Positions 1 through 64,000 of a stretch of 64,000 nt of DNA are shown piece by piece. The translations under genes were made by a program, and so were the position numbers. The DNA is from Acidovorax sp. KKS102 (lineage in GTDB: Bacteria; Pseudomonadota; Gammaproteobacteria; Burkholderiales; Burkholderiaceae_C), in assembly GCF_000302535.1 (NCBI RefSeq), contig NC_018708.1:806001-870000 (forward strand), written 5' to 3'. The notes under the pieces are model-generated. The model worked only from the letters and a program-made list of their open reading frames with translations, was not told the origin of the DNA and made no database searches. The stretch's first letter is position 1. Each line of letters starts with the position of its first letter.

Positions 1-1
1 C

Positions 2-472
2 GCCGACACCCAGCGCCAGGGCCGTGGCTGGGTGGACCTGCAAGCGGGCGAGGCCCATGTGTTCGGCAAAGGCAGCAAGCGCCGCAGCGTGCCGGTGGGC
101 GCCGCGGCCACGGCCGCGCTGCAGGCCTGGTTGCAGCTGCGGGCCACACCGTTTGGTGGCGAGGACTCTGCACAGCTCGACACCGCCCTGTTCGTGGGCC
201 AGCGCGGCAAGCGTCTCACCGCCCAGTCCATCTGGCTGCGCCTGCGCCAGCGCAGCCAGCAGGCGGGGCTGACCACGCCGGTGCACCCGCACATGCTGCG
301 CCACTCGTTTGCCAGCCACCTGCTGCAAAGCAGTGGCGACCTGCGCGCGGTGCAGGAGCTGCTGGGCCACGCCAACATCACGACCACGCAGGTCTATACA
401 CGGCTCGATTTTCAGCACCTGGCCAAGGTGTATGACGCCGCCCACCCGCGTGCGCGGAAGAAGTCCCCCTGA
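2..472 (+). CDS. xerC: Tyrosine recombinase XerC, C-terminal part (5' end outside window)
   Basis: Only the catalytic half of the gene is present; the frame is open from base 2 and the start lies upstream of the window. The family resolves chromosome dimers at dif with XerD during division. Visible family signatures are the basic GKGSKRR stretch holding the catalytic lysine, the HMLRHSF box (His-x-x-Arg), the ELLGHANI segment with the second catalytic His/Trp-position residue, and the nucleophile tyrosine in TQVYTRLD near the C-terminus. The first catalytic arginine is not in view. The ending after the Tyr box ([15 protein letters not shown]) is XerC-like. XerD cannot be fully excluded from a fragment. 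Confidence 0.88.
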
Positions 473-486
473 GCCGCCGCGCGGGT

Positions 487-502
487 CTCCGCGAAAGCGG
501 AG
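487..502 (+). terminator. Hairpin with GAAA tetraloop downstream of xerC
   Basis: CTCCGC-GAAA-GCGGAG is a perfect 6-bp stem closed by a GNRA loop, 14 bases after the xerC stop. There is no T-run, so it could be a weak terminator or an mRNA 3' stabiliser. The rest of the 119-base gap to lepB shows no clear promoter. Confidence 0.3.
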
Positions 503-591
503 CAACCGCCCGCCCGCCGCGCGGAACCAAGTGGCCCCCCGGCGCCTCCGATCCATCTGCCGCCCGCCGTGGGCGCCCTGGAGTTGTCGTC

Positions 592-1272
592 ATGCTGCTG
601 AACTGGATCCAATCGAACCTTAAATCGAACCGGTGGTTCATCGTGCTGCTGTTGTGCTTTGGCGTCTTTCGCACTGCCGTGGCCGACTGGAACCCCATCC
701 CTTCGGGCTCGATGCGGCCCACGCTGCTGGAGGGGGATGTGGTGCTGGTCAACCGCCTGGCCTACGACCTGAAGCTGCCGCTCACCGACGTCATCCTGGC
801 GCACATCGACGACCCGCAGCGCGGCGATGTGGTCACCTTCTCGTCCCCGCTGGACGGCACCCGCCTGATCAAGCGCATTGCCGCCTTGCCCGGCGACACG
901 GTGGAGATGCGCAACGAGGTGCTCTACATCAACGGCCAGGCGGCCGAATACGAAATGCCCGATTCTGTGCAGGAGGCGGTGCTGCCGGGCCGCACGCTCA
1001 CCGCCACGCGCTGGACGGAGCGCCTGCTGGGGCATGAGCGCCGCGTGCAGTGGCTGCAAGGCGTGACAGCGCGCAGCAGCTTCGATCCGGTGCAGGTGCC
1101 CGAGGGCGAATACCTGGTGCTGGGTGACAACCGGGACAACAGTGCCGACTCGCGCTACATCGGCCTGGTGCCGCGCCATCTGCTCATCGGGCAGGCGCAC
1201 CGCGTGCTGCTGTCGGCCGATGTGCTGGGCCACTGGGCGCCACGCCTGGAGCGCTTTGGCAAGGCGCTGTAG
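592..1272 (+). CDS. lepB: Signal peptidase I (S26 family)
   Basis: A 226-residue membrane-anchored serine protease that removes signal peptides from exported proteins. One N-terminal membrane segment spans about residues 14-31. The catalytic serine is Ser40 in PSGSMRPTL and the general-base lysine is Lys94 in RLIKRIAALPGD. The C-terminal GDNRDNSADSR box is also present. It is short compared with E. coli LepB (324 residues), lacking the second N-terminal transmembrane helix. It is not beside rnc or lepA as a housekeeping lepB often is, so it may be a second signal peptidase. The start is the first ATG in frame, with a weak ribosome-binding site. It is convergent with the chemoreceptor gene downstream. 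Confidence 0.9.
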   Translation: MLLNWIQSNLKSNRWFIVLLLCFGVFRTAVADWNPIPSGSMRPTLLEGDVVLVNRLAYDLKLPLTDVILAHIDDPQRGDVVTFSSPLDGTRLIKRIAALPGDTVEMRNEVLYINGQAAEYEMPDSVQEAVLPGRTLTATRWTERLLGHERRVQWLQGVTARSSFDPVQVPEGEYLVLGDNRDNSADSRYIGLVPRHLLIGQAHRVLLSADVLGHWAPRLERFGKAL

Positions 1273-1295
1273 TCCGGTTCACTCACAGCGTGATC

Positions 1296-1321
1296 GGCCG
1301 CCCTAAGCCGCTCAGGCGGCC
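1296..1321. terminator. Inverted repeat between convergent lepB and chemoreceptor genes
   Basis: GGCCGCC and GGCGGCC form a perfect 7-bp stem around a 12-base loop. It lies between the lepB stop and the chemoreceptor stop, and overlaps the latter's last codons. It could act on both converging transcripts, but neither side has a T-run. Confidence 0.3.
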
Positions 1322-2967
1322 GCCATCGGCAGATGGGTCTGGCCGAGCAAGGGGCGGCGTACGGGCCGGTGTTGCAAGACAGCGCGTGGATCCTGCACGG
1401 AAGCCTGGGCTTGCTCCTGGCCATCGGGCAGCTTGAAGGTGGCAACCGTCTGAACCAGTTCGCCCGCCTGCTGGTTCAGACTGGCAGCGGCAGCGGCCAT
1501 TTCTTCCACCAGGGCAGCGTTTTGTTGTGTGGCGTGGTCCATCTGCGTCACCGCTTCGTTGATCTGGTCCACACCCTGGCTTTGTTCGGTGCTGGCGGCA
1601 CTGATCTCGCCCATGATGTCGGTCACGCGCCGGATGGAGGCAACGACCTCGCTCATCGTTTGACCGGCGCAGTCCACCAGGGCCGATCCGGCTTCCACGC
1701 GCTCCACGCTGGTCCCGATCAGGCCCTTGATCTCGCGGGACGCCTCGGCCGAGCGGCTCGCCAACACGCGCACCTCGGTGGCCACCACGGCAAAGCCCCG
1801 GCCCTGGTCGCCTGCACGGGCGGCCTCCACGGCAGCGTTCAGCGCCAGGATGTTGGTCTGGAACGCGATGGAGTCGATGACGCCAATGATCTCGGAGATC
1901 TTGTTGCTGCTGTCGTTGATGTCCTTCATGGTGCGCACCACGTCGGCCACCACCTCGCCCCCTTGCACGGCAATCGATGTGGCGGCCTGGGCCAGCTCGT
2001 TGGCCTGGCGGGAGTTTTCGGCGTTCTGGCGCACGGTGGCGTTCAGCTGCTCCATGGAGGCAGCGGTTTCCTGTAAGGCGCTGGCCTGCTGCTCTGTGCG
2101 CGCTGACAGATCGTTGTTGCCCTGGGCGATTTCGGCTGACGCGTAGGAGACGCTGTCACTGTTGGTCCGCACCTGGCCGACCAGATGCACCAGTGACTGT
2201 TGCATCTCCTGCAGCGCCTGCAGCAGTTGTGCGGTTTCGTTGGTGCCACGGTAGGTGATGGGCAGGCTCAGGTCCCCGGCCGCCACGGCGCGGGCGGCAT
2301 CCACTGCGCGGCGCAGGGGAGCCGTGGTGGAGCGCACGATGCCAAAACCAATCGCCGCACCGGCCACCAGGGCCAGCCCTGTGAGCGCCAGCACCGACAC
2401 GTTCAGCGTGGACACCGCCGCCACGGCAGCGGCCTGGGCCGTTTTCGCCAGCGACTCCTGGAATTCGATCAGGCGGTCGAGGGCATCAAAGTACGCCTTG
2501 CGCGGCGCCGCCATGGACCCTGTCAGCACAGCCCGTGCATCGTCCATGCGCCCGGCGGTCAGCAGTTCAGAGTAGCGTGACAACTGCGCCGCGTACTCAC
2601 CGCGTGCGCGCAGGGTTTCGGCCAGTGCGGCTTTGCCTTGGGGCGTGGTGATCTGCTGGGCGAGGGTCTCGAACAGCTGCGTGATCTGTTGGCGTTTGGC
2701 GTTGATGGTGGCCTGGTGCCGTTGTACGTTTTCGGGGCTGGTATCCAGCAGCATCTGCGTGAGGGCCAGTTCGACCCCCGTCACGTCTTCCTTGGCCACA
2801 TGCAGATGCAGCACCTTGGGGAAGCGGTCATCGATGATGGAGTGGAACGCTTTGTCAGCACGGCTTGCCAGCACCACCGACATCGTGCCCATGAGGCCGA
2901 TGAGCAGCGCCATCAAGCCAAAGCCCAGCGTGAGCCGGGTCGAAATCTTCAGGTCATTGAATTTCAT
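1312..2967 (-). CDS. Methyl-accepting chemotaxis protein (4HB-type sensor)
   Basis: A 551-residue inner-membrane chemoreceptor. TM1 is at about 12-33, followed by a helical periplasmic domain of about 150 residues of the four-helix-bundle type. TM2 is at about 186-212, then HAMP, then a cytoplasmic coiled coil carrying the hairpin tip [20 protein letters not shown] and [12 protein letters not shown] that contacts CheA/CheW. There is no C-terminal CheR-tether pentapeptide; it ends in THLPMAAA. I chose ATG 2967 (KFNDLKIST follows) because an upstream in-frame ATG at 3027 would overlap the end of cheW. It lies 34 bases behind cheW and is probably co-transcribed. The ligand is unknown. Confidence 0.9.
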   Translation of the reverse strand: MKFNDLKISTRLTLGFGLMALLIGLMGTMSVVLASRADKAFHSIIDDRFPKVLHLHVAKEDVTGVELALTQMLLDTSPENVQRHQATINAKRQQITQLFETLAQQITTPQGKAALAETLRARGEYAAQLSRYSELLTAGRMDDARAVLTGSMAAPRKAYFDALDRLIEFQESLAKTAQAAAVAAVSTLNVSVLALTGLALVAGAAIGFGIVRSTTAPLRRAVDAARAVAAGDLSLPITYRGTNETAQLLQALQEMQQSLVHLVGQVRTNSDSVSYASAEIAQGNNDLSARTEQQASALQETAASMEQLNATVRQNAENSRQANELAQAATSIAVQGGEVVADVVRTMKDINDSSNKISEIIGVIDSIAFQTNILALNAAVEAARAGDQGRGFAVVATEVRVLASRSAEASREIKGLIGTSVERVEAGSALVDCAGQTMSEVVASIRRVTDIMGEISAASTEQSQGVDQINEAVTQMDHATQQNAALVEEMAAAAASLNQQAGELVQTVATFKLPDGQEQAQASVQDPRAVLQHRPVRRPLLGQTHLPMAAA

Positions 2968-3001
2968 GGTGTGTCCAGTTCTTGGGGTATGGGATGGCCG
3001 C

Positions 3002-3529
3002 TCAGTGGCTGACGGCGAGGGCGTCACCTGCTACGGATTTGGCGAGGAATTTTTCGATTTCGAGCAGGATCAGCATGCGCGGGCCCACCGAGCCGATGGC
3101 CAGCAGGTGTTCGGGCTTGACGTTGCCGCGCAGGGCGGGCACGGGGCGCAGCTGTTCGCGCTCCAGTGTGAGCACGTCGGACACGCCGTCCACCACCACG
3201 CCCACTGTGCGCTGGCCGATGTGCAGCACGATCACCACCTTCAGGTGGTTGTATTGCACTGCGGTCTGCCCCAGCTTCAGGCGCAGGTCGATGATGGGCA
3301 CGATCACGCCACGCAGGTTCATCACGCCCAGCAATTCGCCCGTGGCGTTGGCAATGGTGGTGGGCTTCTCGTACGTCCGGATCTCCTGCACGCGCAGGAT
3401 GTCCACCCCGTATTCCTCGTTGCCGATCTTGAAGGCCAGAAATTCGCGCAGGTCGGTCATCACGGCCTGGGCCGTGCCGGGCGCGGGGGCGAGGCGGGTG
3501 GTGCTGGGGCGTGTGGCGGAGGTAGTCAT
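3002..3529 (-). CDS. cheW: Chemotaxis coupling protein CheW
   Basis: A 175-residue soluble adaptor linking chemoreceptors to the histidine kinase CheA. A short Thr/Pro/Ala-rich N-terminus of about 25 residues precedes a CheW domain: FLAFKIGNEEYGVDILRVQEI, then GVMNLRGVIVPIIDLRLKLG, then VVDGVSDVL. The NLRG turn and the VPIIDLR strand are family hallmarks. There is no receiver domain, which argues against CheV. It is first in a two-gene unit with a chemoreceptor; no cheA is in the window, so the kinase is encoded elsewhere. A sigma-70-like promoter lies directly upstream. Confidence 0.93.
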   Translation of the reverse strand: MTTSATRPSTTRLAPAPGTAQAVMTDLREFLAFKIGNEEYGVDILRVQEIRTYEKPTTIANATGELLGVMNLRGVIVPIIDLRLKLGQTAVQYNHLKVVIVLHIGQRTVGVVVDGVSDVLTLEREQLRPVPALRGNVKPEHLLAIGSVGPRMLILLEIEKFLAKSVAGDALAVSH

Positions 3530-3562
3530 CGGAGTGTTTTGATAAAAATGATAATTTCTGTA

Positions 3563-3592
3563 ATTTTATCGATTGAAAATCACATTTGTCAA
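3563..3592 (-). promoter_or_regulatory. Sigma-70-type promoter for cheW-chemoreceptor
   Basis: On the minus strand TTGACA (3592-3587) and TAAAAT (3568-3563) are separated by 18 bases in an AT-rich island unlike the surrounding GC-rich sequence. It would start transcription about 27 bases upstream of the cheW ATG. GATAAAA and TTTTATC arms (3541-3547 and 3564-3570) form a dyad overlapping the -10 region, a possible operator. Confidence 0.6.
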
Positions 3593-3756
3593 ATATGCGG
3601 TTTCGAGAGAATGATTCGACCGGGTGTCTGTCGGGCGAAGAGGGGCGTGCGGCGCGTGTCTGAGCGAGGCGTGATCAGTCGCAGTGATGGCTTCTGCGCG
3701 CGTTTTTCCATCGGCGGGGCACTTTCCCGTGCCCGCCAGCCCGCACAATCCGGGGC

Positions 3757-4992
3757 ATGAAAACCCTTCGACTCCGCGCAGGCAAAGAGCGCTCGCTGTT
3801 GCGTCGCCATCCCTGGATCTTTGAATCGGCCATCGCCAAGGGCGGCGGCGACAGCGGCGAGACCGTGCGCGTGGAATCGCACGAAGGCCAGTTTCTGGCC
3901 TGGGCGGCTTACAGCCCCAGCTCGCGCATCCGCGCGCGGGTGTGGAGCTTTGACGAGGCGCAGCGCATTGATGCTCCGTTTTTCATAGCTGCTTGCGCAC
4001 GTTCCATCATCGCCAGAGCCCGATTTGATGTGCAAAGCGATGGTGTGCGCCTGGTGCACGGCGAGTCCGACGGTCTGCCGGGGCTCATCGTGGACCGCTA
4101 TGGCGATACCCTGGTGGCGCAGTTCACCAGCGCAGGCACTGAGCGCTGGAAGGGCGTGATTGCCGATGCGCTGCTGCGCGAGACGGGGCTCACCAAGCTG
4201 TACGAGCGCTCGGACGCCAGCGTGCGTTCGCTGGAAGGTCTGGAGCCCGCCACCGGCTGGCTGCGCGGCGGGCCGACGGGCGCTGCGGGCGATGGCGAGG
4301 GGCCGCCGCTCGAACTGACGATCCGCGAGCACCAGTGGCGCCTGACCCTCAACATCGCCGAGGGCCACAAGACGGGCTTTTATCTGGACCAGCGCGACAG
4401 CCGCAAGCGGTTTGCTGACTACACCCAGCGCCTGGGCTTCAAGCATGTGCTCAACTGCTTTTGCTACACCGGCGGCTTTAGTGTGGCGGCGCTGGCGGGC
4501 ATGCGTGCTGCGGGCAATGTGGCCGACGGGCACGTGACCTCCATCGATTCCTCCGGCCCGGCCCTGGAGCGCGCCCGCGCTCACGTGGCGCTCAATGGGT
4601 TCGATCCGAACCGCGCCACCTTCCTCGATGCCGACGTGAACGCCTCGCTGCGCCAGTTCCTCAAGGAAGGCCAGCGCTTCGACGCCATCATTCTGGACCC
4701 GCCGAAGTTTGCGCCCACTGCGGCGCACGCCGAGCGCGCCGCACGCGCCTACAAGGACATCAACCGGCTGGCGCTGCAGTTGCTGTCGCCCGGGGGCGTG
4801 CTGTTCACCTTCTCTTGCTCAGGCGGCATCAGCGCCGACCTGTTCCACAAGATCGTGGCCTCGGCCGGCGCGGATGCGGGTGTGGACGGCTTCATCCTGG
4901 AGCGCCTGGGCGGCGCGCCCGACCACCCGATGACGCTAGAGTTTCCGGAGGGCGAGTACCTCAAGGGGCTGGTCGTCATGCGCAAGGGGTGA
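3757..4992 (+). CDS. rlmI: Class I SAM-dependent rRNA methyltransferase, RlmI family
   Basis: A 411-residue protein. The family methylates C1962 of 23S rRNA (m5C). An N-terminal PUA-like domain (LRLRAGKERSLLRRHPWIFE) is followed by a linker, then a Rossmann methyltransferase domain with GHKTGFYLDQRDSR, the SAM-binding LNCFCYTGGFSVAAL, and the catalytic-type DPPKFAP. A Gly-rich loop (WLRGGPTGAAGDGEG, about residues 168-182) is longer than in E. coli RlmI. Residues about 72-91 are encoded by a copy of the 58-bp dispersed repeat without loss of frame. There is no clear Shine-Dalgarno; CACAAT sits 7 bases before the ATG, so the transcript may be leaderless. Site specificity is assigned by family only. 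Confidence 0.82.
   Translation: MKTLRLRAGKERSLLRRHPWIFESAIAKGGGDSGETVRVESHEGQFLAWAAYSPSSRIRARVWSFDEAQRIDAPFFIAACARSIIARARFDVQSDGVRLVHGESDGLPGLIVDRYGDTLVAQFTSAGTERWKGVIADALLRETGLTKLYERSDASVRSLEGLEPATGWLRGGPTGAAGDGEGPPLELTIREHQWRLTLNIAEGHKTGFYLDQRDSRKRFADYTQRLGFKHVLNCFCYTGGFSVAALAGMRAAGNVADGHVTSIDSSGPALERARAHVALNGFDPNRATFLDADVNASLRQFLKEGQRFDAIILDPPKFAPTAAHAERAARAYKDINRLALQLLSPGGVLFTFSCSGGISADLFHKIVASAGADAGVDGFILERLGGAPDHPMTLEFPEGEYLKGLVVMRKG
3972..4029 (+). repeat. 58-bp dispersed palindromic repeat, copy A (inside rlmI)
   Basis: It runs from TGCTCCG to ATTTGAT and aligns without gaps over 58 bases with copy B at 9721-9778. Shared core words are ATAGCTGC, GCGCA and TTTGAT. The central GCTGCTTGCGC / GCCAGAGC arms can pair. 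It is read in frame as part of the methyltransferase (frame ATA-GCT-GCT). Confidence 0.75.
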
Positions 4993-5105
4993 GCTTTCCG
5001 GCGCCAGCAGGGGCTTGACAGCCTCGGTAAACTGAAAAAGATGCCCCTGGGTGGGGCACTGCTGCCGCGCAGCGCAAGTATTTGATTCCCTTGAAAGACA
5101 GATTT

Positions 5106-6167
5106 ATGGCACTGATCCCCGTCACCATCCTCACCGGCTTCTTGGGCTCGGGCAAAACGACGTTGCTCAAGCGCCTCTTGAGCGAAGCCCATGGCCAGAA
5201 GATCGCCGTGATCGAGAACGAATTCGGCGAAGAAAACATCGACAACGACATCCTCGTGACCGAGTCCAAGGAGCAGATCGTGCAGATGAGTAACGGCTGC
5301 ATCTGCTGCACCATCCGCGAAGACCTGCGCGAGACGCTGCAACTGCTGGCCGCCAAGAAGCGCAAGAACCTGCTCGACTTTGACCGCATCGTGATCGAAA
5401 CCACCGGCGTGGCCGACCCGGGCCCCGTGGCGCAGACCTTCTTCATGGACGAAGAGATCGCCGAGACTTACCTCATCGACTCGATCATCACGCTGGTGGA
5501 TGCCAAACATGCGCCCCAGCAGCTCAACGACCGCCAGGAAGCGCGCCGCCAGGTGGGGTTTGCGGACCAGATCTTCCTGTCCAAGACCGACCTGGTCAGC
5601 GCCGAGGAAGCCGATGCGCTGATCCACCGCCTCAAGCACATGAACCCGCGCGCGCCCATCAAGGCCGTGCATTTTGGCGAAGTGCCGCTCAAGGAGGTGC
5701 TGGACCTGCGCGGCTTCAACCTCAATGCCAAGCTGGACATCGACCCGGACTTTCTCAAGGAAGAGGAGCACGGGCACGACCACCATGATCACGACCATGA
5801 GCATGGCGAGCACTGCAACCACCCGGCGCACCAGCATGGCCACGAGCACGGGCACCACCATCACCATGACGATGACGTGAAGAGTTTTGTGTACCGCTCG
5901 GACCGCCCGTTCGATCCGGCCAAGCTCGAAGACTTCCTTGGCGCCATCGTCAACATTTACGGCCCGCGCATGCTGCGCTACAAAGGGGTGCTGAATATGA
6001 AAGGCACGGAGCGCAAGGTGATCTTCCAGGGCGTGCATCAGCTCATGGGCAGCGACCTGGGCCCCCAGTGGGCCGAGGGCGAGCCGCGCACCAGCAAGAT
6101 GGTTTTCATTGGCATTGACCTGCCCAAGGACATCTTCTTGCAGGGGCTGGAGCAAAGCCTGGTCTGA
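5106..6167 (+). CDS. CobW/COG0523-family GTPase, His-rich metallochaperone
   Basis: A 353-residue cytoplasmic P-loop GTPase of the G3E/CobW group. Members deliver or handle metals such as zinc, cobalt or nickel. Walker A is GFLGSGKT (residues 11-18), the metal-binding CxCC motif is CICC (65-68), and the G4-type motif is SKTD. Residues about 219-257 form a His/Asp/Glu-rich stretch with more than fifteen histidines, consistent with metal buffering. The C-terminal CobW_C domain ends at VFIGIDLPKDIF. ATG 5106 (MALIPVTILTGF) fits the family start; an upstream ATG at 5082 would add eight residues. It is followed by dksA in the same orientation, a pairing that suggests a zinc connection. The substrate metal cannot be read from sequence. 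Confidence 0.87.
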   Translation: MALIPVTILTGFLGSGKTTLLKRLLSEAHGQKIAVIENEFGEENIDNDILVTESKEQIVQMSNGCICCTIREDLRETLQLLAAKKRKNLLDFDRIVIETTGVADPGPVAQTFFMDEEIAETYLIDSIITLVDAKHAPQQLNDRQEARRQVGFADQIFLSKTDLVSAEEADALIHRLKHMNPRAPIKAVHFGEVPLKEVLDLRGFNLNAKLDIDPDFLKEEEHGHDHHDHDHEHGEHCNHPAHQHGHEHGHHHHHDDDVKSFVYRSDRPFDPAKLEDFLGAIVNIYGPRMLRYKGVLNMKGTERKVIFQGVHQLMGSDLGPQWAEGEPRTSKMVFIGIDLPKDIFLQGLEQSLV

Positions 6168-6344
6168 CCTGCGCACGGGTTTGAGGGGGCGATGGCGCCC
6201 GATTTGTGTTGTATCCGCAACGTTTCCGTTTGCGTCAGCCCAGGTCGATACAATCGCGCCCCGGTAAAACCACCCAAGGCTTGCCACCAGTCCCGGGCCG
6301 TGAGAGCGGCCAAGGGCCCGCCCGTACTGCGAGGAGACCAGGAA

Positions 6345-7142
6345 GTGAAAGCCGACACCAGCAAATCCAAGGGGGCCACCAAGGCAACCCCTGCCGCGGC
6401 GAAAAGCGCCGCCGCCCCAGCAGCACCCAAGGTGGCTGCGAAGGCCGCTGCCAAGGCTGCTGCGGCACCCAAGGTGGCCGCGCCCCCCGCCGTGGCGGCA
6501 CCCGCTGCGGCGCCTGCGCTGCAGGCGGGCTCGCAGGTACCCGTGCGCACAACCCGGCCTTCTTCCCGATTGGCCCAATTGACCGTACCATCCATGGCAC
6601 AGACGGTGGCCTCCACGGCCGCCAAAGCCAGTTATCAACACACCATGCCCACGACCGCGCAAGCGCAGCCCACTTTCACGGCTGCCAAAAAAGACCCCAA
6701 GCTGGCGAACAACTGGAAAACCAAGTCCGTTGCCGAGCTGACCGACGCTGAAGTCATGGCCATGCCCGACAGCGAGTACATGAACGAAAAACAGATGGCG
6801 TTCTTCCGCCTCAAGCTCGTTCAGCTCAAGCAGGACATCCACAACAGCGCCGGCGAAACCACCGAGCACCTGCGTGAAGACACCGTGGTGGTGCCCGACC
6901 CGGCCGACCGCGCCACCATCGAAGAAGAGCACGCACTGGAACTGCGCACCCGCGACCGCGAGCGCAAGCTGCTCAAGAAGATCGAGCAATCTATCGCCCG
7001 CATTGATGCCGGTGACTACGGCTACTGCGACGAAACCGGTGAGCCCATCGGCGTGGGCCGCCTGATCGCTCGCCCCACTGCCACGCTGTCGCTCGAAGCG
7101 CAGCAACGCCGCGAACTCAAGCAGAAGATGTTTGGGGATTGA
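6345..7142 (+). CDS. dksA: RNA polymerase-binding transcription factor DksA, cysteine-poor type
   Basis: With ppGpp, DksA binds the RNA polymerase secondary channel and tunes rRNA and amino-acid promoters. The start is GTG 6345 behind GAGGAGACCAGGA. It gives 265 residues: a ~100-residue Lys/Ala/Pro-rich low-complexity N-terminus, then a normal DksA body. The acidic coiled-coil tip is DPADRATIEEE (E. coli DPVD...). The zinc-finger region keeps only one of four cysteines (YGYCDETGEPIGVGRL...LSLEAQ), a Thr/Leu/Gln-substituted form I associate with alpha- and beta-proteobacterial DksA. ATGs at 6595 and 6646 are alternative starts that would remove the extension. No second dksA is in the window. 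Confidence 0.9.
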   Translation: MKADTSKSKGATKATPAAAKSAAAPAAPKVAAKAAAKAAAAPKVAAPPAVAAPAAAPALQAGSQVPVRTTRPSSRLAQLTVPSMAQTVASTAAKASYQHTMPTTAQAQPTFTAAKKDPKLANNWKTKSVAELTDAEVMAMPDSEYMNEKQMAFFRLKLVQLKQDIHNSAGETTEHLREDTVVVPDPADRATIEEEHALELRTRDRERKLLKKIEQSIARIDAGDYGYCDETGEPIGVGRLIARPTATLSLEAQQRRELKQKMFGD

Positions 7143-7189
7143 GCAGGCAGCGGCCTGTCAATCAACGCGCGCACTCTGCACCCTGAGCC

Positions 7190-8929
7190 ATGAGCAAGGA
7201 AGAATCCACCCCCGGCGGCCTGCTATCGAAGGTGGTGCGGTTCGTGAAGAATCCGACCGTCAACTGGACGGAGCTGGATTCCCTTCAGGACGACCGGGAG
7301 AGCCAGTACAGCAAGCAGATGCTCAAGGAGATGATCGAGCGCAAGCGCCGCAACGACTTTGTGCGGCGCCGCGAATTCGATCAGCTGCGCAAGCTGCGCC
7401 AGCGCGAGGTCTTGCACGGCCAGCGGGTGGAAGACGCTGCAGGGCGGCCCTCGTTCTTCCAGAGCAGCATGGCGTCGCCCGACGAGCGGGCCGTCACGCT
7501 CAAGAAGATCGACGAGATCGAAGCGCAGATGTCCCAGCAGTGGTGGAAGAGCAAGCAGGGCGCCGACGCCCCCACCCAGCCGGGGGTGATGCCTGATTCC
7601 AGCACCGAGGCGTCTTCGGAAGAACAGGCCCGGGCCTACGCACCCACGGTGCCCGGCAGCTTATCCGCCCCGCTGGATACCAAACCCGCCGTACAGCCCC
7701 TGTTCGCCGATGACAGCATGGCCATTGGCCGTTTTGGTGGCACGGACGCCACCATGCGGCCCGGCACCACCCCAACCGTCGAAGCATCCTTCAGCCCTGC
7801 GGCTCCCACGGCTGCGCCCGCGCCCGCATTCGAACCGGAGGAATTCGTGCACGAACCCGATCTTGAAGAAGCCGCCATCCGGTTTGCCAATGGTGACCAC
7901 GCAGGGGCCGAGTCTGGTCTGCTGGAGGTGCTGGCCCAGCACCAGCAGGACGATCCAGCGCAGCAGCTGGAAATCTGGATGACGCTGTTTGACCTGTATC
8001 GGGCCACCGGGCAGCACGACCGTTTTGACACCCTGGCCATCGACTTTGCCGCGCAGTACGGCCGTTCTGCGCCGCTGTGGTTCTCCATGCCGGCGCAGCT
8101 GGGTCTGGCCGCAGAGGCCGCACCCGCCGCCGAGCCCGCCGTCGCCATGCGCCGCGATTTCAGCTGGAACGCACCACCCACCGTCGCCGTCTCTTCGGTG
8201 GCGGCCCTGCAGGCCTCGCTGGCGCGTGCCGCCTCGCCCTGGACCTTGTCTTGGTCGCGCCTCACCTCCATTGACGAGGCTGCGGTGCCCCTGCTGGCCG
8301 ACCAGTTCAGCCAGTGGGCCGACCGTGAAGGGCAGATCGTGTTTTCGGGTGTGGAAAAGCTCCATGCCCTGCTGGATGCCAAGACCCAGTCGGGCGATCG
8401 CTCCAACAGCCCCGAGTGGTGGCGCCTGCGCATGGCCGCCATGCGCCTCATGGGCAAGCCCGACGAATTTGAACTGGTGGCCCTCGATTACTGCGTGACC
8501 TACGAGGTCTCGCCGCCGTCCTGGGTGTCGCCGCGCTGCGGATACTCGGACAACGAAGGGGTTTCGTCTGGTTCCGCCCCGCTGGCGGCGGACAGCGACT
8601 TCATGGCCTCCGACCTGGGCGAGCTGTCGGCCCCGGCCCCGCTGGATGCGGGCCCGGTGGCAGAGCTCAAGGGCCAAATCGATGGCGATGCCACGCCCCT
8701 CTTGCAGCCGTTCGAGGCGCACTTCAAGCCCGGCGTGCCGCTGACCATAGCCTGCGACAAGCTGATCCGGGTGGACTTCGCGGCCGCAGGCTCCGTGCTC
8801 AACTGGGCCGCCGAGCAACAAGGCCACGGCCATGTGATCCAGTTCCACAACCTGCAGCGGCTGGTGGCAATCTTCTTCAACGTGATCGGCATCAACGAGC
8901 ACGCCTGGGTGGTTCCCCGCAAAAACTGA
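7190..8929 (+). CDS. Large hypothetical protein with TPR/FimV-like and STAS-like regions
   Basis: A 579-residue protein of unknown function; no signal peptide or membrane span is visible. Residues 1-90 are charged and helical (KEMIERKRRNDFVRRREFDQLRKL). Residues about 110-220 are Pro/Ala-rich. Residues about 225-285 look like a tetratricopeptide pair (EEAAIRFANGDHAGAESGLLEVLAQH... LFDLYRATGQHDRFDTLAIDFA) as in FimV C-termini. Two later blocks (about 340-400 and 500-579) resemble STAS/MlaB-type folds, e.g. LSWSRLTSIDEAAVPLLADQF and VDFAAAGSVLNWAAEQQ. It sits between dksA and hslV, ATG 47 bases after dksA. Function is not assigned; a scaffold or anti-sigma-antagonist-like role is only a guess. 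Confidence 0.7.
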   Translation: MSKEESTPGGLLSKVVRFVKNPTVNWTELDSLQDDRESQYSKQMLKEMIERKRRNDFVRRREFDQLRKLRQREVLHGQRVEDAAGRPSFFQSSMASPDERAVTLKKIDEIEAQMSQQWWKSKQGADAPTQPGVMPDSSTEASSEEQARAYAPTVPGSLSAPLDTKPAVQPLFADDSMAIGRFGGTDATMRPGTTPTVEASFSPAAPTAAPAPAFEPEEFVHEPDLEEAAIRFANGDHAGAESGLLEVLAQHQQDDPAQQLEIWMTLFDLYRATGQHDRFDTLAIDFAAQYGRSAPLWFSMPAQLGLAAEAAPAAEPAVAMRRDFSWNAPPTVAVSSVAALQASLARAASPWTLSWSRLTSIDEAAVPLLADQFSQWADREGQIVFSGVEKLHALLDAKTQSGDRSNSPEWWRLRMAAMRLMGKPDEFELVALDYCVTYEVSPPSWVSPRCGYSDNEGVSSGSAPLAADSDFMASDLGELSAPAPLDAGPVAELKGQIDGDATPLLQPFEAHFKPGVPLTIACDKLIRVDFAAAGSVLNWAAEQQGHGHVIQFHNLQRLVAIFFNVIGINEHAWVVPRKN

Positions 8930-9094
8930 GGCGAGTCGGCGCTGCCACGGGGGACTCGGCGGCTCTTTCTTTTCCTTGCAGCCTGCGGTTTCGGGGGAGC
9001 CGCCTTCTGCTGCGCGCGTGAGGGGGCTTTCTGCCCATCTTCCCGCTGGGTGGCTGGCTTGCAAATTGGGTCACCGCCCCCATCTGCCGCAGCT

Positions 9095-9661
9095 ATGGAC
9101 TCATTACAAGACAACCACCCGGTGTTCCACGGCACCACCATCCTCAGCGTGCGCCGCCAGACGCCTTCCGGCATCCAGGTCGCCATCGGGGGCGACGGGC
9201 AGGTGACGCTGGGCAACATCGTGGTCAAGGGCACGGCGCGCAAGGTGCGCAAGCTCTACCACGGCAAGGTGCTGGCGGGTTTCGCCGGGGCCACGGCCGA
9301 TGCCTTCACGCTGTTCGAGCGGTTCGAGGCCAAGCTGGAAAAGCACCAGGGCCACCTGACGCGCGCGGCCATCGAACTCACCAAAGACTGGCGCACCGAC
9401 CGCGTGCTGCGCCGCCTCGAAGCCATGCTCGCGGTGGCCGACGCCAGCGCGTCGCTCATCATCACTGGCAATGGCGACGTGCTGGAGCCCGAGCAAGGCA
9501 TCGTGGCGATCGGCTCCGGGGGCGCCTATGCGCACTCGGCGGCCAAGGCGCTGCTGGTGAACACAGAGTTGTCCGCCGAAGAGATCGTGAAGAAGTCGCT
9601 CGAAATCGCGGGCGAACTCTGCATCTACACCAACATGAACCACACCATCGAGACGCTCTGA
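9095..9661 (+). CDS. hslV: ATP-dependent protease HslV (ClpQ) peptidase subunit
   Basis: A 188-residue threonine peptidase that forms two hexameric rings capped by HslU. The mature N-terminal nucleophile is the Thr after Gly in [11 protein letters not shown], so a short propeptide of about 12 residues must be removed, as in other betaproteobacterial Hsl[27 protein letters not shown] and [13 protein letters not shown] are family motifs. I chose ATG 9095; the frame is open to an ATG at 9050 that would add 15 non-conserved residues. hslU follows after 132 bases. The 165-base stretch upstream (8930-9094) is GC-rich with no clear promoter. Confidence 0.95.
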
Positions 9662-9720
9662 GCGTACGGCGGTAGAACCGGCCCCACGTTGGCCGCACGG
9701 TCAGCCCCTGACGGGCTGAT

Positions 9721-9778
9721 TGCTCTGTTATTTATAGCTGCCAGCGCATGATCCACTAGCGCTACAGCCCCATTTGAT
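9721..9778 (+). repeat. 58-bp dispersed palindromic repeat, copy B (between hslV and hslU)
   Basis: This is the reference copy. The arms GCTGCCAGCGC and GCGCTACAGC (9738-9768) can form a hairpin with loop ATGATCCACTA. It ends 15 bases before the hslU ATG, so the hairpin lies just upstream of the hslU ribosome-binding site (AGGAAG). Confidence 0.8.
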
Positions 9779-9793
9779 ACCAGGAAGACCTGT

Positions 9794-11119
9794 ATGTCGT
9801 CCATGACCCCCCAGGAAATCGTCTCCGAGTTGGACAACCACATCGTGGGCCAGGCCAGCGCCAAGCGCGCCGTGGCCATCGCCCTGCGCAACCGCTGGCG
9901 CCGCCAGCAGGTGGAAGGCAGCCTGCGCCAGGAGATCACGCCCAAGAACATCCTGATGATCGGCCCCACCGGCGTGGGCAAGACGGAGATCGCGCGTCGC
10001 CTGGCCAAGCTGGCCGATGCGCCCTTCATCAAGGTCGAGGCCACCAAGTTCACCGAGGTGGGCTACGTCGGCAAGGATGTGGATTCGATCATCCGCGACC
10101 TGGCCGAGATGGCCGTCAAGCAGACGCGCGAGGCCGAGATGAAGAAGGTGCGCACCCGCGCCGAAGATGCGGCCGAGGAGCGCATTCTGGACGTGCTGAT
10201 CCCCCCGGCCCGCGCCGCAGCAGGCAGCGAGCCCGCCGCTGACAACACCGCCCGCCAGGTCTTTCGCAAGAAGTTGCGCGAAGGCAGTCTGGACGACAAG
10301 GAGATCGAGATCGACGTGGCCGAAGGCCGCCCCCAGCTCGAAATCATGGGCCCCCAGGGCATGGAGGAAATGACCGAGCAGCTGCGCGGCATGTTCAGTC
10401 AGCTGGGGCGGGACAAGCGCAAGACCCGCAAGCTCAAGATCGCGGAAGCCTTGAAGCTCATCACCGACGAAGAGGCGGCCAAGCTGGTCAACGAAGAGGA
10501 GATCAAGACCCGCGCCGTGCAGAACGCCGAGCAGAACGGCATCGTCTTCATCGACGAGATCGACAAGGTGGCCGCGCGCCAGGAAAGCAGTGGTGCGGAC
10601 GTGTCGCGCCAGGGCGTCCAGCGCGACCTGCTGCCGCTGGTGGAGGGCACCACGGTGTCCACCAAGTACGGCATGATCAAGACGGACCACATTCTGTTTA
10701 TCGCGTCGGGCGCCTTCCACCTGTCCAAGCCCAGCGACCTGATTCCGGAACTGCAGGGGCGTTTCCCGATCCGGGTGGAGCTGGAGTCGCTGTCGGTCAA
10801 GGACTTCGAGGCCATCCTCACGCAGACCCATGCATCGCTGGTCAAGCAGTACCAGGCCTTGCTGGCCACGGAAGGCGTGACGTTGGAGTTTGCCCCCGAG
10901 GGCATCACACGCCTGGCGCACATCGCCTTCGAGGTGAACGAACGCACCGAGAACATCGGTGCGCGCCGCCTGTCCACGGTGATGGAGCGCCTGCTGGACG
11001 AAGTGAGTTTTGACGCCACCCGCCTGTCCGGCCAGACCATCACCATCGACGCCGCCTACGTCGATGCGCGCCTGCAGACCCTGAGCCAGGACGAGGACCT
11101 GTCGCGCTACATCCTGTGA
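9794..11119 (+). CDS. hslU: ATP-dependent protease ATPase subunit HslU (ClpY)
   Basis: A 441-residue AAA+ unfoldase that feeds substrates into HslV. Walker A is GPTGVGKTE (57-65). The GYVGKDV pore loop (GYVG) follows at about residue 90. Walker B is GIVFIDEID, and sensor and arginine-finger regions follow. The intermediate (I) domain between the two Walker motifs is present. The C-terminus ends in DLSRYIL, the tail that docks into HslV. The length matches E. coli (443). It is separated from hslV by a palindromic repeat and lies upstream of the dcw cluster. Confidence 0.97.
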
Positions 11120-11136
11120 CCACTCGGTCAAGCCTT

Positions 11137-11161
11137 GAGAGGTCACTTTCATAGGCCTCTC
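11137..11161 (+). terminator. Probable terminator after hslU
   Basis: GAGAGG and CCTCTC form a 6-bp stem 18 bases after the hslU stop; a T-rich stretch (CTTCTTTTT) follows about 10 bases later. The geometry is imperfect, so confidence is moderate. Confidence 0.4.
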
Positions 11162-11175
11162 TAAGTACTTCTTTT

Positions 11176-11226
11176 TCAACGACTTTTGGCGTTTTGGTGG
11201 CTGAAAAAACGTATCTAAGTCGTTGA
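11176..11226. repeat. Perfect 10-bp inverted repeat upstream of mraZ
   Basis: TCAACGACTT (11176-11185) and AAGTCGTTGA (11217-11226) are exact reverse complements 31 bases apart, in the AT-rich spacer between hslU and the mra promoter. It could be an RNA stem or a paired protein-binding site; no family match is claimed. Confidence 0.5.
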
Positions 11227-11256
11227 TTTCATTGAAAAGTTTGTGGGACACCCCCC

Positions 11257-11284
11257 TTGTTCGGTGTGCTTTTCCTGCTACAGT
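11257..11284 (+). promoter_or_regulatory. Promoter of the dcw cluster (Pmra)
   Basis: TTGTTC (11257-11262) and TACAGT (11279-11284) have a 16-base spacer. The predicted start near 11291 leaves an ~80-base leader before mraZ. The -10 box overlaps the first of the AGTG repeats, so a bound repressor would occlude RNA polymerase. Confidence 0.6.
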
Positions 11285-11316
11285 GCAAAAAAGTGCAATT
11301 AAGTGGTGAAAAGTGC
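11281..11316 (+). promoter_or_regulatory. MraZ operator: four AGTG repeats at 10-bp phase
   Basis: AGTG occurs at 11282, 11292, 11302 and 11312, exactly one helical turn apart. The context is A-AGTG-C/G for the last three. Published MraZ sites are short direct repeats with 10-bp periodicity (TGGGN in E. coli, AAAGTG in Mollicutes), so this array directly before mraZ is very likely its autoregulatory operator. Confidence 0.7.
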
Positions 11317-11321
11317 CCTCA

Positions 11322-11339
11322 AGGTCCCCTTCGGGACCT
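11322..11339 (+). other. Leader hairpin upstream of mraZ
   Basis: AGGTCCC-CTTC-GGGACCT is a perfect 7-bp stem-loop in the mraZ 5' leader, 33 bases before the GTG start. There is no T-run, so it is more likely an mRNA structural element than a terminator. Confidence 0.45.
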
Positions 11340-11371
11340 CCGAGGCGCAAAACCGAACTGGGAATCTGTCC

Positions 11372-11800
11372 GTGTTTCAAGGTGCCTCGTCGCTGAGTCT
11401 CGATGCGAAGGGTCGGCTGTCTGTGCCGACCCGGCATCGTGACGTCCTAGCGGCCACGGCATCGGGCCAGCTCACCATCACCAAGCACCCGCACGGCTGC
11501 CTCATGGTCTTTCCCCGTCCTGAATGGGAGAAGTTCCGCGAGCGTATCGCCCAGCTGCCCATGTCCGCCCAATGGTGGAAGCGCATCTTTCTGGGCAACG
11601 CCATGGATGTGGACATGGACGCCACGGGCCGTGTGCTGATCTCCCCCGAGCTGCGCGAAGCCGCCGGTATTTCTAAAGACACCATGCTGCTGGGCATGGG
11701 CAACCATTTCGAGCTCTGGGACAAGGCCACCTACGACGAGCAGGAGGCCAAGGCCATGCAGGGCGAGATGCCGGATGTCTTCAAGGACTTTTCCTTCTGA
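11372..11800 (+). CDS. mraZ: Transcriptional regulator MraZ
   Basis: A 142-residue AbrB-like DNA-binding protein that forms rings and represses its own dcw operon. The start is GTG 11372 behind GGGAATCT, giving [20 protein letters not shown], the conserved N-terminus; the frame is open further upstream to 11303 but that extension is not conserved. The two MraZ repeats are seen: [14 protein letters not shown] and [14 protein letters not shown]. It is first gene of the cluster, with rsmH 8 bases after its stop. Four phased AGTG repeats upstream are the likely binding site. Confidence 0.95.
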
Positions 11801-11808
11801 GGCGCGCT

Positions 11809-12735
11809 GTGACATCTCCCTTGCAACACACCACCGTCCTGCTGAATGAGGCTGTGGACTCTCTCTTGGGCGGCGCAGGCCCGGAGCCTTCCGGCACCTG
11901 GGTCGATGCGACCTTCGGGCGCGGCGGTCACTCCCGCCTCATCCTGCTCCGGCTGGGCCCCCAGGGGCGCTTGGTGGCCTTTGATAAGGACCCCGAGGCC
12001 ATCGCCGAAGCAACGCGCATCACCGATGCGCGTTTTTCCATTCGGCACGAAGGTTTTCGCCATCTGGCCGACCTGCCGCCTGCCAGCGCTGCGGGCGTGC
12101 TGATGGACCTGGGTGTGAGCTCGCCCCAGATCGACAGCCCCGAGCGGGGCTTCAGTTTCCGTTTTGACGGTCCGCTGGACATGCGCATGGACACCACGCG
12201 CGGCGAAAGCGTGGCCGATTGGTTGGCCACGGCCGAAGTCGGTCAGATTGCGGAGGTGATACGTGACTACGGTGAAGAACGGTTTGCTGGCCCCATTGCA
12301 AAGGCGATTGTTGCTCGGCGCGAAGAACGGGGTCCTCTTGCAACCACCGCAGAACTGGCCGACCTCGTGGCTGGCGCGGTCAAAACCCGCGAGCCGGGCC
12401 AGAACCCTGCAACGCGCACATTTCAAGCTCTTCGGATTTTCATCAACGCCGAGCTTGAAGAGTTGCAACAGGCGCTAGAGGCCAGCCTCTCGGTGCTGCA
12501 GCCCGGCGGGCGGCTGGTGGTCATCAGCTTCCACTCGCTCGAAGACCGTATCGTCAAACAATTCATCGCGAAACACTCCAAGGAGGTCTACGACCGCCGC
12601 GCACCGTTTGCCGCGCCGCAGGCCATGAGGCTCATCGCGCTCGACCGCATCAAGCCCAGTGCGGCCGAGGTCGAGTCCAATCCCCGCTCGCGCAGCGCCA
12701 TCATGCGCGTGGCCGAGCGCACGGCAGTCGCCTGA
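11809..12735 (+). CDS. rsmH: 16S rRNA (cytosine(1402)-N4)-methyltransferase RsmH
   Basis: A 308-residue SAM-dependent enzyme that N4-methylates C1402 in the ribosomal P site; also called MraW. The start is GTG 11809. Motifs are [24 protein letters not shown] (SAM site), [21 protein letters not shown] and [13 protein letters not shown]. The end is followed by ftsL one base after the stop, so translation is probably coupled. Confidence 0.97.
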
Positions 12736-12736
12736 C

Positions 12737-13066
12737 ATGACGCGGCTGAACGTGGTCCTTTTGCTGGCGGTGCTTGCCAGCGCGATCTACCTGGTGCACA
12801 CCCAGTACGAATCGCGCCGCCTGTTCACCGAGCTGGACCGCGCGGTGGCCGAGGCGCGCCGTCTGGAGACGGAGCACCAGCGCCTGCAGGTGGAAAAGCG
12901 CGCCCAGGCCACGCCGCTGCGGGTGGAAAGGATCGCGCGTGCGCAGCTGAACATGCGCACGGCCACGCCGGCCATCACGCAGTACGTGTCTGACCCACAG
13001 GGTGTCGCAACTGCCAATGCAGCAGCGGCAGCCGCCGCTTCGCAACCTGCGGGGGCGCAGCCATGA
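12737..13066 (+). CDS. ftsL: Cell division protein FtsL
   Basis: A 109-residue bitopic divisome protein that forms a complex with FtsB and FtsQ and activates FtsWI. The N-terminal membrane helix is at about 4-21 (LNVVLLLAVLASAIYLVHTQ), followed by a leucine-zipper-like coiled coil (RRLFTELDRAVAEARRLETE). The Ala-rich tail is unusual but common in this group. It starts one base after rsmH and its last four bases overlap the ftsI start (ATGA). Confidence 0.92.
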   Translation: MTRLNVVLLLAVLASAIYLVHTQYESRRLFTELDRAVAEARRLETEHQRLQVEKRAQATPLRVERIARAQLNMRTATPAITQYVSDPQGVATANAAAAAAASQPAGAQP

Positions 13067-14808
13067 GTCGCAGCGTGCTTTACACGTCCAGCCCCTTGCT
13101 GGCCAGCAAGACACCGGTCTGGCGCAGCAAGTTCATCGTGGCGGTGATTGCGCTCGGCTTTCTGGGGCTGGCTGGACGGGCGGCGTATGTGCAGGTGTTT
13201 GGCAACGCGTTCTTCCAGCGCCAGGGTGAGGTGCGGTTTGCGCGTACGCTGGAGCTGCCTGCCAACCGCGGCAAGATCGTGGACCGCAACGGTCTGATCC
13301 TCGCATCCAGCGTGCCGGCTGCGAGCATCTGGGCCATTCCCGAAGACGTGGACCAGGACAAGCCTGAGGTCCGCGCCAAGCTCAAGCAGCTGGCCAAGCT
13401 GCTGGACATGCCGCAGGCCGATCTGCTGAAGAAGTTGGCGGACGAGGACAAGACCTTTGTCTGGATCAAGCGCCAGCTCGACTGGGATGTGGGCCAGCAG
13501 ATTGCAGCCCTGGACATCAAGGGCATCTACCAGCGCAAGGAATACAAGCGCCAGTACCCCGAAGGCGAGGCCGCTGCGCACGTGGTGGGCTTCACCAATG
13601 TGGAAGACCACGGCCAGGAGGGCATGGAACTGGCGTTCGACAAGGAGCTGGCGGGCAAGCCCGGTTCGCGCCGCGTAATCAAGGACCGCCTGGGTCGCGT
13701 GGTGGAAAGCGTGGGCGAAACCGTGCCCCCGGTCGACGGCAAGGACATGCAGCTGTCCATCGACAGCAAGGTGCAGTTCTTTGCGTACCAGAAGCTGCGC
13801 GACCAGGTGGCCGCGCACAAGGCCAAGGCGGGCAGCGTCGTGGTGCTCGATGCCCACACCGGCGAGCTGCTGGCGCTAGCCAACTACCCCAGTTACGTGC
13901 CCGACAAGCGCCAGAACCTCACCGGCGAGCAGCTGCGCAACCGCGCGCTCACCGACGTGTTCGAGCCCGGCTCCACCATGAAGCCGTTCACCATCGGCCT
14001 CGCGCTGGAGACGGGCCGCGTGCGCCCCGAGACCATCGTGGACACCAACCCCGGGCGCATCACCATCACCGGCTCCACGATCTCGGACACGCACAACTAC
14101 GGCGTGCTCACGGTGGAAGGCGTGATCCAGAAGTCCAGCAATGTGGGCACCACCAAGCTGGCCATGCAGATGCCCGCGCGTGAAATGTGGGAGACCTTCT
14201 CGGCGGCCGGTTTTGGCCAGAAGCCGCAACTGCACTTCCCGGGTGTGGTGACGGGCCGCCTGCGCCCTTACAAGAGCTGGCGTCCCGTGGAGCAGGCCAC
14301 CATGTCCTACGGCTACGGCCTCTCGGCCAGCCTGTTCCAGATGGCGCGGTCGTACACCGTGTTTGCCAATGGCGGCCGGGTCATTCCCGCCACCATGCTC
14401 AAGACCAGCGAACCCGCCGTGGGCGTGCCCGTGTTTTCCGAACGCACGGCCGACCAGGTGCGCAAGATGCTCCAGATGGCCGCAGGCCCCGGCGGCACGG
14501 GCCAGAAGGCGCAGACCGTGGGCTACTCGGTGGGCGGCAAGTCGGGCACCGCGCGCAAGCAGGTGGGCAAGAACTACGCCTCGGGCAAGTACCGCGCTTG
14601 GTTTACCGGCATGGCGCCCATCGACAAGCCCCGCATCATCGTGGCCGTGATGATCGACGAGCCCAGCAATGGCGTGTTCTACGGCGGCGCCGTGGCCGCA
14701 CCGGTGTTCAGTGAGGTGGTGCAGCAAACCCTGCGCATGATGGGCGTGCAGCCTGACATGGCGGTCAAGCCGCAGATCGTGGCCAATGCGGTGGAGGAGT
14801 CGCTGTGA
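13063..14808 (+). CDS. ftsI: Peptidoglycan D,D-transpeptidase FtsI (PBP3)
   Basis: A 581-residue class B penicillin-binding protein that cross-links septal peptidoglycan with FtsW. One membrane anchor lies at about 24-40. The pedestal domain begins with RTLELPANRGKIVDRNG. The transpeptidase motifs are STMK (Ser304, Lys307), SSN (358-360) and KSGTA (493-497). The length matches E. coli FtsI (588). The start overlaps ftsL by four bases and the stop overlaps the murE start, so it is tightly embedded in the operon. Confidence 0.97.
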   Translation: MSRSVLYTSSPLLASKTPVWRSKFIVAVIALGFLGLAGRAAYVQVFGNAFFQRQGEVRFARTLELPANRGKIVDRNGLILASSVPAASIWAIPEDVDQDKPEVRAKLKQLAKLLDMPQADLLKKLADEDKTFVWIKRQLDWDVGQQIAALDIKGIYQRKEYKRQYPEGEAAAHVVGFTNVEDHGQEGMELAFDKELAGKPGSRRVIKDRLGRVVESVGETVPPVDGKDMQLSIDSKVQFFAYQKLRDQVAAHKAKAGSVVVLDAHTGELLALANYPSYVPDKRQNLTGEQLRNRALTDVFEPGSTMKPFTIGLALETGRVRPETIVDTNPGRITITGSTISDTHNYGVLTVEGVIQKSSNVGTTKLAMQMPAREMWETFSAAGFGQKPQLHFPGVVTGRLRPYKSWRPVEQATMSYGYGLSASLFQMARSYTVFANGGRVIPATMLKTSEPAVGVPVFSERTADQVRKMLQMAAGPGGTGQKAQTVGYSVGGKSGTARKQVGKNYASGKYRAWFTGMAPIDKPRIIVAVMIDEPSNGVFYGGAVAAPVFSEVVQQTLRMMGVQPDMAVKPQIVANAVEESL

Positions 14809-16322
14809 TGCCAGCGCCGCTCCACACCCTGCAGACCGCTGGCGAGGCCGTGCAATGGCTGCGCACGCGCGTCACCGGCACCTTGCACACCGACAGCCGC
14901 CAGATCACGCCTGGCGACGGCTTCATTGCCTGGCCCGGTGCCGCTACCGATGGCCGCGCGCATGTGGCCGACGCCATGGTGCGCGGCGCCACGGCCTGCC
15001 TGGTCGAACAGGCGGGCGTCGAGGCTTTTGCCTTCGAGGGCGACCACATGGCCGCGCTGCCAGGCCTCAAGGCCGCCACAGGGCCCATCGCCGCTGAATG
15101 GTTTGCACAACCCACGCAGCAGCTGAAGGTGCTGGCCGTGACCGGAACCAACGGCAAGACCAGCACGGCCTGGTGGCTGGCGGGCGTGCTGAATGTGCTA
15201 TCGAATGAGGAGCATTCGGGGCAAGACCTATGTGCGCTGGTGGGTACTTTGGGCATGGGGGTGCCCCCCGCGCTGGCCTCCACCGGCATGACCACGCCCG
15301 ACCCGGTGCGACTGCAGCGCGCGTTTGCCCAGTTTGTGGCGCAGGGCTTCGGTGCCTGTGCCATCGAGGCCTCGTCGATTGGACTGGCCGAGGCCCGGCT
15401 CGACGGCACGCAGATCCACACCGCCATCTTCACCAACTTCACGCAGGACCACCTGGACTACCACGGCAGCATGGCCGATTACTGGCTGGCCAAGCGCGCC
15501 CTGTTCGACTGGCCCGGTCTGCAGGCCGCCATCATCAATGTGGACGACCCCGCAGGCGCCCAGCTGCATGGAGAGCTGAAAGGCAGTGCGCTGGATCTGT
15601 GGAGCGTCTCGGCCCAGGCACCTGCGCGTCTGACGGCACAAGACACCACCCTGGGTGACCAGGGCCTGCGCTTCACGGTGGTGGAGGGCAATGACCGTCA
15701 TCTGCTGCAAACCCGTGTGATCGGCCAGTACAACGTGCTCAACTTGCTGGGCGTGCTGGCCACGCTGCGCAGCCTGGGCGTACCGCTGGACCGCGCCGTG
15801 CGCGCCTGCGCCAGTCTGCAGCCCGTGCCGGGCCGCATGCAGCGGCTGGTGTCTGCAGGACAACCCCTGGTGGCCGTGGACTACGCCCACACCCCCGATG
15901 CTTTGGACAAGGCCCTGCAAGCCCTGCGTCCCCTGGCGGCCGAGCGTGGCGGGCGCCTCTGGTGCGTGTTCGGTTGCGGCGGCGATCGCGACGCGGGCAA
16001 GCGCCCGCTGATGGGGGCGGTGGCCCAGCAGCAGGCCGACCAGGTGCTGGTGACCAGTGACAACCCCCGCAGCGAAGACCCGGCCGCCATCCTGCACCAG
16101 ATCCTGCAGGGCACGATTGCCGGTGGCACTGTGCGAGCCGAGCCCGACCGTGCCGTCGCCATCGCCCAGGCCGTGGCCGAAGCTGCGCCCGCCGATGTGG
16201 TGCTGATTGCCGGTAAGGGCCACGAAGACACCCAGGAGACGGCAGGCGTGCGCGTGCCGTTTTCCGACATGGCCCACGCGCAGGCTGCGCTGCAGGCCCG
16301 AGGAGCCCACACATGGGCATGA
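14808..16322 (+). CDS. murE: UDP-MurNAc-L-Ala-D-Glu ligase adding the third stem residue, MurE
   Basis: A 504-residue ATP-dependent Mur ligase; in Gram-negatives it adds meso-diaminopimelate. The ATP site is VTGTNGKTST; HTDSRQITPGDGF marks the UDP-binding N-domain; YAHTPDALDKAL and VFGCGGDRDAGKRP mark the C-terminal domain. The DAP-selective motif appears as TSDNPRSEDP (DNPR). I chose ATG 14808, 10 bases after GGAGG; GTG 14805 is possible. The stretch NVLSNEEHSGQDL after the P-loop helix is longer than in typical MurE and coincides with a degenerate repeat copy. It overlaps murF by 10 bases. Confidence 0.96.
   Translation: MPAPLHTLQTAGEAVQWLRTRVTGTLHTDSRQITPGDGFIAWPGAATDGRAHVADAMVRGATACLVEQAGVEAFAFEGDHMAALPGLKAATGPIAAEWFAQPTQQLKVLAVTGTNGKTSTAWWLAGVLNVLSNEEHSGQDLCALVGTLGMGVPPALASTGMTTPDPVRLQRAFAQFVAQGFGACAIEASSIGLAEARLDGTQIHTAIFTNFTQDHLDYHGSMADYWLAKRALFDWPGLQAAIINVDDPAGAQLHGELKGSALDLWSVSAQAPARLTAQDTTLGDQGLRFTVVEGNDRHLLQTRVIGQYNVLNLLGVLATLRSLGVPLDRAVRACASLQPVPGRMQRLVSAGQPLVAVDYAHTPDALDKALQALRPLAAERGGRLWCVFGCGGDRDAGKRPLMGAVAQQQADQVLVTSDNPRSEDPAAILHQILQGTIAGGTVRAEPDRAVAIAQAVAEAAPADVVLIAGKGHEDTQETAGVRVPFSDMAHAQAALQARGAHTWA
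15196..15240 (+). repeat. Degenerate copy K of the dispersed repeat (inside murE)
   Basis: TGCTATCG, then a GAGGAGC core and a closing TGTGCGCTGG keep the spacing of the repeat family, but the middle is diverged. It codes for a loop that typical MurE proteins lack. Weakest of the accepted copies. Confidence 0.35.
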
Positions 16323-17779
16323 ACAGTTTTGAACCCGTCATGACTCTGCAGCAAGCCTGGGCGCTGCTGCAGCCAAGTATCCCTGCTGCCCGTCTGGTGG
16401 GCGATGGCGCCACTCCGCTGGCGCGCGTGCACACCGACACGCGCACGTTGCAGCCGGGCGATTTGTTTGTGGCCCTCAAGGGCGAGCGTTTTGATGCCAA
16501 CGCCTTTTTGGCCGACGCCCGGGCTGGCGGCGCTGCAGCCGCTATTGCGCACGGTGGCCTGGAAGCAGCGGGCTTGTCCGGCATCGAAGTGCCCAACAGC
16601 CTGGCTGCGCTGGGCGCACTGGCCACCGGCTGGCGCGCGCAATTTCATCTGCCGCTGATCGGCGTGACGGGCAGCAACGGCAAGACCACGGTGACGCAGA
16701 TGATTGCGTCCATTCTGCGTGCCTGGCAGGGCGACGCCGCATTTGCCACGCAGGGCAATTTCAACAACGACATCGGTGTGCCGCTGATGCTGATGCGCCT
16801 GCGCGCCAGCCACCGCGCCGCCGTGATCGAGATGGGCATGAACCACCCTGGCGAGATCGCCACACTGGCGGCCATGGCCCAGCCCACGGTGGCCTTGGTC
16901 AACAACGCGCAGCGTGAGCATCTGGAATTCATGCACACCGTAGAGGCCGTGGCCCGCGAGAACGGTTCGGTGTTTGCCAGCCTGCCGGCCGATGGTGTGG
17001 CCGTATTCCCGGCAGGGGATGCGTACACGAGCCTGTGGCAATCGCTTGCCATGGAGCGGCCCGGCCGCCGTACGGTGACGTTTGGTGAGGGCGGCGACGT
17101 CCGCTGCGCGCAGGCCACCTGGGAGCGCGGCGCCTGGGCGGTCACCCTAGTCACGCCACGCGGCGAGATCACCACCCGTCTGCACATCGCAGGCCGCCAC
17201 AACGTGTCCAACGCGCTGGCGGCCACGGCGTGCACGCTGGCAGCGGGTGCACCGGTTGCGGCCATTGCCCAGGGGCTGCGCGACTTCACCCCGGTCAAGG
17301 GCCGTTCGCGCGCGTTCAGCGTGTCCGTTGCAGGCCGCGACATCACGGTGGTGGACGACACCTACAACGCCAACCCCGATTCCATGCACGCGGCCATCCA
17401 GGTGCTGGCTGAACTGCCAGGCCCGCAACTGCTGGTGATGGGCGACATGGGCGAGGTGGGCGACCAGGGCCCGCAGTTCCATGCCGAGGCGGGCGCACTG
17501 GCCCGTGAGGCGGGCATCCCCACGATGTTTGTGCTGGGTGCGCAGTCGGTGCACGCCGCATCGGCCTATGGCGATGGGGCCCGGCATTTCAACGAGATGG
17601 CCGCCCTGCAGGATGCCGTGCGCAAAGCCCTGCCCACGGTGGGCAGTGTGCTGGTCAAGGGATCGCGATTCATGAAGATGGAACAGGTGGTCGAGGCGAT
17701 CAGCGCCGCCGCACTGCCCGCAGAACAACAACAAAGGCCGATCAACCCACGGGAGGGACACCATGGCGCAACGCATTGA
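16313..17779 (+). CDS. murF: UDP-MurNAc-tripeptide-D-alanyl-D-alanine ligase MurF
   Basis: A 488-residue Mur ligase that attaches D-Ala-D-Ala to the stem tripeptide. Motifs: VHTDTRTLQPGDLFVALKGE (N-domain), VTGSNGKTTV (P-loop), EMGMNHPGEI, NNAQREHLEF, and VVDDTYNANPDSM plus LVMGDMGEVG in the C-domain. The start ATG 16313 lies inside the end of murE. The C-terminal tail (AEQQQRPINPREGHHGATH) is not conserved. mraY begins 39 bases after the stop. Confidence 0.97.
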   Translation: MGMNSFEPVMTLQQAWALLQPSIPAARLVGDGATPLARVHTDTRTLQPGDLFVALKGERFDANAFLADARAGGAAAAIAHGGLEAAGLSGIEVPNSLAALGALATGWRAQFHLPLIGVTGSNGKTTVTQMIASILRAWQGDAAFATQGNFNNDIGVPLMLMRLRASHRAAVIEMGMNHPGEIATLAAMAQPTVALVNNAQREHLEFMHTVEAVARENGSVFASLPADGVAVFPAGDAYTSLWQSLAMERPGRRTVTFGEGGDVRCAQATWERGAWAVTLVTPRGEITTRLHIAGRHNVSNALAATACTLAAGAPVAAIAQGLRDFTPVKGRSRAFSVSVAGRDITVVDDTYNANPDSMHAAIQVLAELPGPQLLVMGDMGEVGDQGPQFHAEAGALAREAGIPTMFVLGAQSVHAASAYGDGARHFNEMAALQDAVRKALPTVGSVLVKGSRFMKMEQVVEAISAAALPAEQQQRPINPREGHHGATH

Positions 17780-17818
17780 TATTGCCCGCACGGTGCCAGC
17801 CTGCGCCGGAGGTGCCAC

Positions 17819-18997
17819 ATGCTGCTGATGCTGTCGCAATGGCTGCAAGGGCTGTCGCCCGAGTTCGGCTTTTTCCGGGTGTTCCAGTACCTCACGTTCC
17901 GTGCGGTGATGGCCGCCATGACGGCGCTGCTCATCGGGCTGGTGGCCGGCCCCAAGGTGATTCGCATCCTCACCTCGCTCAAGATCGGCCAGCCCATCCG
18001 GGGCTATGCGATGCAGTCGCACCTGTCCAAGAGCGGCACGCCCACCATGGGTGGTGTGCTGATCCTGTTGTCGATTGCCATTTCCACCTTGCTGTGGTTT
18101 GACCTGTCCAACCGCTTTGTGTGGATCGTGCTCATCGTCACGCTCGGCTTTGGCGCCATCGGCTGGGTGGACGACTGGCGCAAGGTGGTCAACAAAGACC
18201 CCGAGGGCATGCGCTCGCGCGAGAAGTATTTCTGGCAGTCGGTGATCGGCCTCATGGCCGCGCTGTATCTGGTGTTCAGCATTTCCGAAAGCTCCAACGC
18301 CAAGGTGTGGGAGCTGTTTGTGGGCTGGGTGCAGTCGGGCTTCTCGCTGGACCTGCCGCCCAAGGCGGGCCTGCAGTTGCCGTTCTTCAAAGAGGTGAGC
18401 TACCCGCTGGGCGTGCTGGGTTTCGTGATCCTCACCTACCTGGTCATCGTGGGTTCCAGCAATGCGGTGAACCTGACCGATGGTCTGGACGGCCTGGCCA
18501 TCATGCCCGTGGTGATGGTGGGCTCGGCACTGGGCGTGTTTGCCTATGTCACCGGTAGCTCGGTGTACTCCAAGTACCTGTTTTTCCCGCACATTCCGGG
18601 GTCGGGCGAGCTGCTGATCTTCTGCGCAGCCATGGCGGGCGCAGGCTTGGCGTTTTTGTGGTTCAACGCGCACCCTGCCCAGGTCTTCATGGGTGACGTG
18701 GGTGCACTCGCGCTGGGCGGTGCCCTGGGCACCATCGCCATCATCGTGCGCCAGGAAATCGTGCTCGCCATCATGGGCGGCATCTTTGTGGTCGAGGCGC
18801 TGTCGGTGATGCTGCAGGTCACCTGGTTCAAGTTCACCAAGAAGCGCTACGGCGAAGGCCGCCGCCTGCTCAAGATGGCACCTCTGCATCACCACTTTGA
18901 AAAGAGCGGCTGGAAGGAAACGCAGGTGGTTGTGCGCTTCTGGATCATCACCATGCTGCTGTGCCTGATTGGGCTGTCCACGCTGAAACTGCGATGA
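17819..18997 (+). CDS. mraY: Phospho-N-acetylmuramoyl-pentapeptide transferase MraY
   Basis: A 392-residue polytopic membrane enzyme that transfers phospho-MurNAc-pentapeptide to undecaprenyl phosphate, making lipid I. About ten hydrophobic segments. Family signatures are [14 protein letters not shown], the catalytic aspartates in [22 protein letters not shown], and the HHHFE box ([18 protein letters not shown]). An AGGTGCC stretch precedes ATG 17819. The stop overlaps the murD ATG. Confidence 0.97.
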
Positions 18998-20970
18998 TTC
19001 CGAACGATCCTCTTGTCCCTGACCCCCTCGGTAAGCCCGAGGCTATGCCCCCGTTGGCAGGGGCCGGGGTGGGCGCGGACGGCGCTCCCGAAGGCGATCC
19101 TGGCATGCAGGCCCCTTTGCCCGCAGAGCCCGCAGAGCCCGCAGCGCTCGCAGCGCTCGCAGTGCCTGAGGCGAATCCGCAGCAGGATGTTGCCGCGACA
19201 GGCAGCGAGGCCACAGACGCTGCGCCCGCAGCCAAAAGCACCAGCACCGCCTGGAACCCCGAGGCCGTGCCGGCCGTCTCCGCCGCGAAGGCAGCGGCGG
19301 ACTTTGTGGCGCAGATCTTTGCCGAGGTGTCCGCCCCCGAGCCGGGCGCTGCGGACAGCGCGGACGTTGCCGAGACCGCTGAGGCCGACGAGTCCACCAC
19401 GCCCGATGTGCCTGCAGGCCCGGCGCGCGAAGGCGTGGCGAACCTGCTGCAAGACCAGCACATCCTGATCCTGGGCCTGGGCGCCTCGGGCATGGCGATG
19501 GCCCGCTGGTGTGTGCGTTGTGGTGCGCAGGTCACCGTGGCTGACACACGCGCTGCCCCGCCGCAACTGCCTGCGCTGCAGCAGGAGCTGCCCCAGGTGC
19601 GTTTTGTGTCGGGCGCATTCGATGCCAGCCTGGTGCAGGGGCAGGACATGCATGCGGTCTATCGTTCGCCAGGGCTGAGCCCCGAGGCGGTTGCTCCTGT
19701 TTTGGAAGCGGCTCGTGCAAACAACATCAGCGCTGGCGGTGAGTTGAGCCTGTATGCCACGGCCTTGGCTGCGCTGCGTGCATCGCACGCGTATGCCCCC
19801 GCCGTGCTGGCCATCACCGGTACCAACGGCAAGACCACGGTGACCTCGCTCACCGGCCAACTGGTGGAGCGCTCGGGCAAACGCGTGGCCGTGGCCGGCA
19901 ACATCGGTCCGACCCTGCTCGACACACTGGCAGAACACCTGGATTCCGGCACCTTGCCCGATGTGTGGGTGCTGGAGCTGTCGAGTTTTCAGCTCGATGG
20001 CGTGAATGGGGGTGAAGGCGGCTTCGAGCCCACAGCCGCCACGGTGCTCAACATCACGCAGGACCATCTGGACTGGCACGGCAGCATCGAGGCCTACGCT
20101 GCGGCCAAGGCTCGCATCTTTGGCCAGACGGGCTGGATGATCCTGAACCGCGAAGACCCTGCGGTGATGGGCATGCTGCCGCCGCCCGTCAAGGTCAAGC
20201 TGCAAAAGCCGCAGGTGCGCGCGCACATCACTTTTGGTGGCGACATGCCCCGGCGTCCGGGCGACTTCGGCATTGAGGTGGTCAGCGGCATGCCCTGGCT
20301 GGTGCGCGCCATGGACGCCGACGAAACCCGCAAGCGTGGCCGCAACGAGGTCGAAGAGGACCTGCATATCCAGCGGCTCATGCCGGCGGATGCGCTGCGC
20401 ATCCGGGGGCGCCACAACGCCACCAACGCCTTGGCGGCGCTGGCGCTGGCCACAGCAGCGGGTTGCCCGCTGGCGCCCATGCTGTACGGCCTGCGCGAGT
20501 ACCGGGGCGAGCCGCACCGCGTGGAACCCGTGGCCATCATCCATGGCGTGGAATATTTTGACGACAGCAAGGGCACCAACGTAGGCGCCACGGCGGCAGC
20601 GCTGGTGGGGTTGGGCACGGAGCGGCGTCTGGTGGTCATTCTGGGCGGAGAAGGCAAGGGGCAGGACTTTGCGCCCCTGGCCGCTCCCGTCGCCCGCTAC
20701 GCACGTGCGGTGGTGCTGATCGGCCGCGACGCACCGCTGATCCGCGCTGCGCTCCAGGACGCCGGCGTGCCGCTGCTCGATGCGGGCACCTTGCCTGAGG
20801 CCGTCGCACTGGCAGCGCAGCGCGCCCATTCTGGCGACGCGGTGCTGATGTCGCCCGCCTGCGCCAGCTTCGACATGTTCAAGGACTACGAGCATCGCGC
20901 CCACGTCTTTTGCGAGACCGTGCGGGCGATGGCTGACGATGCGGGCCAGTCGGCGGAGGGCATGCAATGA
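18994..20970 (+). CDS. murD: UDP-MurNAc-L-alanine:D-glutamate ligase MurD with a long N-terminal extension
   Basis: MurD adds D-glutamate to UDP-MurNAc-L-Ala. The ATG at 18994 overlaps the mraY stop (ATGA) and gives 658 residues. The canonical enzyme only begins near residue 148 ([18 protein letters not shown]). The first ~145 residues are Ala/Pro/Glu-rich, apparently disordered, and include short tandem repeats (GCCCGCAGA units near 19122-19143). MurD core motifs: [61 protein letters not shown] and [21 protein letters not shown] at 19435 would give a normal-length protein, but no good ribosome-binding site was seen there. The overlap with mraY favours the long form. Confidence 0.93.
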
Positions 20971-22235
20971 CAGCCCCCGCCAGCACCTTGCTCCAACGCG
21001 TGACCGGCTGGTTCGGTGGCCTGCCCGGCAAGGCGGCCGACGTGTTGCCCGTGCGTGTGGGCGGCACCGAGTACCGCCAGTCGTCCAGCACGCCCGCGAG
21101 TGTGCTGGGCTTTGACCAAGCCCTGCTCTGGGTGGTGGTGGCGCTGCTGGCCTGGGGACTGGTGATGGTCTATTCGGCGTCGATTGCCATGCCGGACAAC
21201 CCGCGCTTTGCTAACTACGCGTCCACCCATTTCCTGACCCGCCACATGATGTATCTGGTGGTGGGCTTTGTGGCGGCGCTGCTGGCGTTCCAGGTGCCCA
21301 TGGCGCTGTGGGAGCGCGTGGCACCCTGGTTGTTCATTGTGGCCCTGCTCATGCTGGTGGCGGTGCTGATTCCTGGCGTGGGCAAGGTGGTCAACGGCGC
21401 GCGCCGTTGGCTGTCCATCGGGCCGGTGGGCTTCCAGCCGTCCGAGGTGGCCAAGTTTGCGGTGCTGATCTATGCCGCCGACTACATGGTGCGCAAGATG
21501 GAGGTGAAGGAGCGCTTCTTCCGCGCCGTGCTGCCCATGGGCGCTGCGGTGGCCATCGTCGGCGTGCTGCTGCTGGCCGAGCCCGATATGGGCGCCTTCA
21601 TGGTGGTGGCCGTGATTGCCATGGGCATCCTGTTCCTCGGCGGTGTGAATGCCCGCATGTTCTTCCTGATTGCTGGCGTGCTGGTCGGTGCCTTTGCGTT
21701 GATGATCGCCAGCTCGCCCTGGCGTCGCGAGCGCGTGTTTGCATACCTGGACCCCTTCAGCGAACAGCATGCGCTGGGCAAGGGCTACCAGTTGTCGCAC
21801 TCGCTGATCGCCATCGGGCGGGGCGAGGTGTTTGGCGTGGGGCTGGGCGGCAGCGTGGAGAAGCTGCACTGGCTGCCTGAGGCGCACACCGACTTTCTGA
21901 TGGCCGTGATCGGCGAAGAGTTTGGCCTCGTGGGGGTGGTGGCGCTCATCATCCTGTTCCTGTGGATGACCCGCCGCATCATGCACATCGGTCGGCAGGC
22001 CATTGCGCTGGACCGGGTGTTCTCCGGCCTCGTCGCACAGGGCGTGGCGATCTGGATCGGCTTCCAGGCCTTCATCAACATGGGCGTGAACCTGGGCGCG
22101 CTGCCGACCAAGGGGCTCACGCTGCCGCTGATGAGTTTTGGCGGGTCGGCGATTCTGATGAATCTGGTGGCGCTGGCGGTCGTGCTGCGCGTTGACTATG
22201 AAAACAAACTCCTCATGCGCGGAGGCCGCGTATGA
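20967..22235 (+). CDS. ftsW: Peptidoglycan glycosyltransferase / lipid II polymerase FtsW
   Basis: A 422-residue SEDS-family membrane polymerase working with FtsI at the septum. About ten transmembrane segments follow a ~45-residue cytoplasmic N-terminus. Signature segments: [47 protein letters not shown] with the putative catalytic Asp, [45 protein letters not shown], and [18 protein letters not shown]. The start overlaps the murD stop (ATGA). The last codons and stop lie inside a 21-bp hairpin. Confidence 0.96.
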
Positions 22236-22246
22236 GGAGTTTGTTT
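22202..22246 (+). other. 21-bp hairpin spanning the end of ftsW
   Basis: Arm 22202-22222 (AAACAAACTCC...) pairs with 22226-22246 (...GGAGTTTGTTT) around an AGG loop; the only DNA mismatch becomes a G-U pair in RNA. The ftsW stop and the following overlapping ATG are inside the downstream arm. A second perfect 7-bp stem (GCAGCGT/ACGCTGC, 22264-22280) follows. Confidence 0.7.
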
Positions 22247-22318
22247 CACCAAAACAAGCTGCAGCAGCGTGCAACGCTGCCGAATGCGCAGCATCCGATG
22301 CGAGGAGGGCGGGTATGA
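22232..22318 (+). CDS. 28-residue relay ORF between ftsW and murG
   Basis: It starts with an ATG overlapping the ftsW stop (ATGA) behind GGAGG and ends with a TGA overlapping the murG ATG. It ends in MRGGRV, the same six residues that end FtsW, because a ~24-base segment is repeated 83 bases apart (22215-22236 versus 22298-22319). No known domain. It is probably a by-product of a duplication-insertion that keeps ribosomes coupled from ftsW to murG; whether the peptide itself matters is unknown. Confidence 0.4.
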
Positions 22319-23376
22319 AGCAGAAGACCGCCCTCATCATGGCCGGTGGCACCGGTGGCCACATCTTCCCCGGTTTGGCTGTTGCCGAAGAGTTGCGCGC
22401 GCGCGGCTGGCGCGTGCACTGGCTGGGCGCTCCCGGCAGCATGGAGTCGCGCATCGTGCCGCAGCACGGCTTTGCGCTGGAACTCATCGATTTCTCTGGC
22501 GTGCGCGGCAAGGGGCTCGTCACGCTGGCCCTGCTGCCGCTGCGCCTGTTGCGTGCGTTCTGGCAGGCGCTGCAGGTCGTGCGCCGTGTGAAGCCCGATG
22601 TGGTGGTGGGCCTGGGCGGCTACATCACCTTTCCGGGCGGGATGATGGGCGTGCTCGCGGGCAAGCCTCTGGTGCTGCACGAGCAGAACTCCGTGGCGGG
22701 CATGGCGAACAAGGTGCTGGCCGGTGTGGCCGACCGGGTGTTCACCGCCTTCCCCAACGTGTTCAAAAAGGGGCAGTGGGTGGGCAACCCGCTGCGTACC
22801 GCCTTCACACAGCAGCACGGCCCGGCAGAACGGTTTGCGGGCCGCAGCGGCCCGCTGCGTCTGCTGGTGGTGGGCGGCAGCCTGGGCGCGCGTGCGCTCA
22901 ACGAGATCGTGCCCCAGGCCATTGCGCTGATGCCTGCCGACCAGCGCCCCACCGTAGTCCACCAAAGCGGTGCGGCGCAGATCGATGCGCTGCGAGCCAA
23001 CTATGCCGCCGCGGGTGTCGAGGCAGAGCTGACGCCTTTCATCGACGACACCGCCAGTGCGTTTGCAGTGGCCGACATCATCGTCTGCCGGGCGGGGGCG
23101 AGCACCGTCACCGAGATCGCGGCCGTGGGCGCCGCGTCCATCTTTGTGCCCTTCCCGTCGGCCGTGGATGACCACCAGACCACCAACGCGCAGTTCCTGG
23201 TGAATGCGGGCGGCGGCTGGCTGGTGCAGCAGCGCGACCTGACGCCGCAAGGGCTGTCTGAAATGCTATTGAAATTGGAGCGGTCCACGCTTGTGGATGT
23301 AGCGCTCAAGGCCAAAAACATGCAAAAAATCAACGCCACCCGCGAAGTGGTGACTGCCTGCGAGGAGTTGGCATGA
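22315..23376 (+). CDS. murG: UDP-GlcNAc:undecaprenyl-PP-MurNAc-pentapeptide GlcNAc transferase MurG
   Basis: A 353-residue peripheral membrane GT28 glycosyltransferase converting lipid I to lipid II. Motifs: [19 protein letters not shown] (first G-loop), [37 protein letters not shown] (second G-loop), [15 protein letters not shown] and [17 protein letters not shown] 22315 behind GAGGAGGGCGG is the natural start; the frame is open to 22192 but that would overlap ftsW and add an odd Cys/Ala-rich extension. Residues about 317-335 are encoded by repeat copy I. It overlaps murC (ATGA). Confidence 0.96.
23264..23319 (+). repeat. 58-bp dispersed palindromic repeat, copy I (inside murG)
   Basis: It opens TGCTATTG and closes TGTAGCGCTC then GGCCAAAAAC, with the family spacing. 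It is read in frame as [19 protein letters not shown] in the C-terminal region of MurG, a frame different from copies A and E. Confidence 0.6.
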
Positions 23377-24806
23377 AACACGCGATTCGCCACATCCACT
23401 TCGTCGGCCTGGGCGGCGCCGGCATGAGCGGCATTGCTGAAGTGCTGTTCAACCTGGGCTACCGCATCTCGGGCTCGGACCTGGCCGACAGCGCCACGCT
23501 GCGCCGCCTGGCCGACTTGGGCATCAAAACCTGCCTCGGCCACGCGGCCGCGCACATCGATGGTGCCGACGCCGTGGTCACGTCCACAGCAGTCACATCG
23601 GACAACCCCGAAGTGCTGGCCGCACGCGAAAAGAAAATCCCCGTGGTGCCGCGCGCGCTGATGCTGGCCGAGCTGATGCGCCTCAAGCAGGGCATTGCCA
23701 TTGCGGGCACGCACGGCAAGACCACCACCACCAGCTTAGTGACCAGCGTGCTGGCCGAGGCGGGACTGGACCCGACTTTTGTGATCGGCGGCAAGCTCAA
23801 CAGCGCGGGCGCCAATGCCAAACTGGGCAGCGGCGACTACATCGTGGTCGAGGCCGATGAGTCCGATGCGTCGTTCCTGAACCTGCTGCCCGTGATGGCG
23901 GTGGTGACCAACATCGATGCCGACCACATGGAGACCTACGGGCACGACTTCGGCCGGCTCAAGGGCGCGTTTGTGGACTTTCTGCACCGCATGCCGTTCT
24001 ATGGCACGGCCATCCTGTGTGTGGACAGCCCCGCCGTGCGCGACATCCTGCAAAGCGTGACCTGCCCCGTCACCAGCTACGGCTTCGCGGAAGACGCCCA
24101 GGTGCGTGCCATCAACGTGCGTGCCGATGCCGGCCAGATGCGCTTCACGGTGCAGCGGCGCAACGGCGTCACGCTGCCCGACATGGAGGTGGTGCTCAAC
24201 CTCGCGGGCGAGCACAACGTGCTCAACGCGCTGTCGGCCATTGCCGTGGCGGTGGAGCTGAACATCCCCGATGAGGCCGTGCAACGCGCGCTGGCGGGCT
24301 TCAAGGGCGTAGGTAGGCGCTTCCAGCGCTATGGCGATCTGCCCGCGAAGGACGGCGGCACCTTCACCGTCATCGACGACTACGGCCACCACCCGGTGGA
24401 AATGGCTGCCACGCTGGCAGCCGCACGTGGCGCGTTTCCCGGGCGGCGCCTGGTGCTGGCCTTCCAGCCGCACCGCTACACGCGTACGCGCGATTGCTTC
24501 GAAGACTTCGTCAAGGTGATCGGCCATGCCGACGCGGTACTGCTCACCGAGGTGTATGCCGCAGGCGAGGCGCCGGTCGTGGCTGCCGATGGGCGCTCGC
24601 TGGCCCGTGCCTTGCGTGTGGCGGGGCGCGTGGAGCCTGTGTTTGTGGACAACGTGGCCGATCTGCCCCAGGCCATTGCCGACAACGCACGCGCGGGCGA
24701 TGTGGTGATGTGCATGGGCGCCGGTTCCATCGGTGCCGTGCCCGGCAAGGTGGTTGAGATGCTACAAAATAATGAGCTGAAAGCGCGTGAAGGGAGCGCA
24801 CCATGA
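23373..24806 (+). CDS. murC: UDP-MurNAc:L-alanine ligase MurC
   Basis: A 477-residue Mur ligase adding the first stem residue, L-alanine. Motifs: [37 protein letters not shown] (P-loop), [50 protein letters not shown] and [11 protein letters not shown]. The start overlaps murG and the stop overlaps ddl. The last codons ([14 protein letters not shown]) are encoded by a partial copy of the dispersed repeat. Confidence 0.97.
24760..24800 (+). repeat. Partial copy J of the dispersed repeat (3' end of murC)
   Basis: TGCTACAAAATAATGAGCTG followed by AAAGCGCGTG and GGGAGCGC matches the first half and the closing GCGC arm of the family. It encodes the MurC C-terminal tail and ends at the ddl start. 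Confidence 0.45.
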
Positions 24807-25792
24807 CCCTTCCTGAATCGAATATCGACGTGAAATCGCTGGGCAAGGTCGCCGTCCTGATGGGCGGAGACTCGGCCGAGCGCGAGGTGTCGCTGATGTC
24901 GGGCAGCGGCGTGCTGCAGGCGCTGCGCTCCCGTGGCGTCGATGCCCATGCGTTTGACCCTGCGCAGAACGCGCTGGGTGATTTGAAGCGCGACGGCTAT
25001 GCGCGCTGCTTCATCGCACTGCATGGTCGCCATGGCGAAGACGGCACGGTGCAGGGCGCGCTGGAGCTGCTGCGCATTCCGTACACCGGCCCTGGCGTGA
25101 TGGCGTCGGCGATTGCCATGGACAAGGTCATGACCAAGCGGGTGTGGCTGGCCGAGGGCCTGCCCACGCCGCGCTATGTGTGGCTGGCCCCTGACCGCCA
25201 GCAGCGCGAAGTGGTACGCACCGTGCCCGACGAGCTGGGTCTGCCCCTCATCGTCAAGCCGCCGCGCGAAGGTTCGTCCATCGGCGTGACCAAGGTGCGC
25301 GGCTATTCCGACATGCAGGAGGCCGTGCAGCTGTCGGCCCAGTACGACCCCGACGTGCTGTGCGAAGAATTCATCGAGGGCGAAGAGGTGACCTGCCCCG
25401 TGCTGGGCCAGGGCGCCAATGCCCGTGCGTTGCCGGTGATCCGCATCGTGGCGCCCGATGGCGCCTATGACTACCAGAACAAGTACTTCACCGACGACGT
25501 GAAGTACCAGTGCCCGAGCGGCCTGCCCGAGGCCGAGGAGCGCGAGATCCAGCGCATCGTGCTGGAGGCCTATCGCACCCTGGGCTGCCGGGGCTGGGGC
25601 CGCGCCGACCTGATGATCCGTGCGAGTGACCGCAAGCCCTTCCTGCTGGAGATGAACACGTCCCCCGGCATGACAGGCCATTCGCTCGTGCCCATGTCGG
25701 CCCGGGCCTCAGGCATCAGCTACGAAGAGCTGTGCCTGCGCATCCTTGCGGATGCGGCACTGGACACGCCCGCAAAGCCAAAGGCTGCCTGA
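24803..25792 (+). CDS. ddl: D-alanine:D-alanine ligase
   Basis: A 329-residue ATP-grasp enzyme making D-Ala-D-Ala for MurF. Motifs: [78 protein letters not shown] and [20 protein letters not shown]. This is the DdlB-type ligase usual in dcw clusters. It overlaps murC by four bases; the ftsQ ATG overlaps its stop. Confidence 0.97.
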
Positions 25793-26595
25793 TGAATCAG
25801 ACGCTGCCCGCACCCCTGGACGTCAAGCTCATGAACCTGACCGCGTCGGTCCTGTTCGTGGGCTGCGCCATGGCCGTGCTGGCGGCGGGCGCGTGGTGGG
25901 TGCTGCGCTACCCCGGCTTTGCCATTGCACGCATCGTGGTGCAGGGCGAACTGGTGCACAACAACGCGGTGACGCTGCGGGCCAACGTGGCGCCGCACCT
26001 GGTGGGCAACTTCTTCACGGTGGACCTGCGCGCGGCGCGCGAGGCCTTTGAGCAGGTGCCCTGGGTTCGCCGCGCGCAGGTGCGGCGGGTCTACCCCGGC
26101 AGCCTGCGTGTGGAGCTGCAGGAGCACGACGCCGTGGCGTACTGGGGCCCGGACACCGGCTCGGCGCTGGTCAACAGCCAGGGCGAGGTCTTCGAGGCGA
26201 ATGTGGGCGATGTGGAGCAGGAAGGCCTGCCGCGCCTGCAGGGGCCAGCGGGCACCTCGGCCGAGGTGCTGCAGATGTACGGGCTGCTGGAGCCGGTGTT
26301 CCAACCGCTTGGGCTGGATGTGGAAGAGCTGGAGCTGACAGGGCGGGGCGGCTGGCGCGCCACCCTCGACAGCGAGGCTGTGGTGGAGCTAGGCGGCGGT
26401 ACGCCGCAGGAAGTGGTGCAGCGCACGCAGCGGTTTGTGCGAACCCTCACCCAGGTGGCCGCGCAGTACGGCCGCCGCGTGGATGCGCTGGAGTCGGCAG
26501 ACCTGCGCCACGCCGGGGGCTACGCGCTGCGCCTGCGGGGCGTGACCACGGTGAGTGCAGACGCAACCGGCGCCACGGCCGTGCGCAAGAGGTGA
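25792..26595 (+). CDS. ftsQ: Cell division protein FtsQ
   Basis: A 267-residue bitopic divisome protein that scaffolds FtsL/FtsB. One membrane span at about 17-36 (SVLFVGCAMAVLAAGAWWVL). The POTRA domain follows (FAIARIVVQGELVHNNAVTLRANV... FFTVDLRAAREAFEQVPWVRRAQVRRVYPGSLRVELQEHD), then the beta domain. ATG 25792 shares its A with the ddl stop. A 107-base gap separates it from ftsA. Confidence 0.95.
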   Translation: MNQTLPAPLDVKLMNLTASVLFVGCAMAVLAAGAWWVLRYPGFAIARIVVQGELVHNNAVTLRANVAPHLVGNFFTVDLRAAREAFEQVPWVRRAQVRRVYPGSLRVELQEHDAVAYWGPDTGSALVNSQGEVFEANVGDVEQEGLPRLQGPAGTSAEVLQMYGLLEPVFQPLGLDVEELELTGRGGWRATLDSEAVVELGGGTPQEVVQRTQRFVRTLTQVAAQYGRRVDALESADLRHAGGYALRLRGVTTVSADATGATAVRKR

Positions 26596-26702
26596 TGGCA
26601 TGAGGAACAACAGGACTGGACGCAGCATGCTGCAGGCCCCGAGAGGGCGGTGTGAGGGCTTGGTGGGACAGCGGGACAGAACCGAGAAGGGCATAGACTG
26701 AT

Positions 26703-27932
26703 ATGGCAAGAGAATACAAAGACGTCGTCGTGGGGCTGGACATTGGCACCGCCAAGGTCATGGCCGTGGTGGCCGAGGTTCTGCCCAATGGCGAGCTGAA
26801 GCTCGCAGGCTTGGGCGTGGCCCCGAGCAATGGTCTCAAGCGGGGCGTGGTGGTCAACATCGATGCCACGGTGCAGAGCATCCAGCAGGCCCTGAAAGAG
26901 GCCGAGCTGATGGCGGACTGCAAGATCCAGCGCGTCTACACCGGCATCACCGGCAGCCACATTCGCGGCCTCAACTCCAGCGGCATGGTGGCCGTGAAGG
27001 ACAAGGAGGTCACGTCGGCCGACGTGGCTCGCGTGGTGGAGACGGCCAAGGCCATCAACATCAGCAGCGACCAGCGCCTGTTGCTGGTGGAGCCGCAGGA
27101 ATTCGTGATCGACGGGCAGGATGTGAAGGAGCCCATCGGCATGAGCGGCATCCGCCTGGAGGCCAAGATTCACATCGTGACCGGTGCACAGAGTGCGGCC
27201 GAAAACATCATCAAGTGCGTGCGCCGCTGCGGCCTGGAGGTCGAGCAGCTCATGCTGAACCCGTTGGCCAGCAGCCAGGCCGTGCTGACCGACGACGAGC
27301 GCGAGCTGGGCGTGGTGGTGGTGGACATCGGCGCAGGTACGACGGATGTGGCCATCTTCACGGGTGGTGCGATCCGTCACACGGCGGTGATCCCGATTGC
27401 GGGCGACCTCATCACCAGCGACATCGCGATGGCGCTGCGCACCCCTACGAAGGACGCCGAAGACATCAAGGTGGAAAGCGGCTACGCCAAGCAGCTGCTG
27501 GCCGACCCCGAGGCGCAGGTGGAAGTGCCCGGCCTGGGCGACCGCAGTCCGCGCATGCTCAGCAAGCAGGCGCTGGCCGGTGTGATCGAGCCGCGTGTCG
27601 AAGAAATCTTCTCGCTCGTGCAGCAGGTGGTGCGCGAGTCGGGCTACGAAGAAGTGCTGTCGTCGGGCATCGTGCTCACGGGCGGCAGCTCGGTGATGCC
27701 CGGCATGATCGAACTGGGCGAAGACATCTTCCTTAAGCCCGTGCGGCGCGGCATCCCCAAGTATTCCAGCGCTCTGGCGGACATGGTGGCTCAGCCCCGT
27801 GCAGCCACGGTGATGGGCCTTCTGGAAGAGGCCCGACTGGCGCGCCTGCGCGGCTTCAAGGTGGCTCAGAAGAGTGGGTCCATGAAGACCGCATTCGGTC
27901 GCTTCAAAGATTTCATCGTGGGGAATTTCTGA
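26703..27932 (+). CDS. ftsA: Cell division protein FtsA
   Basis: A 409-residue actin-like ATPase that tethers FtsZ to the membrane and recruits later divisome proteins. Motifs: VVGLDIGTAKVMAVVAE (phosphate 1), the 1C domain around RGVVVNIDATVQSI, VVVDIGAGTTDVAIF (phosphate 2) and GIVLTGGSSVMPGM (adenosine). The C-terminal amphipathic targeting helix region is GRFKDFIVGNF. The upstream gap (26596-26702) holds two adjacent GGGACAG words but no convincing promoter. Confidence 0.97.
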   Translation: MAREYKDVVVGLDIGTAKVMAVVAEVLPNGELKLAGLGVAPSNGLKRGVVVNIDATVQSIQQALKEAELMADCKIQRVYTGITGSHIRGLNSSGMVAVKDKEVTSADVARVVETAKAINISSDQRLLLVEPQEFVIDGQDVKEPIGMSGIRLEAKIHIVTGAQSAAENIIKCVRRCGLEVEQLMLNPLASSQAVLTDDERELGVVVVDIGAGTTDVAIFTGGAIRHTAVIPIAGDLITSDIAMALRTPTKDAEDIKVESGYAKQLLADPEAQVEVPGLGDRSPRMLSKQALAGVIEPRVEEIFSLVQQVVRESGYEEVLSSGIVLTGGSSVMPGMIELGEDIFLKPVRRGIPKYSSALADMVAQPRAATVMGLLEEARLARLRGFKVAQKSGSMKTAFGRFKDFIVGNF

Positions 27933-28083
27933 CCATGAAATATCCCCTGTGGCTAGCGCGTGGGAGCCCTCACCAGATACCGCGCGAGCGATGGCGATGT
28001 ACAGGACCGCCACGCACTACAAGAAAAATGATCCCATCTCTCAATTGGCAATTGCATACGAATTTAGAACCAGGAGCTCCAAG

Positions 28084-29325
28084 ATGACCATCGAAATGAT
28101 CGAAGCCGAAGAATTCAACCAGGGCACCCAGATCAAGGTGATCGGTGTGGGCGGCGGCGGCAGCAATGCCGTCGAGCACATGATTGCCCGCAGCGTCCAG
28201 GGCGTGGAGTTTGTCAGCGCCAATACCGACGCGCAGGCGCTCACGCGCAGCTCGGCCCACCGCGTCATCCAGCTGGGCAACAGCGGGTTGGGCGCAGGGG
28301 GCAAGCCCGAGAAGGCCCGCGACGCGGCCGAGGCAGCGGTGGCCGATATCCGTGAAGCCATTTCCGGCGCCCACATGCTGTTCATCACGGCGGGCATGGG
28401 CGGCGGCACGGGCACGGGCGCGGCGCCCGTGATCGCGCGCGTGGCCAAGGAGATGGGCATCCTCACCGTGGGCGTGGTCACCAAGCCTTTCGACTGGGAA
28501 GGCGGTCGCCGCATGAAGAATGCGGACGATGGTCTGGCCGAACTGGAAGCCAACGTGGACTCGCTGATCGTGGTGCTCAACGAGAAGCTGCTGGACGTGC
28601 TGGGCGACGACATCACCCAGGACGAGGCCTTTGCGCACGCCAATGACGTGCTCAAGAACGCCGTGGGCGGTATCGCTGAGATCATCAACGAATACGGCCA
28701 GGTGAACGTGGACTTTGAAGACGTGCGCACCGTGATGGGCGAGCCCGGCAAGGCCATGATGGGCACGGCCACGGCCAGCGGCCCAGACCGTGCACGCATC
28801 GCTGCCGAGCAGGCGATTGCCTGCCCGCTGCTCGAAGGCATCGACCTGTCGGGCGCCAAGGGCGTTCTGGTGCTGGTCACAGCCAGCAAGGGCAGCCTCA
28901 AGCTGTCCGAGTCGCGCCAGGCCATGAACACTATCAACGCCTACGCATCCACCGATGCGCATGTGATTTTCGGTGCCGCCTACGACGAAAGCCTGGGCGA
29001 TGAGATCCGCGTGACCGTGGTGGCCACGGGCCTGTCGCGTGCCAATGCACGCCGCCAGCCCATCTCGGTGGTGCAAGGTGGTCTGCGCACGGGCACGGAC
29101 AACATGGCCTACCAGATGCCCGTCGCAGGTGTGGGCACGCTGGGTGGCGCCGTGGGCGTGCCAGGCGGCCATGCAGGCAGCGCACAGGCCGACTACGGCA
29201 GCATGTCGGTGCCCAGCGTGTGGCGCACCAACCGCACGCAGGCGGCAGCCCGCGTGGATGCCCTGTCGTCGGGCGGCATGGATGACCTGGAGATCCCCGC
29301 CTTCCTGCGCAAGCAGGCGGACTGA
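28084..29325 (+). CDS. ftsZ: Cell division GTPase FtsZ
   Basis: A 413-residue tubulin homologue forming the Z-ring. The GTP-binding signature is GMGGGTGTGAAP; KVIGVGGGGSNAVEHM starts the nucleotide domain and the T7 loop is NVDFEDVRTVM. A Gly/Ala-rich linker leads to the conserved C-terminal peptide DDLEIPAFLRKQ that binds FtsA and other partners. ATG 28084 sits behind AGGAGCTC; the frame is open to 27949 but the extension is not conserved. The 151-base ftsA-ftsZ gap is more AT-rich near 28020-28070 and may hold a promoter; two CAATTG palindromes lie there. Confidence 0.98.
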   Translation: MTIEMIEAEEFNQGTQIKVIGVGGGGSNAVEHMIARSVQGVEFVSANTDAQALTRSSAHRVIQLGNSGLGAGGKPEKARDAAEAAVADIREAISGAHMLFITAGMGGGTGTGAAPVIARVAKEMGILTVGVVTKPFDWEGGRRMKNADDGLAELEANVDSLIVVLNEKLLDVLGDDITQDEAFAHANDVLKNAVGGIAEIINEYGQVNVDFEDVRTVMGEPGKAMMGTATASGPDRARIAAEQAIACPLLEGIDLSGAKGVLVLVTASKGSLKLSESRQAMNTINAYASTDAHVIFGAAYDESLGDEIRVTVVATGLSRANARRQPISVVQGGLRTGTDNMAYQMPVAGVGTLGGAVGVPGGHAGSAQADYGSMSVPSVWRTNRTQAAARVDALSSGGMDDLEIPAFLRKQAD

Positions 29326-29373
29326 GAGCCCCGCTGATCGCACTTCGCCTCCCCTTGATGGGGGGCATAAAAC

Positions 29374-29410
29374 AAAAAGCCCTGCCAGCGCAAGCTGGCA
29401 GGGCTTTTTT
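29374..29410. terminator. Strong bidirectional terminator after ftsZ
   Basis: AGCCCTGCCAGC-GCAA-GCTGGCAGGGCT is a perfect 12-bp stem with a 5' A-run and a 3' run of T. It can end the dcw transcript and, on the other strand, the convergent chemoreceptor transcript. Confidence 0.92.
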
Positions 29411-29469
29411 ACTGGTGTGGTGTGCTTCAGCGCGCGTTCAGGCCTGGGTGGCCCCAGGCCTCTCAGCGA

Positions 29470-31251
29470 TCAGAAAGACTCCCAGTCATCGTTGTTGTCT
29501 GCCGCAGGCTTGGGGCTGCTGGCCTTGGGGGGCAATGCCGCCGCTGGGGCAGGTGAAGGCGCCGCTGGGCGAGGGGCTGCCGGCGCCTTGGCCAGGGCTG
29601 GGCGGGGTGTTGCGGCGCGCACTGCAGGAGCCACGGCGGGGCGTGGCGCGGCTGCGGGCCGGCTGGCCGGGGCGGGCGCGGAGGTGCTGCCGTTCACACG
29701 GAAGAGCGCCACCACCTGGGTGAGCTTCATGGCTTGCTCGCGCAGACTGTCGGCGGCGGCGGTGGATTCTTCCACCAGTGCCGAGTTTTGCTGCGTCATC
29801 TGGTCCAGCTGGTTCATGGCCGTGTTGACCTGCGCAATGCCCTGGCTCTGCTCCGACGTGGCGGCACGGATCTCGCCAATGATGTCGGTCACGCGCTGTA
29901 CGCTGGCCACGATCTCCGTCATGGTGGCACCCGCATTGCCCACCAGGGCCGTGCCGGACTCCACCTTCTCGACCGACGCGCCGATCAGCGACTTGATCTC
30001 CTTGGCGGCTTCGGCGCTGCGCTGCGCCAGGCTGCGCACCTCGCCGGCCACCACAGCAAAGCCCCGGCCCTGCTCGCCAGCACGGGCGGCCTCCACGGCG
30101 GCATTGAGCGCCAGGATGTTGGTCTGGAACGCAATGCCGTCGATGACACCGATGATGTCGCTGATCTTCTTGCTGCTGGCGTTGATGTCCTGCATGGTGG
30201 ACACCACCTGCGACACCACCTCGCCCCCGCGTGCCGCCACTTCGGCGGCGGACGTGGCCATCTGGTTGGCGGTCTGGGCGGAGTCGGAGGTCTGCTTCAC
30301 CGTGCTGGTCAGCTCCTCCATGCTGCTGGCTGTGGTCTGCAGGTTGCTGGCCGTGTCTTCGGTGCGGTGGGCCAGGTCGTTGTTGCCTTGCGCAATTTCG
30401 CTGGACGCGGTGGCGATGCTGTCGGTGGCCGAGCGCACTTCGGTCACCAGCTTGCGCAGCGAGGTCACCATGTGTGCGAGGCCGTCCAGCATGGAGCCCG
30501 GAGGGGCGGCCGGAATCTGCGCGTCCAGGTTGCCTTCGGCCACCTCGGACATGATGGCAATGGCATGGGTGGGCTCGCCGCCAATCTGGCGCAATACCGA
30601 GCGCGACACCAGCAGGCCGATCACCCCCACCGCCACAAACACCGCCAGCACCAGCGCCAGGCTCGACCACAGGGCCTGGCGCAGCATGACATCCACGTCG
30701 TCCGTATACAGCCCGGAGCCGACCATCCAGTTCCAGCCATCCACCTTGACGATGTACTGCAGCTTGGGCACGGGCGTCTGCTGGCCGGGACGCGCAAACA
30801 TGGTGGGCACAAAGGCCTTGCCATCCTTGCTGTTGCGCATGCCGTTGACCAGCAGGCCGATGATGTCCACGCCCGAACCGTCCTTGACCTTGCCGAGCAT
30901 GTCCTGCCCGTCCCATTCGGTCTTGAAGGGGTGCATCACGCCCACGCCCTCCGTGGTCCAGATGTAGAAATATTCGGTCTTGCCCTCGGGGCCGCCGTAA
31001 CGGGCAATGCGCAGGGCGTCCTTGGCGGCTTTCTGCGCATCTTCCACCGACATGGCGCCGCTGGCGGCCTTGGCTTGGTAGCCGACCACGATGCTGTGGG
31101 CGGACTGGACGGCGGTGGTCAGCATGTCCTTGCGGGACTCGGTGATCAGCCGTCGCTCCTGGAGGAGGGACAGGATGGCCATGATCAGCAGCGCCGTGAG
31201 CGCGGTGCCGATCATGAGCATGACCTTCATCTTGAAACTGAGCTTGCTCAT
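29470..31251 (-). CDS. Methyl-accepting chemotaxis protein with sCache_2 sensor and CheR-tether tail
   Basis: A 593-residue chemoreceptor. TM1 at about 9-30, a periplasmic single-Cache domain at about 35-190 ([55 protein letters not shown]), TM2 at about 193-217, HAMP, and the signalling hairpin [20 protein letters not shown]. An Ala/Pro-rich linker of about 60 residues ends in NDDWESF, resembling the NWETF-type pentapeptide that tethers CheR/CheB. ATG 31251 behind CAGGAGA is chosen over an upstream ATG at 31332. sCache_2 domains often bind small organic acids; the ligand here is unknown. It sits between ftsZ and lpxC, convergent with ftsZ. Confidence 0.92.
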
Positions 31252-31429
31252 GGGAGTCTCCTGTGGGGCGGGTTTCATGTGTTCATGTTGTGGTTTCCAA
31301 GGCCCTCTGTACCAAATTTTGCGACCAAGCATGGGGCCTGCACAGTAGGTGAAAACGCGGCGGTAGCTCTACGTAGCCGACAAGACCTCGGCGCGTGCGG
31401 GGCGGTGCCGCAGAAACTAAAATGCACGG

Positions 31430-32353
31430 ATGCTCCAGCAACGCACCCTCAAGACCCTGACCCGCGCCGTAGGCGTGGGTCTGCACAGCGGCCAGCGGGT
31501 CGAGTTGACCCTGCGGCCCGCGCAGCCGGACACGGGCATCGTGTTCCGGCGGGTAGACCTGCCGCAGCCGGTAGACATTCCCATCCGTGCCGAGGCGGTG
31601 ACGGACACGCGGTTGGCGTCCACCATCGCGGTGGGCAATGCCAAGGTGCACACCGTGGAGCATCTGATGTCGGCCTGTGCGGGGCTGGGCATTGACAACC
31701 TCTACGTGGACATTACGGCCGAGGAGGTCCCCATCCTCGACGGGTCTTCAGCCTCGTTCGTGTTCCTGCTGCAAAGCGCCGGGGTGGAGCTGCAAAACGC
31801 GCCCAAGCGCTTCATCCGCGTCACCCGCCCCGTGGAGGTGCGCGAGGGTGAAGGCGCCAACGCCAAGTGGGCGCGCCTCACGCCGTACCACGGCTACAAG
31901 CTCAGTTTTGAAATCGACTTCGACCACCCCGCCGTAGACTCCACCGGCCAGCGTGTGGAGTTTGACCTGGGGCAAGGCAACTACAGCCGCGACATCGCTC
32001 GCGCGCGCACCTTTGGCTTCACCCGCGATGTGGAGATGATGCGCTCCAACGGCCTGGCGCTGGGAGGCGGGCTGGACAACGCCATCGTCATGGACGACTA
32101 CAAGGTGCTCAACAGCGACGGCCTGCGCTACGACGACGAGTTCGTGAAGCACAAGATCCTGGATGCCATGGGCGACCTGTACCTCATTGGCAAGCCGCTG
32201 CTGGCCGCCTACAGCGCCTTCCGCTCGGGCCATGCCATGAACAATTTGCTGCTGCGCGAGCTGCTGGCCCAGCGCGATGCCTGGGAAGTGGTCACCTTCG
32301 AGGATGAGCGCCAGGCACCCACCGGTTTTGCGCAGCCTGCGCGTGCCTGGTAG
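31430..32353 (+). CDS. lpxC: UDP-3-O-acyl-N-acetylglucosamine deacetylase LpxC
   Basis: A 307-residue zinc metalloamidase catalysing the committed step of lipid A synthesis. The zinc ligands are His78 (TVEHLM), His241 and Asp245 ([10 protein letters not shown]); Glu77 is the general base and His268 (SGHAMNN) the proton donor. It starts [21 protein letters not shown] as usual. There is no Shine-Dalgarno; TAAAAT (31418-31423) lies six bases before the ATG, so the mRNA may be leaderless. Usually lpxC follows ftsZ; here a chemoreceptor gene intervenes. Confidence 0.97.
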
Positions 32354-32365
32354 GGCCCGTTGGCC

Positions 32366-32542
32366 ATGTTGATCTTTCGCTGGCTGGCCATGCTGCTGCT
32401 CTTGGCGGCAGCCGTGTCCTTTGCGTTTTATGCCGGCACCGGGCAGCCGCGCTACAAGCGCCTGGGGCTCGTCATCCTCAAGTGGACGGTGATTGCCGCT
32501 GTGTTCTTCTTTGCGGTGATTCTCATCGGCCGCCTGGCCTGA
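32366..32542 (+). CDS. Small membrane protein, 58 residues, downstream of lpxC
   Basis: ATG 32366 begins 12 bases after the lpxC stop. The product has two hydrophobic helices: about 2-23 (LIFRWLAMLLLLAAAVSFAFYA) and about 37-54 (ILKWTVIAAVFFFAVILIG), joined by a basic loop (GQPRYKRLG). Its position and size suggest a conserved small inner-membrane protein co-transcribed with lpxC, followed by a terminator. Function unknown. Confidence 0.65.
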   Translation: MLIFRWLAMLLLLAAAVSFAFYAGTGQPRYKRLGLVILKWTVIAAVFFFAVILIGRLA

Positions 32543-32558
32543 TGTATCGGCTGATGCG

Positions 32559-32581
32559 CGGGCTCTGCGGGCCCGTTTTTT
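32559..32581 (+). terminator. Terminator of the lpxC unit
   Basis: CGGGC-TCTGCGG-GCCCG followed by six T. It lies 17 bases after the small membrane protein and just before the thiC promoter -10 (TATACT, 32591-32596). Confidence 0.7.
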
Positions 32582-32603
32582 CCTCTGCCCTATACTCGCG
32601 CCT

Positions 32604-34748
<2,145 letters not shown>

Positions 34749-34891
34749 TGGCAGCGGCGCAATAAGCGCAGCTACTGGCCCCGAGGATTCCCTGAAACAG
34801 GGCCCCTGGGCCGTGCTTACCCTGTGCGGCGGACGGCCTGGCCCGGCATATAGTCCCGCCCACCCCCGGCCCAGAAGGTGGGGGGTGTGTG

Positions 34892-34907
34892 TGGCACCAA
34901 ATTTGCT
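34892..34907 (+). promoter_or_regulatory. Sigma-54 (-24/-12) promoter upstream of a chemoreceptor
   Basis: TGGCAC (34892-34897) and TTGCT (34903-34907) have the obligatory GG-N10-GC spacing. The predicted start is near 34918, giving a ~27-base leader with AAGGAAG before the ATG. CCCACC/GGTGGG arms just upstream (about 34860-34882) could be an activator site. It implies enhancer-dependent expression of the receptor. Confidence 0.68.
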
Positions 34908-34944
34908 ATGCTGGACTATCTGTTAAAAAATGTAAGGAAGAGCC

Positions 34945-36594
34945 ATGAACGCTCTCGGCCGCTTCTCCATCCGCACGCGTCTCTACTTCGGAACCGTCTT
35001 CTCCCTGATCCTTCTGGTCGTCATCGGTGCCATGGGCTACGTAGCCCTGGACCGCACGCGCGGCACCCTGCAGGTGCTGTTTTCAGAGCGGGTGCAGACG
35101 CTGACCGACATGTCCGAGCTGCGCACCACCCTGGGTGACCTGCGCCGGACCGAAAAAGACATCATCATCAACTTCAACAACTCGGTCGAGGTCTCTGCCC
35201 TGCGCGAGTCCTGGGCCAAGACCCTGACCTCCCTGCGCAAGCGCCTGGCCGATGTGCGCCAGGTGCAGTCGGGCGATGCCGATTTTGTGGCCTCCATCGA
35301 CAAATCGCTGGACGAGATCAAGCAGTACGAAACCGGCATTTCGCCCATCTTCGAGAAGATCGAAGGCGCGCAGCTGGACGGCGCGGGTGGCGGCGCCTAC
35401 GCCGATCGCCTGAAGGTCCACATGGAGGCCACCGACAAGCTGTTCTCCAGCCTCGCGGACTCGGCCCGTGCGCAGATGGACGAGGCCCGTGCGGGCGTCG
35501 AATCACGCACCTCCACCATGGCCGCGCTGATCGGTGTGGGCCTGGTGCTGGCGCTGGCGGTTCTGATTCCGCTCACGTTCTTCAGCGTGCGCTCCATCAC
35601 CAAATCCATCGGACAGGCGCAGGAGCTGGCCGAACGCATTGCCAGCGGCGACCTGTCGCGCGATGTGGCGGCCATGAACCAGGACGAAGTGGGCCAGCTG
35701 GTGGGCGCCATGGGCCGCATGCAGGACTCGCTGCGTGACCTGGTGCGCCAGGTGCAGGACGCGGCGGGCAACATCTCCACCGCCAGCTCCGAGATCGCCA
35801 GCGGCAACCACGATCTGAGCCACCGCACCGAGCAGACGGCGGCCAACCTGGAAGAGACGGCTTCGTCGATGGAAGTGCTGACCAGCACCGTCCAGCAAAG
35901 CGCCCAGGCCTCGCGCCAGGCCAGCGACTTCGCGTCGACCGCTGCCGAGGTGGCCGCACGCGGCGGCGCCGTGGTGTCGCAGGTGGTGACCACCATGGAC
36001 CAGATCACCACCAGCTCGCGCAAGATCGCCGACATCACGGGCGTGATCGATTCGATTGCGTTCCAGACCAACATCCTGGCGCTGAATGCCGCCGTGGAAG
36101 CCGCCCGTGCCGGTGAGCAAGGCCGTGGCTTTGCGGTGGTGGCCAGCGAGGTGCGCAACCTCGCGCAGCGCAGCGCCGAAGCGGCCAAGGAGATCAAGGG
36201 CCTGATCGGTTCGTCGGTGGAGCGGGTGGAAGACGGCTCGCGCCTGGTGAGCCAGGCCGGTCAGACCATGACGGAGATCGTGAGCAGCGTGCGGCGTGTG
36301 TCCGACATCATTGCGGAGATCACCGCCTCGTCGGCCGAGCAGAGCGACAACATCGGCCAGATCAGCCAGTCGGTCACCCAGCTGGACCAAATGACGCAGC
36401 AGAACGCGGCGCTGGTGGAGGAATCCACCGCAGCGTCCGAGTCGCTGCGTGAGCAGGCCCACCACCTCAACAGCGCGGTCAGCCAGTTCAAGCTGCAGGA
36501 TGGCGCATCGCCCTCGGCCACGTTCAACACCCCCGCGCCCGCAGCACCCGCCGTCGCCCAGGTGGCGCGCCGACCGGCGTTGCAGATCCGGTAA
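34945..36594 (+). CDS. Methyl-accepting chemotaxis protein (4HB-type sensor)
   Basis: A 549-residue chemoreceptor. TM1 about 12-33, a helical periplasmic domain of about 155 residues ([19 protein letters not shown] is typical of 4HB_MCP), TM2 about 192-213, HAMP with [15 protein letters not shown], and the hairpin tip [20 protein letters not shown]. It ends in PALQIR with no CheR tether. The Shine-Dalgarno AAGGAAG is 5 bases before the ATG. Preceded by a sigma-54 promoter; convergent with gspE. Confidence 0.92.
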
Positions 36595-36602
36595 TTTCAG
36601 GT

Positions 36603-36659
36603 GTTTTTGGCTGGTGGCGCTAGTGCTTTATGTGCTGGCTGCTATCATATGTATAGCAA
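36603..36659 (-). repeat. 58-bp dispersed palindromic repeat, copy F (between chemoreceptor and gspE)
   Basis: On the minus strand it reads TTTGCTATACATATGATAGC, GCCAGCACATAAAGCACTAG, then CCAGCCAAAAAC. It fills the gap between the convergent chemoreceptor and gspE stops and may serve as a terminator-like hairpin there. Confidence 0.65.
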
Positions 36660-36660
36660 A

Positions 36661-38049
36661 TCAGTCCCGCGTCACCCGCAGCACTTCTTCGCGGCTGGTG
36701 ATGCCGGCGGCAATCAGGCGTTCGCCATCCTCTCGCATCAGTGCCATGCCATCGGCCATGGCGGCGGCGCGGATGTCGGCCTCTGACGCCTGGGCGTGGA
36801 TTTGCGCGCGGATCGCGTCCGTGGTCACCAGCAGTTCGAACACGCCGGTGCGGCCGGTGTAACCCGTCTGGCCGCAGTGCTCGCAGCCCGCGCCATGGCA
36901 GTGGGTGCAGAACTTGCGCACCAGGCGCTGGGCCAGCACGCCCAGCAGCGACGACGACAACAGGAAGGGCTCCACGCCCATGTCCGTCAGGCGCGTGACG
37001 GCGCTGGCCGCATCGTTGGTGTGCAGCGTGGCCAGCACCAGGTGGCCGGTGAGTGACGCCTGGATGGCGATCTGCGCGGTCTCGAAGTCGCGGATTTCAC
37101 CAATCATGATGATGTCCGGGTCCTGCCGCAGGATGGCGCGCAGGGCCTTGGCAAAGGTCAGCTCGATCTTGCTGTTGACCTGGGTTTGCCCCACGCCGGG
37201 CAGCTCGTATTCGATGGGGTCTTCCACCGTCATGATGTTGTTGCGCGTGGCGTCGAGCCGGCCCAGCGCCGCGTACAGCGTGGTGGTCTTGCCCGAGCCC
37301 GTGGGGCCGGTGACCAGGATGATGCCGTGCGGCTGGCCGATCAGGCCCTCGAAGCGGTGCAGGGTGTCGCCCTGCATGCCCACGGCCTCCAGGCTCAGCT
37401 TGCTTTCGCTCTTGTCCAAAAGACGCAGCACCGCGCGTTCGCCATGGGCGCTGGGCAGGGTGGACACGCGCACGTCGATGGCGCGGGTGCCCAGGCGCAG
37501 GCTGATGCGGCCGTCCTGGGGCAGGCGTTTTTCGCTGATGTCCAGGTCGGCCATGATCTTCAGGCGCGAGATCAGGGCCGCGTGCAGCGCGCGGTTGGGC
37601 TGCACCACTTCGCGCAGCGTGCCGTCCACCCGAAAGCGCACGCTGCTGTGGCGCTCGTAGGGCTCGATGTGGATGTCGCTCGCGCCGTCGCGCGCGGCCT
37701 GCGTGAGCAGGGCGTTGAGCATGCGGATGATGGGCGCGTCGCCGGCCGACTCCAGCAAGTCTTCGACGGCCGGCAGCTCCTGCATCATGCGCGAGAGGTC
37801 GGCGTCGCTCTCGACCTCGCTCACCACGGTGGCAGCGCTCGATTCGCTGTGCGAATAGGCCGCGCTGATGCGCTGGGCCAGGGCCGGGGCATCGAGCGGC
37901 AGCAGCTGCTGCACGGGGTGCTTGCGCAGCACTTCGGACAGCGCGCCCGCGTCGGGGCTGGGGCCGTGCCACAGCACCAGCTGGTGGCCGTCGTCCTCCA
38001 GCAGCAGTTGGGCGGTGCGGGCAAAGGCGTAGGGCAGGGGGTGGCGCAT
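36661..38049 (-). CDS. gspE: Type II secretion ATPase GspE
   Basis: A 462-residue cytoplasmic hexameric ATPase powering pseudopilus assembly. Order: N-domain (about 1-110), then SDIHIEPYERHSSVRFRVDG, Walker A GPTGSGKTTTLYAAL, the Asp box VEDPIEYELPGVGQTQVN, Walker B IMIGEIRDFETAQIA, and the His box LVLATLHTNDA. The C-terminal zinc module is CTHCHGAGCEHC. It is last gene of the leftward gsp operon, 13 bases after gspD. No gspF follows. Confidence 0.96.
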   Translation of the reverse strand: MRHPLPYAFARTAQLLLEDDGHQLVLWHGPSPDAGALSEVLRKHPVQQLLPLDAPALAQRISAAYSHSESSAATVVSEVESDADLSRMMQELPAVEDLLESAGDAPIIRMLNALLTQAARDGASDIHIEPYERHSSVRFRVDGTLREVVQPNRALHAALISRLKIMADLDISEKRLPQDGRISLRLGTRAIDVRVSTLPSAHGERAVLRLLDKSESKLSLEAVGMQGDTLHRFEGLIGQPHGIILVTGPTGSGKTTTLYAALGRLDATRNNIMTVEDPIEYELPGVGQTQVNSKIELTFAKALRAILRQDPDIIMIGEIRDFETAQIAIQASLTGHLVLATLHTNDAASAVTRLTDMGVEPFLLSSSLLGVLAQRLVRKFCTHCHGAGCEHCGQTGYTGRTGVFELLVTTDAIRAQIHAQASEADIRAAAMADGMALMREDGERLIAAGITSREEVLRVTRD

Positions 38050-38062
38050 GCGTGGCGACCCT

Positions 38063-40345
38063 TCAGCGTGGCGAAGTTTCTGCGGGCAGCGGGGCGAGCG
38101 GCTGCGCAGGCACCGTGGCTGCGCCGGGCTCTGCGCGCTGTGGCAGCGCGGGCAGGATGGGCGCGCCGGACACCGACTTCATCACCACGCTGGGCGCGGG
38201 CTGCGTGGTCTGCTGCAGCGCGCGGATGGCCTCGTAGCGGTCCATCATCAGCGCGTCGCTGGTAGCGTTGTCGCGCACCACAATGGGGCGCAGGAACACC
38301 ATCAGGTTGGTCTTGTTGCGGGTGCGGTTCTCGCTGCGGAACAGGTTGCCCAGTACCGGGATGTCGCCCATCACCGGCACCTTGTCCTGGCCTTGCGAGT
38401 AGCTGTCTTCCAGCAGGCCGCCGATCACGATGATGTTGCCGTCGTCCACCACCACGTTCGACTCGATGGAGCGCTTGCTGGTGGTGGGGCCGTTGGCGTT
38501 GCTCAGCGTGGCGGTGTCGATCTTGGAGACTTCCTGGTAGATGGCCATCTTCACGGTGCCGTTCTCGCTGATCTGCGGGCGCACCTTGAGCATCAGGCCC
38601 ACGTCCTTGCGCTCCACCGTGGTGAACGGGTTCACCGTGCTGCTGCCCGTGCTGTTGGCGTACGAGCCGGTCACGAAAGGCACGTTGTTGCCGATGATGA
38701 TGCGCGCCTCTTCGTTGTCCAGCGTCATCAGGTTGGGGGTGGAGAGCACATTGGCATCGCCGCTGGTCTGCAGGAAGTTCGCCAGCGCACCCAGGTAGTA
38801 CTGGCCGTTGACGCGTGGCGCCAGCGCCAGGTTCAGCCCCTTGCCCAGCGAGCTGGCCGCCGAGGCGATGGAGGTGGTGGAGCCCGAGGCCAGGGCGGCT
38901 GTCACGTTCAGGATGTTGGCGCCCGCCTGGCCGGAGTTGGTGCCGATCACGCCCACGGTGCCATCACCGTTCTTGCCCAGAACGCCCTGCCACTGGATGC
39001 CGAACTCGGCCACCTTGTTGGCGGAGACCTCGACGATCAGGCTCTCGACCAACACCTGCGCGCGGCGGCCGTCGAGCTTGTCGATCACGTCGCGCAGCTG
39101 GCGGTACAGCGGCTCGGGCGCGGTGATGATGAGCGAGTTGGTGGTGGGGTCGGCCTGGATCTGCCCGCCAGTGGAGGGCTGGTTGTTGTTGGTACTGCTG
39201 GTGCCCATGGCGCTCGCGCTGGAGCCCAGGCCGCCGGTGCTACTGTTGCTGCCGGACGAGCTGCCGTTGGTGGACAGCATGCCGCCGGTGCTCAGCCCCG
39301 TGCTGGGTGCGGGCGCGCTGGCACCGCCACCGCCACTGGCCGCGCCGCCATTGTTGCCGCCCATGGCCGCCATGGCGGCGCGCAGGGTGGTGGCCAGCTT
39401 GGTGGCGTCGGCGTTCTTGAGGTAGACCACATGGATGTTGCCGCTGGCGGCGCTGCTGCCCGGCGCAGGCGCCTGGTCCAGCTGGGCCACCAGCGCGCGC
39501 ACCTGGGCCACGCGGGCCGGGTTGGCGGCGCGCAGGATCAGCGAGTTGCTGCGCGGCTCGGCAATCAGGGTGGTCTTGAACGACGTGTCGGCCTGGCCGG
39601 GCGCGGCCGCAGCGGCGGCGCCTCCGTTGGCGCTGCCGCCGTCGATCAGGCGCGACACCAGCGGTGCCAGATCGCTGGCAATCGCGTTCTTGAGCGGAAT
39701 CACCTCCACATCGCTGGCGTTGGACACATCCATGGCCGCCACGATGCGCGCCAGGCGCTGCAGGTTGTCGGCGTAGTCGGTGATCACCAGCGAGTTGTTG
39801 CCGGGGTTCACGTTGATGGTGTTGTTGGGGCTGATGAGCGGGCGCAGCACCGGCACCAGGTTGGCCGCGTTCTCGAAGTTGAGCTTGAAGATCTGCGTGA
39901 CGATCTGCCCGCCGCCGGGCGCGCTGCCCGCGTTGCCCTGCACCACGCTCACGCTGCCGCCCTGCAGCTTGGCGTCGGCCTCGGGCACCACCTTGTACAG
40001 GCCGGCTGCCTCCACCACCGTGAAGCCCTGCAGCCGCAGCGCGGCCAGGAACTGCTGGAACGCGGCGGCGGGTGTCACGGCGCGCTCTGTCACCAGGTTG
40101 AGCTGGCCTTTCACGCGCGGGTCCACCACCACGTTGCGGCCGGTGATGGTGGCCATGGTGCGGGCCACAGCCTCGATCTCGGCGTTGGCAAAGTTGAGCG
40201 TGACGGGTTCGCTGGGGCGCACGCTGCCGGTGCGGGTGTCCACCGCCGTTTGGGCGCCAATTTGGCCGCTGGCGCAAGTAAGTATTGCGCTGGCAGCTAT
40301 TGTTTTGAGAGTAAAGCGCAGGCGTGGAGCAAACAGGAAAGTCAT
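38063..40345 (-). CDS. gspD: Type II secretion outer-membrane secretin GspD
   Basis: A 760-residue secretin that forms the outer-membrane channel. A signal peptide is at about 1-32, then N0-N3 domains (VTLNFANAEIEAVARTMATITGRNVVVDPRVKGQLNLVT is N0). There is an unusually Gly/Ser/Asn-rich insert between N3 repeats (about residues 345-395). The secretin core is VPVMGDIPVLGNLFRSENRTRNKTNLMVFLRP. Start ATG 40345; a longer frame to 40381 would overlap gspN. The hydrophobic part of its signal peptide is encoded by repeat copy E. No pilotin gene is visible. Confidence 0.95.
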   Translation of the reverse strand: MTFLFAPRLRFTLKTIAASAILTCASGQIGAQTAVDTRTGSVRPSEPVTLNFANAEIEAVARTMATITGRNVVVDPRVKGQLNLVTERAVTPAAAFQQFLAALRLQGFTVVEAAGLYKVVPEADAKLQGGSVSVVQGNAGSAPGGGQIVTQIFKLNFENAANLVPVLRPLISPNNTINVNPGNNSLVITDYADNLQRLARIVAAMDVSNASDVEVIPLKNAIASDLAPLVSRLIDGGSANGGAAAAAAPGQADTSFKTTLIAEPRSNSLILRAANPARVAQVRALVAQLDQAPAPGSSAASGNIHVVYLKNADATKLATTLRAAMAAMGGNNGGAASGGGGASAPAPSTGLSTGGMLSTNGSSSGSNSSTGGLGSSASAMGTSSTNNNQPSTGGQIQADPTTNSLIITAPEPLYRQLRDVIDKLDGRRAQVLVESLIVEVSANKVAEFGIQWQGVLGKNGDGTVGVIGTNSGQAGANILNVTAALASGSTTSIASAASSLGKGLNLALAPRVNGQYYLGALANFLQTSGDANVLSTPNLMTLDNEEARIIIGNNVPFVTGSYANSTGSSTVNPFTTVERKDVGLMLKVRPQISENGTVKMAIYQEVSKIDTATLSNANGPTTSKRSIESNVVVDDGNIIVIGGLLEDSYSQGQDKVPVMGDIPVLGNLFRSENRTRNKTNLMVFLRPIVVRDNATSDALMMDRYEAIRALQQTTQPAPSVVMKSVSGAPILPALPQRAEPGAATVPAQPLAPLPAETSPR
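40256..40314 (-). repeat. 58-bp dispersed palindromic repeat, copy E (encodes the GspD signal peptide)
   Basis: On the minus strand it reads CTCTCAAAACAATAGCTGCC, AGCGCAATACTTACTTGCGC, then CAGCGGCCAAATTGG. Translated in frame it gives LKTIAASAILTCASGQIG, i.e. most of the hydrophobic core and cleavage region of the GspD leader. Confidence 0.75.
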
Positions 40346-40349
40346 AGAT

Positions 40350-41162
40350 TCAACCCACGGTGATGATGGAGCGCGCGCCATTGCGCCGTCCGATGATGTT
40401 CAGAAGATTGGACAGTGCGGCCTCCCGCTCGGGGGCGGCACTGGCCTCGCCCGCAAAGCGCAGGCGGTTGCCCACCCACTGGCCGCTGCCGCTCAGTTGC
40501 AAGGCCCCGTCGAGGGTGCTGAGGGCGAGCGTGGGCACCTCGCCGCCCTGCAGCACCAGCCGGTAGCTGCCCATGGGGCGCAGGGTGGACAGGCGCGAGG
40601 ACATGGCCCGTGCATCCAGCTGGGCCTGGCCCGACAGCACCATGCGGCCAGCGGCCCATTGCACGGCCAGTGCGCGGGTCTGCAGCGCCAGCTGGCCCTG
40701 CGGCTGCAGCGTGTTCCAGGGGGTGCCCAGGCCCGCCAGCAACGCGGCGGGCCACTGGCTCTGGCCGTCGGCCAGGGTGATTTGCGGGCCTGCCCAGCGC
40801 AGGTGCACCTGGGCCTGCAGGGGCTCCGCCGTGCAGCAGCCCGCTTGCAGCCGGGCGCGCAGCCCGCCCCAGGTGGGGCGCAGCTGCCAGTCCACCCGGC
40901 CGGGCAGGGCGGCACTGTCTTTGCTGGCCTGGCCGCCGGTCAACACCAGCTGGGCCGAGCCGGTCCACACCGTGCCGCGTGGCTGCAGCAACAGCACCTG
41001 CCCTTGGGTGGCACGGGCCACGCCGCCGGCCAGCCAGTGCGCGGGCGCAAAGGCCACCACGGCGGGCAGCACGCCGGCCAGCGCACCGGCACATGCCCAG
41101 CCCCACGCTGTGCGGGGGGCGGAGCGGGGGGCTGGGCGTGTCGGACGGAGGTTGCGGGCCAC
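40350..41162 (-). CDS. gspN: Type II secretion protein GspN
   Basis: A 270-residue inner-membrane-anchored protein with one N-terminal span at about 22-42 and a periplasmic beta-rich region. It fits T2SSN proteins by position after gspM and by segments such as GTVWTGSAQLVLTGG and LDGALQLSGSGQWVGNRLRFAGEA. GspN is dispensable in some systems. It lies between gspM and gspD, 41 bases after gspM and four bases before gspD. Confidence 0.8.
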   Translation of the reverse strand: MARNLRPTRPAPRSAPRTAWGWACAGALAGVLPAVVAFAPAHWLAGGVARATQGQVLLLQPRGTVWTGSAQLVLTGGQASKDSAALPGRVDWQLRPTWGGLRARLQAGCCTAEPLQAQVHLRWAGPQITLADGQSQWPAALLAGLGTPWNTLQPQGQLALQTRALAVQWAAGRMVLSGQAQLDARAMSSRLSTLRPMGSYRLVLQGGEVPTLALSTLDGALQLSGSGQWVGNRLRFAGEASAAPEREAALSNLLNIIGRRNGARSIITVG

Positions 41163-41203
41163 GGTGGGGAGGGTGTCGTTCAGGGCGGTGACGGGGCAGC
41201 GGG

Positions 41204-41749
41204 TCAGCGGGCCGGGGTGGCGGGCAAGGCCAGCACCACGGTGCCATCCCAGCGGGGCATGGCCACGGGTGTGCTGCCCAGGGTGACGGGCGCGTTGCCA
41301 GTCGGCGCAGCGGCAGCACTGCGGGTCAGCCGCGCTTCGAGCGGCGTGGCGCGGGCGTTGCTACGGGCCTGGGCCAGCCACTGGGCCAGAGCGTCGGCCG
41401 ATGCGCCTTTGAGCGTGACCGTGGCCCGGTCGCCCGCCACGTTGAGTTGGGCCGTGTTGCCCAGGCGCTGCGTGAGGGCGGTGCGCAGCGCGCCCACGGC
41501 ATCGCCGGGGCTGGTGGCGGGGGTGGCCTGCAGCTGCTGGGCCTCGGCCTGCAGGCTTTGCATGCGCTGCAGTTGAGCATCGAGCGCGGCGTGCCGCGCG
41601 GGCGCGGCGCGCAGGGTGCCGAGTGCGGGGGCGACGGCCACCCACCACAGCAGGGCCAACGCCACCACGGTGCTGGCGGCCAGCACCAGGTTCTGCTCGC
41701 GGGGCGCCAGGGCTTTCCAGCGGTCCTGGAGGGCGGAGGGTTGGGTCAT
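41204..41749 (-). CDS. gspM: Type II secretion protein GspM
   Basis: A 181-residue bitopic protein; GspM pairs with GspL on the inner-membrane platform. N-terminal segment DRWKALAPREQNLVLAASTV leads into the membrane helix (VVALALLWWVAVAPAL), then a coiled coil and a small ferredoxin-like domain. The start overlaps the gspL stop (ATGA). Sequence conservation of this family is weak; position and topology carry the call. Confidence 0.85.
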   Translation of the reverse strand: MTQPSALQDRWKALAPREQNLVLAASTVVALALLWWVAVAPALGTLRAAPARHAALDAQLQRMQSLQAEAQQLQATPATSPGDAVGALRTALTQRLGNTAQLNVAGDRATVTLKGASADALAQWLAQARSNARATPLEARLTRSAAAAPTGNAPVTLGSTPVAMPRWDGTVVLALPATPAR

Positions 41750-43032
41750 GGGCTCACCTCGGTGCGCAGCAACAGGCTGCCATCGTCCATGCGGGCGCGG
41801 TAGCCGGCGGCTTGCAGGCGGCCAGACGCCACAGCTTCTTCATCGGGCGCCAGCGTCACGCCGCGCAGGCGCAGCTCGCCGGGCGTGTATTCGATGCTGC
41901 TGGGCAGGCGGCCATCGGGCAAGGCGGCGCCGGCCGCTGCCAGCAGGGGCTCCAGGTCGCGCGCCGACACGCTACCGGCGGCCTGCCGCAGCTGGGCGAG
42001 CTCGCGTTCCATCTGCACCGGCGCGTCGACCACCACCTGCACCTTGGGGAAGGTCTGGGTCAGGGTGTTGCGCACGCTGGCCTGCTTGGCGTTCAGTGCC
42101 TGCCGTTCTTGCCAGGCCCAGGCATTCAGCCCCACCAGGTGTGCCACCACCAGCACGCCCGCGCCCCAGCGGGCTGCACGCCACTGCGGGGCATACAGCG
42201 CCGCGCTCAGCGCGCTGCCCACTTTGCGCAGCGCGCGGGTGCTGCTGGTGCTGGAGAGGTCGAACTGCGCCAGGTCCCAGTCGCCACGGGCGGCATCGAG
42301 CGCGCGCTGGCTGGTGGTGTGCAGCGCAATGCGTTGGCCTTGCTGGCCCAGGGTGCGTTCGGCCAGCGCGGCCACGGCGGGCTCGGCGCGGACCATGAGG
42401 GCCAGGTCGTCGCCTGCCTCGGCGGCCGGCAAACCGGTACGCGCCAGCGTCAGGGCCATGGGCGTCAGCGGCAGCACCGCCACGCCCTGTTCGGCACCAT
42501 GGCCAGTGAGCACCACGTAGGCCTCTTCGGGCGTGCCCAGGGCGCACAGCTCAGGCTGGCCGCTGGCCGTGGGGCCGGGCGCAAATTCGGGCACCACGCG
42601 GGCCACGCGGCGGCCTGCGGCTTCGAGCGCCTGCAGGTGTTCGCGCAGCCAGGCGCGGTCGCAAACAGCCACCCACACCGGCTCGCCGGCCTGTGCACGG
42701 CTTTGTGCACCGGGCTGCAGCGCAAAGTGCAGCTGGCTGGCATCGTCCAGCACGCGGTCTTCAAGTAGGCCTTCGAGCACCGAGCGCAGCCGGGGCGTTT
42801 GCTGGCCGGCGCCCAGCGGCACCCCGGCCGGAATGGTCACGCGTTGCCACGACAGCGCCCGTGCGGGCACCACAGCCACGACCTCGCCGCCGGGGCGGGT
42901 GGGCTCGGGCAGCAGGGCAGCGGGTGCGGTGGCGTGCTGGAGGGCGGAATGGCCGTCTGCCGTGAGCGTGTAGGCGTACTCGGAGGCGGGTCCCGGGCGT
43001 GCCGGCGGCAGGAAAAGGATCAGGGTGCTCAT
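41746..43032 (-). CDS. gspL: Type II secretion protein GspL
   Basis: A 428-residue bitopic protein: a cytoplasmic actin-like domain that binds GspE (MSTLILFLPP... LRSVLEGLLEDRVLDD is typical), a membrane span at about 289-307 (WGAGVLVVAHLVGLNAWAW), and a periplasmic ferredoxin-like domain. It begins 95 bases after gspK, the largest gap in the operon, and overlaps gspM by four bases. Confidence 0.9.
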   Translation of the reverse strand: MSTLILFLPPARPGPASEYAYTLTADGHSALQHATAPAALLPEPTRPGGEVVAVVPARALSWQRVTIPAGVPLGAGQQTPRLRSVLEGLLEDRVLDDASQLHFALQPGAQSRAQAGEPVWVAVCDRAWLREHLQALEAAGRRVARVVPEFAPGPTASGQPELCALGTPEEAYVVLTGHGAEQGVAVLPLTPMALTLARTGLPAAEAGDDLALMVRAEPAVAALAERTLGQQGQRIALHTTSQRALDAARGDWDLAQFDLSSTSSTRALRKVGSALSAALYAPQWRAARWGAGVLVVAHLVGLNAWAWQERQALNAKQASVRNTLTQTFPKVQVVVDAPVQMERELAQLRQAAGSVSARDLEPLLAAAGAALPDGRLPSSIEYTPGELRLRGVTLAPDEEAVASGRLQAAGYRARMDDGSLLLRTEVSP

Positions 43033-43127
43033 GGGCGGGTTTTGCGGGCCATTTTAGGGGGCGGGCGTGACACGGCGGCGGTGTGGGTGGTGCGGTGTTG
43101 AGGGTTGTTGTGCCTCAGAACAGGTTC

Positions 43128-44207
43128 TCAACGCTGCGCCCCTGGCAGGGTTTGCGTGGTTTCCCGGTCGAAGGCCCCGCGCTCGCGCCACAGCGTGGTC
43201 ACGTCGATACCCTGTTTGCGCACCAAAGAGCGCTCGTCCACCATCGCATCGCCCAGGCGCAGGCGGCCCCGCACTTCAAAGTACGACGAAGCCACGGCAT
43301 GGGCGCTTTCGTTGATGTCGATGCTGGCACCCACCAGGTCGCGCACGTCGCTGAGGGTGCGGAAATGCCGCGCTTCGCGGGTCTGCACGATCTTCTGGGC
43401 CGTGGCGCTGTCCAGCCCGTCGATGGCGGCCATGAGCACGTTGATGTCGGCGGTGTTCAGATTGACCGGGGTGCGCACGGGCAGCAGCGTCACATGGGGA
43501 GCGAGCGCCGCCACCGTGGCGGGGGTCAGGCCCAGCCAGCCCAGCTGGGTCACGCTGGGGGGCTGCAGGGGGGCGGAGCCGCTGTCGGTGCCTGCACCCG
43601 CCTGCGCGCGGCGCAGGCCGTCGATCAGGGTGCTCAGTTGCGTGCCGGGCAGGCCCAGGCGCTCGAACAGCCGGGTGAACTGCCGCAGGGCCACGGCCTG
43701 CACCTGCCCACCTTCTGCGAGGTTGGTGATGTTCAGGCGGCCCTGCAGGTCGGTGATCTGGCCCGACAGGAAGGCCTCGGTGGTGTCGGTGCTGGCGTCG
43801 TCCACCTGCGTCACGTTCTTGTCGGCCGCGAGGAAGGTGGACAGTCGGGCCTCCTGCAAGGGAATGGCCCAGGGCTCGGCCAGGTGGTCGGCACCGCCCG
43901 AGCGCCCGTCCTCGCGCAGGATGAGCCGCGACCAGTCGAGCGCGCCGATCAAGATCCACGCGGACTGCACGCGGCCGCGCTCGGCCGTCTCGACCTCCAC
44001 CGCGCGCCACTGCTGCCACATCGCGGCGGCCGCAAAGGTGGCGACGAGCGTGACGGTGAGCATGGCGGCGAGCAGTGCGGCGCCGCGCGCCCTGTGCATG
44101 TGCAATGGGCGCTGCCGCAGCGGGTGCCACCGTGGAGCTGGCTTTGCCAGGCCACGGGTGGCGTCCCCCTGGGGGGATGCGGCGCAGCCGCTCAGGGGGG
44201 TACTCAT
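43128..44207 (-). CDS. gspK: Type II secretion minor pseudopilin GspK
   Basis: A 359-residue large minor pseudopilin at the pseudopilus tip. The prepilin site is HRARG/AALLAAMLTVTLVA; as usual for GspK the Glu at +5 is absent. The large insert domain includes VNLNTADINVLMAAIDGLD (helix-hairpin-helix-like). ATG 44207, overlapping the gspJ stop behind GGAGGCAGATC, gives a 42-residue leader, much longer than normal. Most of that leader is encoded by a repeat (44101-44204). An internal ATG at residue 37 would give a short leader. Confidence 0.9.
   Translation of the reverse strand: MSTPLSGCAASPQGDATRGLAKPAPRWHPLRQRPLHMHRARGAALLAAMLTVTLVATFAAAAMWQQWRAVEVETAERGRVQSAWILIGALDWSRLILREDGRSGGADHLAEPWAIPLQEARLSTFLAADKNVTQVDDASTDTTEAFLSGQITDLQGRLNITNLAEGGQVQAVALRQFTRLFERLGLPGTQLSTLIDGLRRAQAGAGTDSGSAPLQPPSVTQLGWLGLTPATVAALAPHVTLLPVRTPVNLNTADINVLMAAIDGLDSATAQKIVQTREARHFRTLSDVRDLVGASIDINESAHAVASSYFEVRGRLRLGDAMVDERSLVRKQGIDVTTLWRERGAFDRETTQTLPGAQR
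44101..44204. repeat. Second repeat family, copy 2a (gspK leader)
   Basis: The core CCGTGGAGCTGGCTTTGCCA then GGCCAC is followed by GGCGTCCCCCTG and CTCAGGGGGG. The core also occurs, inverted, at 45855-45880 and the GGCGTCCCCCTG / CTCAGGGGGG frame at 44950-45017. It lies at the gspJ-gspK junction and encodes the GspK leader peptide. Confidence 0.6.
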
Positions 44208-45025
44208 GATCTGCCTCCGCCCAGCACCGGGTTGACCCAGTCTCGCGTCAGCTGGCCCGTCAGCGCCTGGCCCGGGGGCAGGGTGATCTGCAGGCGGATG
44301 CCGTCCGGGATGGCCGAGGTGCTGTCGCCCGTCGGGGTGCCCGTGCTCGACTGCGGGTTGGACCACGCGCCGCCCCGGTAGTAGAAGATCTGCCAGTTGT
44401 CCAGCGGCAGCAGCGTGACCTCGTAGCGCCGCTCGGCGTCGCCCGGCGTGCGCGCCCACTGGGCGGCCTGTTCCCAGGCCTGCCGCCAATCAGCACGGGT
44501 GCGCACTGGCGGCGACTGCCAGCGCAGCCACTGGCCCACGCCCTGGTTGTTGTTGCGGCGGGTCCAGGCCACCACCAGCGCACCCTCGTCGGGCACGGCG
44601 CTGCTGCGGCGGGTGAGGCGCAGCACCTGGCCATCCCAGTCCAGCGGCGTGGTGTTGGCGATGGAGACCAGGGCGTCCAGGTCCGTCCCCCACTGGCCCA
44701 GCGCGGCCTGCAGCACCAGCATCTCGTCCGCCCGCTGGCGGGTGGACTCCTGCGCCCGCACCATGCCATCGAGCCCGCGCCAGCTCAGGATGGCGATCAA
44801 CGCCATGACGCTGATCGCGACCAGCAACTCGATGAGCGTGAAGCCGCGCGGGACCGTGCCCCCACTGCAGAGGCGCCGGCGCGAGGCCTGAGCAACTGGC
44901 GCGGCCCAGGCCAGCGGACGCCGCGCAAGGGCCGCCCCGCCGCGCTGGCGGCGTCCCCCTGCCCGCATTGCGCAGCAATGCGAGAGCGGGGGGAAGGCCC
45001 GCAGGGCCTCAGGGGGGTGTTCCAT
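44204..45025 (-). CDS. gspJ: Type II secretion minor pseudopilin GspJ
   Basis: A 273-residue minor pseudopilin. The prepilin peptidase site is TVPRG/FTLIELLVAISVMALIA with Glu at +5. ATG 45025 shares a base with the gspI stop (TGATG) but predicts a 61-residue Arg/Ala-rich leader, far beyond the usual 6-25; that leader is encoded by repeat copy 2b. An ATG at residue 20 or a non-ATG start nearer the cleavage site are alternatives. The body (MVRAQESTRQRADEMLVLQAALGQWGTDLDAL) is typical of GspJ. Confidence 0.88.
   Translation of the reverse strand: MEHPPEALRAFPPLSHCCAMRAGGRRQRGGAALARRPLAWAAPVAQASRRRLCSGGTVPRGFTLIELLVAISVMALIAILSWRGLDGMVRAQESTRQRADEMLVLQAALGQWGTDLDALVSIANTTPLDWDGQVLRLTRRSSAVPDEGALVVAWTRRNNNQGVGQWLRWQSPPVRTRADWRQAWEQAAQWARTPGDAERRYEVTLLPLDNWQIFYYRGGAWSNPQSSTGTPTGDSTSAIPDGIRLQITLPPGQALTGQLTRDWVNPVLGGGRS
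44865..45017. repeat. Second repeat family, copy 2b (gspJ leader)
   Basis: A GC-rich segment with internal dyads (GCATTGCGCAGCAATGC) framed by GGCGTCCCCCTG (44950-44961) and GCCTCAGGGGGG. The same frame is in copy 2a. It lies directly between gspI and the conserved part of gspJ and is translated as the long GspJ leader. Confidence 0.5.
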
Positions 45026-45399
45026 CAATACCGCCCGATGATGGTGGAGAGTCGCAGGATGGAGTTGTCCCCATCCAGCACCTGCGCATCGATGCGCCGA
45101 AAACTCGGGTTGGGCGTGGGCCGCACGATGGTCACCACCTGCAACTGGCGCCCGGCCTGCTCACAGGTCAGGCTGCTGTCACCCACGCTGGGCATCTGGC
45201 GCGAGAGGCGGGCCTTGACCAGTTCGTTCTCTGCGCACAGCTGTGCGAGCACGATGTCGGACTGCCGCAGGGCGTTGCGCGTGAGTGCCGTCGTGGCCTG
45301 CAGCCCCGCCATGAGGGCAATGGCCACAATGGCCAGCGCCACCAGCACTTCCACCAGCGTGAAGCCCTGGTGACGGATGAAAGGGCGGAGAGTCCTCAC
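45025..45399 (-). CDS. gspI: Type II secretion minor pseudopilin GspI
   Basis: A 124-residue minor pseudopilin initiating pseudopilus assembly with GspJ/K. GTG 45399 overlaps the gspH stop (GTGA) and gives a 12-residue leader: RHQG/FTLVEVLVALAIVAIAL with Glu at +5. The frame is open upstream to 45564, but that part is shadow sequence over gspH. Conserved body: NALRQSDIVLAQLCAENELV. This is the only one of H, I, J, K whose 5' end is free of repeat sequence. Confidence 0.92.
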   Translation of the reverse strand: MRTLRPFIRHQGFTLVEVLVALAIVAIALMAGLQATTALTRNALRQSDIVLAQLCAENELVKARLSRQMPSVGDSSLTCEQAGRQLQVVTIVRPTPNPSFRRIDAQVLDGDNSILRLSTIIGRY

Positions 45400-45911
45400 T
45401 GCACCGCATCCACAGAAAACGGGCGCACGCCGTCGGTGGCAATGCGCAGGGTGCGGTCGGGGGAGGACTGGTGGGTGATCAGCACCTGCTGCGGGCCGAT
45501 CAGGGGCTCGGGGCCCAGTTGCAGCACCGCCGGTCCGCGTACCACGGTGCCGGGGTCCAGCCATTGGTTGGGCAGAGCGGCCTGCGCGCTGCGTGGCAGC
45601 CCTTCAAAACGGAATCCCCCCGGCAGCGCACGCCAGCGCACCGGGATGCCCCCGGCGCGGGACTGGGCGCGTGCGGATTCGAGCAGCGCCGCCAGCCGCG
45701 CGGCCTCCCGCTCCAGCTGCGTCTGCCCGCCATCGCGCATCGCCAGCCCCACGCCCGCCGTGGCCAGCGCCATGATGCTGATGACGACCAGCAACTCCAG
45801 GAGGGTGAAGCCCCTCTGAGCCTCTGCACGGCTTCTTCCGGGGGAGAAGACGCCAGTGGCCTGGCAAAACCAGTTCCACGGCGTCCCTCGCTGGGCGCAT
45901 GCCCGTTTCAT
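45396..45911 (-). CDS. gspH: Type II secretion minor pseudopilin GspH
   Basis: A 171-residue pseudopilin. Cleavage site EAQRG/FTLLELLVVISIMALA with Glu at +5, then VGLAMRDGGQTQLEREAARLAALLESARAQSRA, which is GspH-like. ATG 45911 gives a 34-residue leader, encoded by repeat copy 2c (PWNWFCQATG region). The frame remains open to 45992, inside gspG. Normal GspH leaders are under 10 residues, so start choice is uncertain. Confidence 0.88.
   Translation of the reverse strand: MKRACAQRGTPWNWFCQATGVFSPGRSRAEAQRGFTLLELLVVISIMALATAGVGLAMRDGGQTQLEREAARLAALLESARAQSRAGGIPVRWRALPGGFRFEGLPRSAQAALPNQWLDPGTVVRGPAVLQLGPEPLIGPQQVLITHQSSPDRTLRIATDGVRPFSVDAVQ
45790..45905. repeat. Second repeat family, copy 2c (gspH leader)
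   Basis: On the minus strand it holds GCCGTGGAACTGGTTTTGCC and AGGCCACTGGCGTC, matching the core of copy 2a with two or three changes but in the opposite orientation. It lies between gspG and the conserved part of gspH. Confidence 0.6.
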
Positions 45912-45939
45912 GGGGCTGGGGCACCTTGGCAATGAACGG

Positions 45940-46404
45940 TCACTGCCAGCTGCCAATATCGGCGTCCTTGCCTTCGCCGCCCGACTGGCCATCGGCGCCG
46001 AACGACATCACGTCGATCTCGCCCTTGATGCCGGGGTTGAGGTATTGGTAAGGGCGGCCCCAGGGGTCGTTGGGCAGCTTTTCGAGGTACAGCTTCCAGT
46101 TGCCCGGCACGGGGCCCGCAGTGGGCTTGATGACCAGGGCTTGCAGGCCCTGTTCGGCCGTGGGGTAGCGCTGGTTGTCCAGGCGGTAGAGCTTGAGCGC
46201 CTGCATGATGTTGGTGATGTCGGTGCGGGCGGCCGTCACGCGGGCATCGTCGGCACGTTCGAGCACGTTGGGCACGATCAGCGCGGCCAGCACGCCGATG
46301 ATCACCAGCACCACCATCAGTTCGATGAGGGTGAAACCACGGGCCACGGACTTGGCAACGCGGCGCGGGGCGGAGCGCACAAGGAGGGAGAAAGAAGTGT
46401 TCAC
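45940..46404 (-). CDS. gspG: Type II secretion major pseudopilin GspG
   Basis: A 154-residue main subunit of the pseudopilus. Cleavage site SVARG/FTLIELMVVLVIIGVLAALIV with Glu at +5. The C-terminal calcium-binding type region is seen (NDPWGRPYQYLNPG, SFGADGQSGGEGKDADIGSW). GTG 46404 gives a 23-residue leader; ATG 46443 is possible but sits nearly at the start of divergent gspC. It is first gene of the ten-gene leftward gsp operon. Confidence 0.95.
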   Translation of the reverse strand: MNTSFSLLVRSAPRRVAKSVARGFTLIELMVVLVIIGVLAALIVPNVLERADDARVTAARTDITNIMQALKLYRLDNQRYPTAEQGLQALVIKPTAGPVPGNWKLYLEKLPNDPWGRPYQYLNPGIKGEIDVMSFGADGQSGGEGKDADIGSWQ

Positions 46405-46452
46405 TGCTGGCGGTCTCTCGGATGGTCGAATCGCGTGAATCATAATCCCCGC

Positions 46453-46902
46453 ATGGTGACCAATACGTACAGCAAATGGGGCGTCCGCCTGGGGACTCTG
46501 GTGCTCTGGGCAGCAGCCGGTGCCAGCGTGGTCTATTGGGGGCTGCGCCTGTCGGCGCCCTCGTCCGCTTCCTCCGCGCCGGCCGTGGCGCCTGCCCCGG
46601 TGGCCATGGACGCGCAGGCGCTGGCGCGTTTGCTGGGTGCTGCGCCTGCAGCCCCTGGCGTGGCAGCGCCGGTGGCACCCACCGCGAGCCGGTTCACGCT
46701 GATCGGGGTGCTGTCGGGGCGCAGCAGCGGCGGCGGTGCGGCACTGATTGCCGTGGACGGCAAGCCCGCCAAGCCCTTCCGTGTGGGCGCTGCTGTGGAT
46801 GAGGGGCTGGTGCTGCAGGCCCTGGGCCCCCGCCAGGCGCAACTGGGGGCCAGCATGGGCGGGCCTGCCACAGTGACGCTGGACATGCCGCTCAAGAACT
46901 GA
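46453..46902 (+). CDS. gspC: Type II secretion protein GspC
   Basis: A 149-residue bitopic inner-membrane protein linking the platform to the secretin. N-terminal span at about 12-31 (GTLVLWAAAGASVVYWGLRL), an Ala/Pro linker, and an HR domain (SRFTLIGVLSGRSSGGGAALIAVDGKPAKPFRVG) that contacts GspD. It has no PDZ domain and is short. It is transcribed away from gspG. CATAAT (46441-46446) is six bases before ATG 46453 and no Shine-Dalgarno is visible, suggesting a leaderless transcript. Confidence 0.85.
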   Translation: MVTNTYSKWGVRLGTLVLWAAAGASVVYWGLRLSAPSSASSAPAVAPAPVAMDAQALARLLGAAPAAPGVAAPVAPTASRFTLIGVLSGRSSGGGAALIAVDGKPAKPFRVGAAVDEGLVLQALGPRQAQLGASMGGPATVTLDMPLKN

Positions 46903-46935
46903 GCACCTGCTGGCCTGAAGACTTTGACCAGGCGC

Positions 46936-47529
46936 TTAGGCCAGCTCCCTGATTTCCCATTCCCCCCAGCCCGGTGCCGCCACCGGCCAGTCCTCCGAGC
47001 GGGGCAGGGCGCTTTCTCCACGCTCCTGCAACCAGGCCACGCAGCGTGCCACCCCGGCGTGGGTGATCCACACCACATCCATCGCCCCCTGATCATTGCG
47101 CCATTCGCGGGCGGTCTGCAGGGCGGCCGCCACGCGGTGCAGCATGTGCGCCAGGCTTTCGCCCCCGCCGGGTGCGTGGGTGGCGAACCCGGCCACCCAG
47201 GCATCGATGGCACTTTTGCCGATGGCGTCCCAGGTTTGCCCTTCCCAGCGGCCAAAGTCCATCTCGCGCAGCCGGGTGTCAGGGGCGAATGTCAAATCGG
47301 GTCTGAGTGCCTGTAAATCATGCGCTAGCAGCTCACATCTTTGTAGCGTGGAATGCGCCACGCGAGCTCCGGGTGGCAGTGCCGTTGCCAGTCGCTCTGC
47401 CGCAGCACGGGTGGCCTGCGCGTCGGCGGGCACGTCCAAAGCGCCGTAGCAGGTGCCCGGCGCAACCAGCGGGGCTGCATGGCGCACCAGCCACAGGCGG
47501 CTGCTGGCGGTGGCGGGGGAGGGCGTCAT
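46936..47529 (-). CDS. cobC: Histidine phosphatase family, probable alpha-ribazole phosphatase CobC
   Basis: A 197-residue phosphoglycerate-mutase-like phosphatase. The catalytic histidine is in LVRHAAP, the second region is LREMDFGRWEGQTWD, and the second His is in VVWITHAGVARC. Adjacent cobS (overlap ATGA) supports dephosphorylation of alpha-ribazole-5'-phosphate or adenosylcobalamin phosphate. ATG 47529 is chosen; ATG 47535 is two codons upstream. About residues 61-79 are encoded by repeat copy G. Confidence 0.82.
   Translation of the reverse strand: MTPSPATASSRLWLVRHAAPLVAPGTCYGALDVPADAQATRAAAERLATALPPGARVAHSTLQRCELLAHDLQALRPDLTFAPDTRLREMDFGRWEGQTWDAIGKSAIDAWVAGFATHAPGGGESLAHMLHRVAAALQTAREWRNDQGAMDVVWITHAGVARCVAWLQERGESALPRSEDWPVAAPGWGEWEIRELA
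47291..47347 (-). repeat. 58-bp dispersed palindromic repeat, copy G (inside cobC)
   Basis: On the minus strand it reads GCTACAAAGATGTGAGCTGC, TAGCGCATGATTTACAGGCA, CTCAGACCCGATTTGAC. Nearly all conserved words of copy B are present (AGCTGC, AGCGCATGAT, CCC-ATTTGA). It is translated in a frame different from copies A and E. Confidence 0.72.
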
Positions 47530-48332
47530 AGCCATCGCAGTGCGATGGCAGCGCCCAGGTAGAACCCGATCTCGCTCACCTGCTGCGTGGCGCCCAGGCA
47601 GTCGCCCGTGAAGCCTTGCAGCCGCCGGGCGAACCAGCGCGCCATCCAGGCCGCGCAGAGCGCGCTGAGAGCGATGGGTGCTACCAAAAAGAGAGCTGAC
47701 TGGGCATATCCCACTAGCACCAGGGGCGGAAAACACCACAAAAGCGCCGCAACCAATGCCTGGCCGGAGATCTGGTCGGCCAGCGGCTTGCTTTTGGAGC
47801 GCGCCGTGTCTCCCACATGCGGCAGGCTGCGCACGATGAGCAGGGGCCAAAAGCGCGACAGCACATGCGCGCCCACCAGCGCGGCCAGGGCGGCCAGCAC
47901 GCTGTGTGCCCCCAGCAGCGCCAGCAGGCTGAGCTTGGCCAACAGCGCCAGCACCAGCGCCATGGCCCCGAAGGCGCCGATGCGCGAGTCCTTCATGATG
48001 TCCAGCGCGCGTTCGCGGTCGTAGCTGCCGCCCAGGCCATCGGCCACGTCGGCCAGGCCGTCTTCATGAAAGCCACCTGTCATCAGCACCGTGGCGATGG
48101 TGCAGAACACCGCCGCCACAGCCGGGGCCAGCGGGTTGGGCGCCAGCGCCCAGTGCAGCGCGGCATACACGGCCACAGACAGCAACGCCGCCAGCCAGCC
48201 AATGCCCGGAAAGTGTGCCGCGCTGGCCCGCAGCATGGCCGGGCTGTAGCCCACCCAGTTCGCCAGCCGCCCGGTGACGGGGATGCGGGTGAAGAACTGC
48301 ACGGCCAGCAGGTAGTGGCGCAGGGATTGCAT
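47526..48332 (-). CDS. cobS: Adenosylcobinamide-GDP ribazoletransferase CobS
   Basis: A 268-residue polytopic membrane enzyme joining AdoCbi-GDP and alpha-ribazole, the last cobamide assembly step. Motifs: AVQFFTRIPV, FPGIGWLAALL, GGFHEDGLADVADGLGG and KDSRIGAFGAMAL. Six or so hydrophobic segments. It is the upstream partner of cobC. Residues about 200-218 (LVLVGYAQSALFLVAP) are encoded by repeat copy H on the opposite strand. No other cobalamin genes are in the window, so this pair may serve salvage. Confidence 0.93.
   Translation of the reverse strand: MQSLRHYLLAVQFFTRIPVTGRLANWVGYSPAMLRASAAHFPGIGWLAALLSVAVYAALHWALAPNPLAPAVAAVFCTIATVLMTGGFHEDGLADVADGLGGSYDRERALDIMKDSRIGAFGAMALVLALLAKLSLLALLGAHSVLAALAALVGAHVLSRFWPLLIVRSLPHVGDTARSKSKPLADQISGQALVAALLWCFPPLVLVGYAQSALFLVAPIALSALCAAWMARWFARRLQGFTGDCLGATQQVSEIGFYLGAAIALRWL
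47679..47735 (+). repeat. 58-bp dispersed palindromic repeat, copy H (inside cobS, antisense)
   Basis: On the plus strand it reads TGCTACCAAAAAGAGAGCTG, ACTGGGCATATCCCACTAGC, ACCAGGGGCGGAAAAC. It lies antisense to cobS and is translated from the other strand without interrupting the gene. Confidence 0.68.
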
Positions 48333-48352
48333 GGTGTGCAGTGGGGGTTCGA

Positions 48353-48409
48353 TGCTTCTGTTTTGATAGCTGTCAAGGCATGTTCAACCAGCGCTTGCAG
48401 CCATTTTTG
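48353..48409 (+). repeat. 58-bp dispersed palindromic repeat, copy D (between cobS and ilvA)
   Basis: It reads TGCTTCTGTTTTGATAGCTG, TCAAGGCATGTTCAACCAGC, GCTTGCAGCCATTTTTG. It lies immediately after the ilvA stop on the other strand and before the cobS start; the hairpin could help end the ilvA transcript. Confidence 0.75.
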
Positions 48410-48412
48410 GCA

Positions 48413-49972
48413 TTATTTGGAGCGCAGGAACAGGCGGTAGGCCGGATTCAGCGTTTCTTCCACATAGGGGTAGCCCAGCGTGGCCAGGAAGGCGTCGAAG
48501 GCCGCCTTGTCCTCGGGCGGCACCTGCATGCCCACGAGGATGCGGCCATAGTCCGCGCCCTGGTTGCGGTAGTGGAACAGGCTGATGTTCCAGGTCGGCT
48601 GCATCAGGCTCAAAAATTTGAGCAGCGCACCGGGCCGCTCGGGGAAGGTAAAGCGCATCAGGCGCTCGTCCTGCGCCAGCGCCGAGTGCCCGCCCACCAG
48701 GTGGCGCAGGTGTTCCTTGGCCAGCTCGTCGTGCGTCAGGTCCAGCGCCTCGAAACCGTGGCGGTTGAAGTTCTTGGCGATCTTTTCCGATTCGCCCTTG
48801 CCGTTGGTGGTCAGGCCTACAAACACATGGGCGCGGGCGGCGTCGCTGATGCGGTAGTTGAACTCGGTCACGTTGCGCGGGCCGCCGGGCAGGCCGCCGA
48901 CCACCTCGCAGAAGCGGCGGAAGCTACCGCGCTCTTCCGGAATGGTGACAGCGAGCAGCGCTTCTCGCTCCTCGCCCACCTCGGCCCGCTCGGCCACAAA
49001 GCGCAGCCGGTCGAAGTTCATGTTGGCGCCGCACAGGATGGCCGCGTAGGTCTCGCCCTTGGTCTTGCGCTGGGCCACGTACTGCTTGATGGCAGCGACA
49101 GCCAGCGCCCCGGCGGGCTCGACGATGCTGCGCGTGTCCACAAAGATGTCCTTGATGGCGGCGCAGACGGCGTCGGTGTCGACGGTGATGTAGTCATCCA
49201 CCAGGCCCTGTGCCACGCGGAAGGTTTCCTCGCCCACCAGCTTCACGGCCGTGCCGTCGGAGAACAGGCCCACATCGGCCAGCGTCACGCGCTCATGGGC
49301 CTGCACCGACTGGATCATGGCGTCCGAGTCGTTCATCTGCACCCCGATCACCTTGATCTCAGGGCGCACGGCCTTGATGTAGTTGGCCACACCCGAGATG
49401 AGTCCGCCGCCGCCAATGGCCACGAACACGGCATCGAGCTGGTTGCTGCCCAGGCTTTGCAGCTGGCGCAGGATCTCCATGGCGATGGTGCCCTGGCCAG
49501 CAATCACGTCCGGGTCGTCGAACGGGTGCACGAATGTCAGGCCCTGTTCCTTTTCCAGCTGGACGGAATGGCCGTAGGCGTCGGAATAGCTCTCGCCAAA
49601 CAGCACGACCTCGCCACCGAGCGTCTTCACGGCATCAATCTTGAGCTGCGGGGTGGTGGTGGGCATCACGATCACGGCGCGCGTGCCCAGTCGGTGGGCG
49701 CTCATGGCCACGCCCTGGGCGTGGTTGCCGGCCGAGGCGCAGATCACGCCGCGCTGCAGCTGCTCGGGCGTGAGGTGCGCCATCTTGTTGTACGCGCCCC
49801 GCAACTTGAAGCTGAACACGGGCTGCTGGTCTTCGCGCTTCAGGAGTACCTTGTTGTGCAGGCGGCGGCTGAGGTTCTTGGCGGGCTCCAGCGCCGACTC
49901 CACCGCCACGTCGTACACGCGGGCAGTCAGGATTTTCTTGAGGTAGTCGGCGGGGGTGAGGTGCTGGGTCAT
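48413..49972 (-). CDS. ilvA: Threonine ammonia-lyase (threonine deaminase), biosynthetic type
   Basis: A 519-residue PLP enzyme converting threonine to 2-oxobutanoate, first step of isoleucine synthesis. The PLP lysine is Lys56 in FSFKLRGAYNK; the phosphate-binding glycine loop is GGGGLISG and SAGNHAQGVA is conserved. Two C-terminal ACT-like regulatory domains follow (about 330-519), indicating allosteric isoleucine/valine control. No Shine-Dalgarno was seen; the leader is pyrimidine-rich. A strong terminator and a possible sRNA lie 128 bases upstream on the same strand. Confidence 0.95.
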   Translation of the reverse strand: MTQHLTPADYLKKILTARVYDVAVESALEPAKNLSRRLHNKVLLKREDQQPVFSFKLRGAYNKMAHLTPEQLQRGVICASAGNHAQGVAMSAHRLGTRAVIVMPTTTPQLKIDAVKTLGGEVVLFGESYSDAYGHSVQLEKEQGLTFVHPFDDPDVIAGQGTIAMEILRQLQSLGSNQLDAVFVAIGGGGLISGVANYIKAVRPEIKVIGVQMNDSDAMIQSVQAHERVTLADVGLFSDGTAVKLVGEETFRVAQGLVDDYITVDTDAVCAAIKDIFVDTRSIVEPAGALAVAAIKQYVAQRKTKGETYAAILCGANMNFDRLRFVAERAEVGEEREALLAVTIPEERGSFRRFCEVVGGLPGGPRNVTEFNYRISDAARAHVFVGLTTNGKGESEKIAKNFNRHGFEALDLTHDELAKEHLRHLVGGHSALAQDERLMRFTFPERPGALLKFLSLMQPTWNISLFHYRNQGADYGRILVGMQVPPEDKAAFDAFLATLGYPYVEETLNPAYRLFLRSK

Positions 49973-50099
49973 GGCAGGTGCAGGAGGAGAGCCCCACCGG
50001 CGCAGGGCGGCGGGCGGGGGCCCACATCATAGGGCGTCGCCCTGGGCAGGGGCCGAGGCCTCTGGGCGGGCGGCCTGTTGCGGCGCAGGGCGATCGGGC

Positions 50100-50245
50100 A
50101 AAAAAAAGCCCCGGGCCGTGAGGCCTGGGGCTAATCCATCCTTTGAGGAGATGGAGGAGACAATCGGTGCGAGGCAAGTGCCGGATTCCAGGCTTCTTGC
50201 CGCCTGCCGGTTCCTTTCTGTTCGAAAGCGGCAGCGCATGGGCGA
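50100..50245 (-). ncRNA. Putative sRNA or terminated leader upstream of ilvA with CUCCUCC motifs
   Basis: The 3' end is well defined: stem AGCCCC-GGCC / GGCC-GGGGCT (50107-50132) followed on the minus strand by eight T (50107-50100), a textbook Rho-independent terminator. Just before it the minus strand has TGTCTCCTCCATCTCCTC (about 50142-50162), two anti-Shine-Dalgarno-like stretches. The 5' end is a guess; TAAACT (minus strand, near 50252) is a weak -10. It could be an independent small RNA or an attenuated ilvA leader. No conserved leader peptide with an in-frame stop before the terminator was found. Confidence 0.45.
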
Positions 50246-50349
50246 AGTTTAGCGCGAGTCTTGTTGCGATGCAGCAAAATTCGCATCAAATTCTTTTCGT
50301 TTCGGTTTTCCGTGCGAAAAAAACCACGTGTCACACAGGAGAAACACAA

Positions 50350-50799
50350 ATGGAATGCACAGTCAGTTGGACCGGCGGGGCGGGGACCCGCTCCGGCATG
50401 GGTTTTGTGGCCGAAACCGGCAGCGGCCATGTTCTGACCATGGATGGTGCCCCCGATGCCGCCAACCCCGCCAACGGCGGCCAGAACCTGGCGCCCCGGC
50501 CCATGGAGACCGTGCTGGCAGGCACGGGCGGTTGCACCGCCTATGACGTGGTGCTGATCCTCAAGCGGGGCCGCCATGACGTGCGCGGCTGCAGCGTTAA
50601 GTTGACGACGGAACGCGCCGAGACCGACCCCAAGGTGTTCACCAAGATCCATATGCACTTCACCGTCACGGGCAAGGGCATCCCCCCAGCCGCCGTGGAG
50701 CGCGCGATTGCCATGAGCCATGACAAGTACTGCTCGGCCAGCATCATGCTGGGCAAGACGGCCGACATCACCACCGGCTACGAGGTGCTGGAGGCCTGA
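50350..50799 (+). CDS. OsmC/Ohr-family protein
   Basis: A 149-residue protein of the OsmC superfamily (YhfA-like branch), thiol-dependent peroxidases or related proteins. The two conserved cysteines are in GTGGCTAYDV and SHDKYCSAS. The fold signature RPMETVLAGTGGC...VVLILKRGRHDV is clear. Start ATG 50350 lies behind CACAGGAG. It is divergent from ilvA and convergent with coq7. A role in hydroperoxide detoxification is plausible but not shown for this branch. Confidence 0.88.
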   Translation: MECTVSWTGGAGTRSGMGFVAETGSGHVLTMDGAPDAANPANGGQNLAPRPMETVLAGTGGCTAYDVVLILKRGRHDVRGCSVKLTTERAETDPKVFTKIHMHFTVTGKGIPPAAVERAIAMSHDKYCSASIMLGKTADITTGYEVLEA

Positions 50800-50814
50800 C
50801 GAAGTCGTGGGATG

Positions 50815-50830
50815 GTCTGGGCTGCCAGAC
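50815..50830. terminator. Hairpin between convergent osmC-like gene and coq7
   Basis: GTCTGG-GCTG-CCAGAC is a perfect 6-bp stem 15 bases after the OsmC-family stop; there is no adjacent T-run, so it is a weak candidate for termination in either direction. Confidence 0.3.
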
Positions 50831-50892
50831 TGAGCGGGTGGTTGTGCGTATGTTTTTGGTGCACCTGTTGCCCGCGTGAACCAGCTGGGGGT

Positions 50893-51510
50893 TCAAAGAT
50901 AGTGCGCCGTGGTGGTCATGACCTTGGCGGCGCCTTTCATGGCCAAGCGCACCGGGGCGGGCAATTCCAGGGCGCCTGCGGCGCGGGCCTGGTCCGCGTG
51001 CCGCTCCTCGTCCTGCTTCATTCGGGCGACCACGGCCCTTGACGCCTGATCCTGTTCGGGAAGCCGGTCGAGGTGGCTTTGCAGATGCGCGGCCACCTGG
51101 GTTTCTGTTTCCACCACAAACCCCAGGTTGGCCCGGTCACTGACCTTGGCGGCAACCAGTCCGAGCGCGAAGGCGCCTGCGAACCACAGGGGGTTGAGCA
51201 AGCTGGGGCGGGCACCCAGCGCGTCCAGGCGCTGTTGCGTCCAGGCCAGGTGATCGGTTTCTTCGCGCGCCGCTGCCTGGAGGTGGTCCCGCAGGGCGGG
51301 GTCGCGGGTGACGGCCGCCTGCGCGCTGTAGAGCGCCTGGGCGCACACTTCTCCCACATGGTTCACCCGCATCAGGGCTCCCGCCAGCTTTTTCTGTGCG
51401 GGATCGAGCGACGCCTCGGGCACACCGTGGGCTGGTGTCTGCTCGGCAGCGCGGGGTTGGGCAAACAGTGTGCGCAGCGCGTTGTCTGCGGCAGTCAAAA
51501 AAGCGTCCAT
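50893..51510 (-). CDS. coq7: 2-polyprenyl-3-methyl-6-methoxy-1,4-benzoquinone hydroxylase Coq7
   Basis: A 205-residue membrane-associated di-iron hydroxylase catalysing a late ubiquinone hydroxylation (also known as UbiF's functional equivalent in many betaproteobacteria). Di-iron ligands are in two EXXH-type repeats: [32 protein letters not shown] and DEERHADQA. The hydrophobic patch ([20 protein letters not shown]) fits membrane association. It is divergent from the porin gene. Confidence 0.94.
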
Positions 51511-51825
51511 GGAAAGCTTTCAAGTGGCAATGGTGTCGAAACACAAATTGCACTTAGATACAAAAAACCACAAGGCAAGGCACAGGAGTTGCATGCAGCA
51601 ATCGTGATTTTGCCCGTGCGCACTGAAATGTTGCAACACTGCAACGAATTTCCCCTTTCGGGGCGATTGTGGGTGAATTCCTTTGCGAAACCGGTCCGGG
51701 TCTGGTGCAATAAGAGCAACTTCCCCACCAGGAGGTTGGCCCGGGAAACCGGCGGGACTGTGCAGGTGCTTTCACCATAGACCCCCCGTACCGGAGCCCG
51801 ATGTTTAACCTTGGAGTAACTCGCA
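51511..51825 (+). promoter_or_regulatory. Regulatory region between coq7 and the porin gene
   Basis: This 315-base gap is more AT-rich than its surroundings. GTTGCA-ACAC-TGCAAC (51630-51645) is a perfect 6-4-6 dyad, operator-like. TTGCGA (51683-51688) and TGCAAT (51706-51711) with a 17-base spacer form a plausible porin promoter, giving a ~108-base leader with CTTGGAG before the ATG. No gene is evident. Confidence 0.4.
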
Positions 51826-52872
51826 ATGAAAAAATCCCTGATTGCCCTGGCTGTGCTGGCTGCTTCCGGCGCTGCAATGGCTCAATCTTCCGTGACCCTG
51901 TTCGGCGTGGTTGACGCAACCTACGCTTACGGTTCCGGCAGCGTCTCTAACAAGTCGCAACTGACGAACTCCGGCTACAACAGCAGCCGTCTGGGTTTCC
52001 GCGGCGTTGAAGACCTGGGTGGCGGCATGTCCGCTTCGTTCTGGCTCGAAGCTGGTCTGAACAACGACAACGGCACCGGCGGCGTTACCAACACCAACAA
52101 CCAAGCAGCTACCAGCACTGGTGGCGGCCTGACTTTCAACCGTCGTTCGACGGTCAGCCTGAACGGCGGCTTCGGTGAAGTGCGTCTGGGCCGTGACTAC
52201 ACCCCCCAATTCTGGAACCTGACCGTGTTCGATCCGTTCGGCACGAACGGCGTCGGCACCACCCAAACCCTGAACTCCAGCCTGGGCGGCCCTACCACCC
52301 TCCGCGCGTCGAACGCCATCGGCTACTTCCTGCCTGGCAACCTGGGCGGTTTCTATGGCCAAGCCCAGTATTACATGGGTGAAAACCTGAGCAACGCTGC
52401 CAACAAGAAGGACGGCAACGGCTTGGCACTGCGCGCTGGTTACGCTAACGGCCCCATCAACGCCGCTATCGCTTTCTCCGAAACCAAGTTCCTGACGGGC
52501 AACATCAAGGCTGTGAACCTGGGCGGTCAATACGACCTGGGCATGGCTAAGATCATGGCTCACTACAACCAAGACAAGATCAGCGGCGGCAACGACGGCA
52601 AGGGCTTCCTGATCGGTGGTCTGGTGCCCGTGGGCGCTGGCGAAATTCGTCTGGCTTACTCCACCTACAAGATCACCACTCCTGGTGCAGATCCCCGTAC
52701 GAACAAGCTGGCTCTGGGCTATGTGCACAACCTGTCCAAGCGCACGGCTCTGTACGCAACGTACGCTCACCTGAACAACAAGAACGGCGCTGCTCAATCC
52801 CTGAACGGTGCTGTGACTGGTGTGAACGACAACTCCAACGGTTACGACTTCGGTATCCGTCACAGCTTCTAA
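51826..52872 (+). CDS. Outer-membrane porin, Gram-negative general porin family
   Basis: A 348-residue trimeric beta-barrel porin precursor. Signal peptide 1-19 with cleavage at GAAMA/QSSVTLFG. It has alternating strands typical of Burkholderiales porins: SSVTLFGVVDATYAYG, SRLGFRGVEDLGGGMSASFWLEAG, GEVRLGRDY and a C-terminal phenylalanine (DFGIRHSF) for Bam recognition. Codon use is visibly different from neighbours (GCT, GGT and CGT codons are frequent), as for highly expressed genes. Pore selectivity is unknown. Confidence 0.95.
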   Translation: MKKSLIALAVLAASGAAMAQSSVTLFGVVDATYAYGSGSVSNKSQLTNSGYNSSRLGFRGVEDLGGGMSASFWLEAGLNNDNGTGGVTNTNNQAATSTGGGLTFNRRSTVSLNGGFGEVRLGRDYTPQFWNLTVFDPFGTNGVGTTQTLNSSLGGPTTLRASNAIGYFLPGNLGGFYGQAQYYMGENLSNAANKKDGNGLALRAGYANGPINAAIAFSETKFLTGNIKAVNLGGQYDLGMAKIMAHYNQDKISGGNDGKGFLIGGLVPVGAGEIRLAYSTYKITTPGADPRTNKLALGYVHNLSKRTALYATYAHLNNKNGAAQSLNGAVTGVNDNSNGYDFGIRHSF

Positions 52873-52913
52873 TATCGTCAGCTGGCTTTGGCCAGTTGTT
52901 GATACATAAGCTC

Positions 52914-52938
52914 AAAAGCCGCCTTCGGGCGGCTTTTT
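52914..52938 (+). terminator. Terminator of the porin gene
   Basis: AAAAGCCGCC-TTCG-GGCGGCTTTTT: a 6-bp GC stem with a UUCG tetraloop and flanking A/T runs, 42 bases after the porin stop. Confidence 0.92.
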
Positions 52939-53250
52939 CATTTCTCGGGTTGTTTGCTTGTTCGTTTTGTCCCTGAGAGAGCCTTTGTCGGTGTGTTTGG
53001 GTTGATTCCAATTGACTCCCTGGTTGGTGTTCCAAGAGGAACGCTCATGCGGAGCTTTGGCTGTGTTTTGCGGCCGGTTGCCTCCATGCGCCCGGTGTTC
53101 CCGTAGCGACTAGGGGCTCAAGAACCGCGGTTAGGAGGCCCAACGCCGGTACATCGGCCCAAGGTTTATTGAAAAGGTGCCGAGGCGATATCGCCCTCGC
53201 GAGTAACCGCATGAGTGCCAATGGGTACTCGCGAAAGCAAAGTTTTTAGC
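52939..53250. other. Intergenic region upstream of the peptide-transport operon
   Basis: No supported gene. The right end carries operator-like symmetry: a perfect 12-bp palindrome GGCGATATCGCC (53184-53195), then TCGCGAGTA (53197-53205) and TACTCGCGA (53226-53234), an exact 9-bp inverted repeat 20 bases apart. These lie 20-70 bases upstream of the sigma-54 promoter, the usual zone for regulator binding. The left 240 bases show nothing recognisable. Confidence 0.5.
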
Positions 53251-53266
53251 TGGCACCAACCTTGCA
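53251..53266 (+). promoter_or_regulatory. Sigma-54 (-24/-12) promoter of the peptide-transport operon
   Basis: TGGCAC (53251-53256) and TTGCA (53262-53266) with exact GG-N10-GC spacing. The predicted start is near 53277, leaving a ~108-base leader before the binding-protein ATG. It implies enhancer-dependent, perhaps nitrogen- or peptide-responsive, control. Confidence 0.72.
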
Positions 53267-53384
53267 TGGCGAAAGTGTTGCCAGCGCAGTTATAGGCCCT
53301 TCATGGCAGCGGGGATTCAGGGATTTCCCGTTGGCTATAGAGCAACCTTTACTGCATAGTAAAACTTTCAATCAAGAGGGTTCC

Positions 53385-54965
53385 ATGAAACTCAACTACA
53401 GTCTTTTGTCGGTGGCTGCTGCTGCCGCGCTGCTGTTTGCGCCGTCATTGCAGGCCAAGCCTTTCAAATGGGCCAGTCAGGGAGAAATCGCGACCTGGGA
53501 CATTCACTCCCAAAATAATGCGCTGCAAAACGGCCTTCATGCCAATGTGTATGAAAGCCTGGTGTACTACAACAGCAAGACGTTCGATGTGGAGCCCGTG
53601 TTGGCAACCGCCTGGAAGGAGATCAGCCCCACGCAGGTGCGCTTCACGCTGCGTCAGGGCGTGAAGTTCCATGATGGTTCGCCGCTGACCACCGACGATG
53701 CGGTGTACTCCATCCAGCGGGCCATGGCCAAAACGTCCAACTTCACCCCCTACGTACAGGGCATCAGCAAAGTGGTGAAGGTGGATGCGCAGAACTTTGA
53801 CGTCATCCTGTCCTCGCCCAATCCGGTTCTGCTGCGTCAGATGACCGAGTTGCGCATCATGAGCAAGGCCTGGGCCGAAAAGAACAAGTCGGTAGAGCCC
53901 AAAGACATCAAGGGCACTGACGAAAACTTTGCCCACCGCAACGCCATGGGCACAGGCCCTTACACCCTGGAGTCGTGGCAGCCTGATGTGAAGATGGTGT
54001 TCAAGCGCAACCCCAACTGGTGGGGCAAGATGGACGGCAATGTGACCGAGATCGTCTACACACCCATCAAGTCCGCAGCCACACGCATTGCTGCGCTGTT
54101 GTCGGGTGAAGTGGATCTGGTGCTCGACCCGTCTCCTCAGGATCTGGGTCGCTTGCGCGCCAGCCCTGACTTGAAGGTGATTGATGGCGTGGAGAACCGC
54201 ACGATCTTTCTGGGCATGGACCAGTTCCGCGAAGAGCTCCCGGGCTCGAACATCAAGGGCAAGAACCCGCTCAAGGATGTGCGGGTGCGCAAGGCCCTCT
54301 ACCAGGCGATTGATGCAGAAACCATCTCGCGCAACATCATGCGCGGTCTGGGCAAGCCCACGGGCACCATCGTTGCGCCGCAAGTGGCTGGCTACACCGA
54401 GGCTGTTGGCAAGCGTTTCCCATACAGCGTTGATGCATCCAAGAAGCTGCTGGCCGAGGCGGGTTACCCCGATGGCTTTGAAGTGGATTTCGCCTGCCCT
54501 AACAACCGCTACATCAACGACGAAGCCATCTGCCAGGCTGTGACGGCCATGTGGGCGCGCGTGGGGGTGAAGGCCAAGCTGCGCACGCTGCCGCTGGTCA
54601 ACTACTTTCCGATGATCCAGCGCTACGAAGCCAGCATCTACATGCTGGGCTGGGGCGTGCCGACATTCGACGCGCTGTACAGCCTGCAATCGCTGGTGCG
54701 CACCGTGGGCCAAGGCGGTGACGGCAACTACAACGTGGGTCGCTACAGCAACCAGCGCATGGACTACTTGGTGGACCGCATCAAGGCCGAAACCGATGCA
54801 CCGGTGCGCGCCCGCATGCTGACCGAGGCGCTGCAACTGTCCAACGACACCGTGTCCCACATTCCTCTGCATGACCAGGTGATCCCATGGGCCATGAAGA
54901 AGAACATCGAACTGGTGCACCGTGCCGATAACCGCGTGGACATGCGCACGGTCAAGGTGAACTGA
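53385..54965 (+). CDS. Periplasmic peptide-binding protein of an ABC transporter (SBP family 5)
   Basis: A 526-residue DppA/OppA-type solute-binding protein. Signal peptide 1-24 (LFAPSLQA/KPFKWASQ); there is no lipobox Cys. SBP_bac_5 signatures: NVYESLVYYNSKTFDVEPVLATAWKEISPTQVRFTLRQGVKFHDG, GTGPYTLESWQPD, NIMRGLGKPTG and LLAEAGYPDGFEVDFACPN. ATG 53385 lies behind AAGAGGG. First gene of the operon; a 13-bp hairpin follows its stop. It is paralogous to the frameshifted binding protein at 57398. Confidence 0.92.
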   Translation: MKLNYSLLSVAAAAALLFAPSLQAKPFKWASQGEIATWDIHSQNNALQNGLHANVYESLVYYNSKTFDVEPVLATAWKEISPTQVRFTLRQGVKFHDGSPLTTDDAVYSIQRAMAKTSNFTPYVQGISKVVKVDAQNFDVILSSPNPVLLRQMTELRIMSKAWAEKNKSVEPKDIKGTDENFAHRNAMGTGPYTLESWQPDVKMVFKRNPNWWGKMDGNVTEIVYTPIKSAATRIAALLSGEVDLVLDPSPQDLGRLRASPDLKVIDGVENRTIFLGMDQFREELPGSNIKGKNPLKDVRVRKALYQAIDAETISRNIMRGLGKPTGTIVAPQVAGYTEAVGKRFPYSVDASKKLLAEAGYPDGFEVDFACPNNRYINDEAICQAVTAMWARVGVKAKLRTLPLVNYFPMIQRYEASIYMLGWGVPTFDALYSLQSLVRTVGQGGDGNYNVGRYSNQRMDYLVDRIKAETDAPVRARMLTEALQLSNDTVSHIPLHDQVIPWAMKKNIELVHRADNRVDMRTVKVN

Positions 54966-54982
54966 TTTATTCTTGACAGACT

Positions 54983-55016
54983 GAAAGCAAGGGCCGTGCG
55001 GCCCTTGCTTTCTTTG
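54983..55016 (+). terminator. 13-bp perfect stem-loop between binding-protein and permease genes
   Basis: GAAAGCAAGGGCC-GTGC-GGCCCTTGCTTTC followed by TTT. It lies 17 bases after the binding-protein stop and 90 before the permease start. It probably protects or partly terminates the transcript so that the binding protein exceeds the membrane components. Confidence 0.75.
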
Positions 55017-55102
55017 GTATATTTGACGATGTATTGACCCGCAGTGCCTCAGCCACCAAAAGTTGCGGCGGCACTTCCATCGAACACTCACTCGACTCTC
55101 TG

Positions 55103-56083
55103 ATGCTTGCCTTTATTTTGCGCCGCCTGATACAGGCTGTGATTGTCATGGTCACGGTGGCCTTCATCTCCTTCATGCTGTTCCAGTACGTGGGAGATCC
55201 CGTGGTGTTCCTGCTGGGCCAGGACGCCACCCCCGAGCAGATCCGCGAGTTGCGCAGCGCCCTCGGCTTGGACAAATCCTTCTTTGTGCAGTTCTGGCAC
55301 TTTCTGGTGAATGCAGCGCAGGGTGAGTTTGGACTGAGCCTGCGCCAGGGCGCCAAGGTGTCGCGCCTGATTGCCGAGCGCTTCCCGGCCACTCTCGAGT
55401 TGGCGCTGGTAGCGGCCCTCCTCGCGCTGGTCATTGGTGTGCCGATGGGCGTGTATGCCGCCCTCAAGCGCGGCACCTTCACCAGCCAGCTGTTCATGAC
55501 ACTGTCCCTGCTGGGAGTGTCCCTGCCCACCTTCCTGATCGGCATCTTGTTGATTTTGGTGTTTGCCGTACACCTGGGCTGGTTCCCCAGCTTTGGTCGG
55601 GGTGAGGTCGTGCAGCTGGGCTGGTGGAGCACCGGCTTGCTCAAGGCCAAGGGCTGGCACCACATCACCCTGCCTGCGATCACGCTGGCCATCTTCCAGC
55701 TCACGCTGATCATGCGGCTGGTGCGGGCCGAAATGTTGGAGGTGCTGCGCACCGACTACATCAAGTTCGCCCGGGCTCGTGGCCTGTCCAATCGGGCCAT
55801 CCATTTTGGCCACGCCCTCAAGAACACTCTCGTGCCCGTGCTGACCATCACAGGTCTGCAACTGGGTGGCCTGATCGCTTTCGCCATCATTACCGAGACG
55901 GTGTTCCAGTGGCCAGGCATGGGCCTGCTGTTCATCCAGGCTGTGACCTTCGCTGACATTCCCGTGATGGCCGCTTACCTGTGCCTGATTGCGTTGATCT
56001 TTGTGGTGATCAACCTGGTGGTTGACCTGCTGTACTTCGCGGTCGATCCTCGACTGCGCGTTGGCAAGGCAGGAGGCCATTGA
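55103..56083 (+). CDS. dppB: Peptide ABC transporter permease, DppB type
   Basis: A 326-residue inner-membrane permease with about six spans. It begins MLAFILRRLIQAVIVMVTVAFISFML as DppB/OppB do. EAA-loop: RTDYIKFARARGLSNRAIHFGHALKNTLVPVLT. The periplasmic insertion with LGLDKSFFVQFWHFL is typical. ATG 55103 is chosen; the open frame to 55034 adds a poorly conserved stretch. The stop overlaps the next gene's ATG. Confidence 0.94.
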   Translation: MLAFILRRLIQAVIVMVTVAFISFMLFQYVGDPVVFLLGQDATPEQIRELRSALGLDKSFFVQFWHFLVNAAQGEFGLSLRQGAKVSRLIAERFPATLELALVAALLALVIGVPMGVYAALKRGTFTSQLFMTLSLLGVSLPTFLIGILLILVFAVHLGWFPSFGRGEVVQLGWWSTGLLKAKGWHHITLPAITLAIFQLTLIMRLVRAEMLEVLRTDYIKFARARGLSNRAIHFGHALKNTLVPVLTITGLQLGGLIAFAIITETVFQWPGMGLLFIQAVTFADIPVMAAYLCLIALIFVVINLVVDLLYFAVDPRLRVGKAGGH

Positions 56084-57300
56084 TGCAAGGCCCCCGTTTG
56101 AAAGCTGGTGGCCGCGCCTTCGCTCACATCGCGCAGTACCACCCTGAGTTGACGGCACTGCGGCGTGACCTGCATGCCCATCCGGAGCTGGGTTTCGAAG
56201 AGATCTACACCAGCAAGCGCGTCAAGGAAGCGCTGAAGCTCTGCGGTGTGGATGAGATCCACGAAGGCATCGGGCGCACGGGTGTGGTGGGCGTCATTCG
56301 TGGGCGCAGCAGCGCCAGCGGTAGCATGGTGGGCCTGCGCGCCGACATGGATGCCCTGCCGCTGACCGAGCACAACGACTTCGCCTGGAAGTCCTGCAAG
56401 CAGGGCCTCATGCACGGCTGCGGCCATGACGGCCACACCGCCATGCTGATTGGCGCTGCGCGCTACCTGGCCGAAACCCGCAACTTCGATGGCACCGCCG
56501 TGCTGGTGTTCCAGCCGGGCGAAGAAGGCTTTGCCGGTGCCCGCGTGATGATGGAAGACGGGTTGTTTGACCGCTTCCCCGTGCAGTCCATCTTTGCCAT
56601 GCACAACTGGCCCGCAATGAAACCCGGCACCGTGGGGATCAATGCCGGTCCGATGATGGCAGCCGCCGACCGCTTCACGGTCGAGATCACTGGGCGTGGC
56701 GGCCACGGCGCGCACGCCTACCAGACGGTGGACGTTGTGCTGGTCGCGGCCCACATCATCACCGCTGCGCAGAGCATCGTTTCGCGCAATGTGCGGCCCA
56801 TCGACAGTGCGGTGGTCAGCCTGTGCGCGATGCAGGCAGGCGACCTGGGTGCCTTCAGCGTGCTGCCCGGCACGGCCACGCTAGTGGGCACCGTGCGCAC
56901 CTTCGACCCGCTGGTGCAGGAGATGGTGGAAAAGCGCCTCAAGGAGTTGTGCAGCGCCATTGCGCTCGGCTTCGGTGCCACGGCCACGGTGCACTACGAA
57001 CGCATCTACCCCGCCACCATCAACAGCGAAAGCGAAGCAATCTTCGCGGGCGATGTGGCCGAGTCGCTGCTGGGGGCCGACCACGTGGTGCGCGACCTGG
57101 AGCCCAGCATGGGCGCTGAAGACTTCTCTTTCATGCTGCAGAACAAGCCGGGGGCCTACCTGCGCATTGGCCAAGGCACAGGATCGAGCGGCAGCGCCTT
57201 GCACAACAGTCGGTATGACTTTAACGATGACATCCTGCCGCTGGGCGCTGCGCTGCACGCCAGCCTGATCGAGCAGGCCATGCCGCTGCCCGCGCTCTGA
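56083..57300 (+). CDS. M20 family amidohydrolase (hippurate/N-acyl-amino-acid hydrolase type)
   Basis: A 405-residue metallohydrolase of the M20D group. Metal-binding motifs: LMHGCGHDGHTAML (Cys/His ligands), FQPGEEGFAGARVMMEDG with the catalytic Glu pair, FAMHNWP, and EDFSFMLQNKPGAYLRIG near the end. The lid domain is present (GRGGHGAHAYQTVD). ATG 56083 behind AGGAGG. It is located inside the peptide-transport operon between the permease and the second binding protein, suggesting hydrolysis of imported peptides or N-acyl amino acids in the cytoplasm. Confidence 0.92.
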   Translation: MQGPRLKAGGRAFAHIAQYHPELTALRRDLHAHPELGFEEIYTSKRVKEALKLCGVDEIHEGIGRTGVVGVIRGRSSASGSMVGLRADMDALPLTEHNDFAWKSCKQGLMHGCGHDGHTAMLIGAARYLAETRNFDGTAVLVFQPGEEGFAGARVMMEDGLFDRFPVQSIFAMHNWPAMKPGTVGINAGPMMAAADRFTVEITGRGGHGAHAYQTVDVVLVAAHIITAAQSIVSRNVRPIDSAVVSLCAMQAGDLGAFSVLPGTATLVGTVRTFDPLVQEMVEKRLKELCSAIALGFGATATVHYERIYPATINSESEAIFAGDVAESLLGADHVVRDLEPSMGAEDFSFMLQNKPGAYLRIGQGTGSSGSALHNSRYDFNDDILPLGAALHASLIEQAMPLPAL

Positions 57301-57397
57301 TCAGGCGCGGGCGTCTGACTTCTCCACGCACACACCGCTCACCCACCGGAAGTCTTCGTACCCTTCCATCCCACCCTTTCACTACCAGGAGATTTCC

Positions 57398-58983
57398 ATG
57401 AAATTCCAGAAAAAAGTCGCTGTGACCGCTCTCTTCGCTGCGCTGGCTGCGACGAGTTTGGTAGCTCAGGCACAGACCGTTCGCATCGCCAACCAGGGCG
57501 ATGCCCTGTCGATGGACCCGCACTCACTCAACGAGTCGCTGCAGCTGAGCGTGACCAGCAACGTTTACGAACCCCTGGTGGGCCGCAACAAGGACCTGAG
57601 CCTTGCGCCCGCATTGGCTACCAGCTGGAAGCAGATTGCCCCCACCGTGTGGCGCTTCGAACTGCGCAAGGGTGTGCAATTCCACGACGGCACGCCGTTC
57701 ACGGCCGACGATGTGGTGTTTAGCTTCGCCCGCATGAAGGGCGATGGCTCTGACATGAAGGCCACCAACAGCGACATCAAGCAGGTGCGCAAGATCGACG
57801 ACCACACGGTAGAGATCGACACCATGGCTCCCCAGCCCATCCTTCCGGACGTGATCACCACTTCCTACATCATGAGCAAGAAGTGGTGCGAGACCAATCA
57901 GGCCACAACCCCGGTAGACCGCCGCAAGGGCATCGAGAACGCGGCGTCGTTCCGCGCCAATGGCACCGGCCCCTTCCGCCTGCGTGAGCGCCAGCCCAAC
58001 GTGCGCACGGTGTTCGTGCGCAATGGCGCCTACTGGGACAAGATCGAAGGCAACGCCACCGAAGTTGTGTTCACGCCCATCGGTAACGATGCCACGCGCG
58101 TGGCGGCCCTGCTGTCGGGCGAAGTGGACGTGATGGAGCCTGTGCCAGTGCAGGACATCGAGCGTATCAACGGCAGCGCCAATGCCCGCGCCATCACTGG
58201 CCCTGAGCTGCGCACCATCTTCCTGGGCATGGACCAGAAACGCGACGAGCTGCTGTACTCCAACGTCAAGGGCAAGAACCCCTTCAAGGACAAGCGCGTG
58301 CGCCAGGCCTTCTACCAGGCCATCGACATCGAAGGCATCAAGAAGACTGTGATGCGGGGCGCCTCCAACCCCTCCGCGCTGATGGTGGGCCCCGGTATCA
58401 ACGGCTTCCAGCCGGATGTCAAGCGCCTGCCCTATGAGACGTCGAAGCCGCCAAGAAGCTCATGGTTGAAGCCGGTTACCCCAACGGCTTTGAAGTCACC
58501 ATGAACTGTCCCAACGATCGCTACGTGAACGACGGCCGCATCTGCCAGACGGTGGCTGCGAACCTGTCGCGCATCAACGTCAAGATCAACCTCGCGGCTG
58601 AAACCAAAGGCACGTACTTCCCCAAGGTGCTGCGCCGTGACACCAGCTTCTACATGCTGGGCTGGACGCCCACCACGTACGACTCGCACAACGCCCTCAA
58701 TGCGCTGATGATCTGCCCGGACGACAAGACCGGCGCGGGCCAGTTCAACCTGGGTGCGTACTGCAACCCCAAGCTGGACGAACTGACCAAGAAGATCCTG
58801 GTCGAGACCGACAAGCCCAAGCGCGACGCCATGATCAAGGAAGCCTTTGAAGTGCATACCGCCGATGTGGGCCACCTGCCGCTGCACCAGCAGGCGCTGG
58901 CCTGGGGCGTGAGCAAGAAGGTCAAGCTCGTGCAGATGGCCGACAACTACATGCCGTTCAAGTGGATCACCGTGAGCAAGTGA
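57398..58983 (+). pseudogene. Second peptide-binding protein (SBP family 5), frameshifted
   Basis: Frame 1 (57398-58504) encodes a signal peptide (VAQA/QTVRIA, about residue 26) and the first ~350 residues of an SBP_bac_5 protein; the rest continues in another frame up to 58983 (MVEAGYPNGFEVTMNCPN... PFKWITVSK). The break is at 58434-58440 (TATGAGAC), where a likely two-base GA insertion turns PYDVEAAKK into PYETSKPPR. The paralogue at 53385 keeps frame here (PYSVDASKK). Both halves remain well conserved, so this is a very recent mutation or a sequence error. The Shine-Dalgarno is CAGGAG. Intact, it would be about 528 residues. Confidence 0.85.
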
Positions 58984-59046
58984 GCCCGCGTTTTTCCGAC
59001 TGATCGATACGACGACAACAACAAAGCCACCGGCTGATCCAAGCCC

Positions 59047-59085
59047 GCAACAACACCCGCAGCTACCCGCTGCGCGTGTTGTTGC
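59047..59085 (+). other. Stem-loop between second binding protein and dppC
   Basis: Outer arms GCAACAACAC and GTGTTGTTGC (10 bp, perfect) enclose inner arms CGCAGC and GCTGCG with loop TACCC. It occupies the same position behind a binding-protein gene as the hairpin at 54983. There is no T-run, so stabilisation is more likely than termination. Confidence 0.65.
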
Positions 59086-59105
59086 CCGTTGACTGGTTTC
59101 CCACA

Positions 59106-60017
59106 ATGAAAACTACCCTTGCCCGCTGGTTCGACAGCGACGTCGGCTACAGCTTCCGCACATCGCCGGTCGCCATGCTGGCCGCTGCCATTGCGCTGAT
59201 TTGCCTGTTCTGTTCGGTGTTTGCCGGATGGGTGGCACCCCACAACCCGTTCGACCTGACCACGCTGGAGCTGAGCGATGCGCGCCTGCCCCCGGCATGG
59301 AGCGAAATGGGCTCGATGAAATACCCCCTGGGCACCGATGACCAGGGCCGCGACATCCTCTCGGCGCTGATCTACGGCGCGCGCATCTCGCTCGTGGTGG
59401 GCATCGCCTCGGTGGTGCTGTCCGTGGTGGTGGGCGTGGCCTTTGGCCTGCTGGCAGGCTTTCGGGGCGGCTGGGTGGATGCCGTGCTCATGCGCCTGTG
59501 CGACGTGATGCTGTCCTTTCCCGCCATCCTGGTCGCGCTGCTGATTGCTGGCGTGGGCCGTGCGCTGTTCCCCAATGCGCATGAGTCGCTGGCGTTTGGC
59601 GTGCTGATCCTGTCCATCTCCCTCACCGGCTGGGTGCAATATGCCCGCACGGTGCGCGGCTCTACGCTGGTAGAGCGCAACAAGGAATACGTGCAGGCCG
59701 CCCGCGTGACGGGCGTCTCGCCGCTGCGCATCATGCGCAAGCACGTGCTGCCCAACGTGATGGGGCCCGTGCTGGTGCTGGCCACCATCCAGGTGGCCAC
59801 GGCCATCATCACCGAAGCTACTCTGTCTTTCCTGGGCGTGGGCGCGCCGCCCACTTCGCCCTCGCTGGGCACGCTGATCCGTATCGGCAACGACTACCTG
59901 TTCTCGGGCGAATGGTGGATCACCGTCTTCCCTGGCGCCATGCTGGTGCTGATTGCTTTGTCCGTGAACCTGCTGGGTGACTGGCTGCGCGACGCTCTCA
60001 ACCCCCGCCTGCGTTGA
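59106..60017 (+). CDS. dppC: Peptide ABC transporter permease, DppC type
   Basis: A 303-residue inner-membrane permease with about six spans. An N-terminal span (AMLAAAIALICLFCSVFAGWVAPHNPFD) is followed by PLGTDDQGRDILSALIYGARISL, the DppC/OppC hallmark. EAA-loop: NKEYVQAARVTGVSPLRIMRKHVLPNVMGPVLV. It ends SVNLLGDWLRDALNPRLR as usual. ATG 59106; the frame is open to 59076 within the hairpin. The stop is 29 bases before the dppD ATG. Confidence 0.94.
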   Translation: MKTTLARWFDSDVGYSFRTSPVAMLAAAIALICLFCSVFAGWVAPHNPFDLTTLELSDARLPPAWSEMGSMKYPLGTDDQGRDILSALIYGARISLVVGIASVVLSVVVGVAFGLLAGFRGGWVDAVLMRLCDVMLSFPAILVALLIAGVGRALFPNAHESLAFGVLILSISLTGWVQYARTVRGSTLVERNKEYVQAARVTGVSPLRIMRKHVLPNVMGPVLVLATIQVATAIITEATLSFLGVGAPPTSPSLGTLIRIGNDYLFSGEWWITVFPGAMLVLIALSVNLLGDWLRDALNPRLR

Positions 60018-60046
60018 ACAAGAACAAGAAGAAAAGCGATATTTCC

Positions 60047-61033
60047 ATGAGCCTTCTCGAAGTCAAAAACCTCGTTGTCGAATTCCCGGGCCGCCGCGGT
60101 ACCCTGCGCGCTCTGGACGACATTTCCTTTTCCATCGCACCCGGCGAGATTCTGGGCGTGGTGGGAGAGTCCGGCGCCGGCAAGTCGCTCACCGGCGCGG
60201 CCATCATCGGCCTGCTGGAACCGCCCGGCCGTGTGGCCTCGGGCCAGATCCTGCTGGAGGGTCAGCGCATCGACAACCTCAATAACGAGGAGATGCGCCA
60301 CATCCGGGGCCGCCGCATCGGTGCCATCTTTCAAGACCCGCTGACCTCGCTGAACCCGCTGTACACCGTGGGCCGTCAGCTCACCGAAACCATCCTGGCC
60401 CACCTGCCCGTGAATGCGGCCGAAGCCCGCCAGCGCGCCATCCAGCTGCTCAAGGACACCGGCATTCCCGCCGCCGAAGAGCGCATCGACCACTACCCGC
60501 ACCAGTTTTCGGGGGGCATGCGCCAGCGCGTCGTGATCGCCCTGGCCCTGGCCGCCGAGCCCAAGCTCATCGTGGCCGACGAGCCCACCACAGCGCTCGA
60601 CGTGTCTATCCAGGCGCAGATCATCACGCTGCTGAAAAACATCTGCAAATCGCGTGGCGCGGCCGTCATGCTCATCACCCACGACATGGGCGTGATCGCC
60701 GAAACCTGCGACCGCGTGGCCGTGCTGTACGCCGGGCGTGTGGCCGAGATCGGCCCGGTGCATGACGTGATCAACCAGCCATCCCACCCCTACACCGCCG
60801 GGTTGATGGCCTCCATCCCCGACATGGAACAGGACCGCGAGCGCCTCAACCAGATCGACGGCGCCATGCCGCGCCTCAACGCCATCCCCAAGGGCTGTGC
60901 CTACAACCCCCGCTGCCCCAAGACCTTTGACCGCTGCATGACCGACCGCCCCGACCTGATGGATGCCGGCGCTACCCGCGCTGCCTGCTGGCTGCATGCC
61001 GGTGCAACGACCCAAGCCAAGGTGACCGCATGA
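60047..61033 (+). CDS. dppD: Peptide ABC transporter ATPase, DppD type
   Basis: A 328-residue ABC ATPase. Walker [12 protein letters not shown]-loop [10 protein letters not shown], signature FSGGMRQRV, Walker [14 protein letters not shown]-loop LITHDMG. The C-terminal oligopeptide-transporter domain carries [14 protein letters not shown], a cysteine motif typical of DppD/OppD that can bind an iron-sulfur cluster. ATG 60047 ([12 protein letters not shown]) is chosen; a TTG at 60014 overlapping dppC is an alternative. It overlaps dppF by four bases. Confidence 0.95.
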
Positions 61034-62043
61034 GCGCCGCCGCAACGAATAGCAAGGCGCTGGTGCAGGCGCATGACCTGGCCAAGACCTTTGACGTCTC
61101 TGCCCCGTGGCTCAACCGCGTGATCGAGCGCAAGCCCCGCACCCTGCTGCATGCGGTGGACGGCGTGAGCTTCGAGATCGAGAAGGGCAAGACGCTGGCG
61201 CTGGTGGGCGAATCCGGCTGCGGCAAGAGCACCGTGGCTCGACTGCTGGTGGGCCTGTACGACCCTACGCGCGGCGGTCTCACGTTTGATGGGCAAGACG
61301 CCCATGCGGCCTTCAAGGGCAACAACGCCAAGGCCATGCGCCGCCGCATCCAGATGATCTTCCAGGACCCGTACGCCAGCCTGAACCCCCGCTGGCTGGT
61401 GGAGGACATCATCGGCGAGCCCCTCAAGGAGCATGGGCTCATCACCGACAAGGAGCAGCTCAAGCAACGTGTGGGCGAGTTGCTGCAATCGGTGGGCCTG
61501 TCGCCGCTCGACATGGTCAAGTACCCGCACCAGTTCTCCGGCGGCCAGCGCCAGCGCATCTCCATTGCGCGTGCCCTGGCCACCGAGCCCGAGTTTCTGG
61601 TCTGCGACGAGCCCACCAGCGCGCTCGACGTGTCGGTGCAGGCGCAGGTGCTCAACATCATGAAGGACTTGCAGCGCGAGCGGCAGCTCACGTATCTGTT
61701 CATCAGCCACAACCTGGCCGTGGTGCGCCATGTGAGCGACCAGGTCGGCGTGATGTACCTGGGCCGCCTGGTGGAGCTGGCCGACAAGCACACGCTGTTC
61801 GACACGCCGCGCCACCCCTACACGCGCATGCTGCTCGATGCCATCCCCAAGATGCACGACACCGGCAAGGCGCGCACACCGGTGCAGGGCGAGGTGCCCA
61901 ACCCGCTGAACCCGCCACCCGGCTGTGCGTTCAACCCGCGCTGCCCGCATGTCAATGACCGCTGCCGCACGGAGCGCCCCAAGCTCCAGAGCATCGGCGG
62001 CATCCGCATTGCGTGCCATGCGGTGGAGGAAGGGCGGATCTGA
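61030..62043 (+). CDS. dppF: Peptide ABC transporter ATPase, DppF type
   Basis: A 337-residue ABC ATPase pairing with DppD. Walker A GESGCGKSTVA, Q-loop FQDPYASLNPRW, signature FSGGQRQRI, Walker B LVCDEPTSALD, H-loop FISHNLAV. The C-terminal motif CAFNPRCPHVNDRC matches the family. The start overlaps dppD (ATGA). Last gene of the operon; repeat copy C follows. Confidence 0.95.
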   Translation: MSAAATNSKALVQAHDLAKTFDVSAPWLNRVIERKPRTLLHAVDGVSFEIEKGKTLALVGESGCGKSTVARLLVGLYDPTRGGLTFDGQDAHAAFKGNNAKAMRRRIQMIFQDPYASLNPRWLVEDIIGEPLKEHGLITDKEQLKQRVGELLQSVGLSPLDMVKYPHQFSGGQRQRISIARALATEPEFLVCDEPTSALDVSVQAQVLNIMKDLQRERQLTYLFISHNLAVVRHVSDQVGVMYLGRLVELADKHTLFDTPRHPYTRMLLDAIPKMHDTGKARTPVQGEVPNPLNPPPGCAFNPRCPHVNDRCRTERPKLQSIGGIRIACHAVEEGRI

Positions 62044-62112
62044 TGCCCAGCGCCGCACCGGCGTGCGGCGAAGTCGCCCGGTGTGCGGGTCAAGGGTGCA
62101 GGTGGATGCGTT

Positions 62113-62168
62113 TGCTATAAAAATATAGCTATTGATGCATGATTAACTAGCACCTGCGCCCGTTTTTT
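62113..62168 (+). repeat. 58-bp dispersed palindromic repeat, copy C (after dppF)
   Basis: It reads TGCTATAAAAATATAGCTAT, TGATGCATGATTAACTAGCA, CCTGCGCCCGTTTTTT. It lies between the convergent dppF and lysR stops and ends in a T-run, so it could act as terminator for dppF. Confidence 0.7.
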
Positions 62169-62181
62169 CATTGAAATTCGA

Positions 62182-63111
62182 TCAAGGCGCTGATCCGGCC
62201 GCCGCTGGCGCGCCTGACTCGGCGGCGGGCAGGGCCCGCCCCAGCAGGTAGTCAATGCAGGTGCGCACCGCCCGGGTCTGGTGGCGGTTGGGCATGTAGA
62301 GCATGAACATCTGGGTGCCAAAAATGCTCAGCCGCCAGTCGTCGAGCGTGGTCAGCACTTCACCGCTGGACACGGCATCCTGCACCACGTAGTCCGGTAC
62401 CAGCCCCACGCCAAGCCCTGCCAGGATGCCCTGGCGCAGAAACGGAAAGTGCTCCGAAATGAGGGTGGGCTCCAGCATGGCTTCCTGGCGCTGGTCACCC
62501 CGGTACCCGCGCAGGCGCAGCTGCTTGCCCACCACCCCTGCGGTGATCACTGGCGCAGCCTGCAGAGCCTCGAAGTCCTGGGGCAGCCCGTGCGCCTCGG
62601 CGTACCCGCGCGATGCGCAGGCGATGTAGCGTACGCTGCCCAGGTCGCGCGCCACCAGCGTGGGTGGGGGCTCGGGCATCACGCGGATGGCGATGTCCAC
62701 CTCATCGCGGATGAGGTCATCCACCCGGTTTTCAAAGCGCACATCCAGCACGATGCCGGGGTACAGCCGCTTGAAGTCGATCAGCCAGTCTGACATCACC
62801 ATCTGCCCGTAGCCACTGGGCACGCTCAGGCCTACGCGCCCCTGCAGGCCCTGGCCCAGCGTGGCAATGGTCTCGCGCGCGGCCAGCATTTCGTTCTGAA
62901 TGGCGCGGCCATGGGCGTACAGGCGCAGGCCCACCTCGGTGGGCTCTACCCGGCGCGTGGTACGGCGCACCAGCTGCACACCCACCGATTTTTCCAACTG
63001 GTGCAGGTGGTAGCTCACATTCGCACGGGTCATCTTCAGGTTGCGCGCGGCCTGGCTCAGGTTGCCGGCATCAAGGATGTCGACCAGCACGGTGAGGGAG
63101 GTGAGTTCCAT
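62182..63111 (-). CDS. LysR-type transcriptional regulator
   Basis: A 309-residue regulator. The N-terminal winged helix-turn-helix (VLVDILDAGNLSQAARNLKMTRANVSYHLHQLEKSVGVQLVRRTTRRVEPTEVG) is followed by a co-inducer domain (GRVGLSVPSGYGQMVMSDWLIDFKRLYPGI, DIAIRVMPEPP). A short Ala-rich tail follows. It is divergent from the fatty-acid oxidation gene, so it probably controls that gene and itself through the box at 63171. The ligand is unknown. Confidence 0.93.
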   Translation of the reverse strand: MELTSLTVLVDILDAGNLSQAARNLKMTRANVSYHLHQLEKSVGVQLVRRTTRRVEPTEVGLRLYAHGRAIQNEMLAARETIATLGQGLQGRVGLSVPSGYGQMVMSDWLIDFKRLYPGIVLDVRFENRVDDLIRDEVDIAIRVMPEPPPTLVARDLGSVRYIACASRGYAEAHGLPQDFEALQAAPVITAGVVGKQLRLRGYRGDQRQEAMLEPTLISEHFPFLRQGILAGLGVGLVPDYVVQDAVSSGEVLTTLDDWRLSIFGTQMFMLYMPNRHQTRAVRTCIDYLLGRALPAAESGAPAAAGSAP

Positions 63112-63155
63112 AGGCGGGATAGGTGGGGCGGCGCCTGAACGCTCGCTTGCCGCAG

Positions 63156-63185
63156 TTTGTCAAAAGAAGTTTGACAGTCTGTCAA
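63156..63185. promoter_or_regulatory. LysR box (T-N11-A dyad) and promoter between lysR and fad gene
   Basis: TTGACAGTCTGTCAA (63171-63185) is a perfect 6-3-6 dyad containing T-N11-A; TTTGTCAAA (63156-63164) is a half-site-like neighbour. The left arm TTGACA also fits a -35 box with TAATTG (63195-63200) 18 bases on, so binding would overlap RNA polymerase. Confidence 0.5.
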
Positions 63186-63273
63186 TGGGCTATGTAATTG
63201 TCAAGATTACTTCGCGCATCAACAATCCCCCGGTCATCAACAGGCACAGCCATTGACCAGGAGACTTCCCCGT

Positions 63274-64000
63274 ATGCATGCCGCCGCTGCCGCATCTTCC
63301 GTTGTTACGACCGCGCTGCATGGCGATGTTCTGGTCGTCACCATCGACAACCCGCCCGTCAATGCCCTGGGCGCCGCCGTGCGCCAGGGCTTGTTGGCCG
63401 CCATGCAGCAGGCGCAGGCCGACGCCGCCGTGACCGCCGTGCTGCTGGTGGGCGCGGGCAAGGCCTTCATTGCCGGGGCGGACATCCGCGAATTCGGCAA
63501 GCCCCCGGTGACACCCATCCTGCCCGAGGTCTGTCGCGCCATCGAAAACCTGAACAAGCCTGTGGTGGCCGTGTTGCATGGCGCGGCCTTGGGCGGTGGG
63601 CTGGAGGTGGCGCTGTCGGCCCACTACCGGCTGGCTTTGCCCGCTGCCACACTGGGCCTGCCCGAGGTGAACCTGGGCCTGCTGCCCGGCTCCGGCGGCA
63701 CCCAGCGCGCCCCGCGCCTCATGGGCGTGCAGGCGGCCACCACCCTCATGCTCAGTGGCCAGCCCCTCAAGGCACAGGCCGCGCTGCAAGCCGGGCTGGT
63801 CGACAAACTGGTGGAAGGCACCGACCCACTGGCCGCAGGCCTGGCCTATGTGCGCGAGCTGCTGGCTGCCCAAGCCCCCGTGCGCCGCACGCGTGACCTT
63901 GCCATTGCCGAGCCGCAAGCTGCACTGGCTTGGCTCGAAGAGCAAAAGACCGAGACGGCCAAGAAGTCGCGCGGCCTGTTCTCGCCCCTCAAGATCATCG
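63274..64000 (+). CDS. 3-hydroxyacyl-CoA dehydrogenase / enoyl-CoA hydratase (FadB-like), N-terminal part
   Basis: The gene runs off the right edge; 242 codons are visible. ATG 63274 lies behind CAGGAGACTT. The visible part is an enoyl-CoA hydratase/crotonase domain: VVTIDNPPVNALGAAVRQGL, the oxyanion-hole segment GAGKAFIAGADIREFG, HGAALGGGLEVALSAHYRLA with the first catalytic Glu region, and GLPEVNLGLLPGSGGTQRAPRL with the second. The continuation (TAKKSRGLFSPLKII) matches the linker before an NAD-binding dehydrogenase domain in the multifunctional family. Likely role: beta-oxidation. Confidence 0.9.
   Translation, partial: MHAAAAASSVVTTALHGDVLVVTIDNPPVNALGAAVRQGLLAAMQQAQADAAVTAVLLVGAGKAFIAGADIREFGKPPVTPILPEVCRAIENLNKPVVAVLHGAALGGGLEVALSAHYRLALPAATLGLPEVNLGLLPGSGGTQRAPRLMGVQAATTLMLSGQPLKAQAALQAGLVDKLVEGTDPLAAGLAYVRELLAAQAPVRRTRDLAIAEPQAALAWLEEQKTETAKKSRGLFSPLKII

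Follow-up and report, generated by a model that had tools for sequence, protein, structure and literature searches.

What kind of sequence recurs both between genes and inside them, in different reading frames and on either strand? The first-pass annotation had proposed nine clear copies of such a family in the window, by which we mean the whole 64,000-nucleotide stretch analysed here. We scored the window with an HMM trained on 29 copies from elsewhere in the genome and none from the window. All nine copies were recovered at their positions, with 67.9 to 9.8 bits against a best match of 9.0 bits when the window was dinucleotide-shuffled 50 times, the murG copy being weak. Five lie in genes (rlmI, gspD, cobC, cobS and murG) and four between genes (9721, 36603, 48353 and 62113), as follows, with scores from this outside-window HMM:

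3961..4038, plus strand: motif copy in rlmI (sense), encoding DAPFFIAACARSIIARARFDVQ; 37.6 bits
9709..9780, plus strand: motif copy in the hslV-hslU gap; 67.9 bits
23256..23329, plus strand: weak motif copy at the murG 3' end (sense); 9.8 bits, marginal
36591..36670, minus strand: motif copy in the gap where a chemoreceptor gene and gspE converge; 36.0 bits
40246..40320, minus strand: motif copy at the gspD 5' end (signal-peptide region, sense); 30.9 bits
47290..47348, minus strand: motif copy inside cobC (sense); 19.3 bits
47673..47746, plus strand: motif copy within cobS, in antisense orientation; 15.9 bits
48345..48410, plus strand: motif copy in the cobS-ilvA gap; 38.3 bits
62102..62175, plus strand: motif copy in the gap where a dppF-type ABC transporter gene and a LysR-type gene converge; 22.4 bits

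The copy at 48353, annotated as cobS/ilvA, does sit between these two genes, in the gap and outside either of them. Partial copies claimed in murE, murC and murD fell away: they scored 5.9 (opposite strand), 4.4 and 2.3 bits, the level of the shuffles, and nothing there reached 12 bits with the genus profile. With the genus HMM, the murG copy scored 24.2 bits and was not in that training set, the cobS copy 28.8 bits, and the rlmI copy, which was in the training set, 44.5 bits.

The motif opens with T-G/A-C-T, followed by an A-tract, ATAGCT, some variable bases and GCGC; past a variable dialect centre come GCGC, GCC, another A-tract and a string of A's. Its consensus GC is 43%. Its abundance is far above chance. 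Scanning 400 kb of the KKS102 genome with the genus HMM gave 57 copies, ~1 per 7 kb, which extrapolates to hundreds of fixed sites, and the maximum in 2 Mb of control sequence was 9.2 bits. A pattern search gave 114 matches in this genome and 0 for the reversed pattern, and a profile scan against shuffled sequence likewise found the motif clearly commoner in the genome. The 40 places found by BLAST did not cluster in one part of the chromosome. By pattern search, 42 of 47 genus genomes hold the motif, with no match in the other five and one in a sixth (hereafter the six motif-poor genomes), and in an order-wide sample it was confined to its own family. Exact fits to the 27-base core numbered 2 among the KKS102 matches listed; A. 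delafieldii DSM 64, which we take to be the same type strain as ATCC 17505T, was the source of 6 of the 15 exact-core loci.

We compared the positions of the 57 sites with those in two related genomes, G017 and G014, whose median gene identities to KKS102 are 93.9% and 87.6%. The motif was at the same place and in the same orientation at 48 of 51 resolved sites in G017 (6 of the 57 unresolved) and at 43 of 44 in G014 (13 of the 57 unresolved). Shared sites in both genomes include the hslV-hslU copy, between genes for Proteasome-family and AAA_2 proteins, the copy beside gspE, whose gap (neighbours MCPsignal and T2SSE) is of equal length, and the copy after dppF, whose neighbour genes were assigned by Pfam. 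Within genes, the rlmI copy was found in 20 of 21 genus orthologues and was absent only from G004, a motif-free genome, while the gspD copy exceeded 8 bits in 20 of the 22 genus loci with a 5' end, being absent only from motif-free G004 and G002. The cobS site reaches 46.5 bits with the outside-window HMM in G021 and has decayed in some species.

Rickettsia palindromic elements, the precedent that the first-pass annotation offered for coding repeats, insert in frame and lengthen the protein. A gap analysis against G004 found no net length change at the motif in rlmI, gspD, cobC and cobS: cobC aligns without any indel, in G004, gspD carries 9 additional bases upstream of the motif, and a 7-base shift in the cobS alignment cancels out. 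Because the genic motifs show no net length change relative to orthologues without them and the host peptide is largely retained, a coding insertion of the Rickettsia type is unsupported. At the genic sites compared, the motif arises by point substitution and not by insertion.

The gaps between genes offer more room for a non-autonomous mobile palindrome of the REP/MITE kind, moved by a RAYT-type transposase and able to enter genes, and we regard this explanation as very improbable. The high copy number, with 50 of 57 copies placed in gaps by a home-made gene caller, would suit it, as would the single Y1_Tnp gene of the KKS102 genome; at two intergenic sites one genome has a gap 51–63 bp shorter, about the length of the motif, with diverged flanks, and the cobS-ilvA gap of G004 is likewise shorter and holds no copy. 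However, no site pair among three genomes had precise ends or a target duplication, the positions are fixed, and genic motifs are unchanged in length. Of the 47 genus genomes, 44 carry Y1_Tnp genes, and the six motif-poor ones are all among them. Just after the KKS102 Y1_Tnp gene lie 21 bases similar to the start of the motif, with a score of only 2 bits, and the best motif match across the 3.3-kb Y1_Tnp locus reached 3.9 bits, with none above 4 bits.

The genic copies are encoded by codon choice. In each of five genes (rlmI, murG, gspD, cobC and cobS), 0 of 1000 synonymous recodings matched the observed score, the closest approach being in cobC (best 16.4 bits, observed 19.8). G004 retains the RlmI peptide with GC-rich codons and not the motif codons, and by rlmI it groups among motif bearers. 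In other genera, the rlmI site scored at least 20 bits in 8 of the 10 genomes that bear the motif and in 0 of the 8 motif-free ones having the gene, and orthologues from distant families did not have the same codons at the genic copies. Synonymous divergence in rlmI is only slightly lower in the motif than in the rest of the gene (0.269 vs 0.305; window rank 120 of 382). Whatever recognises it, a genome-wide DNA signal constrains genes here, in codon choice and apparently in protein sequence, as in the FF-x-AA stretch of RlmI.

Placement relative to genes bears on whether the motif might act as RNA. The median distance from motif to gene end was 18 bp; divergent gaps were avoided (motif in 1 of 38, p = 0.0016) and 9 of 27 convergent gaps carried a copy. 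Tandem gaps held 26 copies in the same orientation and 13 in the opposite one, and the preference for conserved gene neighbourhoods was borderline (44/196 vs 2/30 gaps, p = 0.051). An RNA hairpin at gene ends, acting as a terminator, mRNA stabiliser or processing site, would account for the favoured gene ends and convergent gaps, and by eye the CTTG...CAAG dialect can form a good stem and the cobS-ilvA copy has paired changes in some species. Pairs 32-60 and 38-54 also form above independence in KKS102 copies (72 vs 67.1 ± 1.4 and 64 vs 61.7 ± 0.7). We nevertheless consider such a hairpin improbable. A conserved palindromic stem was not found among the 18 stem pairs tested: most match independence in both KKS102 and G014 copies, pair 42-50 falls below it, and two of the three inner pairs of the KKS102 dialect are formed in just 24 and 13 of the 83 copies. 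The A-tracts are tolerated as runs of A or of T, the cobS copy is antisense, both orientations occur in tandem gaps, and an Rfam search gave no match overlapping motif copies. The palindromic, hairpin-forming character first ascribed to the family is thus not borne out, its stem columns varying mostly independently and four of five window copies folding as DNA no better than shuffles.

The strongest mutual information lies instead in the A-tract columns, and the hairpin columns barely covary. Columns 22-24 read AAA, TTT, AAT or ATT in 74 of 82 KKS102 copies, and columns 66-68 read TTT or AAA in 67 of 82. At columns 41/50, A/T is found in 32 of 54 KKS102 copies and T/A in 25 of 54 G014 copies, and variant dialect centres occur across the genus and family. 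At column 50, identity is 0.29 between orthologues and 0.53 between paralogues, whereas at columns 22, 66 and 67 it is 0.90–0.95 between orthologues and ~0.5 between paralogues. Between species, two positions have changed across the whole genome, and the columns beside them have retained orthologous identity.

A further candidate is an element that overwrites sequence already matching it in part, its copies being made uniform within a genome by ectopic gene conversion or from a single-stranded DNA donor. In its favour, dialect centre columns are closer to one another inside a genome than across orthologues, and several centre positions of the cobS-ilvA copy do differ between KKS102 and G022, whose orthologue has a different dialect centre. 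This possibility seems to us a slim one: columns a few bases off keep 0.90–0.95 orthologous identity, so only very short conversion tracts that stay within the centre would do, and a search limited to RAYT-type genes found no donor or enzyme. The first-pass annotation had spoken of overwriting; it was right that this is not plain insertion, and substitution in place is the better term, given the orthologous memory and the column-wise dialect shift. Overall, its genome-wide family, whose genic copies occupy different frames and both strands, stands, and the palindrome and its Rickettsia precedent do not.

The copies are best read as a single type of recognition site in duplex DNA, ~62 bp long and degenerate, and we put at about 0.88 the probability that it is maintained through recognition in trans, by a factor that we infer. 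The recogniser may be an intracellular chromosome-organising or regulatory protein, the site being kept by direct selection and unrelated to uptake. The A-tract columns, fixed sites and dialect shift would fit this equally, as would the location near gene ends and the avoidance of divergent gaps, and a relaxed consensus is described as typical of such sites (PMC1626085). We hold it to be unlikely, though a serious alternative. For a structural function, the absence or near-absence of the motif from the six motif-poor genomes would be surprising; its information content seems above what one class of site needs, and the 40 BLAST places show no bias towards a chromosome region.

In behaviour the motif most resembles a DNA uptake signal. 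Uptake sequences are described as not being insertions, as stable at homologous places, preferentially non-coding and somewhat regularly spaced, with AT-rich flanks, clade types and loss (PMC1626085); the motif displays substitution, stability, gap preference, spacing, AT-rich flanks, clade types and loss. The same source gives as their hallmark a strong consensus with many perfect copies. The motif, at ~62 bp, 1 per 7 kb and with a relaxed consensus, lacks the short core, the density of ~1 per kb and the many perfect copies. That natural transformation uses it as an uptake-type watermark has, in our judgement, close to an even chance. A trans-acting factor would recognise the motif genome-wide; cells would prefer DNA with their own dialect, the uptake machinery presumably being the recogniser; and recombination of the preferred DNA would fix motif-improving alleles at homologous places, by drive rather than direct selection. 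The motif would so be maintained at fixed places, both in gaps and, as far as coding allows, in genes.

Reports of competence cut both ways. A. temperans and A. facilis, two of four Acidovorax species tested, were competent, and no cross-species transformation among Acidovorax was detected in the work reported (PMC4212676). Transformation was also not detected there for A. delafieldii ATCC 17505T, which, given the 6 exact-core loci of DSM 64, counts against an uptake role. The borderline neighbourhood preference and the only slightly lower synonymous divergence of the rlmI motif weigh on the same side. Of the 47 genus genomes, 44 encode pilins of the ComP_DUS family (PF16732), among them all six that are motif-poor; the KKS102 match is only partial, at 40 bits, and ComEC is present in 5 of the 6 motif-poor genomes. 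If the uptake reading is true, it would supply the missing sequence that makes natural transformation species-specific in the Comamonadaceae. Somewhat more tentatively, the motif may represent a third uptake-signal system, one that evolved independently and lies outside Neisseriaceae and Pasteurellaceae: ~62 bp long, family-wide, with species dialects, lost more than once, and read by duplex shape (A-tracts) together with base contacts. Such a system would account for the species-specific transformation reported in Acidovorax and call for a new kind of receptor.

Comparison with known systems indicates what is particular to this motif. BRE (Hot et al. 2011) is described as ~90 bp, 69% GC in Bordetella, often tandem, and at most 29 copies per genome in that search (PMC3110155); it too is found in Comamonadaceae including Acidovorax, with some genic copies, whereas the motif is ~62 bp, 43% GC and present at 57 per 400 kb, and is set apart from BRE by this description. 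The first ~20–30 profile positions of Pfam DUF1010 (PF06231) match antisense motif translations; that family is modelled as a protein, whereas the conserved object here looks like DNA, and annotators should be warned that some DUF1010 'proteins' probably begin as translations of a DNA signal. The motif also suggests a Comamonadaceae-type origin for DNA carried in a blaOXA-2 gene cassette. REP/BIME with RAYT, and the Rickettsia palindromic elements, are short repeats in many copies, some of them genic in the Rickettsia case, as in the motif; unlike these moving or inserting sequences, the motif has sites that are fixed across the genomes compared, no residues added at the genic sites examined and no conserved stem. 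Relative to the DUS of Neisseriaceae and the USS of Pasteurellaceae (PMC1626085, PMC3630211), it is longer (~62 bp vs a 9–12 bp core), about seven times sparser (1 per 7 kb vs ~1 per kb) and relaxed where their consensus is strong, and it belongs to a different bacterial family. With them it shares, as far as these accounts describe them, a genome-wide distribution, origin by substitution, stability at homologous places, a preference for gaps with genic copies too, AT-rich flanking segments (in USS), clade dialects, and absence or loss in some lineages.

We scored the nine main copies of the motif described in the first-pass annotation, all of which lie where it had placed them. With an HMM trained on 29 copies from the rest of the genome, outside the window, they ranged from 67.9 to 9.8 bits and exceeded the best match among 50 dinucleotide shuffles of the window (9.0 bits), whereas the three "partial" copies proposed in murE, murC and murD scored 5.9 to 2.3 bits and fell below this level. 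A profile re-estimated from 84 copies of three genomes gave 60.3 to 19.8 bits for the nine copies. Five of the nine are included in this training set; the murG, cobC, cobS and 62113 copies lie outside it, although it may include their positional counterparts in relatives. Pfam matches support the names rlmI, gspD, cobS, cobC and murG, and were also obtained for hslV, hslU, gspE, ilvA, a dppF-type ABC protein, two chemoreceptors and a LysR-type regulator; these assignments are at the family level, the exact gene names being those of the first-pass annotation. No Rfam family matched at the motif copies. Other features observed in the window were as follows.

29731-30321 and 35869-36459, inverted stretches of 591 nt that are 77% alike, within two opposite-strand chemoreceptor (MCPsignal) genes
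32598-32721, forward strand, TPP riboswitch (60.7 bits), with a long ORF downstream at 32751-34748
50101-50162, reverse strand, Betaproteobacteria toxic small RNA (Rfam RF02278, 67.5 bits), unrelated to the motif

The repeat family extends well beyond the window, as a genome scan confirmed. Copies scoring at least 12 bits number 57 in 400 kb of the KKS102 genome, and 55 and 58 in 400 kb of the comparison genomes G017 and G014, compared to a maximum of 9.2 bits in 2 Mb of Markov control sequence with the re-estimated profile. This density is about 1 per 7 kb, and by extrapolation would give about 740 copies per genome; the KKS102 chromosome is complete at 5.2 Mb. A motif pattern allowing up to 3 mismatches matched in 42 of 47 genus genomes, with 114 matches in KKS102 and the highest number, 276, in G020, while the reversed control pattern had zero matches in the same 47. 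There were no matches in G002, G004, G287, G296 and G307, and one in G294. Four of these six motif-poor genomes (G004, G294, G296 and G307, 6.8–7.5 Mb) are the largest among the 47 searched. The exact 27-base core was found at 15 loci of the GTDB collection, every one labelled Acidovorax. The own-dialect pattern matched 30 of 250 family genomes and, in an order-wide sample, 3 of 300, these three falling within the 9 genomes that represent the own family in the sample, with none in the 291 from other families of the order; relatives with a strongly differing dialect would be missed by these patterns. Searches by blastn with one consensus, which degenerate copies would escape, matched 2 of 72,556 plasmid records and 0 of 50,697 phage records.

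We placed the 57 copies relative to 352 genes called with a home-made gene caller. Fifty lie in gaps and 7 inside called genes, the latter an undercount because the starts called for gspD and cobC lie too far downstream. The median distance from the motif edge to the stop codon of the adjacent gene was 18 bp (59 edges). Among gaps of at least 50 bp, copies occupy 36 of 161 tandem, 9 of 27 convergent and 1 of 38 divergent gaps (p = 0.0016); they occur in 44 of 196 gaps with both neighbors conserved in G017 and in 2 of the 30 other gaps (p = 0.051). The copies are spaced a little more evenly than expected at random, with a coefficient of variation of 0.79 compared to 0.97; a fraction of 0.047 of random site sets is as even.

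Comparison between genomes indicates that the sites are fixed. Relative to G017, 48 of the 57 KKS102 sites are in the same place and orientation, with 3 absent and 6 unresolved, and relative to G014, 43 are present, 1 absent and 13 unresolved; in the reverse direction, 43 of the 58 G014 sites are present in KKS102, 3 absent and 12 unresolved. Within the genus, rlmI carries the motif in 20 of 21 orthologues, the sole exception being motif-free G004, and 20 of 22 gspD loci score above 8 bits (a 3′ fragment, L095, is left out of this count), the exceptions being motif-free G004 and G002. An rlmI orthologue was not found in G002. The motif region of these exceptions is without indels, G004 gspD being 9 bases longer upstream of the motif, and the net length change relative to G004 is zero in cobC and cobS, where a 7-base shift in the cobS alignment cancels out. 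The best motif score among the G004 and G002 loci is 9.6 bits, and the cobC and cobS motifs have decayed in some species. At two sites the gap is 51–63 bp shorter in one genome, approximately the motif length, and G004 also has a shorter cobS-ilvA gap. The flanks of the two gaps have diverged and show no visible duplication of a target; thus, an indel may have added or removed the motif there. We conclude that the motif does not behave as a mobile palindrome, and regard a mobile element as very improbable, the two shorter gaps having raised its odds slightly. RAYT-driven mobility was rejected, there being a single such gene in KKS102 with no link to the motif, as was the use of G002 as an empty-site outgroup for gaps, since only 22 of 352 KKS102 genes were found in the G002 stretch compared. 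The genus genome G309 contains 36 strong full-length Y1 transposase matches, 34 with an identical score.

The copies inside genes show in codon choice and, apparently, in the protein sequence. In 1000 synonymous recodings of each gene, sampled according to codon frequencies in the called genes, the observed score was never reached (best recoding against observed, in bits: rlmI 16.4 vs 44.5, murG 4.5 vs 24.3, gspD 16.7 vs 48.0, cobC 16.4 vs 19.8, cobS 7.4 vs 28.8). Among the codons of the rlmI copy are rare ones, including ATA (0.58 per thousand) and AGA (0.36 per thousand). Taken alone, synonymous conservation gives a weak signal in this gene, the motif ranking 120 of 382 windows. The genic copies, described in the first-pass annotation as repeats lying within host genes, are not shared with distant orthologues, the order-level outgroup rlmI, gspD and cobS loci scoring at most 5.9 bits. 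For rlmI in other genera we chose 20 family genomes with the motif and 10 without, of which 10 and 8 yielded an orthologue, and the remaining 12 (10 bearers, 2 motif-free) were left out of the site comparison. The site scores at least 20 bits in 8 of 10 bearers and 0 of 8 motif-free genomes (p = 0.001, which overstates independence because the genomes are related), while FF-x-AA is present at the site in all 10 bearers and also in 2 of the 8 motif-free genomes (G066 and G083). The rlmI tree places G004 among the bearers (one gene, one fork, support 0.958); the gspD protein tree gave no placement for G002 or G004. G004 rlmI retains the motif-type peptide with its codons replaced, and its synonymous difference from bearers is 0.590 within the motif and 0.329 elsewhere. 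This is what loss of motif maintenance should look like.

Within the motif, the strongest mutual information is found at alignment columns 22-24, which are AAA, TTT, AAT or ATT in 74 of 82 KKS102 copies, and columns 66-68, which are TTT or AAA in 67 of 82. The palindromic hairpin of the first-pass annotation was not borne out: most of the 18 predicted stem pairs form no more often than independence would predict, with pairs 32-60 and 38-54 more than 3 standard deviations over this expectation in KKS102 copies and 42-50 under it. An RNA or DNA hairpin as the conserved feature was rejected on the mutual information, folding and stem-pair tests. Thus, what is conserved resembles a DNA duplex whose A-tracts we infer to lie about four helical turns apart. 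The center of the motif differs between species, columns 41/50 being A/T in 32 of 54 KKS102 copies and T/A in 25 of 54 G014 copies. Across 41 KKS102-G014 pairs, agreement at column 50 is 0.29 for orthologues and 0.53 for paralogues, whereas at columns 22, 66 and 67 it is 0.90–0.95 and about 0.5. Sites are therefore inherited in place with particular positions shifting together, a joint shift that points to a putative common recognizer.

Among the open-access papers listed for repeats, uptake sequences and DUF1010, which included work on the beta-proteobacterial repeat element (BRE) and on DUS/USS, there was no description of the motif, although it may be described elsewhere. Papers matching the motif core strings were off topic by title and the start of the abstract, and PMC7160566 was rejected as a prior description, its two core strings lying in mutagenesis oligonucleotides in the passages that carry them. 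The main text of the RepRanger paper (PMC12306157) does not contain Acidovorax, Comamonadaceae, Burkholderiales or Betaproteobacteria, nor that of the GTAG-REP paper (PMC3733652) Acidovorax, Comamonadaceae, Delftia, Variovorax, Polaromonas or Verminephrobacter. The BRE differs from the motif in size, GC and arrangement, in the portions of PMC3110155 compared. When the motif is translated in antisense, Pfam DUF1010 (PF06231) aligns to it from the start of the profile. Four such translations, chosen from 58 frames, score 17.8–21.9 bits, under the curated cut-off of 25, and in an annotated DUF1010 ORF (92.1 bits) a motif copy read in antisense accounts for residues ~18 to 33. The start of PF06231 looks like a conceptual antisense translation of the motif, and thus some ORFs annotated as DUF1010 may not encode proteins. 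A motif copy of the CTTG...CAAG dialect, antisense to an ORF annotated DUF1010, was also observed in the DNA that follows blaOXA-2 within a class 1 integron of a Vibrio anguillarum plasmid (CP076070.1, L193 1490-1560), which suggests a motif-bearing bacterium of Comamonadaceae type as the source of this cassette DNA.

Finally, we compared the motif to DNA uptake sequences. Natural competence is reported for A. temperans and A. facilis, two of the four species of the genus tested, and cross-species transformation within Acidovorax was not detected for any of them; the portions of this paper (PMC4212676) that discuss uptake sequences do not identify one. The same paper detected no transformation of A. 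delafieldii, although the A. delafieldii genome carries the motif. No correlation with the motif was seen for ComP_DUS pilins or ComEC. The uptake-sequence profile, as set out in excerpts of PMC1626085 and PMC3630211, comprises origin by substitution, fixed homologous places, gap preference, AT-rich flanks, dialects and sporadic absence, every one of which is common to the motif. However, the motif is longer and sparser, with a relaxed consensus. Weighing the shared profile and the competence of A. temperans and A. facilis against these differences, the pilin and ComEC distribution and A. delafieldii, we give a probability of 0.45–0.5 that the motif works most like an uptake signal, without classing it as an uptake sequence.
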